The translations under genes were made by a program, and so were the position numbers. Under the pieces are notes generated by a model. It had not been told where the DNA came from, searched no databases, and saw nothing but the letters and a program-made list of their open reading frames with translations. This document shows, piece by piece, positions 1 to 64,000 of a stretch of DNA of 64,000 nt (position 1 is the first letter of the stretch; each line of letters starts with the position of its first letter). Source of the stretch: Styela clava (taxonomy: Eukaryota > Chordata > Ascidiacea > Stolidobranchia > Styelidae); assembly GCF_964204865.1 (NCBI RefSeq), contig NC_135259.1:4092001-4156000 (forward strand), in the 5' to 3' direction.

Positions 1-569
1 AAAGATGAAGATCTTCTGCAAATGCGTCCTATCATGAAAAATGAGTTGCACCGAAATTGATACTGTTGGACTGTCAATTAAAGGCATATCATTAGTTTCT
101 GTTGGTTTCGGTCTCGTTGCTCTATGAAATGTACAGAAAGCAGCGCGTGCTGAAATATCTCTTCAATCACGTACCGTGCATTGAGTAAAATTTCAGACTA
201 GTCAATGGTATCGCGAAACTAATTCAGATGTGTAGTTGCTATCGGAAAGATTTGTCTGCAAAAATAAATAGACATAAAATACGTTGGTAGTGATGATGTA
301 TATATAAGTTGTTTCACAAATAATCTTTCAGACACCGCGTTTACTTTCGCTTTACACGTTCTTTGGTTAGCATTCTAAGAGTGAAATATCGTGCACCGTG
401 CCAGAGTATAGGGAGTTCACATAAGGTACATGGACATCGGATATGTACAACTCTTACACATACATAATGTTTAAAATAAATGTATAAATTTAATATATAA
501 TATTATATATACCCAAGTAAAACAAAAATATTTTTCACATTCATTTAAACGCAAAATTTGCTAAGATAT
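1..569. other. AT-rich stretch, no gene seen
   Basis: I found no open reading frame with a plausible signal peptide, splice pattern or known domain here. The stretch holds short AT-rich runs, including an alternating TA tract near 495-515, and ends at the target-site duplication of the inverted-repeat element that begins at 578. Confidence 0.5.
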
Positions 570-577
570 ATAAATAA

Positions 578-760
578 GATACTCCCGTAGTGTTTGTACC
601 AGGCTTGGGTTAGGCCATAATTCTATTCCGATTTATCTTATTTTAGTTCTATTGCGTGTTCAGGGACTGTCGGTGTTAGCCAAGAGAATATAGGCTACCT
701 ACTAAAGTAGGCGAACAAAATTAGTTACCTTCATATTGGTACACACACTTCTGGAGCGCC
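578..760. mobile_element. Inverted-repeat MITE (about 183 bp) with 8-bp target duplication
   Basis: The element starts GATACTCCCGTAGTG and ends CACTTCTGGAGCGCC. These are imperfect terminal inverted repeats (CTCCxGxAGTGTxTGTACC against its complement). It is flanked by identical ATAAATAA at 570-577 and 761-768. Related copies lie at 21037-21225 and 50000-50234, both flanked by similar 8-bp duplications. An 8-bp duplication fits hAT-like transposition. There is no coding capacity, so this is a non-autonomous element. It lies about 150 bp upstream of the first gene and could contribute to its promoter; that last point is only a possibility. Confidence 0.8.
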
Positions 761-907
761 ATAAATAATATAGGCCTATAACATTACCCTCGAACTATAT
801 ACCTTTGTGCTTGCCGTTTTTTAGCCTCTACCTGCATCATTGGTAATGTAGTTTCTTGTATTGCTTTTAGAACGAATTTCTCTACTTTTCTATATTAATC
901 AGATACG

Positions 908-1759
908 ATGTATACAAGTACCGGTAAGTCAATTTTCGTGCTCTGTATTTGCTGTTTGGTTTTACTTGATCAAATGCATTTTGGAAGCTGCCAAAAAGAG
1001 GAACTGAGTATAGAGTTGCCTGCTGAAGATATTAACACAAACGGAAAAACTGAATTCTCGAGGTGAGTGAATATATATATATATATATTCAAACTGATTT
1101 GTCAATCTTGTCTAATATGGAGCTTATTCTGTCATTAATTCAGTACAAAACATTCTAGGTGGATTCATTCCATACTCATTTGGCTCTTTATCGTGAAATT
1201 TAAATATTCATTTTTTCCGTCGACGCAGGTTCAACCGCGACTTTGCTCAGTGGTGGCGAAAAAAGCGAAATGTAGAAGAAGATTCACAAATGGTTGACGA
1301 AGGTAAATGACCTAAGTAACTAAGTAATGAAATTTGAAATATTTTAGCAGTGTATAGCTACATTTCGGTTATTATTATTTCTTAGTTTCTTTTTTATGTT
1401 ATTATTTAAACTTTCTGGCGACCGGGAACTTTCCAAATTCCTGAGGTCATGTCAAGGTTGATAGAATAGAATTGATAGAAAGTACTTTACGTAAAATTTG
1501 ATCTGTTCCAAGATTATTATTATTATAAAGAGGAATTTCAAAGAAATGAGCTGTTTTTTTTTTTTACCTAACTGTGTATTGTGATAGATTATTATTGCAA
1601 TTGGTAAGCGCGACGTCAAATATTTAGTATTTTTAGTGACCCGTAATTGATTAATAGTTCTCTGTTACTGACGAGTCTCCTCACAAAAATATCGAATGGG
1701 GGAAAAGTAAACGAGTACAATCTATTTTTATTGTTTCAGATCGCTTCGACTTCGATTAA
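908..1759 (+). CDS. Secreted small peptide precursor with Trp-Trp core and acidic FDFD tail (3 exons)
   Basis: Exons 908-1062, 1229-1302 and 1740-1759 join to an 82-residue precursor. Residues 1-28 form a hydrophobic signal peptide (core IFVLCICCLVLL, cleavage likely after GSC). An acidic stretch (QKEELSIEL...) follows, then exon 2 with FAQWWRKKRN, then the tail DEDRFDFD. Donors are GTGAGT and GTAAAT; acceptors are GACGCAG and TTGTTTCAG. The introns are phase 2 and phase 1, as in the gene at 5746-6427. RKKR right after the Trp pair looks like a proprotein-convertase site, so a short peptide ending in WW could be released; a basic antimicrobial segment balanced by acidic pieces is the other option. 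TTAATCAG lies 5 bp before the ATG and could be a trans-splice acceptor. AATAAA is at 1924-1929. I do not recognise a named family. Confidence 0.75.
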
Positions 1760-2420
1760 AAATTACAATAGCTGCATCTATATAAAGATCGATACTGTTG
1801 ATGCTGTTCGTAATTATTAAAATTGAATTGTCTATTCTTTACATTTCCATTAAATTCGTACGTCATGGAGTTCTGCTACCTTTTCTCCAGCTTCAAAATG
1901 TATTCGTAGTGATTAAAATAAGCAATAAAAGGATGTTATGAATGCAATTAAATATTTATATCAAACCTTACAGATCGTCAGGCAGTTATAAAATTGACAA
2001 TGCTCCAGTATATATTGGAAAATGCGCTTTGCATACATTTATTCGTTACTTCGGTCATATTTTTACAAACTCTCTGCTTGCTTTCCGAATAAAATACCTA
2101 CATCAGTTACTTGTGGAATAGGATCGATTTTTATCTAATTTTGCTAGCTTGGCAATTTGGTGTTGCTTTTGTTGTTTTTCTGCAACACACACGAATATTT
2201 CACTCTATATATAGTCATTGGTAGGTCCACCCCTAGGCTATATCAAAGAAATTGGTGTCGGTGAAGATGTCTATGTCAGAAGTCAAGTTATATATTAATC
2301 CATCTATCAAATTCGGGAATTTACCTTTTTGTAAATCAATAATTTGAGCATATTAACAAACGCACCGATTTATTTAATCCAGGTGTGCTGTTTATTTAAT
2401 ATAAGTGTGCTATAATAGAT
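1760..2420. other. 3' flank of the FDFD peptide gene, no further gene seen
   Basis: This stretch contains the probable polyadenylation signal AATAAA at 1924-1929 and AT-rich DNA. No splice-compatible small exon with a signal peptide or cysteine motif was found. Confidence 0.5.
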
Positions 2421-2429
2421 ATACGCGTA

Positions 2430-3480
2430 TACCTTGATTGCAAATGTCCTCAGCAGCAGATGAGCGAGGATCCGAATGTCCTGTAAATCTGTATACTAAG
2501 GCTAAAACTATGGGTTCAAATGTCCGTTGACATAGGAGTACGTGAGTACAAATGTCCTGCATGCAGTTCGAGGGTGCAGATGTACGTGGGTGCTAATGTG
2601 ATTTCTTCCACAATCATGGAACGCATATCACTTTAACCGTGATATACACTCAAGACAAGTGGCATGACAACTATAATTACGGCGTAACCTACGGCCCGTG
2701 GGCCGGATCCGGCCCGCGGAGTAATATAATCTGGCCCGCGACTCTTCACTGAATTATAGTAACAAAACAGCTGTTTTAACGTTTATATTCTTTACGTAAC
2801 AGAATTTATTGTGAGACACGTGTAGACTAATTTATATTCTAACCTAACAAGAATATTTAATTACAATTACTCGTTTAATGAGCCTATAATTTATTTATAA
2901 TTTGACAAATGGCAACATATCGCAGAAAAGTTGATGATAAGTGCAAAGGGTTCGATGGCGCCAAAAATATTCCAATGAAATTTTTTGAAATCCAATTAGG
3001 AAATAAATCTATATTTTATTTGAGAGATGTATCATGATTGGTTTTTATTATAAAAAGTATCATCCGTTCGGTTTTTAACTTTCTAAAAATATGTGCGGCC
3101 CGCCAATGACTCGCAGCCCCTTATATTGGCCCGCGAGCTACAAAAGGTTGCCGACCCTTGATTTACGCAAAGCAAGATGTTTTTGTATGGTAATGTCATA
3201 ATAGTTTCAACCATATCGAGGTGCTTTTTACCAGGTTACCAGCTCTTGCTTGAACTAACTTGAGGTGCGAAAATCCTTGGGTGCGAATTTCTATGCATGC
3301 GAAGATCGTTATGTGCAAACGTACATGCGATGTAAACTTACATTAGTGTAAATGTCCGTGAGTATAAATTTTAGTTTAATTGGGTGGAACTGTCTATAAT
3401 GCCATTAGGCCGACGTATGCTGATGTAAATGTCCTGGGCGCAGTTCATGTGTGGAAAAGTAAGTGGGTGCTGCAAAGATA
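2430..3480. repeat. Degenerate fold-back repeat (AAATGTCC / GTGGGTGC motif) interrupted by an hAT element
   Basis: Both sides (about 2440-2610 and 3260-3470) repeat short variants of GTACGTGxGTGCAAATGTCC in a loosely periodic way. The same vocabulary occurs in the clean fold-back element at 60483-60686 (GTGGGTTCAAATGTACGTGGG). A hAT-type element at 2683-3160 sits between the two halves, so this is probably an older fold-back repeat with a nested insertion. The edges are approximate. Confidence 0.45.
2683..3160. mobile_element. Non-autonomous hAT-like element, GGCCCGCGG-type ends
   Basis: The right end reads GGTTGCCGACCCTTG, which is the usual complement of a CAAGGGTCGGCAACC hAT terminus. The left end is eroded (CGTAACCTACGGCCCG) but keeps the subterminal GGGCCGGATCCGGCCCGC block. 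Flanks are AATTACGG and ATTTACGC, a decayed 8-bp duplication. No transposase is encoded. Confidence 0.6.
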
Positions 3481-3689
3481 TTGGAACCTTATGTGATAGC
3501 TGAATAAAGCGATTCAGCATATTAATATTTTGTCAATATATGTTTTAGAATCTCTCCTGATTCTTACTATTCTATATATTAGGATTGTTTATGATATAGA
3601 AACAGTGCAACAATTCTCGAAAATAGCCACAAGTAAGAGTTAATTTTCCTTCCTTTCACCAGACAAAACGCGTGGCGCAATATGTTTAA

Positions 3690-4790
3690 ATATTCTATGT
3701 TTATTTCCTCCATACCTGATTATTTTCTGGCCCGCATAACTCGCGGGCGGACTCAATTCACCATGTTTCATTTATTGTATACATATACAAAGTTTGTCAG
3801 TCCTCTCTCAAAAGTGAGAAGTAATCAGTACGAATGTTGGACCTACTCACCGCAGGCAAAACTTACTGTATGCGACGAGTATGTAATTTGGAGACTGCCG
3901 AAAAATAACAAGTGAGCCATGCTGAAATATACAAACACGAAATGCAAATAACTATTATGGCCACGCAATGTCATCCAAACGTCGAAAAAATTGAATCGAA
4001 TGACATATGTACCGAATGTTAAATGAAGGTATTTTCAATGCTTATTGAAACTTGTAAAATTTGGGGTCAAATACTGCGCCGCGAAGTACGAAGGAAAAAA
4101 TAAGGTAATAACTTTCTAGCAACCTATTCCATATAGAACTTGAGTACATTAAAAGTGTGAAATCGATTGTCTCAAAAATTAGCAGAATGTGATTTCATCA
4201 CAACAACAGCATCTCCAACAACAACGATTTCGCAAAACGACCCAAAAGTATATACCCTTTGTGTTCATTAAAAACCCTTTCACATATACTTATATGCCTA
4301 TATGGCGACAAGCAAGGTTTGCGGCGGGCTCAGCTCCATCATGATCCATTTATTATATATATACACAAAGTTTGTCAGTCCTCTGACCAAATTGGGAAGT
4401 AATCAGCTCGGATCGTTATCCTACCCACTACAGACAAAACTCACTATATGCGACGAGTATGTAAGTTGGAAACCTCAAAAGAATAGAGCAAAGTTCAAAT
4501 ATTCGAACACGGAGGTCAAATGACTATTATGGCCAGTGGCATGTCAGCATAACTCCAGCCAAATGTTAAAATATTTGTACCGAATGGAATTTATACCAAA
4601 TGTTATATGAAGGTATGTCGATTAATTATAGGAACTCTCAAAATTGGGGGGGGGGGGGGGGGGGGGGGAATATCGCTCCGCGATGGACTCACTAAAATTT
4701 GAAAAAGTTTATTCACAACAACAACTATTTCACAAAACGAGCAACAAGTACACTTTGTGTCTTAAAAGCCTTACGTATACCATTGTACGC
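3690..4790 (+). repeat. Two adjacent diverged copies of a dispersed repeat
   Basis: Copy 1 (about 3690-4270) and copy 2 (about 4296-4790) share the motif CAAAGTTTGTCAGTCCTCT, a following AAGTAATCAG block, a GCGACGAGTATGTAA block and an AAATGACTATTATGGCC block, in the same order. Short open frames in both copies come from this repeat and show no domain, so I do not call them genes. Related pieces, with a CGCCACAxGGTGxxCAATTTT block and CAA-rich runs, occur near 7400-7760 and 53280-53580. The class is unknown. Confidence 0.6.
4646..4668 (+). repeat. Homopolymer run of about 23 G
   Basis: This is an uninterrupted G run inside the second repeat copy. It is a possible G-quadruplex former and also a likely place for assembly or sequencing error; its length should not be trusted. 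Confidence 0.85.
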
Positions 4791-4799
4791 CTACATGTA

Positions 4800-5745
4800 G
4801 CCTAGATGTTTAAAATTAAACAAATCACAGTAATCCGCTGTCAAATGTCTGCTAACTGAACACCGGTGCCTATACAAAATGGCCTTCTTGTTGTCCCTTG
4901 TATTTAGGAAAAGACATGGCGTCTTGATTCGGACTTGTTAATGTGTCAACGCACCGTGATACTGCATTTATGTGACCTTTCTATAAAGCAAACGCAATAT
5001 TTTTACGTCTTCTCCTTACTAGGTATTTATAAATAGAAAGATAGAACTTTAACTGGCGCTCTAGAAATAGACCCAAATCCGCAAATAAACCACGTTACTC
5101 AAAATAGTACCAGTTAAAATACAAAACTCAATACTGATTATACTTTGGTGATCTGTAGTTTTTTGTATCATTTTTGCCGACATTTTGTGAGTTTTGTTTT
5201 GCCTATTTCATACGTTTCTAAATATAATAATCTGAGATATAAGAGCAGTACGCATCAATCAAACTGAAATGTAAATAAACACAAATTCACCTTAAGGGCA
5301 AATTAGTTCATAATATCTAATATGAACTTTTAAACGACCACGAGGTATCGGAACATATAGTAAAGACATAAACATTCAGTAGTGATCGTGCCAAATCTTT
5401 ATTTTGATCAATTAGATTGGATCTATACTAGAGGCCGAACTATAAAATAGCAGTGCATTTAACATGATGTGGTGTATATGTAAAATAATTGTAAAAGCCG
5501 TTCGACCAACCTGGAGTATAACGTGACGTTATATAATGTCAGGAATCAGGGAGGTTCTCTTGTAGATTATTCCAAAATACAACGTCAGCTTTCTCGATAT
5601 TTTCAGTTGATGATTGACATCGGCTGGTTTGCTAACACGTGGATTAAAGATATAAAAAGCACATCTTCACCTCAAACATTAACAATTCTCACTTTACGAC
5701 GAGAGTGTTTAAAACAAATAGTTCAAGCAAGAAATAATTCTAACG
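4800..5745. other. AT-rich intergenic stretch upstream of the FDFE peptide gene
   Basis: I see no convincing exon. A 76-codon frame at 5523-5753 overlaps the start of the next gene in another frame; it has no signal peptide or domain and lies in what should be the promoter and 5' leader. Confidence 0.4.
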
Positions 5746-6427
5746 ATGAATAAAATTCTGACAACATTTGTATTCTGCTTCTTTTTTACTATGATGCTTT
5801 CAACGATGCCAGTTTCCTGTTTGGTACATTATTCGAGGTTAGTACTTTTCATTGTTTGACTACTATTCGATAAATAGTTCAGCAGTTTTAATATTTATTA
5901 TTTGCCATTAGACTAACTGAAGTATCGTTGGCTCTACTGAATGTATTCGTATTGATCGCCATTTCACGGAATAACTGATTGACAAAACGACAGCTAAAGC
6001 AGTTTTTAAACATATCGAGTTTTTCGCAATCATCTATTCTGTATATAATATTAACTACAGAATTGACGATACTCCGCCTCCCCAACTTGCATTTTCATGG
6101 TGGTCCAGAGCAGAAAGTCAACGACATAGAAGATCAATCGATTTTGGTAAGCTATGGTGCATAATATACAATACAGTACTATAGAATTATTAAAAGTGCA
6201 ACAACAAGCATATTGTTTGTTAGGTATATACTCCAGATTTTAGACCGAGTGGTGTCAGCTAGGAATAGTGCATGAAATACGAATAGGCCAACGGTATCTT
6301 GGAAACTGTTTCATTACTCACTTATACTTTAAAATTCCAGAGTAGGCTTATTAAATAAATATTTTTATCGAGATTTAGTAATCCCTTGAATTTTTCAGAT
6401 GAAGACCAGTTGTTCGATTTCGAATAA
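5746..6427 (+). CDS. Secreted small peptide precursor with Trp-Trp core and acidic FDFE tail (3 exons)
   Basis: Exons 5746-5837, 6061-6146 and 6399-6427 join to a 68-residue precursor. The signal peptide (FVFCFFFTMM core) ends near PVSC. Exon 2 holds IDDTPPPQLAFSWWSRAE and a basic QRHRR run; the tail is DFDEDQLFDFE. Donors are GTTAGT and GTAAGC; acceptors are TAACTACAG and TTTTTCAG. Intron phases 2 and 1, the Ser-Arg at the first junction, the Phe-x-Trp-Trp motif followed by basic residues, and the FDF[DE] C-terminus all match the gene at 908-1759, so the two are paralogues. This copy lacks the long acidic stretch after the signal peptide. AATAAA lies at 6544-6549. It is secreted; function is unknown, with bioactive-peptide or antimicrobial precursor as guesses. 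Confidence 0.72.
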
Positions 6428-7330
6428 TGGGCGCAAAGAGAAAGATTTTTTATGCATAACATGAAATGTATAAAGCATGTTTCAAAAGTTGACGAAGTTG
6501 AGTAAGATCAATCTTGACGAATTTTAATGATTTTGTAATGATTAATAAATACTACCTCGTGGTCTATCCGAATATAATAATATTTTTTTACGATGTAGTT
6601 TATCACACGAGTACATACTCACATTAGTATGAAGTGTCTATATCAGTTGGGCGAATTAAGCGTGAGTTTTGTTTAAAATAGGTGATTAGGCTTTAAATAT
6701 ACCAAACAGAACAGGACGTATTTTTATTATACGACGTACTTTATTGGTCAGAACATAAATTCACAGTGAGCAGGATTAACAACCGACTAAAAGAACCCAA
6801 AATTTTAGTTTGGCTTTTCCGGACAGGTCAGTCTAATTCACAAAAAGCTATGATGATTAGAAAAAGATAAGATTCCCAGTTCAATCTTAATGTAATCAGG
6901 ATATGATAAATGTTTGGTTGTGCATATGGAGCCTTGTTTTGAGTGAAATGCAGGAAATGACAATAAACTGACTGACATAGTCGCTCCAAATTAAAGGTCT
7001 TTTATGATTACCATGGGGACATCAGAACGGGTTAGTTGAAGAAATTTGTTCCAAAGGTCTTCTTGTTTCATGATTAGGGAGGGACTCCATATAAGGGCAG
7101 ACCATCGCTGCGAATTCGCAGTAACCACACACTACACATCGAGTAGGCATTGGAATTTTAATATAGTCTACATACTGCAATGTTACAGAATCAGAAAAGC
7201 GGACAAATCCCACATAAAGTATATGATCTTAATGATTGAAGACAATAGAAATAGTCTAGTATGCGTTATTTCACTTCAAAATATGTTACAGCATTCGCCA
7301 GCACAGAGATCGAGTAAATTTTAACCTCGG
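6428..7330. other. No gene seen
   Basis: The stretch carries AATAAA at 6544-6549 for the preceding gene. Small overlapping frames on both strands at 7022-7324 show no signal peptide, splice partner or domain. Confidence 0.45.
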
Positions 7331-7399
7331 GTTGCTATTGGTTTGTATTAAAACCTGCTGCAGCATTGGACAAATGCAACGTCCAATATGACTAACCAT

Positions 7400-7760
7400 T
7401 CAAAACAAGAGAGCGATGCTCAAATATTTGGACACGAAACCCAAAACGAAGTAGCACGAGTATGCAATCGGTCACAGTGGACTATCGGGTACAGCATTGC
7501 GCGTGTCCACCAGATATCAACGTACGCGTAAGCAGAAACGCCACAAGGTGCGCAATTTTCAATTTTGATAACGTCGGCGCAAACAAGACACGAATCCAAT
7601 AGCGACCACAGCAATTTTTGAAATAAATGAAAGTAATAGCTTCCTAGCTAAAATACAATCTTTAAACACTGAAAATTCCAAAACAATCGGTACAGTAGTT
7701 GATGAGAAAAACGATTTTTTTTCACAACAACAAGAAGATCAGTTAGAAGACCATACTAAT
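7400..7760. repeat. Copy of a dispersed repeat also seen at 3690-4790 and 53280-53580
   Basis: It shares a GGACACGAA...AACGAAGTA block, a CGCCACAAGGTGCGCAATTTT block and a CAACAACAA run with the copy near 53360-53530 (CGCCACACGGTGTACAATTTT there). It was recognised by eye, so the edges are approximate. Class is unknown. Confidence 0.45.
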
Positions 7761-8120
7761 TATCGATCAATTTCTGCAGGGTTGACTTTCAAAAATTCAT
7801 TTGAGATCCGCAAACGAAGTCCACTTTGTGTAATGAATAAACACCAAAAATCTCACTCAATTTTATATTATTATTTCGAAATCGTGAGAATATCACATTA
7901 CTTGTTCGTTTATAATGTTACTCAAAACTTTAGCAACCAAACGCGCTTCACGAGCCCAGGAACTGGATTTGCTCTACGTCGACAGTTCAAACGAGTTCAC
8001 ATCCTCATATATAATGAATGTAAATATTGGGATTTTGTTGACATTTCTGCAATAGGGCGTGCCACAGATTCCATTTTAATGTCATTCATCTGCGCTAATA
8101 TGCTGCGATAAGTTCTAGAC

Positions 8121-8580
8121 CAGGGTCGTCCAACCGTTTTGGCCGAAGGGCCACATGTGATTTACTAATAACACGGGCCACTTAATACGCGGGCCACTTA
8201 ACATATTAGTTATGTTCTAGTTTTGCTGCACTGACTACAGGTTAATCGCTAACGAAGAAACAAACAAAATCCTCACACCGAACTTTCACAATTATAAAAA
8301 CAATAAAAAAACGAAGATACAGTAAAGTCAACATAGTTTTTTCCACATGTAGATATTTCAGTGTGAAGTTTGGCACTGCTTTCCGCTCACAAGTTTGTCA
8401 ATATTCGCTGAGATGGACGATGTGGCAATGCGAAGCCAATTTTCCATATGACTGTCAGAAATTATTGATCTCAGGGGGGATTTGACCTGGTTCATCCGTG
8501 AAAAAACTTGCTTGCACAAGTAAGTGCTGCCAAATAATGAGGTCACGAAAACTGTCATTCTGTGAATCCTCTGAAATTTT
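8121..8580 (-). mobile_element. Truncated hAT element keeping the transposase dimerisation domain
   Basis: It begins with the hAT-like terminus CAGGGTCGTCCAACC. On the minus strand (8558 down to 8358) it encodes a 66-residue C-terminal fragment with SLFGSTYLCKQVFSRMNQVK, then SPLRS, then HMENWLRIATS. This is the typical C-terminal hAT dimerisation region of GTF2IRD2/ZBED-like transposases: a Cys followed by F-S-x-M-N, K-S-x-x-R-S, and L-R-[IL]-A. The rest of the transposase and the other terminus are missing. A second relic of the same element lies at 24518-25174 in the opposite orientation. It is inactive. Confidence 0.75.
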
Positions 8581-8796
8581 TCTTTAAAGATGTATTTTCT
8601 GTAAAATTATAGTAATGGCAAATCTTACCTTTAAAGTAGATTTATGTACGTACGCCTAAACACATAGCATTGGCAATTATTACTTATGCCCCCGGCAGGT
8701 TTGATCAAGTAATATTTGATTAGTGTTAAATTTGAACGAGAGACCACGTGATAAAATAGAAGAAGATTGTCTCACAGATCTGATAACGTCATAGAG

Positions 8797-9284
8797 CAGG
8801 GGTGGGCAACTTCTCTAGTCGGCGGGCCAGATGTGTAAAAATAAAGTCCTCGGCGGGACGTATTAATACAAAAAATACTCCGGTATCTAATCTTTGGTAA
8901 ATGCTCGACACTCTCAGTCAACTTTACGTTTCTTGGGATATTTCATGGTTAATAAAACTTAATATAAAATCGTATTTCTAAAATCTTTCTATATTTAGAT
9001 TCCAAATATAACTGATAACAGTAGTGGGGAATGTTTACAACGCTCTCTGCTCTAACCTTATATTGTTTGTTTAACAAGTGTGCTAACGCAATTGTTTGTT
9101 CACTAAGGCAATTGTTTATTTCGCCAATTCGCACTGACAGTGCGGTGAGAGTAGAGCGATCGGCAACTTACATGAATGATGCGTCTGACCACATTACAGA
9201 GTGTGGTTGGATACAGTCAACGGGTCGGTCAAAATCTCGTCGCGGGCCGGACCCGGCCCGCGGGCCGTATGTTGCCCACCCCTG
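8797..9284. mobile_element. Non-autonomous hAT MITE, intact ends
   Basis: Terminal inverted repeats are CAGGGGTGGGCAAC at the left and GTTGCCCACCCCTG at the right. The flanking 8-bp duplication TCATAGAG (8789-8796 and 9285-9292) is perfect. The right subterminal part has the GGCCGGACCCGGCCCGCGGG block seen in other elements here. No transposase is encoded. Perfect ends and duplication suggest a fairly recent insertion. Confidence 0.9.
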
Positions 9285-9292
9285 TCATAGAG

Positions 9293-10426
9293 AGTAGTAA
9301 GAGACCAAGTGTGTAAGCGACTATGGCACTTTTATGTATGACATTTCAGGAAAATAAACAAATCGTTTGTATCACATACACATACAAAAATAGAAATTTT
9401 ACTCATTTTTTTTTCAATTTCGAAGAATACAGCGCAGGCCACTTGAAACCCTTCCACGGGTTGAACGACCCTGTTAAAGACGATGTCAATAAATAACTGT
9501 GCGATCACACACGATTGTAAATTGCATTTTATTAAGTATGGACAGGTGGAAACCACGCTCGCACGGATTTGCGTCATCAGCGTATAATTTACAGATACAC
9601 AGAAAAATCATGAAATACATTATCCTCCGTAATAATATATTTTAAAATCTGCTTGGAATTAATATACCACAACTTTCTTCGGCAAGCATTAAGCCCGTCC
9701 TAAATATTTGTATTTGTCCATCTGACATTAATAAACATAGTGTGACTACTTTATTTAGTTTTGGCGTAATGTATTTAGCAAAAGCCTCGAGTTTAACGAG
9801 ATCAAAATGTATTTTGAAAACAACCTCGGGCTGATCAGGTTGTTATGTATTGTCCGCAGAGAAAGTTTATGGGATGACAAATCGGTTATCCCCCGAGATA
9901 ATTTTTTGACATTAACACAAATAAAACGACTACTTATTCAACGTCATTGTTACATAGAATATTTTGCACGTGTACTTGCTGGCGTGTCATTGTTTCATAG
10001 AATGAACTTAAATTGAAACATACAATTATATAATAAGCATATGGCGACTTCTTTTTCTAAATAAATTGTTTTTGGTGTGGATTATAAACTACGTAAAATA
10101 AAGACGTTTGGTATTTTGATTCAATCGCCGTTGAAAAATGTTTGCAAAAATAGCCTGACTAGAAATTTCAATATTGTGCGTTAAAGAATGCTTGTTTGTT
10201 ACTCGTGTTTATATTTCTGTATATGAATATACTGTATGTTGATGGCAATTCGATTGAATCGTTTCCGCGTCTGATAAAATACAATGAATGTGATGTGATT
10301 CAAAGTTTGTAAGTAATCAAGTTCGTCATCGAGTATCCACTACACTTGCAAAATATATAACTACCTAGAATATATATACAAAACTGACTGTATAATATAT
10401 AATATTGTTACTTAATCAAATCTCAA
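9293..10426. other. No gene seen; contains an older copy of the flank of the minus-strand genes
   Basis: From about 9965 the sequence resembles 18570 onward and 29860 onward (for example GAGCATATGGAGACTTCTTTT and its variants), so it is the downstream flank of the minus-strand peptide genes shared by A, B and D. No coding exon was found. Confidence 0.5.
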
Positions 10427-11056
10427 AGCAAGCATTTCTGTTTTAATATTGAAACCCTTAATTTTAAAAACTTACAGATATGTTAATTTGTTTTTAAATT
10501 GTTACGGCGTCTTCGGCGGCGGTGAGTGCTAAAAGTTCAGGATATGGTAAAAGTTGACCATCAGAACTTAAATATTAAATTATCTCAAAACACCAATTAT
10601 TTGAGAATTATATATTTACATACACAGTATATTTCAAAATAAAGTAACAACATAAAAGATCTATTTTTCAGCAAAAAATAAAACGTACAATTTAACACTG
10701 GAGTCTTCGATTTACAGATAAGATACATCTTGTTCAATTTTTGATATGCTAAAAATATACTAAAAAACAAAAAATAATGAACACTGCATTTATAGAATCC
10801 ATACCTCAACCAGGTTTAATCGAGCACATACACACACGTATGACTTATGAAGCAGATAAATATACTGGCTAAAGTAGTACGACGATGATTGTGCAGTAAC
10901 GAGTTAATCAATGACAGCAAAAACATTTGGATACAAATTAAAAATGAGATCAGACACATCGAACATCAATAATGTAAAATGGTTTTTTAACATTTTAAAA
11001 CATATCACTAAACAATCGTGTAAAAATGTACAAAATCGCAAATTCGTTTATTATTA

Positions 11057-11863
11057 TCAAAAACCTGCAATGGGGCAAATTTTATCTCTGCACAATTTGC
11101 AATTTCTTTTATCTGAAAAAAAAATGAAAATATTTAATTTCATGATATTGGCAATATGGAAAAACCCGAAAAAATATTGATATTAAGGTCATGACAAGGT
11201 ATACAAATCATCTCATTAATCAAATGAAGAATTTTTCCTTCAAGTTTCAAGTTGATCAGTAAATTGAGATGATATGTTTTTTTTAACAGCAAAATATGAA
11301 ACATACTTCTTCTTCCTCTGGCTTTCTCACATCGTCGAGGTTTTATATAAGAACCAGTACTTCTTGTCATGCAGAAGCGGGAACATTTTGACTTTCCTAT
11401 CACACTATTGCTTTTTCCACGTCGTCCTAAAACAAAATTTTATTGGAGTTCATTCATAGACAAAAACTTACTATAATATAACTCATACAGTATATGAAAA
11501 TATAATATGAGTAATATGTATCCTTAAGTGGATATATGGTTGGACAAAAGTAATATTCGAGATTTTAAATGAAAAGGTATTCGTGACAAAAATGTTGATT
11601 AGGCTTATCCATACTTTTTGTTTTGAAACTTCTCAAAATTTTACAATTGAACCCAGAAGAGTGAAAAATTCGAATTTGATTGGGCTTTTTGACTTTTGAA
11701 TGAATTTTCCTAATGCACACACCTTATCATATAAATTATTCCTACTTAATTTAAAGACAAATAAAATGAGAAACTTACTTGTGTATCTGGCATCCGAATA
11801 TATAGTAGCCGCACAAATCAATATTGCAAGAAATAAAGCGAATTTCAAGTTATTATGATCCAT
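11057..11863 (-). CDS. Gene A: secreted six-cysteine cationic peptide precursor (3 exons)
   Basis: On the minus strand, exon 1 is 11863-11779, exon 2 is 11426-11307 and exon 3 is 11112-11057, giving 86 residues. Exon 1 is a signal peptide (LKFALFLAILICAA core, cleavage likely after SDA). Exon 2 carries CSRFC and a third Cys 13 residues later within PRRCEK; exon 3 reads NKRNCKLCRDKICPIAGF then stop. Donors are GTAAGT and GTATGT, acceptors TTTTAG and TTTCAG, both introns phase 1. The mature part has about 21 Lys/Arg against 2 acidic residues, so it is extremely basic. C-x3-C-x13-C plus C-x2-C-x4-C is the family plan shared by all the 11-57 kb genes and recalls turgencin-type ascidian antimicrobial peptides. 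Divergent from P1. Function is inferred. Confidence 0.83.
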
Positions 11864-11935
11864 ATTTTGTTTAACTGTTGATGGTTTGCACTCAGCTTGT
11901 TTTTGAGAATGTAGCCCTAACTGCAGAAGCCTGCA

Positions 11936-11990
11936 TATTTATGCATACAATTAGGCCTATCTACCTACACCGAAGTATTCCCCTAAAGTA
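11936..11990 (-). promoter_or_regulatory. Conserved promoter block of gene A: TATA-like box and GGGGAATACTT box
   Basis: On the minus strand, ATAAATA lies at 11942-11936, about 75 bp upstream of the ATG. TACTTTAGGGGAATACTTCG lies at 11990-11971. The same two boxes occur in the same order and spacing upstream of B, C and D, although the DNA around them differs. GGGGAATAyTTC is close to, but not an exact match for, a Rel/NF-kB site; immune regulation is a guess. Confidence 0.5.
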
Positions 11991-14522
11991 TTCCATCGTA
12001 CGCTACATTAAGCGCCGTCATAAATAGCGCACCGGTGTTGTTTCAGGCATATTTCCCCGGGTTTGTTTGTACAAAAATGAGCGCGACAATTCTTGAACAG
12101 TTACGTAATAGCAATGCTAGTTATTATGCAGATACAATGATCGGATACAAAATAACTCTGAGGAAATCTCACAGGATTGTTGGTTATGGTAGTGACATCA
12201 TACTAAAATGGGAAAGCAGAACCATTACACGATATACCTCTCGACCTAACGTAATTTCGTTCAATCTTAATCTAATTATAAGCAGTAATCATCAGTAATT
12301 TATTTCCTCACCATGCTGGAAATACACAAATTAGAAAGACACAATTTAAAATAAATCACATTTCGGAATGAAAGGAGGTGCCGAAAATCAATATTGGTTA
12401 TCGAACGGATGTACCTTTGGGGAAGTCTAACAAAACGTGATAAATATGTGATAAAACAAAACGTAAAAAAAAAATCGAACTAAATGCTTGTTTGGATGCT
12501 CGACATGTCACTAAGATGTTGAATTGGCAGGGATGCTTGTTATTTTGGATTATTATCATTCCGGAAAAAGTTCTTCCAATAGCCTGCCTGCGCATATTCA
12601 AATTCAACCGAAAGTCGAAACTTTTTAACTTCTTTAATGATTACAAGTTCTCTTCATATATCTTATAGTATAAAAACTTGGATTTAATCTAGATTCTAAA
12701 ATTAGATGGACAGTTAATGGACGATAGAATTGTCGTATGAATTTTTTTTTTGATGGAATTAAAGTTCTCACCAAGGTTCCCTGGTAACAGCTTCCGGTCA
12801 TTCACGAAATATATGAAAGACCTGTTCTACTGGGATCAAAATTTCCAAGAATAGATCTGTGTTCTGTTTTGCTATTTAAGTAGTTTAACATGAAAAATAT
12901 CGTGAATATCAGGTCAACTATCTCTCAAAAAGTTATGTTATTCCTGAAGGAAAATAAGACTATTTGAGGGCGAGGACGCTGAATTTTGCCAGATGTGGAT
13001 GTGTAATTCATTCTGATGCTGAACACGACAAACGATTTCGTTGGTTTGGTTAGGTTAATTCGTATGTCAGCTTTGTAAAACAGATAAGTCATAAAAACTG
13101 TGAAAGGGCGGTTGGCGGTTTATTTTTTTTCATCCTGCGTTTAATTTTAAGCACGCTTCAAGCATAATAAGCATATATATTAATCCTAAAGCAAGACTGT
13201 ACGAAATCACGCCACGCAATAGACGTTTCTTCGTGGTGATGATGGCACACAAATTCCGCTATTTCACCATATTATTTAAAACCCTGATGGTGTTTACGTA
13301 GTAATGCTGTAATTATATTATAATAACGTAAGTTGATATTGGTTGGGTAAGAGAGTCTCGTTTAAACGGATATCGCGTCATTCACGCTGTCAGCATACCG
13401 CGCACATCGCAAGCGTGAAACAGTCCATATATGGAAGCATATCAGGAAAGAGACGTTTCTCCCGAGGTACTCGACCAAAAATTATCCCAGAAAATCCCCC
13501 TAAATTGCCTATTTATCAATCACGCTCGTATGTTATTGATGCTGTTTACGTGGTAATGTATTACGTAAATCGGGGATGTAAGTTTCATTTTTGTTGGTTA
13601 AAAATGCTTAGATAACCAGGACCAAACAAACGCGATTTTTGTAAAGATTTATTCTCTAAACTGTTTAATAACCGAAAAAGAATCCATGAAACGTTGTTTA
13701 TACGTATACAATGAATCTTATGTTTTATGGTATTGTCACCATTGCTAAATCATCATATAGCAAGTTTGTTAGGCTAAATATATATAAGTATTTGGAAAGA
13801 TATACCAGCCAACATTAACAAAAAACCCAAAATTTCGGTCGAATCAAGTAACTTTTGTGTGAGCTAGAGAATTGAAATCGCCCAATCAAAGTAATATAGT
13901 TAATCATCTTTACTTGCTGGCGACTAATCTGTTCTACAAGAGTGACGAATTGGAATGAGCTGTAACATTTTTGTTTACTTAATTCATAGTCAAACTCGGC
14001 AAATTATATCGTCTTGTTTTTAGAAATACGAATTAAGTATTTATGACTTTGCTTACGAATGCCTCAACGATTTCACGTTCTCGTTGATGAGGTCTTGAAA
14101 AATTTTGCTCAATTTCGCAAAGAATTTCTCCATTCCTAGTTCGTGGAGTTAATCATTAACCGCATGTTGGCGTGGTTATTTGACACTGTGAACTATTTTG
14201 CTTATATAAAACAACTTCATAAGTTTCAATGGTAAAAAAGACATTTCTCCTAAACAACGAGGGATAAATAATGATATATATATAACATTCAGCATCCTAG
14301 TCCAAACTTCCGAAGTTATATCTTCATCGCTGTTTAAATATTTATATATTGGTATATTATATTTGCTACATTTAATCTCAGAGTAGGAAGTTGATAGCAG
14401 AACAGGAACGTTGTTCATGCCAATAAAGGGCGGTTTACCGTTTTAAGCTTATCAAATATAGAAAACTGAAAATGCTTTTTATTTTGCAGAATTTAATTTT
14501 GCTATAACAAATATTCAACAAG
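11991..14522. other. Shared intergenic region between divergent genes A and P1
   Basis: No gene. Segments (for example 12775-13130 and 13200-13615) recur at 21300-21670 and 25270-25740 as part of the tandem units. Open frames here (for example 12035-12298 and 13343-13615) are not conserved as frames in the other copies. About 60-70 bp upstream of P1 is CAAATATAG, a weak TATA candidate, followed by TTTTTATTTTGCAG, a possible trans-splice or leader acceptor 35 bp before its ATG. Confidence 0.5.
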
Positions 14523-15284
14523 ATGAAGCTTATGCTATTTTCTATTTTTTTCATTTTGTTATCTGATATGTTTACTCAAGCCAGACCATCAGGTGAGACA
14601 ATTTACTATACTTGAGTTAATTACAAACTTTACAAGAAATACATATTTTTTTTTTGAATAGTCACAATCTTGTGAACAATTGGTTGATTTTTATCAAAGT
14701 CTTCTTATTTGTTTTCAATGATTTTTTTGAATGCTATAACTAATTCTTTCTTAGTAATGTACTTTTTCACATTCCATAAACCGTTGAAAAATATATAACA
14801 ACAATTACAATATATTTCAGGAAATACTATTCAATTACGACAACTTAAAATAATTTGTCACCGATATTGCAGGATTGAAAACGGATTATTTTCCGGTCTC
14901 AAATGCGAGCGTAGACTAAGATATGGTAAGATACAAATTACGATAAAAACTTGCCGGCATGTAATTTTCTGAAAAAAGATATAGTGTAAGCAAAAAATAT
15001 TCGATTTGATTAAACGAGTTTTTTTGACAAATCATTTTTTTGTCAGAATTGCATTGTGTCATTTCACTAACACAGATGAGTTGATAATTTTGAACCTGAA
15101 TAGTATTTTTTTTAAATTTATTATTCGAACTCATTTCGTGATATGTGTACCGGTTTTGTTGTAATTAATTAAACATAAACTTGTTTATTTTTAATCAGTA
15201 TCAATAAATATTATTTTAGATCGTCGAGCATGTGAAATCTGTCGATTCAAATACGAGTGTGGGGGTGCAAGTATATTTGGTTGA
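14523..15284 (+). CDS. Gene P1: secreted six-cysteine peptide precursor (3 exons)
   Basis: Exons 14523-14592, 14821-14925 and 15220-15284 join to 79 residues. Exon 1 is a signal peptide (MLFSIFFILLSDMF, cleavage likely after TQA). Exon 2 has ICHRYCRIENGLFSGLKCER, that is C-x3-C-x11-C; exon 3 has RRACEICRFKYECGG and ends ASIFG, that is C-x2-C-x5-C. Donors are GTGAGA and GTAAGA; acceptors are ATTTCAG and ATTTTAG; both introns are phase 1. The mature peptide is basic, about +8. Nearly identical to P2 12 kb downstream and clearly related to P3, which shares the YCRI motif and the D-x-R start of exon 3. Divergent from gene A. Secreted host-defence peptide is the favoured guess. Confidence 0.85.
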
Positions 15285-16100
15285 TCTCATATGCGGAATA
15301 TACTATGCACTTATCCGATATTCAGTTATTCAATCATTCGGGAAGATTATAGATATTATTTTAAACGACATATAAACTGATAACAATTGTTTATTAATCT
15401 AGCGCAATTTTTTCAATGTATTCATTTTCATTGATTGAGATGCAGCACCGCAGTTATTATTCGTGATATTGTCTATTGTGTCTTGCTTAACGAAACCACT
15501 ATTTTCAGAATAATTCAATTATTTTTCCTTTAAATGTACTTATTGACATTGTATATTATTTATTCATAAAAGCATAAAAGCAAAGCATTCATGATTGTCA
15601 TTCTTGACTTCATCACAATTCAGTGAATTAAAATACTGAATACATGTTGTGCAACTATGGTATTGACATTTCAATATTTTTGACTAAGATTCTAAATATT
15701 TGTTTAAGTTCTGCATTGACATGTAATTAAAGGTTTACAAATATTTTTTTGCTATGAGATGCATTTCCAAATTTCTCATTTCAAGTTTATTTTCAGAGGA
15801 AACAATATTTGGCAATAAATCAGAACTGTTTATAAATTGAATTTAAGGTTGTAGAAATGAGTACTAGAGCAGTAGAGCAATCAGAATTAGAGAGAGAATT
15901 TTAGGATCTTATGTCATTGACGCTTGAAGAGAGATTTCACAATTTTTTTTTTCAATTTTTAAAAAAGTTGCATAACTAAATCTGCAGCGTATTCGTTTTA
16001 TATATGGATCAGTATACTTGTTGTTATTGGAGCTCTTCCAATATATATGGTTATATAAAAATACTTTAAACGCTTATGTCAGGAAAACTCGCACATTTTA
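15285..16100. other. 3' flank of P1, no further gene
   Basis: A TATAAA hexamer near 15370-15376 stands where P2 has a perfect AATAAA (27375-27380), so cleavage of the P1 transcript may use a weaker signal. The remainder is AT-rich. GGAGCTCTTCCAATATATA near 16028 is a short block that recurs near 29100, 32598 and 33990. Confidence 0.45.
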
Positions 16101-16109
16101 AAAGACTGG

Positions 16110-17690
16110 GACAAGCTGAACAGGTTTGGAATTAGAGTGACACTATTATAAGTGTGGTAAAAGTTACATAAATGTTGGAAAAGCCGAGAAACAAGTTTGA
16201 TTCAATCACGACGAGTGTGAGAAAGGCAGGACAAATAACATAGAAGAGAAAGTGGGGAACAACTAGTATAAGTATGGTAAAAGCAAAATAGGTGCCGAAT
16301 AGACGGAGAACGTTTTAGACAAGCAAGATAAGTTTGATTCAATCAGGACGTGTCTGTTACAAGCCAAACAAGTATGAGACAAACAAGGGACAGGTTCGAA
16401 ATAAGCAGAACATCTGTGGGTGAAACAAAATAAGTGCGGTCAAAAAATACAGAAGTGGTACAGTCGAACAAGTGTGATATATTCATGACAAGTTTGAGTC
16501 AAGCAGGGCAAGTGTGGGACTATCAAGACAAGTGTGATAAAAGCAGAACAAGTGAGGGATAAGCGAGTGAATTTTAATTAATTCATGAAAAGCAGGCAAA
16601 GTATTATACAAGCAGGGCAAGTGTGAGACAATCAAGACAGGTGTGAATTAATCAGGACGAATGTGGGACAAGTGTGGCACTAACCGGACAAATATTGGAA
16701 ACTCAGGAAAAGTATAGCACGAACGAGGTAAGTTGGATGTAAGCAGGATAAGTTCAGGATAAGCAGGACAAGTTTGGGACGGTCAGAAAAACTGATTTAC
16801 ATGCAGAACATATTTCAAAATCAAGAGAAAATTTAATTCAATCAGGACAAGTGGTAGGAAAGCAGGAAAAATATCACACAAGAGCAAATATGAGACAAAC
16901 TGGACACGTTTTAAATAAACAGTACGAAAGTAACATCAACAGAATAACTTTGATACAAGCAGGACAATGGTGGGTCAAGCAGAACAAGTGTGAGACGAGC
17001 GAATAAATTTTGATTCATTCAAGAAAAGCAGGACAAGTATGATACGCGCAAGACACGGTTGAAATAAGGGTTACAGGTGTGGGACATGGAATACAAATGT
17101 GGTAGAAGTAAATCAAATGCGGGGCGAGCAAAACAAATGTAAGGCAATTATGTCAATTTTGTTTTAATAAAGACGAGTCGGGCAGACGAGCAGGACAAGC
17201 AAAATACCAGGACAGGTTTGAAATAATCAGGACAACTGTTGGTGAAACAACATAGGTGCAAATGAAAAACATAAATGTGGAACAGTTCGAACAGTGATAG
17301 ACAAGACGGTCAGGTAAGGAACTATTAAAACAAGTGTGGGACATGCAGAGAAAGTGTTAGACAAGTTCGATTCAATGAGGAAGAGTGTGTGACAGCTGAA
17401 CAAGTATGAGACAAACAAGATAGGTTTATAATAAGAAGGACAACTGAGGGTGAAACAACATAAGTGCGATAGACAAATGCGGGACAAGCCGAATAATTGA
17501 TAAAAGAAAGACAAATTTGATTAACTGTGAGCGTAAGACATGCTGATCAAGTGTGGAGCGAGCGGGACGAGTTTGAGACAAGCAGGGCAAATGTGGGATC
17601 ATCAAGACAAGCGAGGAAAATGCGGAACAAGTGTGAGCCAAGCATGACAAGTGTGAGACAAACGGGTGAATTTTGATTTAAGGCGTTCAA
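16110..17690 (+). repeat. Degenerate minisatellite, GACAAGTGTGGGACAAGCAG-like unit
   Basis: About 1.6 kb is built from drifting variants of GACAAGTGTGGGACAAGCAG, roughly 20-25 bp apart (GGACAAG, CAAGTGTG and AAGCAGGAC recur dozens of times). Open frames on the minus strand at 17153-17650 rich in Cys, Ser and Leu arise from the repeat and are not genes. The array is absent at the matching place in unit 2 (about 28.3-29.1 kb). Confidence 0.8.
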
Positions 17691-17699
17691 ACTCTCACA

Positions 17700-18480
17700 A
17701 CATAGATGAGGTCCATTTCTTAAGTATTTTTGACAATGGCAGTCATTGGCGCTTGACTGGTTATCTACGCGGGCATGCGTTTAAAATCTTTTAGTGGCTA
17801 AAACAGGATAACATAGGAAATTGACGTTAGAATTTTTCTTTTGATTCAAAACATCAGATTGTCGCCATATGAAAAATATAATTTATTGTTTTATTGAATT
17901 AGGGCCTATTTTATCATCACTTTTTTATCACCTAAATTTGCATTGATCCGTGACTTGGCAGGTCGCTGAAAAAACGCTGGGGTCACTTTGTAATTCGCGG
18001 GTCATTGGTTCGCTATTCCTTCTTTTATAAGTAATTTAAATATATTAGTTATATTTTGGAAAACACATTACATTCATCTCGTTTATCTGACAACATTTTA
18101 TTTTAAATCAGTCTGGCACTACATTTATTTGGGTTCCATCTCGTTTGTAATTTGCCGCGGGTATTCTGCACATACAACGCTATTATCTTTTTCGGTGGGT
18201 AAGTAGGCAGGCTCTAAAATGTTCTTTAATACTTTTGTGTCGCGAATCTGCGCCAAAGACTTAGATAGCGAATATTTATGCATTGTGAAGTTGAGAAAAT
18301 ATCTACTCGGCAATACTATTTAAAAAAAAAAAAGAGATTTATTTTAAATTGTCCGGGAAGATCTGTGGGGTAATAGAACCCTTCCGCCGAGTTACAGGTT
18401 AATCCACCGCGAGCTCAATCTGACACGTTTTGTGTTGTTAAAATGCTTAAACTCACCATATCATATAAATACCAACTTCT
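17700..18480. repeat. Repeated noncoding block also at 29160-29740 and 34060-34800
   Basis: Three copies share GCATGCGTTTAAAATCTTT, then TTTGCATTGATCCxTGAC, GGTCGCTGAAAAAA and AATCTGACACGTTTTGTG in the same order. The first two are the matching parts of units 1 and 2; the third implies a further partial copy upstream of P3. Short frames inside are not conserved. The GCTGAAAAAA...GGTCATTGG part looks like the decayed end of a mobile element. Confidence 0.6.
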
Positions 18481-19722
18481 AAATATTCATCAAAATCTTA
18501 GCGTAGTAGTTGGATATGTGAAGTTCAATATCAACTAGCGAAGATTGCAACGTATTGTCTCAGAATATTTTTGCACGTGAACTTACTGCTGGCATCTTAT
18601 TGTTTAAGAGAATAAACCTAAATTATAAAACATACAATAATATATTGAGCATATGGAGACTTCTTTTTACAAATAAATTGTCTTTGATGTGGGGTATAAG
18701 TTACGGAAAATGAGGACATTTGTATTAAAGATTCGATCACTAATAAAAAATGTTTGCAAAAATAGTTTTACTGAAATATTCAATATTGTGCGTTAACGAA
18801 TTCTTGTTTGTCACTCGGGTTCATATTTTTGTATACTGTATGTTGACGTCAATTCGATTGAATCGTTACGCGTCTGATAAAATACAATAAATCGAGTCGA
18901 GAATCCACGTCACCTGCAAAATATATAACTATTACAAATATACGATAAGTTCAAAAGAAATTCTGATGGCTGAAAGTTCTCAATTAATCCAATAATTTCG
19001 ATATTGAATAGGTAAAATGCATTTAGGTAACTGGAAGTTACGGCTGAGACTGATGGTGTAATATACAAAGAATTCTGGCCTTTTTCTAATGAAAATAAAC
19101 TGTATCCATCCATTAACTGAACTCTTTGCAGATCTCAAAGCAAGCTGTTTGTTATAAAAATAAAAGTGAAACCCTAATTGCAGAAACTCACAGATATGGT
19201 ACGTTTTTTGTTGTAACGTCGTCGAAATGTTGATAAGGGCTGGGAACTTAGAGGAACGTAGGAGTTGACCTTCAGTACCTCAAATATTGAATTATCGCAA
19301 AACACCAATTTTTGAGAAATGTGTATTTACTTTAACAGAATATTTCAAAATAAAGTAACAACATATGAAAGATATATTTTCATAAAAAATAAAATGTAAA
19401 ATCTAACACTAACACAATTAGAATCTTTGATTTACAAATAAGATACATCTTGATCAAATTTAATTTTTGATATTCTTGAAATATACTGAAAAACAATAAA
19501 TATGTATTCAAGAAATTAGTTAGTTGAATTTATAGAATCCCTACCTTATCCAGATTTGCCCGAGCACATACACGTACGTATACATACATATATATGTGAA
19601 TTATAAGTCGAATAAACATACTGACTAGTACTGTAGTACGACGATGACTGCATGTGTAGTAACGAGTTAATCAATGACAGTCAAAATATTTTGATACAAA
19701 GTAAATAAAATTCGAAATGAGA

Positions 19723-20317
19723 TCAGACACATCGAACATCAACAATATAAAAAGAACCAATACTTGTTGTTGGGCAGAAGCGGGAACATTGTGAATTTCC
19801 TATTACACCAATTCCCTTTCTACGTCGTCCTCAAAAAAAATTAAATTGGAATTTATAAAAATAAAAAAAAACCAACTTACTTTTATATAACTTATACAGT
19901 ATGAAATTACAGAATAATAGGTATCTATCCTGAATTCGTGTAGAATGCAATCAAAATAGTTTCATCGAAATATCACAACTATCATTTTGAAATTTCAATG
20001 GAACAAATATAATATTTAACATTTTAATAAAAAACTTTTTCGTAACATCAATACTGTTTAGGCATACGCATACTTTTTGTTTTAGAAATTCTTAAATTTT
20101 TACATTTTGACCTAAAATAGTGAAAAATTCTCTTTCGATCAGCCTTTTTGATATTCATATGAATTTTTTTCCAATGCATATATATCCACTCCTATTCATT
20201 ATTCCTACCTAATTAAAATGAAAACCTACTTGTGTAAATGGCATCCGAATATATAGTTGTCGCACACATCAATATTGCAAAAAATAAAGCGAATTTCATA
20301 TTAATATTAGGATCCAT
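19723..20317 (-). pseudogene. Gene B: broken copy of the six-cysteine peptide gene (exon 3 deleted)
   Basis: Exon 1 (20317-20230) is intact and encodes the usual signal peptide (MKFALFFAILMCATT), but its donor is GTAGGT rather than GTAAGT. Exon 2 starts at 19829 with the normal junction and keeps GNSQCSRFC. About 25 residues in, a deletion of roughly 370 bp has joined the middle of exon 2 to DNA that in A, C and D lies downstream of exon 3. The frame then reads on through VDVRCV to a stop at 19723. The end of exon 2, intron 2 and exon 3 (CKxCRxKIC) are gone. If expressed it would make a 64-residue three-cysteine product. The junction falls near 19747-19752. Called a pseudogene, though the read-through frame is open. 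Confidence 0.75.
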
Positions 20318-20392
20318 ATTTTGTTCAACTGCGGTTGATGGTTTGTACTCAACTTGTTCCTGTGATTGTAGCCCTAAGTACAGTAGCTCGCA

Positions 20393-20439
20393 TATTTATA
20401 ATGATATCTCTGCCCATACCAAAATATACCCCTAAAGTA
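20393..20439 (-). promoter_or_regulatory. Promoter block of gene B (diverged)
   Basis: ATAAATA (20399-20393) and TACTTTAGGGGTATATTTT (20439-20421) hold the positions of the conserved blocks of A, C and D, but GGGGAATA has become GGGGTATA, in step with decay of the gene. Confidence 0.45.
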
Positions 20440-21036
20440 CGTTCATCGTACGCGAACCCGATGTTGTTGTTCAGCATATCTTCCCGCAGACTACAGCATC
20501 GGGTTTGTTTGTACAAAAATGAGCGCCGCAATACTTGAACAGTTACATAATTGCAATGCTAGTTACCACGCGGATACAATAAACCGATGCAGAATACCTC
20601 TGACAAAATTCCACGTGATTGTTGGTAATGGTGGTGACATCATGCATAAAGTAAACTAAAATACAATTTTGTTCATTCACCATGCTGAAAATACGCAAAT
20701 TGAAAGAAATATAAACACATTGAATTTCGGGGTGAAAGGTGACGCCGGAAACCAATACTTGTTATCGAGCGACGGCACCATTGCGGAAGTCCAACAGAAC
20801 GTGATAAATGGAATAAAGGCGAACCGAAATGTTTGTTTTAATGTTCGACATAGCAGCGATGCTTGGTATGTTATACTAATATTATTTCGGAAAAAAGGTA
20901 TTCCAATAGCCTAAACGTATTTAAATCCAGTCGAAAGTCAATTTTCGGAGCCAACACATTTCGAAACATAAAATTTCTTAACATATGATTACAAATTTTT
21001 CTCATCTGACTAAGGAAGGATGAACAACTTGGTTTG
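20440..21036. other. Upstream flank of gene B, no gene
   Basis: This flank parallels 12050-12600 and 24240-24510 (for example GGGTTTGTTTGTACAAAAATGAGCGC and GTTGTTATCGAxCG-like blocks). Frames here are not kept between copies. It shows the uninterrupted sequence TTCCAATAGCCTAAACGTATTTAAATC near 20900, which is the empty site for the hAT insertion at 24518-25174. Confidence 0.5.
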
Positions 21037-21225
21037 GTACTTCCGTAGTGTGTGTGGTTAGGGTTGAGCCATAATTTCGTTTCGATTTCCTTATTTTTGT
21101 TCTATTACAAGTTCGGGGACTGTATGAGGCAGCCAAGTAAATTCAATCCCTTTACACAACTTGATGTAAAGATAGCGATCAAAATCAGTTACCTCCATAT
21201 TGGTACACACACTTCTGGAACGCGC
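21037..21225. mobile_element. Inverted-repeat MITE, same family as 578-760
   Basis: It starts GTACTTCCGTAGTGTGTGTGG and ends GTACACACACTTCTGGAACGCGC. Inside, TTAGGGTTGxGCCATAATTTCxTTTCGATTT and ATCAGTTACCTCCATATTGG match the 578-760 copy closely. Flanks TTGGTTTG and TTGGATTT are a slightly decayed 8-bp duplication. Confidence 0.75.
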
Positions 21226-22204
21226 TTGGATTTGACCTAAATGAACATATTCTGATCGATGGGTTTGCCGTATGCAATTTTATGTTGAAATTAAAAATCC
21301 TACTAAGGTTCCAACTCCCCAAATGTCCATGTTAACAGCTCCCGGTCATTCCCAAAAAATTTATGAAAGACCTATTCCATTTAGATCAAAATTTCAAAGA
21401 TTAGATCTGTGTTCTGTTTTGCTATTTAAGTAGTTTGACATGGAAAATATCTTGTTCAGTTCAACTATCGCTCGAAAAGTAATGTTATGATTCCTGGAGG
21501 CAAGTAAGGCTGTTTAAGGGCGAGGACGCTGCATTTTGGCAGATGTGGATGCGTAATTCATTCTAATGCTGCCCACGCCGAACTTAGTTTGGTTAGGATA
21601 ATTCGTGTTGTTATGTTTGTAAAACATGTAGTCATAAAAACTGAAAGGTGTAAAAAATCGATTTAATTCGTTTTTATATTCATCCTGCGTTCAATTTTAA
21701 TTAGGTTTCGTGCATATTGATAATACATCGTAATCCTAGAACAAGCCTGTACGAAATCACCCCATGCAAGAGGCGTTTCTTCCATGGTACTCGAGCAAAA
21801 TTATCCCACAGAAATTCCGCTATTTCACCATATCTTAACCCCTGGTGGTGTTTATGTAGTAATGCTGTAATAATCAGGGTTGCCAGATCCCAGCGATAAA
21901 AAAGCGAAATCAAGAAGAAAAAAAATCAGAAAAAGCCAACAATTACTACGTTCAAAAGCCCCATGAATTGATTCCCATAGTGAACCACACAAATGTCTTT
22001 TCCCATTGAAGGTTGTATTTTCCGTTGCTATCATGGCGAATTCCTCTTCAGCGGGATAAAAGGTTTAAAAGTAAAAAGGATTGGTGGAATGGCAGCACCG
22101 GAATCTACATTCGACACAACACAGTTAAGCTGACATCTATATGGAAAAATTAAAAAAAAAACTAAAAAAAATTAAAAGAAATATTAAGCGGGCAGCAATA
22201 TTTA

Positions 22205-22497
22205 ACACAGGGTAGTTCAAGGCTGTCGGTCTCGCGAGCCACACTATTATTTTTGTATTGTTCGCAGGCCACAATAGTGCCAAGAATAGGCAACAGTGCA
22301 ATACAAAACAAACTCTTTTATTGTCCAAATACACTGATCATTATTTGTCATTTATCCCGCTAAAATATAAAATAACCACCAAAAAACTCACTAAAACATT
22401 CAAGAATCTTACTATATCCACATTTGGTGTAAGATCGCAAACTATCAGAGAAAATGCCGTTTTAGATTGTCATCGACACTACTTGCAGACATATTAG
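22205..22497 (-). mobile_element. hAT-like element fragment at the tandem duplication boundary
   Basis: Read on the minus strand it matches the 3' half of the element at 37283-37758: GTATTGCACTGTTxxCTxTTCTTGGCACTATTGTGG, then the CGCGxxACCGACAxCCTTGxACxACCCTG terminus. Its other end stops where unit 2 of the tandem duplication begins, so it is truncated or was cut by the rearrangement. Confidence 0.6.
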
Positions 22498-22670
22498 GCA
22501 AGCATTTTTGTTTTAAAAATGAAACCCTTATTTACAGAAACTTACAGATATGTTAATTCGTTTTTAAATTGTTACGGCGTCGTGATGTCGATGAGTGCTG
22601 AAAATTCAGGATATGGTAAAAGTTGACCTTCAGAACTTAAATATTAAATTATCCCAAAACACCAATTATT

Positions 22671-22946
22671 TGAGGAATATATATTTACATACACAGTATA
22701 TTGCAGAATAAAGTAACAACACAGAAGATTTGGGAAATATATATTTACATACACAGTATATAAGATTTGGGAAATATATATTTACATACACGGTATATTT
22801 CAAAATAAAGTAACAACACAAAAGATTTGGGAAATATATGTTTACATACACGGTATATTTCGAAATAAAGTAACAACACAAAAGATTTGGGAAATATATA
22901 TTTACATACACGGTATATTTCAAAATAAAGTAACAACACAAAAGAT
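22671..22946 (+). repeat. 60-bp tandem repeat, four to five units
   Basis: The unit is ATATATATTTACATACACGG followed by TATATTTCAAAATAAAGTAACAACACAAAAGATTTGGGAA, with repeats at 60-bp spacing (22766, 22826, 22886) and one shortened unit near 22730-22765. A, B and D have this segment once (10607-10660, 19320-19375, 30545-30600), so the array expanded only in the C copy. Long minus-strand frames here are repeat artefacts. Confidence 0.9.
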
Positions 22947-23387
22947 CTATTTTTCAGCAAAAATAAAAAACGTACAATTTACCACTAGAATCTTCGATTT
23001 GCAAATAAGATACATCTTCAATTTATGGTATGCTTAAATATTAAGCCATAATATATGCCGAAAAACAATGTATATTCCAAAAAAAATAATTAACACTGAA
23101 TTTATAGAAACCATACCTTAACCAGGTTTAATCGATCGCATACATGTACGTATACATACATATATATGTGTCTTATAAATCAGATAAACATATTGTCTAA
23201 TGTAGTACGACGATGATTGTGTAGTAACGAGTGTATCAATGAAAGTCGAGACATTTTGAAACAAAGTAAAAACAATTTAAAATAAAATCAGACATATCGA
23301 GCATCAATAATGTGAATGAAGTTTCAAAATTTTAAAACATATCACCAAACGATCGTGTAAAAATTTATGAAGGCGCAAATCCGTTTG

Positions 23388-24085
23388 TTATTGCCAAAGG
23401 CCAGCATTGGCGCAAATTTTATCTCTGCACACTTTGCAATTTCTTTTATCTGAAAAAAATATTTATTTCTTGATATTAACAATATGGAAAAACCCGAAAA
23501 AATATTGATTGATTAAGGTCATGACAAGGTATACAAATCATCTCATTAATTAAATGAAGAATTTCTCTTCAAGTTTCGAGTTGATCAGTAAATTGAGATG
23601 ATATGTTTTTTTAACAGCAAAATATGAAACATACTTCTTCTTCCTCTGGCTTTCTCACATCGTCGAGGTTTTATATAAGAACCAGTACTTGTTGTCATGC
23701 AGAAGCGGGAACATTTTGACTTTCCTATCACACTAATGCTTTTTTCACGTCGTCCTAAAACAAAATTTTATTGGAATTCATTCATAAACAAAAATTTACT
23801 TTAATATACTCATACAGTATGAAATTGCAGAGTAATATGTATCCTTAAGTGGATTTTTAGTTGGACGAAAGTAATATTCGACATTTTGAAAGAAAACTTA
23901 TTCGTTACAAAAGTTATGAATTTTCCTAATGCACATTGCTACCTTTAATCAATTATTTCTACTTAATCAAAAACGGCAATTAAAAAAAGAAACTTACTTG
24001 TGTATCTGGCATCCGAATATATAGTTGTCGCACAAATCAATATGGCAAGAAATAAAGCGAATTTCATGTTAATATTTTGACCCAT
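23388..24085 (-). CDS. Gene C: secreted six-cysteine cationic peptide precursor (3 exons)
   Basis: On the minus strand, exon 1 is 24085-23998, exon 2 is 23754-23635 and exon 3 is 23449-23388, giving 89 residues. The signal peptide (MKFALFLAILICATT) may start at either of two in-frame Met codons, 6 codons apart. Exon 2 holds GKSKCSRFCMTTSTGSYIKP then RRCEKARGRR; exon 3 holds NKRNCKVCRDKICANAGLWQ. All six cysteines are kept (C-x3-C-x13-C, C-x2-C-x4-C) with phase 1 introns. Exon 2 pairs with gene A, but exon 1 and the promoter match gene D, a sign of gene conversion. The C-terminus is two residues longer than in A. Strongly basic and probably secreted. Divergent from P2. Confidence 0.83.
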
Positions 24086-24135
24086 ACTGTTGATGGTTTG
24101 TACTCAATATGAGACTGTAGCAGACTGTTGAGACT

Positions 24136-24183
24136 TATTTATGCATGAAAGTATCCCCCATACCGAAATATTCCCCTAAAATA
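24136..24183 (-). promoter_or_regulatory. Conserved promoter block of gene C
   Basis: ATAAATA at 24142-24136 and TATTTTAGGGGAATATTTCG at 24183-24164 on the minus strand. The flanking 24050-24150 is nearly identical to 31850-31935 upstream of gene D. Confidence 0.5.
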
Positions 24184-24517
24184 TTTTATCGTATGCGACT
24201 TGAAGTGTCTATTCTTAAATTGCGCACTGTTGTCCGGCATATTTCCCCGCGGACTACAGTCTCGGGTTTGTTTGTACATGAATATTTGAACAGTAACATA
24301 AACGCAATGCTAGTGACCATGCGGATACAATGATCGGATCAAAGTGACTATAACACTATAGCAAACCGTAGACCGTCGACACAATCGCACTTGATTAGAA
24401 TATGCATAAAGTTTGAAAACAGAAATATTACCCGTTATGCCCTACAGTGGACATAAACGTAATTTCGTTCGGTTTTAATTCCATAATTTCGGAAAAAGCT
24501 CTTCCAATAGCTTACAC

Positions 24518-25174
24518 AAGGGTCGTCCAACTTGTGGCCCGACGAAAGTTTTCGAGTTGCCCGCGCTGTATTATTCGAATCTCGGTGTCTCTTACAAATC
24601 CGGGCCACTATTGAAATCTTTAATGAAAAAGTTGTTCCTCGACGTTCAAACGCGCGAAAAGTACGAAAGCCTTTTTAAGTCTCTTTGCGGACGTTATTGT
24701 TGGAGAGAAACATTTGAATTAATTTTTATCGTCTGTCATGTATTTTTCAATCTGTTTCCCTGGCTTTTTTTTTTGTGAAGAAGCTGTTTTTATGACCTCA
24801 ATATTCGACTGAACTTACTTGTAAGAGCAAGTTTTTTCACGAATATGAACCATGTCAAATGCCCCACGAGATCACTAAATTCTGATAGTCATATGAAAAG
24901 TTTGCTTCGCATTACTACATCGTTCATCGCGGCAAATATTGACAAACTTGTTGGATAAAAGCAGTGCCATACTCCACATTGAAATATCTATGTTTGGTAA
25001 AAACTTTTGACTTTACTGTATCTTCGTATTTTCATCGTTCTTATAATACTGGCGTAAGGGTTTTGTTTGTTTTTTCATTAACCTGTAGACGGTGTAGTGA
25101 AAACTATAACAAAACTACCATATTAAGTGGTCCGCACAATTATTCGTAAACTACATCAAGGTTGGACAACCCTG
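24518..25174 (+). mobile_element. hAT element relic with transposase C-terminal fragment, inserted in unit 2
   Basis: The ends are AAGGGTCGTCCAACTTGTGG at the left and GGTTGGACAACCCTG at the right, flanked by GCTTACAC (24510-24517) and GCCTACAC (25175-25182). The related sequence at about 20900 and 12570 shows the uninterrupted site. On the plus strand about 24820-24958 encodes FFTNMNHVKCPTRSLNSDSH and LLRITTSFIAANIDKLV, the same hAT dimerisation region as at 8358-8558. The element is internally deleted and inactive. It was probably inserted after the 12-kb duplication. Confidence 0.8.
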
Positions 25175-25182
25175 GCCTACAC

Positions 25183-26525
25183 ATATATTTAAATCCAATC
25201 GAAAGTCATTCTTCGACGTCAACAACGTTAGAAATACTAAATTTATCCACGCAAAATGTGTAAGAGCGGTTTATTTTATTTTTATATTCATCCTGCGTTA
25301 AATTTTAAGCACGCTTCAAGGATATTGAGCATATATTGTAATTCTAAAACTAGCCTGTACTAAATCACGCCACCTAAGAGGCGTAAGAGGAGCAAAATGA
25401 TGGCACTTAAATTCCGGTATTTCGCCATATCTCAACCCATGGTGATCTTAATAGGGTTTATGTAGTAATGCTGTAATAATATTAGTAACGTAAGTTGAAT
25501 TCGGTTATGCAAGTAAGCCTCGTTCATACGGATATTACGTCATTCTCGCTTCAGCATACCGCGCATATCGTGGGCGTAAAATAAATCCATATATGGTATA
25601 CTATTAGATAAGAGACGTTTCTCTCGCGCGGTACTCGACCAAAAATTATCCCAGAAAATCCCCCTAAATTGCCTAATTATAAATCATGCTCGTATGTTGT
25701 TGATGATGTTTATGTGGTGATGTAAGTTTCATTTTTGTTAGTTAGAAATGCTTAGATTACCATGACCATACAAACGCGACATTTGTAAAGATTTAAACTA
25801 TTTAATCACCGGAAAAGAATACATGAAACGTTGTTTATACGTACACGATGAATCTTATTTTTTATGGTATTTTTATCAAAGCTAACTCTACATATACCCA
25901 ATTTGTTACGCCAAATATATATTGGAATTCGGTAAGTTATATCAGCCAACATCAACAAACAACCCAAAATTTCCGTCGAATCAGAAAGCTTTTTATGTTA
26001 GCTTAAGAATTTAAATCACTCAATCAATTAAATATAGTTTATCATCTTTACTTTCTCGCGAACAATCTGTTCTACAAAAGTGTCGAATTGGAAAATTTTG
26101 CACATTTTCACAAAGAATTCCTCCATTCCTCGTTCGCGGAGTCATTAACCGCACGTTGGCGTGATTCTCTGACATTGTAAACTACAGTATTTTGCTTTGA
26201 CAAGATAACTTCAAAAGTTTTGACGATAAACAAAACATTTCTCCTAAACAACGAGGGATAAATAATGATACCGGTATATATATAACATGGGGCATCCTAG
26301 TCCAAACTCCCGAAGTTAGATATTTATCGTTGTTTAAATATTTATATATTGGTATAATATATTTGCTACATTTAATCTCAGCACAGTAGGAAGTTGATAG
26401 CAGAACAGGAAAGTTGTCCATGCCAATAAAGGGCGGTTTACCGTTTTAAGCCTATCAAATATAAAAAACTGAAAATGCTTTTTATTTTGCAGAATTTAAT
26501 TTTGCTATAACAAATATTCAACGAG
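25183..26525. other. Shared intergenic region between divergent genes C and P2
   Basis: It parallels 12600-14522 in unit 1, including ATAAAGGGCGGTTTACCGTTTTAAG about 100 bp before the plus gene. The frame at 26182-26421 has a counterpart at 14176-14418 on the minus strand only because the DNA is duplicated; it has no signal peptide or domain, and I do not call it. Confidence 0.5.
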
Positions 26526-27288
26526 ATGAAGCTTATGCTATTTTCTATTTTTTTCATTTTGTTATCTGATATGTTTACTCAAGCCAGACCACCAGGTGAG
26601 ACAATTTACTATACTTGAGTAAATTACAAACTTTACAAGAAATACATAGTTTTTTTGAATAGTCACAATCATGTGAACAATTGGCTGATTTTTATCAAAG
26701 TCTTCTTATTTGTTTTCAATGATTTTTTTAAATGCTATAACTAATTCATTCTTATGAATGCACTTTTCACATTCCATAAACCGTTGAAAAATATATAAAA
26801 ACAATTACAATATATTTCAGGAAATACTATTCAATTACGACAACTTAAAATAATTTGTCACCGATATTGCAGGATTGAAAACGGATTATTTTCCGGTCTC
26901 AAATGCGAGCGTAGACTAAGATATGGTAAGATACAAAATAACTTACGGTCAAAACTGACCGGCATGTAATTTTCTGAAAAAAGATATATTGTAAGCAAAT
27001 AATATTCGTTTTGATTAAAAAAGCTTTTCGACAAATCATTTTCTGTTAAAATCACATTGTGTCATTTCACTAACACAGATGAGTTAATAATTTTGAGCCT
27101 GAATATAATTTTTTTTAACTTTATTATTCGAACTCATTCCGTGATATGTGTTCCGGTTTTGATTTAGTTAATTAAACATAAATTTGTTTATTTTTCACTC
27201 ATTAACAATAAATATTATTTTAGATCGTCGATCATGTGAAATCTGTCGATTCAAATACGAGTGTGGGGGTGCAAGTATATTTGGTTGA
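26526..27288 (+). CDS. Gene P2: secreted six-cysteine peptide precursor, near-identical to P1 (3 exons)
   Basis: Exons 26526-26595, 26821-26925 and 27224-27288 join to 79 residues. Exon 2 is identical to P1 at the nucleotide level; the only protein changes are Ser to Pro at residue 23 (just after the cleavage site) and Ala to Ser next to the fourth cysteine (RRSCEICRFK). Splice sites and phases are as in P1, and introns differ by scattered substitutions and small indels. AATAAA lies at 27375-27380. The six-cysteine plan is C-x3-C-x11-C, C-x2-C-x5-C. Probably a functional recent duplicate of P1. Confidence 0.85.
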
Positions 27289-27380
27289 TCTCATATGCGG
27301 AATATACTATGCACTTATCCGATATTCAGTTATTCAATCATTCGGGAAGATTTTGAATGTTATTTTAAGCGACCAATAAA

Positions 27381-29160
27381 CTGATAACAACCGTCATTGG
27401 TCATTTTCATTGATTGAGATGAAGCACCGTTGTTATTTATACTTTTTATTTTTTATTTTGTGCATTGCTTAACGAATCCACTATTTTCAGAATCCTTTCA
27501 TTATTTTGTACATATTGACTTTATATAGTATTATATTCAATTATTTTAAATATTTTCATATTTAAATCTTAAATGAAGGCAGAAATGACAATATTAATGG
27601 TATGTTTAAGAAAGACAACAAGACGAGTTGATCGCATTGCGAACCACTACTTCTTGCCTGTCTTGCAATGTAGGTCTAATCCAATGTATATGAAAATAGT
27701 TCACCAGTTTCAGATTGCATGAAGTTGTCGACGGTTTTATTCTACCAGCAGTCAATTTTTTAAGAAAAATGTTGAAATTAATGTCATGAACGAATCATCA
27801 TATGCAGTGGCCAAAGTATGCTATATCAGGTTTGAATAGACACGGTGGCATGAAAGCAAAGCATTCATGTAGAGATGTTACGATTGTTGGACGCGAATTC
27901 ATCACAATTGAGTGAATCAAAATACTGAATACATGCATTACAACCAGAAACGTCTACTCTCTTTTAACGATATATGTGTGTAGTAATCTTCATATAAGCC
28001 ATAACAACCTGGAAGTTTCTATACATTCGAGTATCTTTTGTTTGATTATTTTTGGGCCAAGCCTTGTTTTAACTAGGTTTGTGTTTTTTCCTAAATTTAT
28101 TTCTGTATGTGTGCTGGGGGGCGGGCACATGTTATTTCCCATGTTTTAAACCTTTTCAAAGGTTTTGCTCGCCCCCCAGAATTCTCCATTTTAAATTTGT
28201 GTATAAATATGAAGTATTAGAATAAACTATTTATCTATTATTATAGAAATAAGTTCTAGAGCAGTAGTACAATTTTTTTCAATCAGAATCAGAGGGAGAA
28301 ATCCCAAGTCTTACGTTATTGACGCGTGAAAAGGGATTTCACAATTTTTTTTGCTCAAGTTTTAAATTTTCTTTCCAATTCTCAAAAAAATTTCTTCACC
28401 AAATTTTCAACGTATTCGTTGTATAATTATGTTAAATCAATATAATTGTTGCGGTAATTTCATTATTGTAAGTCCTCCGAAAATTTGACAAAGACATTTT
28501 GATACAGTAAGTTAACGATAAAAATATTGTCTGGTATTATACCATCTGCCTCTTGATTATGACGATTTACCACTTTCACGCCTCTGGCCAAGTCCTCATA
28601 TACACTGAACAATGCCGACTACTACGCGTTGTTTGGCAAGTACGAATCTATCGAAAAATATTTACGGGCAAAAAGGGATTGCTGAACTCAAAGCCGCCAC
28701 CAGACGACGTTTGCGACGTGATAAGATAGTATTTGCATATTTATCCCGGGGAGGGGAAAACAGATAGGAATTCAAACTTCAAGTTTCCATGAAATGTAAG
28801 AACTTCCAAACAACCATATTATATTAAAAATTGTTCGCCAAACTCAAATTCTCAGTAAAAGCGATTTCTGATACAATTACGACACTACTAAGCATTTAGC
28901 GATTTTATTAGACGCCGGGGTGGCTGTGAAATGCTGTTTCAACGATTTTAACTAAAACAATACGAATGTTAGTGCGGCTGTATTTAGTGCATATTATTTT
29001 TCTCATTTTTTCATCCAGCAATTTAATCAATCCTTAAACCAAGTCATGAAATGCATAACTTCGATAGTTTTATTCTTATCCGGATAAACGGAACGATCTT
29101 TGGAGCTCTTCCATAATTTAAACGCTTACATCAGGAAAACTCGCACATTTTAATGCGTTC
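27381..29160. other. 3' flank of P2, no further gene
   Basis: AT-rich. Contains a fold-back segment at 28114-28179 and sequence without a counterpart after P1. No exon with a signal peptide or cysteine pattern was seen. Confidence 0.4.
28114..28179. repeat. Inverted repeat with CTGGGGGGCG / CGCCCCCCAG arms
   Basis: CTGGGGGGCGGGC at 28114-28126 pairs with GCTCGCCCCCCAG at 28167-28179, and AACCTTTTCAAAGGTT forms an inner palindrome. This is much more GC-rich than its surroundings. Could be a hairpin-end element or part of a longer MITE; class unknown. Confidence 0.6.
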
Positions 29161-31051
29161 AAACTCTTACAACTTAGATCAGATCTATTGATGAAGTTTT
29201 TTTCGACAGTGACAGTCATTTGTGATAATATCTATGCGAGCATGCGTTTAAAATCTTTGTAGTGACTAAATCTTGGTAGCGTGATAAATTCACGTCAGAA
29301 TTTCTCTTTTTTAATCAAAACATCTGATATCCTGGGTGTCGCGGTATGAAACAGCGAATTTATTGTTATATTGACTTAAGATCTATTTTTTCATCAATTG
29401 CATTGATCCGTGACACGGTGGGTCGCTGAAAAAATACGGTGGTCACTATAACCCGCAGCCAGTGGTTTGCCATCCTTGTTCTATAAATACTAATACTTCC
29501 GTGTCGCAAATCCGCGCCAAAGACTTAGGTAGCAAATAGATCGCTATTGTGAAATTGGGAAAATATCAACTCTCAATAATACAGCGCAATACTATTTCAA
29601 AATAAAGAGGAGATTTATTTTTATATCTTCCGGAGAAGATCTGCGGGGTAATAGGACACTTTCGTTGAGTTGTAGGTAAATCCACCGCGAGCCCAATCTG
29701 ACACGTTTTGTGTTATCAAAATGCTAAAACTCACCATATCATATAATAACCAACTTCTAAATATTTATCAAAATCTTAACGTAGTATTTGGATATGTGAA
29801 GTTCAATATCAATTACCTGGGAACGAAGCTTGCAACGTCATTGTCCCATAGAATACTTTTGCACGGGAACTTACTGCTGACATCTTATTGTTTCATAAAA
29901 TAGACTTAAATTATAAAGAAATCGTAACTTTGATTTGATCACTATTAAAAAATGTTTGCAAATAATTTCAATATTCTGCTTTAAAGAATGCTTGTTCGTT
30001 ACCCGGGTTTATATTCTTGTATATAAATACACTGTATGTTGATGTCAATTCGATTGAATCGTTACGCGTCTGATAAAATACAATAAATGTTCTTCAAAGT
30101 TTGTAAGTAATCAAGTTCGTTATGAAGTATCCACGACCCTTGCAATATATATACCTACAACAAGTATACGATAAGTTCATAGAAATCTTGATGAAACGAA
30201 AGTTCCCAATTACTCTAATAATATCGATATTGAATAGGTAAAATGCGTTTGGGTATATGTTTGCTACAGCTTAGACTGACTGTGTAATATGCACAGAATT
30301 CTGGCATTTATCTAATGAAAATAAACTGTATCCAGTTATAAACTGAACTCTCAGAACTGCAGATCTCAAAGCAAGCTGTTTGTTATAAAAATAATAGTGA
30401 AACCCTTAACTGCAGAAACTCACAGATATGTTAGGTTTTTTGTTGAAACGGTGTCGAAATGTTGATGAGTGCTGAGAATTCAGAGGAATGTAGAAGTTGA
30501 CCTTCAAAGTACCTCAAATTTTGAATTATTGCAAAACACCAATTATTTGAGAAATATGTATTTACAGTCACAGAATATTACAAAATAAAGTAACAAAATA
30601 TGAGAGATATATTTCAATAAAAAATAAAATGTAGAATCTAACACTAACACAATTAGAATCTTTGATTTACAAATAAGATACATCTCGTTCAATTTGAATT
30701 TTTTATAGGCTAAAAATATACTGAAAAACAATGAATATTAAAAAAAATAGGTAACTGTATTTATAGAATCCATACCTCAACCATGTTTAATCGAGCACAT
30801 ACACACATATATATACACACATACATATATATATGTGGCTTATAAATCAAATACACATACTGACTAAAGTACTACGACGATGATTGTGTAGTAACGAGTG
30901 AATCAATGACAGTTAAGACATTTTGATACAAAGCAAAAAAAAATTCAAAATAAGATCAGACACATCGAACATCAATAATGTAAATGGAGTTTAACATTTT
31001 GAAACAAAGCACTGAACTGTACAAAAATGTATAAAGGTGCAGAACCGCTCA
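29160..31051. repeat. Duplicated noncoding flank downstream of gene D
   Basis: It parallels 17700-19720 (downstream of gene B), for example AGGAGATTTATTTTxxATCxTCCGGxGAAGATCTGxGGGGTAATAG. Contains one copy of the 60-bp segment that is expanded in the C copy. Frames at 29721-29903 and 30543-30731 are not conserved as proteins. Confidence 0.5.
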
Positions 31052-31869
31052 TTATGGCCAAAGACCTGTAATGGAGTAGATTTTATTTTCTCTGCACACT
31101 TTGCAAATTTTTTTATCTGAAAAAAGAATGAAAAAAAATTATTTAAGGATACGGCCAATATGATAGCAGGCAACAAAAATATCGAAGGTGATTTATAGCA
31201 AGTTATACAAATCATCTCATTATTTAAATGAAAAATTTCCTTTTCAAGTTTTTAGTCGATCAGTAAATTGAGATGATAAGTTTATAAAAGCGAAATATAA
31301 AACATACTTCTGATCCCTCTGGCTTTCTCACATCGTTTTATATAATAACCAGTGTTTGTTGTCATGCAGAAACGGGAACATTGCGAATTACCTTTCACAC
31401 CAATGCCCTTTCCACGTCGTCCTAAAAAAACATTTTATTGGAATTTATTAGTAAACACAAACTAACTTACTTTTATATAACTTATACAGTATTGAATTAC
31501 AGTGTAATAGGTATCCCAAAGTCGTTTAGAATGTGGAATGCAATCAAAATTGTTTTATCGAAATGTCGCAATTATCATTTTGGATTTTTTGTTGGACAAA
31601 AGTAATATTCAACATTTCAATGAAAAAACATTTTCGTAATAACAATTTTATTTTACGCATACTCATACTTTTTGTTTCAGAAATTTCCCAAACTTTATTA
31701 ATTTTCGTATGATTTTTTCTAATGCACATTGCCACCCTTTATTTCTACTTAATCAAAACGGCAATAAAAAAAGAAACTTACTTGTGTTTCCGGCATCCGA
31801 ATATATAGTTGTCGCACAAATCAATATTGCAAGAAATAAAGCGAATTTCATGTTAATATTTTGACCCAT
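31052..31869 (-). CDS. Gene D: secreted cationic peptide precursor of the six-cysteine family, sixth cysteine lost
   Basis: On the minus strand, exon 1 is 31869-31782, exon 2 is 31421-31308 and exon 3 is 31116-31052, giving 88 residues. The signal peptide region is identical to gene C apart from GNT instead of RYT at its end. Exon 2 has GNSQCSRFCMTTNTGYYIKR then CEKARGIR (C-x3-C-x11-C, two residues shorter than A and C). Exon 3 reads NKKICKVCRENKIYSITGLW: the sixth Cys codon TGC is TAC (Tyr), and one residue is inserted. That leaves five cysteines, so either one is unpaired (dimer possible) or the gene is losing function. Frames and splice sites (GTAAGT, GTATGT, TTTCAG-type) are intact. Confidence 0.78.
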
Positions 31870-31919
31870 ACTGTTGATGGTTTGTACTCAATATGAGACT
31901 GTAGCAGACTGTTGAGACT

Positions 31920-31967
31920 TATTTATGCATGAAAGTATCTCCCATACTGAAATATTCCCCTAAAGTA
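31920..31967 (-). promoter_or_regulatory. Conserved promoter block of gene D
   Basis: ATAAATA at 31926-31920 and TACTTTAGGGGAATATTTCA at 31967-31948 on the minus strand, in the same arrangement as in A and C. Confidence 0.5.
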
Positions 31968-32230
31968 TTTTATCGTAAGCGACGCGACATAAACAGTCTA
32001 TCGTTAAAACACGACACCGATGTTGTTCGGTATATTTTCACGCGGATACTGTCTCGAGGTTTTTGTACTAAGATGAGCGTGGCAATTCTTGGACCTTTAC
32101 GTAATTGCGATGCTAGTCACCATGATGATACCAAGACCGGATGAAGTGGACCGCAGACACAATCCAACTTGAGTGGTAATGGTAGTGAAATCATGCACAA
32201 AGTTTGAAAACGGAAATATTAAACCGCGAA

Positions 32231-32310
32231 CCTCGGCCTTCCGCCAAGTTATCAGTCAATGTCGGGTATGGGATTAGTAAGACAGTTGTCAAATGCATGG
32301 AATTGATGTT
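32231..32310 (-). repeat. Short dispersed repeat fragment (CTAATCCCATACCCGACAT)
   Basis: Read on the minus strand it has ACTAATCCCATACCCGACAT followed by GACTGxTAAC and a GGAxGGCCGxG block. The same order occurs on the plus strand at about 38310-38370. It marks the right edge of clear unit-2 homology. Possibly SINE-like; class unknown. Confidence 0.4.
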
Positions 32311-33419
32311 ATAAGTTTTTTGTAATGATATAGCAGATAGCTTATACAGCTCCACATATCTTGCAAACAAATTCAAGCTCCCATGTTCTAATCTAAACAA
32401 CCCTATTATATAGAAATTGACCGCCAAATTTAACGCAGTTACTGACACTCCCGAGCATTAAGCAATTTTATTAGATGCCTGGATGACTGTGAAATACTGT
32501 TTTAACAATTTAAAATAAAACAACAATAGGGAGCCATGACATGGATCATTTCGATAGTTTTTCCCTTTATTCGGGTAGGTTAATGGAACGATCATTGGAG
32601 CTCTTCCAATATATAGGTGGTAATACAAGAATACTTTATTTAAACGCTTACACAAGGAAACATTTCAATTCGTTCAACTCTTTCAACTTTGGTCAGGTCT
32701 CTTTCTGGAGTTTCTTTCGGTAGTGGTGTGGCAGTCATTTGTCACTGGATATCTATGCGATCATTCTGTTAAAATCTTCGTTCGTATCATGGGTTGTTGC
32801 CGTGAAAACAGAGTGTTTATTGTTCTATTGGATTAACTCTTTGAACCCTAAAAACCGGTATTCCGACTTTCCTGAAAACGTCTTGGACCGTCGAAGCAGG
32901 TTTCCGGCTTTGGCATTCCATATTAGTTATGCAACTTTGAAACCTCGCAATCTCGCAAACTTTATATTACTATTTAGATAAGTTTTATATTATTTGAAAG
33001 ACAGTCTAGGAAACCAAATATAATTCTAAAATGAAGATAAAATATATCGATTATCCTGCAAAAATGGGCAAAATTAGAAGCGAAAAAATGTTCTGAAAAG
33101 CTTTTTATTTGAATAACAAAAACTTCGATCTGTTCTGTTTTAACCTAATACGATATTGACACATTAGTAGGGGTTTAAAATAGCTTTCGAAGGAACCATT
33201 AAATTGAATCCATGATGCACCTGTAAAATTACAAGAGCAATCTTATTCAATGTTCTCCAATTCGTCACATGTCCGTCGCGCCAACTTGACGTAAACACGA
33301 CGTTTCTTAAATACTTCGTTACGCAGTTACGTTGCCAAGTATCAGCTCTGCGTTCCCTATGAAAAACACACATCGCTTTCCCTCACAAGTGTGTAACTTC
33401 ATTAACCTGTCCCAAGGTC

Positions 33420-33965
33420 ACGTTTAAAGCTGGTTTTATTCGAACTGATAATATGATGACTGTTCACACCATTTCCTCAGGAAAAATTTTCTTGATCCAA
33501 CTAGCTGTTCCATCAGTTGTCCAAATAAATATAGAATGTAAACGGTCTCATGGCTAGCACAGTGTGCGCCTTATGAATTTCGTCAATGTGTACAAGTTGT
33601 AGGTTATAACGTAGAAAATCTAAACCATTCGCCGCGCCATCAACTTATCGCTATTTCGATTCTTTTGCGTTGAAAAATGTAAGATATTTACCAGGTGATT
33701 TAGCGACGTCATCAAATCTTCCACGTTCTCGTTGGTCAAACTTGGGATCAACTGATCCCAAACTTGTTTATAATTTCAATGAATATCCAATAGTAAAAAG
33801 TTAGCTTCGACGTTTCCGACCGAAACCCATACCCACGCGCGATTCAAGTTTTTTGGTTTGGCCATTTAGTTACGTCCCATAATCTGATAACAAAAGTATA
33901 TACCATGGCGTTTGTTTTTCAGCAATTATTATCAGAGTTCAATCAAGATGCGTTCGAATATATAG
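33420..33965 (+). pseudogene. Possible relic of a plus-strand peptide gene: leader and first codons only
   Basis: AAAGTATATACCATGGCG (TATA-like), then GTTTGTTTTTCAG ending at 33922, then CAATTATTATCAGAGTTCAATCAAGATG with the ATG at 33948. This resembles the P1/P2 leader (TTTTGCAG, then a tract ending CAAATATTCAACaAGATG). After five codons a stop follows and the sequence switches to the repeated block GATCATTGGAGCTCxTCCAATATATA. It lies 2.1 kb from gene D in the divergent position where P1 and P2 lie from A and C. An interpretation, not a proven gene. Confidence 0.35.
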
Positions 33966-34059
33966 CTTTTAACAGCGGCCGGATCATTGGAGCTCCTCCA
34001 ATATATATATATATGTATTACCGCCGGTAATACAAAAATACTTGAAACGCTTACACCAG

Positions 34060-34800
34060 GAAAATTCTGGAGTTTCTTCCGTTAGCGGCAGTCATTTGTG
34101 AGTGGATATCTATACGAGCATGCGTTTAAAATCTTTGTAGTGGCTAAAATAGGATGTCATGAGAAATTGACATTAAAATGTCATGACTATTTACTGTTTT
34201 GTTAAATTAAAGCCTACTTTATATTAATTTTTTATCCCTGAAATTTGCATTGATCCATGACTTGGCAGGTCGCTGAAAAAACGCGATAGTCATTTTGTAA
34301 TTTACGGGTCATTGGTGCGCCATCCCTGTTCTATAAGTAATTTAAATATATTAGTTGCACTTTAAAAAACACATTCCATCGAGCATTTTATCAGACAATA
34401 TTTTATTTCAAATCAGTCTCAAATCTCTGGAAGTTCAGTATGAGCCCTGCATTTATTTGAGTTCAATGGAACTAGGCCATTCGTATGTAATTTGCCTCGG
34501 GTATTCTATACATATAGCACTCTTTTCTCTTTCTTGGTGGGTAAGTGGGCAAGCCCGAGAAACTTCACCAAAACTTTTGAGACACAAATGCGAACCAATA
34601 ACTAAGGTAGCAATTATTTAGGCACTGTGAAATTGAGATTATATCATTTCGTCAATAGCCCAGTGCAATACTCAGTCTTGCTACAAAGGAATTTATTTTC
34701 AAATCGTCCGGAGAAAAGTCAACGTGACACTTTCGTCGAGGTCAATCTAGTGCGAACTCAATCTGACACGTTTTGTGGTGTTAAAATGCTATAACCCGAC
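34060..34800. repeat. Third copy of the noncoding block seen at 17700 and 29160
   Basis: Matches 17740-18480 in order (CATTGATCCATGACTTGGCAGGTCGCTGAAAAAA and TTTTATTTCAAATCAGTCT). Suggests an older third partial unit immediately upstream of P3. Confidence 0.6.
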
Positions 34801-35494
34801 ATAACATATAAATATTTATAAAAGTCTTATTAATCTTTATAAAAATCTAAATATTTATAAAAATCTTGGCAGTGAAATTTATGGGTTTTCATTACTATGT
34901 TTAGCCGTAAATATATACTACTACGGTTTAGCTCATTACCTTATCGCCTCTACTCGTTATAATCTTTTTTTTTTAAAAACACACAATGCATTGAAATTAA
35001 ATTATTATTACAAACATAAGAAAATTGTATTTTTGATCCGATGAGTCACTTGTCTGTACAATTATTTACAAAACATTTGCAAGATGTGTATAAGTGTAAT
35101 AAGCAGCTGTTTACACACGATCTCCTCCAAGAAGAAATTGGGAGCTGCAAGGTAATTTTTACGAAGCATTGACGTATACCACAACCCCACAAAAATACAA
35201 TGATAACATTGTGATCCGCCTTAGCTCCTGAAGAAATAACAACCACAGCTTCATCGTCAACTGTATGAAGAAGCGTTAAAAGCGTAATGACCCGTACTAA
35301 GGACGATTTCTATAACCAAGTTTAATTTTTGTTTGATCGAGTTCACTTATCCATACACCAAGGACGATACGGAAACATACATTTATTATATTGAGCCTCA
35401 CAATGGCATAATAGCACCTTTCACTCGGTATCGTCTCGCACAACTGAAAATTCTTTTATGCGTGAACAGACTAAACTGAATACGTGCTGTCGAT

Positions 35495-36462
35495 ATGAGT
35501 GGCAAATCTGCCTGTTGTTTGATTATCTTACTTCTAATTGTAAGTGACGTCGTTGAATGCAGGCCAAGTAAGTGTTAACGAGATTGTTCAATTTGTGTAT
35601 ATTATCCTACACTCTATAATAAAATAATATCTTGGGACATGCCAATTGAATCGTTTGGTATTTTTTCAAGATCTCTCGTACGAGCAAATGTTTGTATGAT
35701 ATATTTAAATAAATAAATAACAAATGCTTATTTTCTTCCACAAGAATGTCCAGTCAGCTAGAAGTAAACAATGACGTAACAATTGATATTAAAGCAGTAA
35801 CTAACCCCCCTTTTACCTGCTTCGTAAATTGGGAAAAATGGTGAACTCGAAAATTTAATAAGTTTGCATGTTAAGATAAGCATTATCAACTTTGTATTAG
35901 TCAAGTATATGGAGGTATTGGAGAGACCAGGGGTCGTTAGGAACAATATGTGGTGTAAAAGGTAGCTTATTCAACATAGATGAGGTTACTTTTAAGCGGC
36001 ATTTCAGTAACGGACTTAATTTTGAGTAGGAGTAAACATAAATTATAATAAAAATGTTGTAAATCAACACCTTTGTTTTCTAATGATAACTATCTAACTG
36101 GCCAGTATAAACAGTCACTTTTCCATTCAGGTCGGTACGGAAGACGGCTAAAAAAGATTTGCTTCCACTACTGCAGAATCGTAAATGATCGTCTTACTGG
36201 GCTAACATGCACCCAAAGAATTCATTTAGGTAAGATACTGAATTTCACAATTTAAATGCTATAACCCGACATAACATATAAATATTTATAAAAATAGCAA
36301 TTTACAAATATCGCTCCCATTTAGGGTCAAATAATCTTGCTTAGTAGAATGCTTAGTATAACAAAATTTATCAACATTAATATATATATTTCTTTTTCAG
36401 ATCATCGTATGTGCAAGCTGTGTCGACATGATTACAACTGCGGTGTAATATCTTTTATGTAA
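35495..36462 (+). CDS. Gene P3: secreted six-cysteine peptide precursor (3 exons)
   Basis: Exons 35495-35567, 36131-36229 and 36401-36462 join to 77 residues. The signal peptide core is CCLIILLLIVSDVV, with cleavage likely at VEC-RPS. Exon 2 begins RYGRRLKKICFHYCRIVNDR and continues LTGLTCTQRI (C-x3-C-x11-C); exon 3 has HRMCKLCRHDYNCGVISFM (C-x2-C-x5-C). Splice sites are GTAAGT, TTCAG, GTAAGA and TTTTTCAG, and both introns are phase 1. It shares YCRI, the LxGLxC spacing and the D-x-R exon 3 start with P1/P2 but differs at most other mature positions. The N-terminal GRRLKK makes it basic (about +9). A diverged paralogue; a secreted defence peptide is inferred. Confidence 0.83.
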
Positions 36463-36617
36463 ATTTTATTTTTAATATTAGTCATTTGGAGATATATAAA
36501 CTTGAATTACATAACACTGCCGGAAAGTCGTTTTTAGGTTTTTAATGTATTTCAACTTGTCTTGCAACTTTGAGAGTAAAAATAAATTTTTGGCACTCAA
36601 TGTAAACCCTATTTCTA

Positions 36618-36917
36618 AGTTTTGTTTAATTTTTTGAGCATTGAAGATATCGATTTGGGAACTTTTTAATATACAGTATAATATACTACAAAAATATCTG
36701 CTTGTAACTAGTTAGTGAAGCTATCAAGTTGAGAATGTATTATTATTATTTTATACGACGTAAAAACGTTCAAAGTTTTGTTTAATTTTTGATCATAAAA
36801 GATATAGATTTGGGAACTGTTTAATATACAGTATATATACTACAAAAATATCTGCTTGTAACTAGTAAAGCTATCAAGCTGAGGATGTATTATTATTTTT
36901 TTATGCGACATAACAAT
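36618..36917 (+). repeat. Direct tandem duplication of about 150 bp
   Basis: Two copies (about 36618-36771 and 36773-36917) share AAGTTTTGTTTAATTTTT, GATxTxGATTTGGGAACT, ACTACAAAAATATCTGCTTG and GAxGATGTATTATTATT. Lies in the 3' flank of P3. Noncoding. Confidence 0.8.
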
Positions 36918-37282
36918 GGTTTTTGTGTGATATATCAACTAAAAACCTTTGTACTCTTAATTTGTACGTGATAGTTCTATTGTAGTAAGTGATTTATAGA
37001 TAATGGCTAAACTTCAAATAGGCTTCAGTGTGTAAATTATATCAGGTCGTCTTTCTGAACTGAAAGTTTGAAATCACCAATTCTTTCTATTTCTCAGTCA
37101 GTTTGATGTAAGAATGTAAATACATATTATTCGCTAATACAACAACTTTGTGATACCTGAACTGTTTGATTCAATTGAGGCTCCTGTGTAAAATGAATCG
37201 GAATGGATGGCTGAAATCAATTCGAAGAGTTCAAATATCTTCTGGAATATATTTACGATATATAATGTTACATGGTGTAGCC

Positions 37283-37758
37283 CAGGGTGGTCCAAATTCA
37301 GGCCCGCGGGTCACATGTGGTCCGCCGCTTCATTATCTGTGGCCCGCGTCACATTCGGAGAGAAATCAAAAAATTGAATTTTGTGTTTTTCGTAATAAAA
37401 TTATTCAGAAAAATCTGTTGACATATTGTTACATCACTTATGTCACTGAATTGACTAGTGTTATATCTAGATGAGGCAACTAGCGAAGTTGCATGATGTG
37501 CTTGGCAGTCTGATTTATTATCTTGTTTTCCTTTTTTTTGGTCAGGAATATATGCTAACAATATAGGCATCATAGAAAACTAAAAATAGAATGCTGATTC
37601 TATTAGCCTGGGATGGTTATGTATGATATCTATGTGTTCGCACAATAAAAGTGTTTGTTTTGTATTGCACTGTTTGCTTATCCTCGGCACTATTGTGGCC
37701 CGCGAACAATGCAAAAAAAAATTGTGGCCCGCGAAACCGACAACCTTGGACCACCCTA
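37283..37758. mobile_element. Non-autonomous hAT-like element
   Basis: The left end is CAGGGTGGTCCAAATTC and the right end is ACCTTGGACCACCCTA. Subterminal GGCCCGCGGGTCACATGTGG and GTGGCCCGCGAAACCGAC blocks are present. Flanks GTGTAGCC and ATGTATCC agree at 6 of 8 positions, a decayed duplication. Its 3' half is also found inverted at 22205-22497. No transposase. Confidence 0.75.
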
Positions 37759-38239
37759 ATGTATCCTATATATAGTAATATAATTTTGAGACTTGTTTAA
37801 ATAAAAATAATTTCATTGCTCAATTGTTACATTTTCTTAATTCTCTGGAATATTTTAATCTATTAAAAGTATGTAGGAATATTTCAAAAATGAGGAAGAC
37901 AATGCTTGAATATTAGAGAGGTTTTTTAATTAGAAAGAAAATATTGAACGAGTTGGGTACATCAAGGGGATCATTTCAATCATTAACTCATCAAATTAAT
38001 ATATTAATTAACCTAAATTAAGGCTTTATGATACTGAGGTAGGGCAATAGTATATATGGGGATAAATTGGTTATCGAGGGTGTATACAAGGTATATTTAT
38101 TTCCATTTATCAACATCAGACAAGGATACAGAAATTGAGGCACATGATAAGTTCGACATTATCATGAAAGATTTATTAGAGTCTTCGTATATTTTCGAAT
38201 GTTTACACGATATAAGCGAGAGGATTGTTGGAATCCTCG

Positions 38240-38400
38240 CCGCCTATTGGTAGTTCACGTAGCCGCTGGTCGGTTACGGCATCCCCACCAAACAAATACC
38301 TGGCTGACTAATCCCATACCCGACATACACTGGTAACCGGACGAGAGGCCGTGATTCACCATATGATTAAGCCGTTCTTCATCGGCTTTTCACTCTCCCA
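38240..38400 (+). repeat. GC-richer dispersed repeat, possibly SINE-like
   Basis: GGTTACGGCATCCCCACCAAACA, then GGCTGACTAATCCCATACCCGACAT and AGGCCGTGATTCACC. Matched in inverse orientation near 32231-32310. No clear tRNA A/B box was established. Confidence 0.35.
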
Positions 38401-38829
38401 GGATAAATATGTAAATCCTATCCTATATATATCCTCTCATATACTATCTGTTGAATTCATTTGATATTTGTGAAGCGATCTGTGAAACGAAAAATAACTC
38501 TGCAAGTAGATGCTTCAATGATTGGATATCGGGGAACACAGTGAACTATTATTTCGCGCGGGTGAAATTGTTCAAATAACTGATTTGAGAAGGTATTGAT
38601 CAATTAATGTTCATCATTAAATATTTATAATTAAAAAACCTCAGATGATATCTGGTTGGGGACAGGGTACAGAGAATACGTGTCCCACTTGTCCCGCGTG
38701 TTCCAATTGTTTCCATTATATATATAGGTTTGATTGAATTGTTTTCGTTTCGAGGCCAAAAAATGTTTATTCGAAGAAATTTTACCTGCGCGGGAATTTT
38801 CGTCTGCGTTATATAAATGAAATGTTTTG

Positions 38830-39110
38830 TCTTTGCCGATTGGTATATTTATGGTTTAAAAAATACAGAAAATCGGCGGTTACCAATCTTTGACGCCTTG
38901 TTACATGCATACCGCCTCCTGCGTGCATATACGAGTGACATAGAAAACTTATTCCCTCATACACATTTCTATCAATATAATCGGAGTTTTCTGTTATCGA
39001 CCGATTTGAGATTTGTCCAGATCTTTCAAGTTAAGTTAAATAGTGTTTTTAAAGGGCTGTGCGCAAATAAATTTAGATTCAAACTGGCCCGCTAATTGCC
39101 GACGCCTGGT
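38830..39110. mobile_element. Possible hAT-like end fragment
   Basis: The segment ends CTGGCCCGCTAATTGCCGACGCCTGG, which resembles a decayed GGCCCGCxxxTTGCCGACCCCTG terminus. A 92-codon frame inside has no recognisable transposase motif. No matching left end was found. Confidence 0.3.
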
Positions 39111-41820
39111 TTAAAATAATCGATCGGTACATTCCTTTCTGGAACCGACTTTCAACCTGTATACCGATCAACGACGTGTATATTACCCGATAAAATCTCA
39201 GCCCGAGACAGCAATACAGTCCTAACATTTCTATAATGGAAGTTTTAACTCATCTAACTGCACAAACGACTGAAAGAAGTGCAAACCGCTCACATATACG
39301 AAAAATTCCGAATTGCTGAATTATATTCCACATGACGAAATATTCTGATGTATAACATGTATTCAATTTTAATTTTTTTTGATTATGGGCCTAATAAATC
39401 ACTACAGAATCTGGGGTGTCGCAAAAAGGTCGTGTGACACTGCAACCGTCAGGCTTTACTCTGCTAAAGTACGTTTAATTAATACTGGGGTAAGAACACG
39501 CAGAATAGGACCCATCTTAGGAATATGGACATCTAAAACCTCAAATATGTTTGTATCTTTTTTAACATTGGAACGATCGTTCGCAATTAGCAATTGAGTA
39601 ACCAATTGTGGGTAATGAACGATATGCAATGCACAACAATGAAAAAACATCCAGCAGAGTTCAACTAATGGGGCAAGAAAATATTTTGCATTTGTTGGAA
39701 AAGCTTTGTTTTGAATTCAGGAAAGCGTAAGAAAATCGAAAATTATTTCGTAGAGAAAAATGATTTCACATCCTTCTCAAAATGTTTAGCAAAACTGTCG
39801 TTTCAAGGTTATTCGCTTCATACGTGTGATAAAATTAGAAGAAATCAACTCAAACAACAAATCAAAACCGAAGACAAGCGTATTTCAAACCAGCCGTCGC
39901 GTTTGGCAGTAATCGCCGTATCGAAATCAAACATAACGAATTAATTAGGCATACTTTGCATGTACGCTAGTAGTAGTGCGCGACCCTGACAATGTCGTCA
40001 CAACAAAGAAAAGTCATCGACTGCGTTAAATTACGCAATAACCAGACGATCACATTGGCTGAAAAGAGCAGTCCGTGCTGACTCGCCATCACCACAATTA
40101 GTCACACAAGACAATACACGTATTTTCAACTTTTACTTAAATAAAATCATGTGTAATGAAGCAAACTCAACAGCTTGGATCTGCAACGTTCTGCTTCTGT
40201 GATCCTCCCCTCAGCTTACCCGGACTAACATACTATCAAGTTTGGCCTTCAGGCTCTTTTACATATAGCTTTCGAACTACCAGGCTATACAGTGCCATAT
40301 ATATATATTCAATTGTTTGATTAGATGGCATGGAAACAGGCTGTACTGCTTCCTATCATAGCAGTAGCAAAACAAGCAACCTGAGCTATAATTTGAGAGT
40401 GAAGAAAGAAACGGGTTGTGCTACCAGAAGTAGTACCTTTGTTACATCCTTGAACAACCACGTTTACTTTTGTTATTAATTAGAATCAGTACAACGCTAT
40501 AAATGTTGTCAATTTTGTCACTCGATCATTCCAAGCATTATAACGAACTGTACATAACAATGAAAACTAGCTAGTAAGTAGTGAGAGAGCGCGTAACACA
40601 ACATCCTCAAGATGTCAGTACAGCATGGGAACTCAATTTGATGTTACTGGCCTCACCCCCCAATATTTCTCGATTTCTTATTAAGATACATTGCGCTTCT
40701 ATCAAATTTGGCCTAGTGTTTGCATCTCATAGATACTAATCTTTTCATGTGTCAATTTGAAAATTATGGTTATCTGGAAAGTTTTATGGACCACAACTAA
40801 TGTAATTTCAGAAACGTTTATGAGTCTGTGAAAGTCGACATAATAAAATAATTTATTTTCCCCAATACCAGCCATCCTTGATGTCATAATATGAAATAAC
40901 GCAGTATGCAACATTTGCATATCTAATGAAGATTTAATAAAATGGATTTTGGAATGGGTACAAAAAAATTACTTTTCAAAAATATAAATTCTCATAAATG
41001 ATATCGGCGAGCCGGATATTTTAATATCCGTGTATTCCGTGAAGTTTACAAATTAAACACTTCGACTATCTGTCTATAGGGGCGCATGTAAACCCACAAA
41101 CCGATTGTTGCGTGAAAGTTTATGTATAATGTGGCAATCAGTCATCATGAAATAGTAGTAATAAAAATGGATGCTAAATAAATTCAACAAAAATGGTTGT
41201 GTGCAACATATATTATATTGAATATATTATCAAATATCTTATTATAACATTATCATATATTCTTTATCGTTTATTTTGTTGACTTAAGGGGGAGAGAGCA
41301 TTTAAAAATTATGACGTGTATTATGTCATATTTCACACACCGAGGAATATCAACTGTGACGTCATATATTTGTTCCATGAAGACGTGTCTGTAAATCCTG
41401 AAAACTTAATTTGGGATGAACTATATCGAACTGTGTGGAGCTCAGAGAAAATCCTGATTGCCTACCGCCTTCCAATGACTTCTTACTGAAATATTGAAAT
41501 CCACTGGTCAATATGTTACGCAGAATTTCTATAATCCGAAAACTCAAAACACCACAGCAGCAACAAAAAAATAATTATAAATAAAAATTTCTGATAAGAT
41601 TCAATTTATCAAAAGGTTGACTTTCTTGTTAAAATTATATCAAGCAGCAGTAGAAACTACAACCTCTTGAATTATCGCTAGGATGTTTGTAGGTAGTTTG
41701 ATCCAATATGCTTTATCTTATCAAAATAAGTTATCAGTATTTGAAAAAACATTATGTCCGTCATTTCGTCATCGGATACTAAGTATAAAAACTGTATTAT
41801 CATGTAAAGCAAACGTTGAT
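39110..41820. other. Gene-poor stretch
   Basis: 39440-39560 contains GCTTTACTCTGCTAAAGTACGTTTAAT, related to the element at 58796-59060. Otherwise I found AT-rich DNA without signal peptides, splice-compatible exons or domains. Confidence 0.4.
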
Positions 41821-41828
41821 ATGAAAAG

Positions 41829-41992
41829 ACAGAATATCTATGCGACTTTATGGCGACTACGAGATGGTAAAGCGGTTGATTAGTGGATACTGTAAAAATA
41901 ATTGTCAACACGCATTCAATAACTTTGGAAATTGTGCCGAGAAACCGAGGCGTTCCTGGTCCTCAACAGAAGAGATGTTTAGAAATAAATGA
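41829..41992 (+). other. Candidate orphan cysteine exon (C-x3-C-x9-C)
   Basis: An open frame reads GYCKNNCQHAFNNFGNCAEK, then RRSWSS before a stop. C-x3-C-x9-C with a basic tail is close to exon 2 of the peptide family (C-x3-C-x10..13-C). AAAAG at 41824-41828 would give the expected phase, but the acceptor lacks a pyrimidine tract, no good donor follows, and I found neither a signal-peptide exon nor a C-x2-C exon nearby. It is either a decayed member or chance. Confidence 0.2.
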
Positions 41993-41999
41993 GATCATG

Positions 42000-43541
42000 A
42001 CGTACTTTTCCTATAATTTTCTCTGTTGGAGAATTGAATTGAGTTGAATAAAAATTTCAAGTGTCAGTATGCTTCATAAGTTTTAAAGGTACTTTCCTGA
42101 AATTATTATAAATTCATTATCATAATATACCTAAATAAACTAGCGTAGACTGAATTAAATTTATATTAGAGCAATAAAAGTAGTGTAGTAACTTCTCTGT
42201 TTGGTCCCTCACTCACACAACTTTAGTGATTTTTTCGACTGTTTTATAATTATATATATAAAAATCATATCAAAAACGAATGTTCATTGACTTGGAGCTT
42301 TCAGTTTTGAATATATTACAAAAGATATGGAATACCAAAATCGAATGTTTATCTTATAGCTCGGAAAGTTGATAACATGAACAAGCTAAATATGTACATA
42401 CTCTTCAGAAAATATTTGTACTTGGATAATACATAATACACATACCTTTGATCGATGATTTCACAAACCAAAGTTAATATTTATCACTTCCTATTTGAAA
42501 TTGTTTTTTAGGTTTGTGGTAATGAATATCGTACATGACATCTATATATTTACGAAAAAATGCTTTTGATACTAGGTATTATCTAAAATTGCAAAACAGT
42601 GTATGTTGAATCAAAGATGAGCCCTTAAGATATATTGCTGTGGTTTATAAAAAGCCTATTTTCATCGCGCGAAAACTTTATAGCTTCAATTCATTCTGAG
42701 AAGTTTACAAATCATTTACTTTCCTCCAATTTTTTTTTACAAAATATCAGATTTTTATCACAATAAAGATGACTGTGTTTATTAGAACGTTCGTGCTTTG
42801 AAAAATGCGATTTGTTGAAATAAAGGAAAATATTTTTCACACAAAATATTATATTCACTCATGCATTACTGATTCTAATTTATTGCTGAACTTCCAGTTG
42901 CGAATGTTATCACCCCATTGTTGATAAGCTCACCATAACTGTGTTTGAATATCGCAAAATATCTGGAAATTAGTTTGTATCAAAAGAGGTCATTGACAAG
43001 TTTATATTTACCGACATGGATTTAGAAAAAAAAGGGGGAATTGTGAACGGTACAATATACGTAAATGTCATTTTAGCCTTAAATATCTGGGAACACCCCA
43101 AGCACAGAAAATCAATCATACCAGAGAAAAAGATAAATAAATATTCCCTTAATTTCTAAATTTGTCTGCGTTTGTCACAACATTAATTTGCAAAACGAAT
43201 GTACACAAATTACTACTGTTGCTTAAAATGACGTGATTTCAATTTTTACTCATTCTTGTAATCATACATACATGCTCATGTATTCCACGGCGAAAAGCGA
43301 AAAAAAGTGATGCAGATGTATTTTAATGAAATGAAAAACATGGAATACATTGAAAACAATCAAGTGAAATGCTACATAAGTAGATGTTTTTGGAATGTCA
43401 TTTCATTTCCTAACAGGCCTTCAAAAGGAAAGTTATTTTCGGCAGTCTCGATGACTTACTCGGTGAATATTAGAAGAGTTATGATGATTTATAAAATGTT
43501 ATCATAATTGAGATCAATTGTCTGAATATAATGCTCTAAAA
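42000..43541. other. AT-rich stretch, no gene seen
   Basis: No splice-compatible small exon with CxxC or CxxxC followed by a stop was found by eye on the plus strand. The minus strand was scanned less thoroughly. Confidence 0.35.
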
Positions 43542-45025
43542 CAGGGGTCACCAAACTTTTTTGACCGCGGGCCGGGTATGACTCAAACTGTGTTGAAACG
43601 GGCCGGACAAATATTTTTGTCAATGCAATGTGCCTACAATAAATTCACAAAAGTTGGGAAATCCATTCAATTTGTTAACGATATATATTCTACATTTCTG
43701 AAGACTTGAATATTAAATTCTATCTATATCGCAGGATATAGATCGCAAACATCCTAGGAAAACAAATATACAAGATTTTCATATCTTGACAACTATCCTG
43801 AGTTTAGCTGTTATCAAAACGTTGCAGTCATCAATTAGGAATGTTACAAAATTCGCCTTTTTGCGCCAAAAAATGTCCGCATCACGTCTGCTAAGTACCG
43901 TTACGCCGTGTCGGAATATCGCTCATAACAACGACTACGGACTGCTTGCTGTAGCATAGAATTCCATAAAATTTTGACATAATTTAGATAAAATAAACAA
44001 CTATTATCTGGTATTTGATTTTTTTCCTTAGCGCATAAATTTCCCATCATTCAGAACTTTCAAAAATTCCGCTCAAGTTATACTTAGTGCAAATTAATGG
44101 TATTGTCCATAGACACCGATAAAATTTATGTAGACGTGTGTATTTCTTTCCTATCTTGATACTTACCAATTTACCAATGAACCACTGACAAACTAACATG
44201 CACAACTCCAGCGTTTATTTGCCACGATCTTTCGGCGGTGTAAAACACCATTGCCAGAATAAAATCCTGAAATAGTCTCAATATTCCATAGATGTGACGC
44301 AGATCGAAAGATTAGTGATTGATACAAACGTTTTTTACAAACTTGGTATTATTTACTTATTTTCACTCAGATCTATCTAATTGTGCAGTTTTCATTTAAA
44401 TCGGATGAACTTTTAATTTTTTTGTAACATACGTACATGAATATCCGCATTTAAGCAGTACAAAAGTTAGTGTGACTTTTGAAATTGGAGCAGTACGCGA
44501 GGGATTACAGTACTGTTAGCGCAAAATGCACATTCGACGTTCATTTTAGCACAAGAAACGTAAACAGTTTCGTCGAAAGCACGCGTCACGAGTGTACGAG
44601 TGTATCTTTCGCAGAAAACGTTGCATACTGGTAGAAAATTTAAACCTATTTTGTCACTGCTATTTCCAGACTAATTTTTCATTACTACTATTAAAACTAT
44701 AACTGGAAAATGATGACTGGCTTAATTTGTTCCATTCATACTTAAATTTCCCAAACACAACCTAAAACTAACGAAGTATTGTTTACAACCACGACTGAAA
44801 ACCTGCAGGGTGAAAAAAGTGTCTGAGCGAATGCGAAAAGGCCTCTTACACGTCACTCTTTTGCATCTTGCTGATTGGCCAATTTTACGAAATAAACAAG
44901 GAAGACGATGCTCGGGAAAATTTCCTTTGGAAAAATATTTCGCCCTTTTTGCGTGTTATCGCGGGCCGGATAAAATGACGCCGCGGGCCGGATCCGGCCC
45001 GCGGGCCGTAGTTTGGTGACCCCTG
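43542..45025. mobile_element. hAT element of about 1.5 kb, intact ends, no clear transposase
   Basis: Termini CAGGGGTCACCAAACTTTTT and GTAGTTTGGTGACCCCTG are inverted repeats. CTCTAAAA is perfectly duplicated at 43534-43541 and 45026-45033. Subterminal GCGGGCCGGATCCGGCCCGC is typical of the elements here. The interior shows only short frames, so it appears non-autonomous despite its length. Confidence 0.9.
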
Positions 45026-45033
45026 CTCTAAAA

Positions 45034-48000
45034 AGCTAAAGATTTTTTTAAAGTATTTATTAATTTACCGCATTTTGTGTTGTAATATCACAAAGTAATA
45101 AAATACTCAACAACAATCTTGAGAGAACCAGTAAGAATATAATATCACCATAAACAAAAACTAAGCATATGAAAATATATAGTTCCCACATTTGAGTAGC
45201 TGCTAACACATAGAGAAATCTTTTAATATTGTAAAGATTCAAGTATTATTGCATCTAGAAATGTTTATCAATAAATACAAGTAAAAATAAATATCAATTC
45301 ATATTCAGCCTCATATTGATGTGCTCGAACGCCAATGTAAATTCGTTTATCTATCTTTCTTGGAAAAGGCGTCAAAAAATAACATCTGAAATTAGCTTTG
45401 TATATATATTCAAAATATTCTTACAGAATATTCCATTTGGCGTGACATGTAGTTAAAACTGGCTAGTATAGTTATATTAGGCTATCCCCGTACAATGATT
45501 CTAGTAAACGTGTTTTCTGAGCGCGACTCGGATAAAACAAAATGGAAAATTTAACGGTTATAGTTCAACAAAATGATATATCAAATTACCACCATGCTTT
45601 GTTGATCATAAAACACAGAATCTGTGCTTTGTAAATTATAAAATGAAACTAAAAGTTAAATTTGCAAACTTTATACTGTTTCTTTCGTTTTGAATTTATG
45701 AAAAGTTAACATAAAAATTTATTTCTCATTTTTGTTCGTTTCGTTTTTGTGGGAAATCCAACTTATTTGCTTTTGATTCGTTTTAAAATTTTATATCTAT
45801 AGTCTATATGTATATATGATTGCGTTGGGTTTTTTAACTTGCTCAATGCTGCAAATTATTGGATTTGTCAAAAAATCTATACATCGTACTTTTAACGTAG
45901 TAAAGTATCGACATTATATTATTAATTTATGAAACGGGGTAAATCCAAAAAATCCATACCAAAATGAATATTACGTTTTGTCATGTTTGGAATTTTACAT
46001 ATAGTACAATAAGATACTCAAATAATAATTTTTTTTAGACTGTAGTCAGATTCATATCCCGTTATTTAATGTAGTTATTAAAAATTTTAATTAATAATCT
46101 ATAAGATTTAATATCTATCCAATCTGATCAAACTAGATATGTCTATATGTAGTTAAAATTAAACATGATTTATGGGAGTTCGAATTAATTAGATGTTTAA
46201 AAGTTACTTATGTCTAATTTTTCATAGTAAATTTGAGACACGCTTTTTTGATGTATAAAATACGAATTCAAAAAAATTAATTGTCCTGTACATATTAGCA
46301 AGTGCTGAATTTCAAATATTAGCTGTAATGTATTCATGATATTAGTACTGTTTTTTAAATTTAAAAAGATAACTTTTAATATTTCTGTCAAAAATTTTTA
46401 CATAAATTATTCTAATACACCAACCAATTGCTTTTAACTTATACCAGGACATTCTATTCTAAGCGTGACGGATACTAATCACGTTAATTTAAGTGAATGG
46501 CTATTATACCGTGTTTGCAAACATAAGGAGTCACAGTCTATACGAATATTGTTGTCGCGTTAATCAATTGGTAGTATTTTCAAATGCTTGAAATTTATCT
46601 TCGGCAAGTTTGTTATCTTTGTTTCGGGGTAAAAGAATCTTACCAGTCTCAACTCTGGAGAAGATTGTGATTTTGTCAGTAATTGTATGGAAACAATTTT
46701 CAGTATTTTACTTTAAATACGCTGTTACTTAGTATGTTTTGAAAGAACAGAGAAATCTCTAGCGAGGTAAATCAAATAAATACGAGGTATTTATATACAA
46801 CTGTATCAATCGCAAGTGTATAAAGTTTTGTGAATACGGATACTCAATTATCATCTTCTGATTTACAAACTTGGGTAAATTTGGAAAAAGGATTCATATT
46901 TTGGATGCTTAATGTTGGACTAAGAATAATACGAACGTTAAAATTCGAATAAATCCTAAATGTAAATTAATTAGAAAATATTCTCGCCCAAACGGAATAT
47001 ACATTTTTGGCAAAGTATTTTTGTAACAGGAATTGAAGAATTTGTTTTCATTTTTTGAATATTTTTCGGGTTATTTAGTTTTAATTTCATTTGAACAACT
47101 AGTATTCAAATATGTATCTCACTTTACAGACAATAGAATTTACAAATACATGAATGATTGTTGCTTGATTTCTCCATAGGGTGACCTTATAAAAATCAGT
47201 CGCATATTTGTCGCTATTACGCTATGAATTTCATTGTATCAGTGTTAACATTTGTCGGCGTAGTAGAAGATATTAAGATAATTTACTAACAAATCCCGGG
47301 ATTTAGCAGACTTCACGGTATGATGAATAGCAGGTAAAAAAAGATTGCGAAACCGATAGATTAAATGAATGTAATGAATCCAATATAAGAAATAGATTTG
47401 AATGTGAGTACCGGGATGTTATTCCGTGAATAAGTATATACAGTGTCACGAAGATTATCAGAGAGAGATTTGTCAAATATGTGTACTCAGTCTGGTTTGG
47501 TGCTCAAAACTGACTTTCGTTTTGACTTAATCGTAAAGGAGAATATCAGATATATACATATGAGATAAAAAGAAAGTGTTCTATTTCCCCCAAAAAATTA
47601 TATTCAAATTTTTTTTGTTGAGTCCCAAATATTTGACCGTCTTCATAAAAACTTCCCCAAAAATATTTGAATATGCGCATCGCAAAAAATAAATGTAAGT
47701 TTTTAAAGCAGATTGGCCGACTTTTGACCCTAATATCTAGCAACATAATCCAATAATTTGAAGTTTGTTACTTTAACAATATTACAATATAACAAATTAT
47801 ATTACATAACTAAATATTTAAGAACCAATGGTAACAGAAGAGTCTCATAAAGTATCGGGGATTTCACCTACAAGTCAGCACTAATCCCTGTTGAGCGAAT
47901 GTAAAATTCCGGGAAAACTATGGCAAAAAATGTGCCACGAAGAATATCGGTGACTATGTTAAGAATCGTTGCTTTATATATATTTCGTTGAATTGCTCAA

Positions 48001-49991
48001 CGTAAAACGTGAAAGGTCTATTGAGTCTTTGTATAAAAAGAAATGTCGATGAACTTGTGTTATTTATTTTCATCGTTTAAAACAAGTATTTCACGCAATA
48101 GTTAAGTCTGTAACATCTGCGTAACATTTCATCATTAGGAAGTGTTTGGGTTTTGTCAAATTATGATTAGTACGTTAGGATTCCACCTCTGATTTTCTAG
48201 GTGTTTTAGTTGTGAGATGTGCAATAGTTGCATGAAGTTATATCCCTCGATATTCAGTAACAGAATTAATTTTATTTTCCCAATTTTTAGCTTGTCAAAA
48301 TAAAAATAAAAAATGGCCATATTAGTCAACAAAGACGAATCGGTTCTTAAATTTTTAACATTTCCAGGGCCGGTACTTGACTGAGAATTTCATCCGGCCC
48401 GACATTAGGGTAAAATAACTCTTAAGGAAAATTGAATAATATAAGTTTTTTTTAAATTAATTCATTATAGACAGTTTCATTCTTATCCACCATTATAGTT
48501 TAATGATGTGTGTTAGTGTACAAACCACTTCCGCTTAAAAGAAAAAAATGTTTCTAGTTTCCCCATAAAAAGTACTTGTTTTGAGTATATATTGATTGCT
48601 GGGGATCGTATTTGTGCAATCTCAAATATGTTTGTGAGACGTGAGCGATGGGAAATATTGGGTTGCCATTTTGTCTCCAATTTACGAGGTATTGCCCGCT
48701 TTGCCACCATTATTTTTCAGCTGTATCGCAACTGCATGGTTGATATTTTTGTAACTGCCAGCAATTCGTTACCTGGCGGAGAATATCTGAACTCGAATTA
48801 AACTGCTAGTAAAAGGTAATTTTTTAAGACTATTAGAGTCTAAATTATAATCGTTTATCCAAGAAAAATGGCCAAAATTTTCAACAGCAATTTTCATACA
48901 AGCAAATATAAGGAATACTTGTGTAGTCATATTTAGCACGTCGTACTTCGCTGAATAGTACATATAATCCTTCCATAATCCCGCCGTTTACGTATATACG
49001 TGTAATAACGGGCAGAATCTAATCAGAACCAGAATATTGTTCGTATAGGTGAAGGTTTTGATAAGAAAATTACAATTTGATAGTCTTGAACGTAGGTAAC
49101 GGTTACAAAAATTATTATGTTTCCGGCACGGTAATAAACTGAATCAAATACAGTTGTATTTTTCGATCGTTATCGCGCCAAGCTATGTGCAGCGCACGAT
49201 TTTTGCGAAATCTAAAAGAAGGGAAAAGATTAGCTTGATAAATATTGTTCATAGGTTTTTACATTGTTTGCTTCAAGATAAAATTGTGGATGTTGATTAT
49301 TGTTAATTCTTCAGCAGTCATTCCAGATATTGCCAACAAGTGCCCTAATCGAATACCTCACTAGGCAAGTAACAATTACATAGCTATTTTGTGTTTTTTC
49401 AAGACTAGTTGTGAGTTTAGGGTTATTTTGTTGTCTTGAAGTGAATTTGGTACTTCCAGAACTACAATTCGATTTATATATGTTCGAGGGAAAAAACTAA
49501 CTACCGTGCGCAAATTTGTTGTGGCGATTGAACAAATTTACAAACCTTTCAAGAGTAGTTAAATATTAACGTTATTCCAACTCCTTGCCTAATGAGAATA
49601 ATTTTGATGGCGCTACTACTTGAGGGGAATATAGGAAAGCGACAAAAAATCAAATATCATACGTGAACCGTTCATAAACGGTGTAAAAAAAACTATTCTA
49701 TTCACATGATATAAAAATATTTCAAATAAAATCATTTGAAGAAAAATATGTGATTTTCATTGTTTTAATCCCGGGCCGAGTATAAACCAATTTGCTTGTA
49801 TCGATGTATTATTTTGTTTGATTTAAAATATGAGTTTGTTTTGAGGTTTAGTTCATTATACTCAAGGCTTTTAAGACAATAAAAGGCGAAGGTACTGAAG
49901 AGTTATTTGTCTTCTATTGCGGATTGGAGGTTTAGTTGAGAGACTATATTACAGGTTGCAGTGAAGTTGTGACTCCTAGTACTTACTCGAA
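45034..49991. other. Long AT-rich gene desert
   Basis: I found no convincing gene. Two hydrophobic N-termini were noted (ATG at about 45819 reading MIALGFLTCSMLQIIGFV, and ATG at 47224 reading MNFIVSVLTFVGVVEDI), but neither is followed by a good donor or a family-like exon. Confidence 0.4.
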
Positions 49992-49999
49992 GATTTATT

Positions 50000-50234
50000 G
50001 GTGCTCCCGAAGTATGCGAACCAAGATGGCGGACAACGGAACGTATCATGGCTAACAGGTTAGGGTTAGGCAATAATTTTTTCCAATTTTCCTTATTTTA
50101 GTCCTATTATCAGTTCGAAGACTAGCCAAAAGCCTCCCGTAGTATTTATACCTAAAATTATGGCCTAACCTTAACCTAGTACACATATTACATTCCGATG
50201 TCCGCCATCTTGGTTCGCATACTTCGGGAGCCCC
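50000..50234. mobile_element. MITE with perfect 32-bp inverted repeats and 8-bp target duplication
   Basis: GCTCCCGAAGTATGCGAACC...GGCGGAC at 50003-50034 is exactly complementary to 50200-50231. GATTTATT is duplicated at 49992-49999 and 50235-50242. The interior (GGTTAGGGTTAGGCAATAATTTTTTCCAATTTTCCTTATTTTAG) matches 578-760 and 21037-21225, and part of it reappears in reverse near the right arm, so the element folds back on itself. Confidence 0.9.
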
Positions 50235-51032
50235 GATTTATTTGCCATTAAAAAAAATATTTGTCAAAAATATAATGAATTTTTGCATCCTTTTTCTACA
50301 TTGTTGATTTTTAGTGAATCTTACATTGTAAAAGTTATGAGGTAAAATTCAAAATTAGTGAAAATTAAATATCAGTGTGTTAAATGTCAGTGCGTATTCT
50401 CTCTTATACAGTAATTGACAGCAAATTACTTACGGTTTTATGATAATTAAATTATCTAACTTATTATAATTAAGTATGAATGCTTCCCTTTTTAAATTCG
50501 ATGATGAATAATATATTGAAATGTATATTCTATTGAACAAGCATGATTAAAATCTTCCAGATTTGATCATTGGAAAAAAAAGAGATTCAAATTATTAAAT
50601 ATAACCTAATTTGTTTAGGTTTATAATTGAATTTTTTTCATAGGAATGACAATGACAAGATACAGATTTTATAAAAAATCTGCTGAACTTTGATTCATTA
50701 TTAAGTTATCTGGGTACCACATACAACGAACATGTATATAGTTTTTTTTTCGATTTTGGCTTATTGCTATCTAAAGGCTCATCAGGATTCGTTTTACCTT
50801 ACGATTCGAGTCTATTAAAAGGCTAGGAATGTGATTGTAATCGTGTCAAAAATTATTTTTTGTGGGGATAAAAATAACTGACTAGGTTATCCATGTCAAG
50901 CAACGAAGTTCCTCGCTCTTCGTGTCACGTCAGCACCAGAATATATGTTATATATACTCATAACCACACTATATATATTTTTGCAGTTTTACACTAGAAT
51001 TTTGTAAGTTAGATACGGAGCTTGCAACAAAA

Positions 51033-52531
51033 ATGAAAATCTGCCTATTCGCCGTTTTCGTACTTATAATCCTGTGGATTACTTGCTCAGAGAGCGCAAA
51101 ATGTAAGTGGGTTAGACGACTACAAATAGAGTAATAAAGTAGTAAATAAATTTTTTTACTGTATTCATTATATTATTATATTTGATAAACCGAAAATGTA
51201 CCAAAAGTAAATCGTTTATCTAAGTTGTAGGTGAGATGACGAATTGATTCACGTTATATCTCGTAAATCAATAACGAGAATGCGCATAATTTTTTGTTCA
51301 GACACAGATGTTAGTGAACTAACCCTGCGTTCAGTTTGAAATTTACAATTATTTGAGCATTACATTTTGTCGAAGGTTCACCATTACTAATAAAGAATAT
51401 ATCTGAATATTTATTAAATCAGAAAAATAAGTCTTTAATAAAATACTACAATTTAATTCGGCTATTTATCCAGATGAATTGCTATTTGTGGATTGTCTGA
51501 ATCGGAGAAAAAATAGCATTAGCTATTTCAAAAACATATTAAGTTTTTTGTGAACTTTTGTTTCGGTATTTCAAACGAAGTTAGGATGTGACAAACGAAT
51601 TGTGAACGTAACTATACTAACAACATATAAATACTACTTTTCGTTGAATACTTATTCAAATTTATATGAAAATGCAAAATGGCGAAGTGTGATTCCGGAA
51701 AAATCTCTATTTTTTTATACTATTTAACATCACTTATTGTGCATTTTCATATTTTCTTCCTATATAATGAATATCTAGACGGGAAACCGCATCTCGTCGC
51801 TAAAGGAAGATTGGGACAATTGTTATTCGGGAAGAGAACGCATTTTCGCCGCAAGAATTTTTTTATCCGAGCTCGGGGGAAAACAACAATAGATTGCCGG
51901 AAGTTCTGCAAAAGGAATCACGATGGAAGTTTAGCTGGAAGAACGTGCGACAAGAGAGGACCAAGAAGTAGAGGTAATGAAAATGTTTCACGACTTATCA
52001 TTATGAGTTGTTATAAAGGGAATTTAAATGAGTGTACCCGACTTTGAATTAGTTTTCAAAACACTTTCAAGCGAAGAGCGTGATATTCTTCAATTTGATT
52101 TATCTTGGTATATAATTGATTACATCCATATATCATTTAAATTTGGTTAGCAAGAATTTTGGTCTGGGTAGAAAATTTTCTAAAAAATGGCTGTCCCCTA
52201 ACTGTCATTTACATATTATTTTACGTCAATGCTGAATTAATTAAGAGATCATCTGATATATTTTTGCACGCTTGTCAAAATAATATTAATAATCTTTCAA
52301 CAACATATCTGAACTAAAATAAAACAACTTCTAAACATTTTCACTTTTTCTATTTACCTAAAATATTTTAGAAATTGTGATGCTAAAAATAGCGGATTAA
52401 AACTAGAATTTGTAATAAATAGATTTTTGTAATATCATGAAATTTTTAAACTTTATTTTTTTTTTACAGTATTCTGCCGAATTTGTCGTTCAAACGAACA
52501 CACATGCGGAACCAAAGATATATTCTCATGA
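51033..52531 (+). CDS. Gene P4: secreted six-cysteine peptide precursor with long basic N-terminal extension (3 exons)
   Basis: Exons 51033-51102, 51779-51973 and 52470-52531 join to 108 residues, the longest of the family. The signal peptide core is LFAVFVLIILWITC (cleavage near SES). Exon 2 (64 full codons) starts with about 38 residues rich in Lys, Arg and Phe (LFGKRTHFRRKNFFIRARGK), then CRKFCKRNHDGSLAGRTCDK (C-x3-C-x12-C). Exon 3 is VFCRICRSNEHTCGTKDIFS (C-x2-C-x6-C). Donors are GTAAGT and GTAATG, acceptors ATATCTAG and TTTACAG, both phase 1. KR and RR sites could release the basic extension as a separate cationic peptide. TATATATTTTTGCAG precedes the leader. AATAAA lies at 52722-52727. 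The exon 2 acceptor is the least certain call. Confidence 0.75.
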
Positions 52532-52651
52532 ACACCGCTTCACTCAACTGTGTCAAAACTTAGCCCACGATTTCCAACACAACTGAATTGTTTAAACTAT
52601 AAAACACAGGAATTTCTTTATCCATCTTTTTAAAAACTAGTAACTTTTTAT

Positions 52652-52672
52652 GTCATCAGGCTACCTGATGAC
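52652..52672. repeat. Perfect 9-bp hairpin, 3-nt loop
   Basis: GTCATCAGG, loop CTA, then CCTGATGAC, in the 3' flank of P4 and 50 bp before its likely polyadenylation signal. Could act in the 3' UTR RNA; no family is recognised. Confidence 0.6.
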
Positions 52673-53279
52673 AGACTCCAACTGTGTATAAAAAAAAACT
52701 TGGAATAAGTGCTGTCGAAGGAATAAAAACACCAAATGCGTTAGTGCGCAGCAGGACTGCGTGGTTTGCCTGGTTAATATCGTTTGGTAGTAAATTTGAC
52801 TTACCGATGTATAATTTCTAAATAATTTCTAAACATACGTAGCGGATACTGACTTTTTTCGACATTTTTACGAAAACCATTTTGTAAATTGTTTTTGTGG
52901 TCATTATATAAATTTATTTTAATCAATCGCATCGTTTCTCAGTCTTGTAGTGCAAGTGGAAGGAATTGTATATATTTTCAACTTTTATATTATGTAAATA
53001 AATATTGACTAATGTATACTCTAGTGTTGACTCTATTGACTAAAAAATATTGTCTTATCTGAATTCAATAATATGAATGCACCCACCTTCCTCCGCAAGC
53101 CACGTTATGAGCTGTACTATTGGGCGGTGTTTAGGCATTGGGTTTCACAACTACAGCTATTTTAGAGTAGCTACACAAGATGTGTACTGGAGCCAGGCGG
53201 AATGATTTACGTAAAGACTTGTTCTTCCAGTAGCTAAAACTTTTTAAAACGCAAATGAAAATGGTGATAAATACACTTA

Positions 53280-53580
53280 AATTCTGTTATGAAAATTCTG
53301 AAAACAAAAAGTGCGCATTGGTGATAGAGTTGAAAGTACAAAAATGTATATAAAACTCATGGTATATGGACACGAAGGCAAGAACGAAGTAATATCAAAT
53401 CTTCTACAATACCGGTAATCTTTCACATAAAAAATCGTGCTATCACGGAACGAACCGCCACACGGTGTACAATTTTTACAAAGCAACCTGATGAGTAGTT
53501 AAAAAAAGTGAGTTTTTTTACGACAACTACAACAACAAGAATTATTAAAAACAACAACAACAGCAGCAACAACAATTTAA
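53280..53580. repeat. Dispersed repeat copy plus CAA-rich tract
   Basis: GGACACGAAGGCAAGAACGAAGTAAT and CGCCACACGGTGTACAATTTT match 7430-7560, followed by CAACAACAACAGCAGCAACAACAA near 53551-53574. Minus-strand frames here are not genes. Confidence 0.5.
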
Positions 53581-54148
53581 CCCGGCGATCCATAGGTCCA
53601 TTTCCTGTTCGGAAATGACGAGACAGGCCAGTCGTCGTATATAGAGCAATATTAATCATACTTGTCATGACTGAAACATGAAAACCAGGCAATGGCTATA
53701 GCAATCCATCCAACTATCAGCTACGATTACATCAGACGTCAAAAATCTCCGACCGCGCCTCATCTCAGATTATCACAAAGAAACTCAAGGCAGCGTATCA
53801 TGTATATATCAACAATAATGAAAACAGCACAAAACGCAACTTTCGACTACCCTTGGTCCAAGGCAAACGTGCGATGGGATAACTCCGTGCTCATTTTGCG
53901 TTTCGCGGAACCAATTAAAGCGATTATCACACTCAATCGAAAGAGTAGGTAATAGAAAAACAATTGGCAGGACACGCGGAAAATCGTATTACACAGAAAA
54001 CCTAACAACACCCGACAAGATCAGTGATGGATTACACTGGATCGAGATCCTTTTGAGATGCGAGAAGAGCGGGGGGTTCAGGAGGTGCAGCAACATGCAG
54101 ATGCCAGAAGTTTTGAGCAATGGTTTGAGCTTACGATCTAGTCTAGAC
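53580..54148. other. No gene seen
   Basis: An 86-codon plus-strand frame (53692-53952) has no signal peptide, domain or splice partner; I do not call it. Confidence 0.35.
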
Positions 54149-54518
54149 CACGAGTGTGCAACATTTTGTGTCATCTAAAAAACTTGAGACATCTAGCTAG
54201 GCCACACGAAATAATAGTTTTTCCATGCACAACGAATTGAAATTTGTGACAATCAGAGCGTTGCTGGCAAGGCAAGAGAATGCGACTATCGCTTTCCCTA
54301 TCCAGTAATGAAGGCACCAAGCAAAACGGCGAAATATTTAACGCAGCGACAACAGCAAAAATCATTATGTATTTTACCCATTTGAGCGCCTTTACAAACA
54401 TAAACTCTGGGATTAAGATTTATGCTTGATGGGGAACAACCTAAGTTTTGACAAGGACCAAACTAAATGGCATGGCGGGCCGGATTGTGGCCCGCGGGTC
54501 GCCTGTTGCACACCTCTG
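54149..54518. mobile_element. Non-autonomous hAT-like element
   Basis: The left end is CACGAGTGTGCAACATTTTG and the right end is GCCTGTTGCACACCTCTG, with a GGCCGGATTGTGGCCCGCGG block next to the right end. Flanks GTCTAGAC and GTCTAATA are a decayed duplication. Confidence 0.7.
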
Positions 54519-54526
54519 GTCTAATA

Positions 54527-55690
54527 ATGATAATGATTTTGTAATTGTATTTTGGCAAGCAGCCTATGGCTTGGTTCCATCCTACGATCTCAGTCATCAG
54601 GCAGACGAATGTAGGCTACCTAGTATAATATATTAAGATATAGTTAGTTAGTTTGACAAGCTAGAGGGCTACTACGCTGGTTTGATGGCTTCTCGGTATA
54701 TATATATATTCACATATTTTGTGTGAAATAAAATGTATTTCATTACAAGATATTTACATTCTTATTTATTACGCGTTGAATATGATCACATAAATCATTT
54801 TTATTCTAACTGTAATGAATTAACTAATCGTAACTGAAAGTACTCGTTTGAAGCGATGTTTTGAAAAAGCCTAATATTAACACAAAAATTCGTTACACTT
54901 TTGGTCGAATCGTTTCAATATTGCATATGCATTCTGCTTTTTATACTTGAAATAACATTAGAATGATATATTGAATTTCACGTTAGTAAATGTTAAATAT
55001 ATTCATATTTTATGTATGAAACGAATGCATAAGTGCTATTTACCCTTAAATGATACCAATAGTTTATAAATAAAGTATTTGAGAAGAAGGTAACATTTAA
55101 AGCACTAACAACTTTTCGCTTTATTTTTAACGGGATAGCGGATTTCAATTCTATCTATGTTCAAAATCATATTCATTCAAGGCATATGTTATGCATTTAC
55201 TACAAAACTACCACACAACCACGCAAGGAAAATTCAAAACCAAAAGACGCTTTACGTATCCTCTCGACTTTCAGGAAGTGGAAATTACGAATAATAGCCG
55301 GGACATTAACAGGCGGTCAGAATTCGGACATAGGGTCAGATTTACTCAGTCATGTCGCCATTGTTTCTTCAAATGATTGATGTGTAATATAGGAAAGGAG
55401 TGACTTAAGATTTGCATATTGATGCTTTGTATTCAAATCCGATACATTGGAAAATTTTGTGACTAAATGTCTTAGTTTATCTCTCCATATATGACTCAAC
55501 GTAGTATTATCGCCAAGCAACAAACTTTATAATGAAAACAATAAATAAACATCTACGGTAAAGAAATTCAAGATAATCTGAAGTGAATAAAAGAATATGC
55601 AGTTACAAAAAATTATCATTATTTCTACAAGCACTGCAATGTGTGCACGAAGCTGAAGGGGTAAGACATCGGCGATTAGAAAGAAGTATC
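54527..55690. other. Upstream region of gene P5
   Basis: No independent gene. Overlapping frames at 55186-55380 have no signal peptide or domain. TTATTTCTACAAG ending near 55632 is a candidate leader or trans-splice acceptor about 60 bp before the P5 start. Confidence 0.35.
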
Positions 55691-57196
55691 ATGAAGATTC
55701 TACACATAAGTTTTTTGCTGATATTTTCGATACTGTTGCCGATTGCACAGTGTGTATCAAACGAAGGTAAAAAATCAAATTTTTGACTTTTGTTAACGGA
55801 GCTGTTTATCATAACAAATAAACTGTTATTATTAATTCTTCATATGCATATACATATATATATATATATGTATAATATACATTCCAAATAGTTTGACTAG
55901 CCAATAATAGTAACCATGTTTATTAATCTGAATACGTGTGTGAAAAATTCCGATCAATCAGAATAGTTATCGTACAAAAGATATATATAATAAAAAAGCA
56001 AACCTTTGGTCGGGGATTCACAACTCAAACTGTAAAGAGTTGCGACACAAACCACATTAACATTACTTGTTAGTTTCTGTTTCAGATAGAACCGCGGGAT
56101 AGGCATGTGTGAACAATCCTCTCGATTTAAATTCTTACGACTCGAACGCGCTTTTTTGGTCACATCATGCGCGCGTGCCCCATGTTGTCGGCACCTACAG
56201 ATAATAAACTAAAAATGCGATTCGGATTCAAACTTAATACCGAACATTTTTGTACAAATAAATTTTGATTTTCGTAGCTTTCGTTGAAAATTTTTATATT
56301 TCGTATTTTAATATTAGAGTTTGAAGACTATTTCGAGAATGCTATTATGGACAGAGATGCAGATTCGAGATTGAACTTTATACTGGTCAGCTGCAGTTCC
56401 TTCTGCAAAATTCGAGGAAATACTTTCATTGGTCACTGCTCGCAATGGTGGAGTAAAAGACGTATGAAATTGTTTCATTACTTTTACCTATTTTGCAAGT
56501 TAACATGCATACATATATATTTGCACATCTATACATTACTTACTCATCAGAAAATGTGTCAGAAGCAATGACTTCACATTCCTATGTTTTTTAAAGTGTG
56601 ACGTTTTAAGTTTATTTCACAACTTTCGAGAAAGCAAACATTCCCGATGCTATTTGTCATTCGGTACTTGTATGATATTATATACACATGCATTCCCTCC
56701 CTATTCGCACATGAGACATTTACGGGCTTCCGTTTTGTGTGTAACCAATACTTGAAAGGGTTCTGTGGCACAATTTTTGTTTAATATTGATGAAAAAATG
56801 TAACATTTGGAATTTTCATCAAGTTGTTGTAGGTTTATTTATCTGCATGCCACAGATAGTATAATACAAAAGAAAGATAACCGGGAACTCATTATTTCTC
56901 AATAATAATAAAAAATGATAAGAATGTGCGATGCTAATTATATGGATACGAACGTCAAAAGTCATATCGAATTGTACTTTCAAATTAAAATAAAATATTG
57001 CTGTCGTTAGGTTTGCTATAATTTGTGTAAATTACGTACATTTTTCTATCGTCCTGTGTAGGTTAGGAGAATCGGTCATGAATTTTATCGTTGTTACTAA
57101 CCAACTTTTCACTCATTGTGATTGTTTATTTATCATACAGATCTTTGCTACTACTGTCGATCGTATTTGTGCCACTTTGCTTCGCTTCATGGATGA
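55691..57196 (+). CDS. Gene P5: secreted six-cysteine peptide precursor with acidic pro-segment and Trp-Trp motif (3 exons)
   Basis: Exons 55691-55766, 56318-56461 and 57141-57196 join to 91 residues. The signal peptide is MKILHISFLLIFSILLPIAQ (cleavage near QC). Exon 2 opens acidic (FEDYFENAIMDRDADSR), then SCSSFCKIRGNTFIGHCSQW and WSKR (C-x3-C-x10-C). Exon 3 is HLCYYCRSYLCHFASLHG (C-x2-C-x4-C). Donors are GTAAAA and a weaker GTATGA; acceptors are AATATTAG and CATACAG; both introns are phase 1. Unlike its relatives, the region before the cysteines is acidic, which may be a pro-piece. QWWSKR after the third cysteine echoes QWWRKKR of the gene at 908. An upstream in-frame Met exists but the signal peptide fixes the start at 55691. 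Confidence 0.75.
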
Positions 57197-57360
57197 ATCA
57201 TCCGAAGTTCAAAGGACTACGAAAAGTTTTGATAATTCACTATCATAGTGTAATTTGAATAAATCTCTCAATATTGATTAATGAATCATTATTTACATAG
57301 CTGACCACAATATTTTAGTTAGGCAAGGATTCCAATACAGTAACTAGAATTCGGTTGGAA
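57197..57360. other. 3' flank of P5
   Basis: GAATAAATC near 57257 supplies a possible AATAAA. No further exon. Confidence 0.4.
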
Positions 57361-57660
57361 ACCGAAGACTTATCGATCGAAGGTTAGGGGATCCCCCAAA
57401 ACAGTGGTCTTACTCCATAGTGACACCGTGTGTCCCATCACTAATTAATTAATAACTCGCTAATTATACGACATAATCCATCCAAAATCAATAGGCTTCT
57501 GATCCGAGCTATGATGAATGCACATGCTAAATCTGCAGCAGATCCAATCTCACTTTCGTGAGATATCGCGTGCATCTAACACACAGACATACAGACAAAC
57601 AGACATACAGACAAATACCTATCAACATACTTACCGATCAAAATCGATAAGTAATAAAAG
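57360..57660 (+). mobile_element. Probable 3' end of a non-LTR retrotransposon with ACAGACAT/ACAGACAA tail
   Basis: TTTCGTGAGATATCGCGTGCATCTAACACACAG leads into a short microsatellite of ACAGACAT and ACAGACAA (about 57578-57616). Tails of this kind after a GAGATATCGCG block are known to me from RTE-like elements; the class is inferred. No reverse transcriptase is present, so this is a 5'-truncated copy. Confidence 0.4.
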
Positions 57661-58795
57661 GCGGGCGGTAGTTATTGGACACGGAGTGGACCTATGGATC
57701 ATTTTGTTATTATGTTGTTGTTGTTCTCGTTTTTGTTTGTATTCTTTATTTTTCTTCCTGTCTTTATGAAAAAAATCGCCTTTCTCTTTTTTTACTGGAC
57801 CAATTGCTTTGCAAATCTTAGTGGTCAAAGATTGTATTTTTCTTCAGAAGGCTATTACTTTTATTTATTTCAAATATTTCTATAAACTCTGTGGAATCCG
57901 TTTTTTGTTTGCTATGACGTCTTCAAAATTTGCGCACCATCAGCGAATCTCAGGCTCAGCGAACATCGATACAACTCGTGCTTAGCGAAAGCGGGAAGTT
58001 TTTTTTATGGGGAACAATATTCTGCGGTACCTGAGCTGGCAATGCAGAAGTGAATCGGATCAGTTGGTATTTCAATTCACGTTGAAACTGAATCAAGAAG
58101 AATGAATCATCGTCACAGGACTTGGAAAAGCTATGACAGTGTCTATACCGTTACCGGGTAGTTAGTCTTGGGGGTTGTCCGTGTAGTTGAGTTGCCTCCC
58201 TATACGTCTATTGGTAAGGTACCGTATATGATTTTCGGGGAATAGATGATAAAATATTTAGTTTATTCCTCCGTGTCCACATATTTGAGAATAGCACTCT
58301 TGTTTTAAACACAGTTCTAATATTTCCAAACGTTGTCGTTTTAATGGAAAAGTCATTTCAATAATAAAAGATAATGAATTTTGTGACATAACATAAATTC
58401 CATCGCTGACTATCATATATATATTTATATATATACCAAATTATGTGGTTGTATATGCTGACTAACTTTTAGAAATTCAACTGAGCACACCCATAAACAA
58501 AATTAAAATACACAACAATAAAACTTCAAGTATTCCTGCAGGAATACTGAAGATCTTCTCACAAACAGTTTTGAAATCAACACTATTTGAGCCAGGTCAA
58601 GTCACCCGGGTGGGTAGTCTCTAGTGCACATTTGGTAATGTTTTTTGATAATGTTATTACCTTGTACCGAAATAAAGACGTTGATTTAAAGCTTTTTTTA
58701 CCTAAAATGCAGGTTTAAATTAGAAATTGTTTTCATCTCACATACACTTGCGTTAGGGGTTGATTGTATTTCGTTTACTGATATTTAAACCAATC
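57661..58795. other. No gene seen
   Basis: T-rich and A-rich frames at 57631-57885 are low-complexity. Contains the perfect palindrome AGTATTCCTGCAGGAATACT at 58529-58548. Confidence 0.4.
58529..58548. repeat. Perfect 20-bp palindrome
   Basis: AGTATTCCTGCAGGAATACT equals its own reverse complement and is flanked by CTTCA and GAAG, which extends the symmetry imperfectly. Could be a dimeric protein-binding site or a relic of element ends. Confidence 0.7.
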
Positions 58796-59060
58796 CTCTG
58801 AAGGAGTCAGTCGGGGTTTACTCCGCTAAAGTACGTTAAATAGTACTGAAGAAACACACTGGGATAATAAGGACCATATTTTCTTATATTTATGGTACAG
58901 TGGTCAAATAGGTAAATAGTGATTTGTAATGCCAAAATATCACATATTGCGGAGTTGTACGATTGAATTGATCCAAATAACAGACAACGGAATACACCTA
59001 AAACCTTAAACGATAAACCAAAGATGTCAGTGGAGTAAACCCCAACTGACTCTTCCAGAG
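58796..59060. mobile_element. MITE with inverted repeats CTCTGxAxGAGTCAGTxGGGGTTTACTCC
   Basis: The left arm CTCTGAAGGAGTCAGTCGGGGTTTACTCC pairs with the right arm GGAGTAAACCCCAACTGACTCTTCCAGAG. A related fragment lies near 39440-39560 (TTTACTCTGCTAAAGTACGTT). No clear target duplication. A further partial repeat of its right half (GAATTGATCCxAATAACxGAxAACG) follows at about 59120-59170. Confidence 0.7.
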
Positions 59061-60482
59061 TTCAAAGCACACAATGATGTGTAGCCTGATGCCAAATGTT
59101 TGTTCATTGTAAAGTCACGCAATAGAATTGATCCGAATAACCGATAACGAAATGCATTTAAAACCTTAACGCAAGCATATGCGACGAAGCCCAATTTTTA
59201 ACAAACAAAGACGATAAAACAAAGGCAAGCAACACTTGAGCGAGGGTGGGAAAATACGTCATCAACTTTTTCGCATAAAACAAGAAAATATCACTAAGAA
59301 AATGAAATTGAGCAACGACCATGTATTAGGCGAGTAACATACACTATTAACAATGAGTGGCATTATAAGTTTAAAAGTATTAAAATACACACTAAGTAGC
59401 CTTGTGTGCTCGATACAGTACCAGTAACGATGTAGATTGGATTATTCTGCGGTGATTGATGCAACCTAAGACGCCTATCACAAGATGTCGCTCTCGCATC
59501 GTGTGATGGTGAAATTGTTTCTTTTCCATCAGATATGTAGTGAAAATATGGGTTGATAGTGCAACCTATTAAAATAAATTGAATTGTGGAGAAATATTGT
59601 AATATCACAATTAGTTCATGATTACCAAAAATGTAAATGAACACCGTCATCGTTGCGTCTTATACACATATTAAGAATTTATTCATAGAAATTTATTGAA
59701 ATGTGAAGATTAAGTAAAACCTTGAATAAAAAATAATATTATATATTATATAAATATATATATTTTAATAAAAATATATCACAATTACGTGCATGGAACG
59801 CCAAGGTGCACATGTATTAGTGAGTTCAAATAATGACCAAAACAAAATTTTTGATGTATATAGTTGGTAATTAAACATAACATTCAATGTTTTGTTTTTA
59901 AGCTCCGAAATTTTTATAATTTTGAATTCAATGTTGACTGCACACATTCGGTGTTTTGATTGAGAAATTCTCTAAATTGAGATAAAATCAAATATATATC
60001 CAGTAGTTTGTTTTTGAGTGATATTTTTGTAAGTATCCAGTTAGTTTAGGTGTAGTCCCCTGTAGAGACATATTGCGTTGACATATAAGATTGTTTAAGA
60101 AACAAGCAAAAATAAATAAGATGATAATATCAAATATAATATATTGTGATATGATATTTCCAAAAGCTGAAATCACAAAACATTCTGGATTGTTTTGCCA
60201 TATTAAATGATATATAAATTGATAAATTTGTTTACAAAATTGCAAAATAAAGATTCTAAAACCATTGCTAACGACAGCATAAAGTGATAACTAGGCACAG
60301 AATGTTAATCAGGTTAAGACAACAAGGCCTTTTGGATGGATTATGCTATTCCACTGGGTGGGCTGTATAGGGTTAAACTTGGGCTGAATATAGATCGATT
60401 CTATTATATATATATCCTACGAGTTAGGTCAACAATCCAAAAGCAGCTTTCTCCCTTACGTAATATTCAATTTGAATCGAAG
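59061..60482. other. No gene seen
   Basis: AT-rich, with minus-strand frames at 59363-59650, 59765-59947 and 59988-60245 that lack signal peptides, splice partners and domains. Confidence 0.35.
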
Positions 60483-60686
60483 GGGTGACCGTACATTTGA
60501 ACCCACGTACATTTGAACCCATGTGTATATTCGCGGGTTCAATCTATATGCGGGTACAAAACCCATGGGTTAGGGTTGGTATGGGTTCAAATATCCGTAA
60601 AACAACAAAAATTTCCAGAGGTGCAATAGTATGCCGGTGCAATCGTCGTGGGTTCAAATGTACGTGGGTTCAAATGTAATGGAACC
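60483..60686. mobile_element. Fold-back element with GTACATTTGAACCCAC arms and 9-bp target duplication
   Basis: The left arm GTACATTTGAACCCACGTACATTTGAACCCA is the complement of the right arm TGGGTTCAAATGTACGTGGGTTCAAATGTA. GAATCGAAG is duplicated at 60474-60482 and 60687-60695. About 204 bp, no coding capacity. The same motif, much decayed, occurs at 2430-3480. Confidence 0.8.
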
Positions 60687-60695
60687 GAATCGAAG

Positions 60696-61262
60696 GATGT
60701 ATTTACAAGTACACATGATATTTGTGCAATATAACCTCTGTTTACACAAATATCTTGTTAAAAATAAATATTATGGAATTAGGTAATAATTTATGTCCGT
60801 GTATGGGTTAGAATTTGTCTAAATTGAACTAGTTAGTCAAAACGTTAATCGAATGAAAGAAAAACAATATATTAAATTATTTGAGATTAATGAAATCACA
60901 TCTGTTCAATTTTGCACAGATAGACTTAACATATTTTATTCATTTTATATTTTTTTCTTATCTTTGAAAATTTATACATTCAATATTCATCTGTTTTGAA
61001 TGTTTATATCAAAGAAAAAGCCTTTTCAGTTTGTATTCAGGGGATAATGCACACGATAATAGAATATTATAAGTTCTGCTCTACTTTGGATAGGAAGGTT
61101 CAACGAATAGTTAATTTATTACTCAAAACCTAAATTTTGATTAAACTAATGATATTAAATAGCAAGCTAATCAAAGTATGCGGTAAAAATTATTAAAAAT
61201 GGTGTACGCTTTGATAGGATATTAAAAATATATAGCTTTTATTGTTTTGTTTAGATTAGAGC
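60696..61262. other. AT-rich stretch, no gene seen
   Basis: No features beyond AT-rich DNA. Confidence 0.4.
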
Positions 61263-61665
61263 ATGGGTGGCAACCTTTAGTATTGAAAGAGCCATTCAAC
61301 ATTCCTTCCATCAACCTCAAACCTACTCGGATCCGTAACTCTAATGTCATTGGCTATTAAAACTCCCGGGAAACCACCTTTGACGCAATAAATTAGTTTT
61401 TTCTAAGAAATTCAAATGAAACATCAATGATGCAATAATTCAGTCTATGACGAAATGAAAAGACTTGTAAAATGAAAAGCAACTCAAACGTTTGGGAATG
61501 CTGTGTTGTGTATTTAGTAGAGTATTTGGCTCTATGCCTTCGCCTTTTATTAAGTCCCACTGCGTCCAACAAAAACGGCTGTAACCACATTACTTTACGG
61601 GGAGCCAGATCTTCAAGCACAAAGAGCTGCATGGGGCTCCAGAGCCGCAGGTTGCCGGTCGCTTG
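61263..61665. mobile_element. Non-autonomous hAT-like MITE
   Basis: The left end is ATGGGTGGCAACCTTTAG and the right end is CCGCAGGTTGCCGGTCGCTTG, with GGGGCTCCAGAGCCGCAGG next to it. Flanks ATTAGAGC and ATCAGAGC agree at 7 of 8 positions. Overlapping frames inside are not genes. Confidence 0.75.
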
Positions 61666-64000
61666 ATCAGAGCAACATTAACCCCTGCTAGAAGCCAAAA
61701 TATCAGGTATGAAAATCCATTCACCGTGGGTTTTATTACTAGATTGGTACGAAGTACATTGATTTTGTATGTGTGATAATTCCAATGTGACGTTCATCAT
61801 CTATTACTAACTCAAATCGGAGGAAGTTATGACTGGGTAATGATCCCCCTGGTTAGATTAAGAAATTTTCAAAGAAATTTTCGTGCTATATATAGTCCAA
61901 CAGATCCATTCTGTAATATTTAAAATTCACTTCGAATGATTCACTGCATTCATAGACAGAAAAATCCCCAACTTGGACGAATACCAGATTCAACTAATTT
62001 GAACATACTTAGCTATTGACTTTTATATATGTTTGAGATTACGCAAGAACGTGTTCTTGAATATAAAACATATAAACATGAAATGAGTTGAATAATTTTC
62101 CTAAACCTAAACAATCCGGAAAAATCGAGAGATAGTTCTAACTATATTCGTATACGCAAGCATACAAATTTAATAAAATGACTTTTTACCTGCAATTTGC
62201 CATTTTCATTCCTGTTTGCGAGTAAATATTATACTATAAACATTTCTATATTATATTCCGAAATAATATCAAAACCTTTCAGATTTCGAAGAATGCTAGC
62301 AAGTTTTATGTAGACAGGCTATTTTGGATAGTTATTCTAAAAAAAAATTATCATGATATATATTGCCAATTTGTTATTGGATAAGATCTTGACAAAAATC
62401 TTGACTAACCAATTCATAAATGGATATAAAACTTTCAAAAATAATGTTGCTTTTTCATCAACTTATTGTCAGATAGTTAACTTACATCAACAATAAGTAT
62501 AAACGTAACTTTATCTCATAATCATTCCAGAAGCAATAGACAACGTATCACGTGTCAAAAATAACATATCAATTATGATATTCGTGTCTCATCATAAATC
62601 AATCGTATCATATTAAACACAATATCATATCGCTCTTGTATTGTTGCTTTTGTGCTTGACCAATAATTTTTATGACCTGTTTTCTTGCGTCATTGTGATA
62701 TTTGACCTCTCATGTCATATCGACTTCCGGGAAGTGTGTAACAATTCGCTGTTGACCTTCCGCATGCAATTCTTAGAATAAATATGTGTTATTTCCAAAA
62801 AATTAAAACTTCATCTTCGAAACTGAAAAGTCAAAAATATCCCATCAAACTGTTGAATCACTTTCATATATAATGAAAAACAAGAGTTATTTGTCTCCTT
62901 GCATACAACTGAGAAAATTTATAGCATATGTAGTATTAAATATGACTCAGCATATTGTGAAAGTCCATATGAATTGATATCATGCTCACAATAACCAAAT
63001 CGTTGAATTATTTTATATTAGATAATACCACCAGTATATTACGCAATACATTTGTTATTGTAGGGTGAGCCAAAAACATAATTCATAAAATTGCCATTTC
63101 TTCTACGAAAATGACGAAAATTATTAAACATTTGAATACTTGAACTTTTGTTTGCTTATGCTCTATTCAAAAGTTTTAGCAAACCAGGGCGTTTGGCACA
63201 AAAGTTGTGTTTTCTCTAGATTCTAGAATATGTCCTAGATTATTTGGGTTCTGCATTTTCGTCACCCTGTATTACTTTATAGTCTCTAATGAAAAAATAA
63301 CAAAAAACCGTTAGTTTATGAACCCGAATGCAGACTATGTAAACTTCACGTACATGGCTGAATAATTGCTTGCAGTTTCACTCTTGAGTGGAATTAGTCG
63401 TTGAAATAATTCACCAAGGCATAATCCTAATAAAAACGTAATAAAAATGAATTTATATTTCTAGTTATATATTATAATAACAGAATATTCAGAATAAGAA
63501 AGCATCTGTTGTCAATGCGTCTATCGTTTAAATGACGTGATGTTTATATTTTAGGCAATGCAGATTAAAATACAAATTCAAATTGTCCACATTATTCAAT
63601 TTGTTTTATTGACATTGTAAAAGTTAAAATAATGTACATAAGCAAAACAACATAAACATATTTTAATATAAATAACTCAAGTATAATTATTTATTTGACT
63701 ATATGGAAGGCATAATAATCAAATTAGGAATTGCAGTCAAATTAAAAATATGAGAGCACGAAAGTGTTCAGTATCCTATGGATTGACCGCGTGTTGCACT
63801 TTAAACAGATTCGTGACGCAGAACATTCATGCCGAAGAATACAGGAAATGAAAAGATGAATTCAAGTTGTTGCGATCGTGCAATGTCGCATATGTAATTT
63901 CCATCCGTTATGGAAACTATGCAAGTAAGAAATACTCATGGCTCATTGCACGATCACGCATGATAGATGATGTTTACTATTACGTCATTCAGCTCTGATT
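61666..64000. other. AT-rich stretch with one short inverted repeat, no gene seen
   Basis: No signal peptide, domain or splice-compatible exon was found. GATCGTGCAATG at 63874-63885 pairs with CATTGCACGATC at 63944-63955. Confidence 0.4.

What the first reader, a model, noticed from the sequence alone, without database searches (positions are those of the whole stretch)
11057..57196. Undescribed multigene cluster of three-exon, six-cysteine secreted peptides on both strands
Eight loci (A-D on minus; P1, P2, P3, P4 at 51033 and P5 at 55691 on plus, one of the minus loci broken) share one gene plan: signal-peptide exon, phase 1 intron, exon with C-x3-C-x10..13-C, phase 1 intron, short last exon with C-x2-C-x4..6-C near the stop. 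Sequence between cysteines is highly variable and mostly very basic. None of these is visible as a long ORF, so standard prediction would miss them. The cysteine plan resembles turgencin-type ascidian antimicrobial peptides as I recall them, where pairing is 1-6, 2-5, 3-4. A defence-peptide cluster is inferred.
Basis: partly seen in the sequence, partly recalled or inferred. Interest (0 to 1): 0.92.

Follow-up and report, generated by a model that had tools for sequence, protein, structure and literature searches.

The report
New six-cysteine secreted peptide gene family
This stretch of an animal (probably sea-squirt) genome holds a real cluster of small three-exon genes for secreted, mostly strongly basic peptides with six cysteines, which look like immune-defence peptides but match no known family.

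Summary
The gene cluster is real. All nine named loci exist: seven have the full plan, D has lost cysteine 6, and B has lost the end of exon 2, intron 2 and exon 3. Both introns are phase 1 in all eight complete window models. Core spacing C-x3-C-x10..13-C-x9..11-C-x2-C-x4..6-C holds in the seven intact ones. A strict scan finds six of them and nothing in 40 shuffled windows. Four more complete genes (E, F, G, H) and one relic exon lie elsewhere on the same contig. There is an alpha branch (A-E, G, H) and a beta branch (P1-P3, F), plus P4 and P5; at least A/P1 and C/P2 are head-to-head pairs copied as a unit. Coding sequence is conserved in P1/P2 and P1/F. In the young pair G/H, exon 2 has diverged about three times faster than the introns. 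No Pfam, NCBIfam or PDB sequence match is significant. Turgencin kinship fails: three of five spacings differ, its motifs are absent, profile scores are chance-like. Best reading: a fast-duplicating family of cationic, cysteine-stabilised secreted peptides, most likely antimicrobial. The function is inferred. The host's tunicate identity rests on one GH6 match.

The parts
11057..11863 (-). Gene A (alpha): exons 11863-11779, 11426-11307, 11112-11057; 86 aa; core spacing 3,13,11,2,4
19752..20317 (-). Gene B (alpha), broken: exon 1 20317-20230, exon 2 starts at 19829, deletion junction at 19752 removes the rest of exon 2, intron 2 and exon 3
23388..24085 (-). Gene C (alpha): exons 24085-23998, 23754-23635, 23449-23388; 89 aa; core spacing 3,13,11,2,4
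31052..31869 (-). Gene D (alpha): exons 31869-31782, 31421-31308, 31116-31052; 88 aa; cysteine 6 replaced by Tyr
14523..15284 (+). Gene P1 (beta): exons 14523-14592, 14821-14925, 15220-15284 (acceptor 15199 also possible); 79 aa; core spacing 3,11,10,2,5; ends in Gly
26526..27288 (+). Gene P2 (beta): exons 26526-26595, 26821-26925, 27224-27288; 79 aa; near-copy of P1
35495..36462 (+). Gene P3 (beta, diverged): exons 35495-35567, 36131-36229, 36401-36462; 77 aa; core spacing 3,11,10,2,5
51033..52531 (+). Gene P4 (singleton): exons 51033-51102, 51779-51973 (donor 51967 also possible), 52470-52531; 108 aa; core spacing 3,12,10,2,6
55691..57196 (+). Gene P5 (singleton): exons 55691-55766, 56318-56461 (donor 56452 also possible), 57141-57196; 91 aa; core spacing 3,10,9,2,4; acidic stretch before the basic Cys core; ends in Gly
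10417..15525 (.). Duplicated unit: alpha gene A and beta gene P1 head to head
   Evidence: self-BLAST
22498..27507 (.). Duplicated unit: alpha gene C and beta gene P2 head to head
   Evidence: self-BLAST

Best explanation
The window holds an array of a small, rapidly duplicating gene family that encodes secreted, cysteine-stabilised, mostly strongly cationic peptides. Exon 1 gives a signal peptide; exons 2 and 3 give a short N-terminal stretch and a core of six cysteines, presumed to form three disulfides. Inferred mechanism: the precursor is secreted or stored in granules of blood cells or epithelia, trimmed at the signal peptide and perhaps at basic residues, oxidised, and the folded basic peptide binds and damages microbial membranes or walls. 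P5 would carry its own acidic neutralising stretch, as many defence-peptide precursors do (recalled). Gene structure, family membership, duplication and selection are shown from sequence; secretion follows from the hydrophobic first exon (no signal-peptide program was run); folding, processing and antimicrobial action are inferred.
For: Splice models with the same intron phases in 12 of 12 complete models, 8 in the window and 4 outside. A strict scan finds 6 genes in the window and 0 in 40 shuffled windows. Leave-one-out profiles over 11 members (D left out) score 10 of 11 above all 500 cysteine-fixed shuffles; for P5, 1 of 500 reaches its score (A/C and P1/P2 are near-copies and help each other). 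Purifying selection: P1/P2 coding 2/237 against introns 40/517, p=2.4e-5; P1/F mature part N 28/130.7 against S 26/37.3, p=6e-8. G/H: introns 86/1455 (5.9%), exon 1 1/69, but exon 2 17/104, p=0.0003; exon 2 nonsynonymous 14.5/80.3 against introns, p=0.0004. Birth and death: B truncated, D minus one Cys, a relic exon at 12.1357 Mb. From C1 to the end, net charge +3 to +14 and pI 8.7-11.1 in 12 of 12 models. Terminal Gly in P1, P2, F and P5 would allow C-terminal amidation.
Against: No RNA, peptide or activity data. No significant match to a known defence-peptide family. The fast-exon signal comes from one pair of the four compared this way; inside G/H exon 2 the nonsynonymous against synonymous contrast alone is not significant (p=0.51); exon 3 aligns with gaps; A/C, C/D and P1/P2 show constraint or no excess instead. 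Gene conversion could also make one exon differ. G and H have a weak second donor, GTTTGT, set by homology. Charge and duplication also fit deterrent, reproductive and signalling peptides.
Confidence: 0.6

Rival explanations
1. Reproductive or self/non-self recognition peptides: fast-evolving secreted ligands used on gametes, blood cells or colony borders.
For: Fast mature exon in G/H; a species-specific cluster of defensin-like genes acts as pollen-tube attractants in Arabidopsis (start of abstract seen in the listings, PMC3525529).
Against: Such a role does not need the very high basic charge; P1, P2 and F are conserved; no receptor or allelic data.
Confidence: 0.15
2. Signalling peptides (hormone-, neuropeptide- or cytokine-like) with three disulfides and, in P1, P2, F and P5, an amidated C-terminus.
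For: P1, P2 and F are conserved and end in Gly. P5 has a weak match to Calc_CGRP_IAPP over residues 1-45, E 0.12, 13.3 bits against a cut-off of 22.3.
Against: Alpha genes are very basic, multi-copy and partly decaying; no Pfam hormone family passes its cut-off.
Confidence: 0.12
3. Deterrent or predator-directed secreted peptides.
For: In sea anemones a clustered peptide family with an inverted copy was recruited to venom, with a proposed role in defence against predators (abstract and passages of PMC10210398 seen; that paper calls the functional test inconclusive).
Against: No significant sequence match in Pfam or among PDB sequences.
Confidence: 0.08
4. True turgencin genes (members of the Synoicum turgens peptide family).
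For: Six cysteines, shared C-x3-C and C-x2-C, cationic charge, possible amidation in 4 of 12; turgencin A scores better than 478 of 500 of its shuffles.
Against: Three of five loops differ in length, CXMAC and KKXGG are absent; turgencin B scores at chance (329 of 500).
Confidence: 0.04

Closest known systems
Turgencins A and B (Synoicum turgens; PMC7024374: passages, section 2.2 whole, section 2.3 first part read)
   Same: Six non-adjacent cysteines with C-x3-C first and C-x2-C late; cationic; this genome is probably also a tunicate's
   Different: Loops here are 3,10-17,9-11,2,4-6 against 3,4,7-8,2,3; CXMAC and KKXGG absent; no convincing profile similarity; disulfide pairing here unknown
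Myticin precursors (Pfam PF10690) and macins (PF14865)
   Same: Small secreted cysteine-rich invertebrate defence peptides (recalled); weak matches of G and H (E 0.005, 0.17) and of P5 (E 0.01)
   Different: All far under the curated cut-offs: 17.5 and 12.6 against 28.5 bits, 16.8 against 27 bits; myticins and macins have more cysteines (recalled)
Beta-defensins and big defensins
   Same: Six-cysteine defence peptides; a phase 1 intron is mentioned for a Manila clam big-defensin gene (PMC7203481, passages seen)
   Different: No adjacent last cysteine pair in the core here; no Pfam match listed; the same paper says big defensins are absent from tunicates
St-CRP-1 and -2 (PMC13208793, abstract and passages seen)
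   Same: Six-cysteine ascidian peptides
   Different: 18-19 residues with two pairs of adjacent cysteines

Membership tests
Turgencins | Six core cysteines, none adjacent | tested here: met
   11 of 12 complete models; D has five. Several models have further cysteines outside the core
Turgencins | Spacing 3,4,7-8,2,3 (counted on the sequences printed) | tested here: not met
   C2-C3 10-17, C3-C4 9-11, C5-C6 4-6 in 11 of 11 six-cysteine models
Turgencins | CXMAC and KKXGG motifs | tested here: not met
   absent from 12 of 12 models
Turgencins | Sequence similarity to the family profile | tested here: not met
   22 of 500 (A) and 329 of 500 (B) cysteine-fixed shuffles score as high or higher; A alone is borderline
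Turgencins | Disulfides 1-6, 2-5, 3-4 | not testable with these tools
   needs the peptide
Turgencins | Amidated C-terminus | tested here: inconclusive
   terminal Gly in P1, P2, F and P5 only, 4 of 12
Turgencins | Precursor gene with the same intron positions | not testable with these tools
   the 2020 paper says its cDNA library attempts had not succeeded
Myticin (PF10690) / Macin (PF14865) | Score over the Pfam cut-off | tested here: not met
   17.5 and 12.6 against 28.5; 16.8 against 27
Beta-/big defensins | Adjacent last cysteines (CC; recalled) | tested here: not met
   C5-x4..6-C6 in 11 of 11 six-cysteine models; the one CC among the 12 is in P3's signal exon
Cationic host-defence peptides (functional class) | Short, cationic, cysteine-rich, with a hydrophobic leader | tested here: met
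   hydrophobic exon 1 and basic cysteine part, pI 8.7-11.1, 12 of 12; no signal-peptide program run
Cationic host-defence peptides (functional class) | Kills or inhibits microbes | not testable with these tools
   no assay

The most novel reading that the evidence does not exclude
A two-part peptide system: a conserved beta peptide and a faster-changing, very basic alpha peptide encoded head to head (A/P1 and C/P2, copied as a unit; D/P3 lie in the same arrangement) that act together, beta as fixed partner and alpha as variable binder, in immune or self/non-self recognition, on a cysteine framework not yet described.
Probability: 0.08. Interest if true: 0.75.

Novelty: new variant of a known kind. 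Interest (0 to 1): 0.55.

Why it matters
Genes cut into three tiny exons are easily lost in genome annotation (inference). Twelve complete models on one contig, with a fixed cysteine plan and exon-specific rates of change, give a ready set for RNA, peptide and activity tests. They are also a seed to ask whether tunicates, where PMC7203481 reports no big defensins, use a disulfide-rich peptide family of their own. If the head-to-head alpha/beta pairing is functional, it would be an unusual organisation for such peptides.

Tried and rejected
Two further C-x3-C candidates in the window (38469 and 41891, + strand) have no usable partner exons. The relaxed scan also gave one spurious pairing of P2's exon 2 with an exon at 27611. 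PDB profile search with 10 of the 12 models: 9 matches, all Mdm2, E 3.6 or worse, taken as chance. NCBIfam, same 10: best E 0.0074 to a hydrogenase subunit, taken as chance. Pfam, same 10 (D and P2 not scanned): 8 families, best E 0.005, none over its cut-off; besides Myticin, Macin and Calc_CGRP_IAPP these are GCM, CTD5, CEP104_ZnF, PDCD2_C and DUF1179, taken as chance. Rfam: none in the window. COX1 in the assembly: none, so the mitochondrial code could not be used to test for a tunicate. A viral-contig search did not run for lack of conserved columns. Species naming: the four sea-squirt genomes whose sizes I saw (129.3, 210.1, 197.0 and 605 Mb) do not fit 376.6 Mb; dropped.

Full report
Observation. 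The cluster is real. A, C and P1-P5 have an upstream ATG exon with a hydrophobic stretch and a downstream exon with C-x2-C near a stop; D's last exon was read from the sequence. Splice sites and phases fit. Intact core spacings are A and C 3,13,11,2,4; P1, P2 and P3 3,11,10,2,5; P4 3,12,10,2,6; P5 3,10,9,2,4. D reads Tyr at cysteine 6. B is cut: at 19752 its exon 2 joins sequence that in D lies about 360 bp further on, after the stop. The strict scan found 6 window genes (P4 fails its acceptor rule), 0 in 40 shuffled windows, 0 in the reversed window and 0 in the 8 other 10-kb stretches given to it (of 12 held), of which two each hold part of gene F.

Family beyond the window. The window is C13:4092001-4156000 of a 376.6-Mb assembly of 379 contigs. 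Exon-by-exon searches found more members, all on C13: E at 5.141-5.144 Mb (+), F at 5.379 Mb (-), G at 9.640 Mb (-), H at 9.634 Mb (-) and a lone exon 2 at 12.1357 Mb. E, F, G and H splice into complete proteins with the same phases. They were found by similarity and a relaxed scan; the default scan had missed them, partly because intron 1 of E is 2.9 kb. The second donor of G and H is GTTTGT, weaker than usual, and was set by homology. E has a 15-residue and H a 17-residue C2-C3 loop, and E ends in a further cysteine. Searches used A's DNA and the proteins C, P2, P3, P4, P5, E, F and H. Nine weak protein hits elsewhere (E 0.14 to 1.45) were not followed. A diverged singleton like P4 or P5 elsewhere would be missed, so 12 complete models is a lower bound.

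Branches and duplication. The protein tree of 12 models (B not included) separates A, C, D, E, G, H from P1, P2, P3, F with 98/96 support; P4 and P5 fall on the alpha side but outside that group, and P3 and P5 sit on long branches, so their places are unsure. B is alpha by its DNA match. Self-comparison shows that the blocks carrying A, B, C and D are copies of one another, that the P1 and P2 blocks are 89% alike, and that the spacers between A/P1 and C/P2 are 79% alike over about 0.86 kb. So an alpha(-)/beta(+) head-to-head pair was copied as a unit at least once. D and P3 lie in the same arrangement, but no copy of the P1 block was seen at P3. The B unit has no beta gene that I could find. 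E, F, G and H are not in such pairs in the stretches fetched, which weakens a pairing function.

Selection. P1/P2: 2 changes in 237 coding bases against 40 in 517 intron bases (p=2.4e-5; another alignment gave 46 in 517). P1/F: mature part N 28/130.7, S 26/37.3 (p=6e-8), while aligned introns differ at 80/180 and 156/282 bases. This says that these exons code for protein under constraint. A/C exon 2 is low against introns (N 3.0/92.7 against 48/423, p=0.02). C/D shows N below S in the mature part (p=0.037). G/H is the exception: 1-12 differences per 100 bases in the other blocks over about 3 kb, 1 of 69 in exon 1, but 17 of 104 in exon 2 plus 12 in-frame gap bases. Exon 2 N 14.5/80.3 against introns 86/1455 gives p=0.0004; N against S in exon 2 is not significant (p=0.51); exon 3 N 10.3/43.2 and S 4.7/13.8 are both raised but its end aligns with gaps. 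Four pairs were tested this way and nine more simply, where gap placement gave other counts (A/C introns 71/426 against 48/423). I read G/H as fast change of the mature exon; exon conversion is the alternative. The p values are not corrected for the number of tests.

Known families. Pfam, NCBIfam and PDB sequences give no significant match for the 10 of 12 models scanned. The weak leads of the right kind are Myticin-prepro (G 17.5 bits, H 12.6, cut-off 28.5) and Macin (P5 16.8, cut-off 27). Turgencins, read from PMC7024374, differ in three loops; turgencin A scores borderline (22 of 500 shuffles as high) and B at chance (329 of 500) against the family profile; that paper had no gene sequence. 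The charge and cysteine-rich build make a similar way of working plausible, but these genes cannot be filed as turgencins.

Host. A GH6 exon over the Pfam cut-off (42.4 bits, cut-off 27) lies at C9:16.18 Mb. Frames around it in L010 look like further exons by eye, but the two tested gave no Pfam match over cut-off. Among animals GH6 is recalled as a tunicate trait.

Literature. Paper searches for turgencin, ascidian cysteine-rich peptides, tunicate peptide clusters, six-cysteine peptides and lineage-specific families listed no paper that by title or start of abstract describes this family; not every paper found was listed. The library is partial.

Conclusion. A real, probably undescribed gene family; secreted (from exon 1), disulfide-rich (inferred), mostly cationic, in an array with gene birth and death. 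Antimicrobial defence is the most likely role, at about 0.6.

Noticed in passing
G000 C13:12135633-12135780 (L038): A lone alpha exon 2 (CTRFCMYSTNTGSYIKPYRC) with no partner exon 1 or 3 recognised in the 30 kb fetched around it: probably a relic copy.
   Followed up: partly
window 16001-20000: Purine-rich stretch (GC skew 0.165, AT skew 0.141) with degenerate 20- and 40-base tandem repeats at 16483-16672; no stop-to-stop frame of 100 aa.
   Followed up: no
window 22668-22952: Tandem array with a 60-base period (96% matches over 22762-22946) that interrupts the 3' flank of gene C relative to gene A.
   Followed up: no
window 7561-7738 and 57753-57930: Inverted dispersed repeat pair at about 74% identity.
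   Followed up: no
L010 (C9:16.18 Mb): A GH6 exon in an animal genome, perhaps part of a multi-exon gene.
   Followed up: partly
L034, L035 (genes H and G): Both have GTTTGT as second donor, where A, C, D and E have GTATGT.
   Followed up: no
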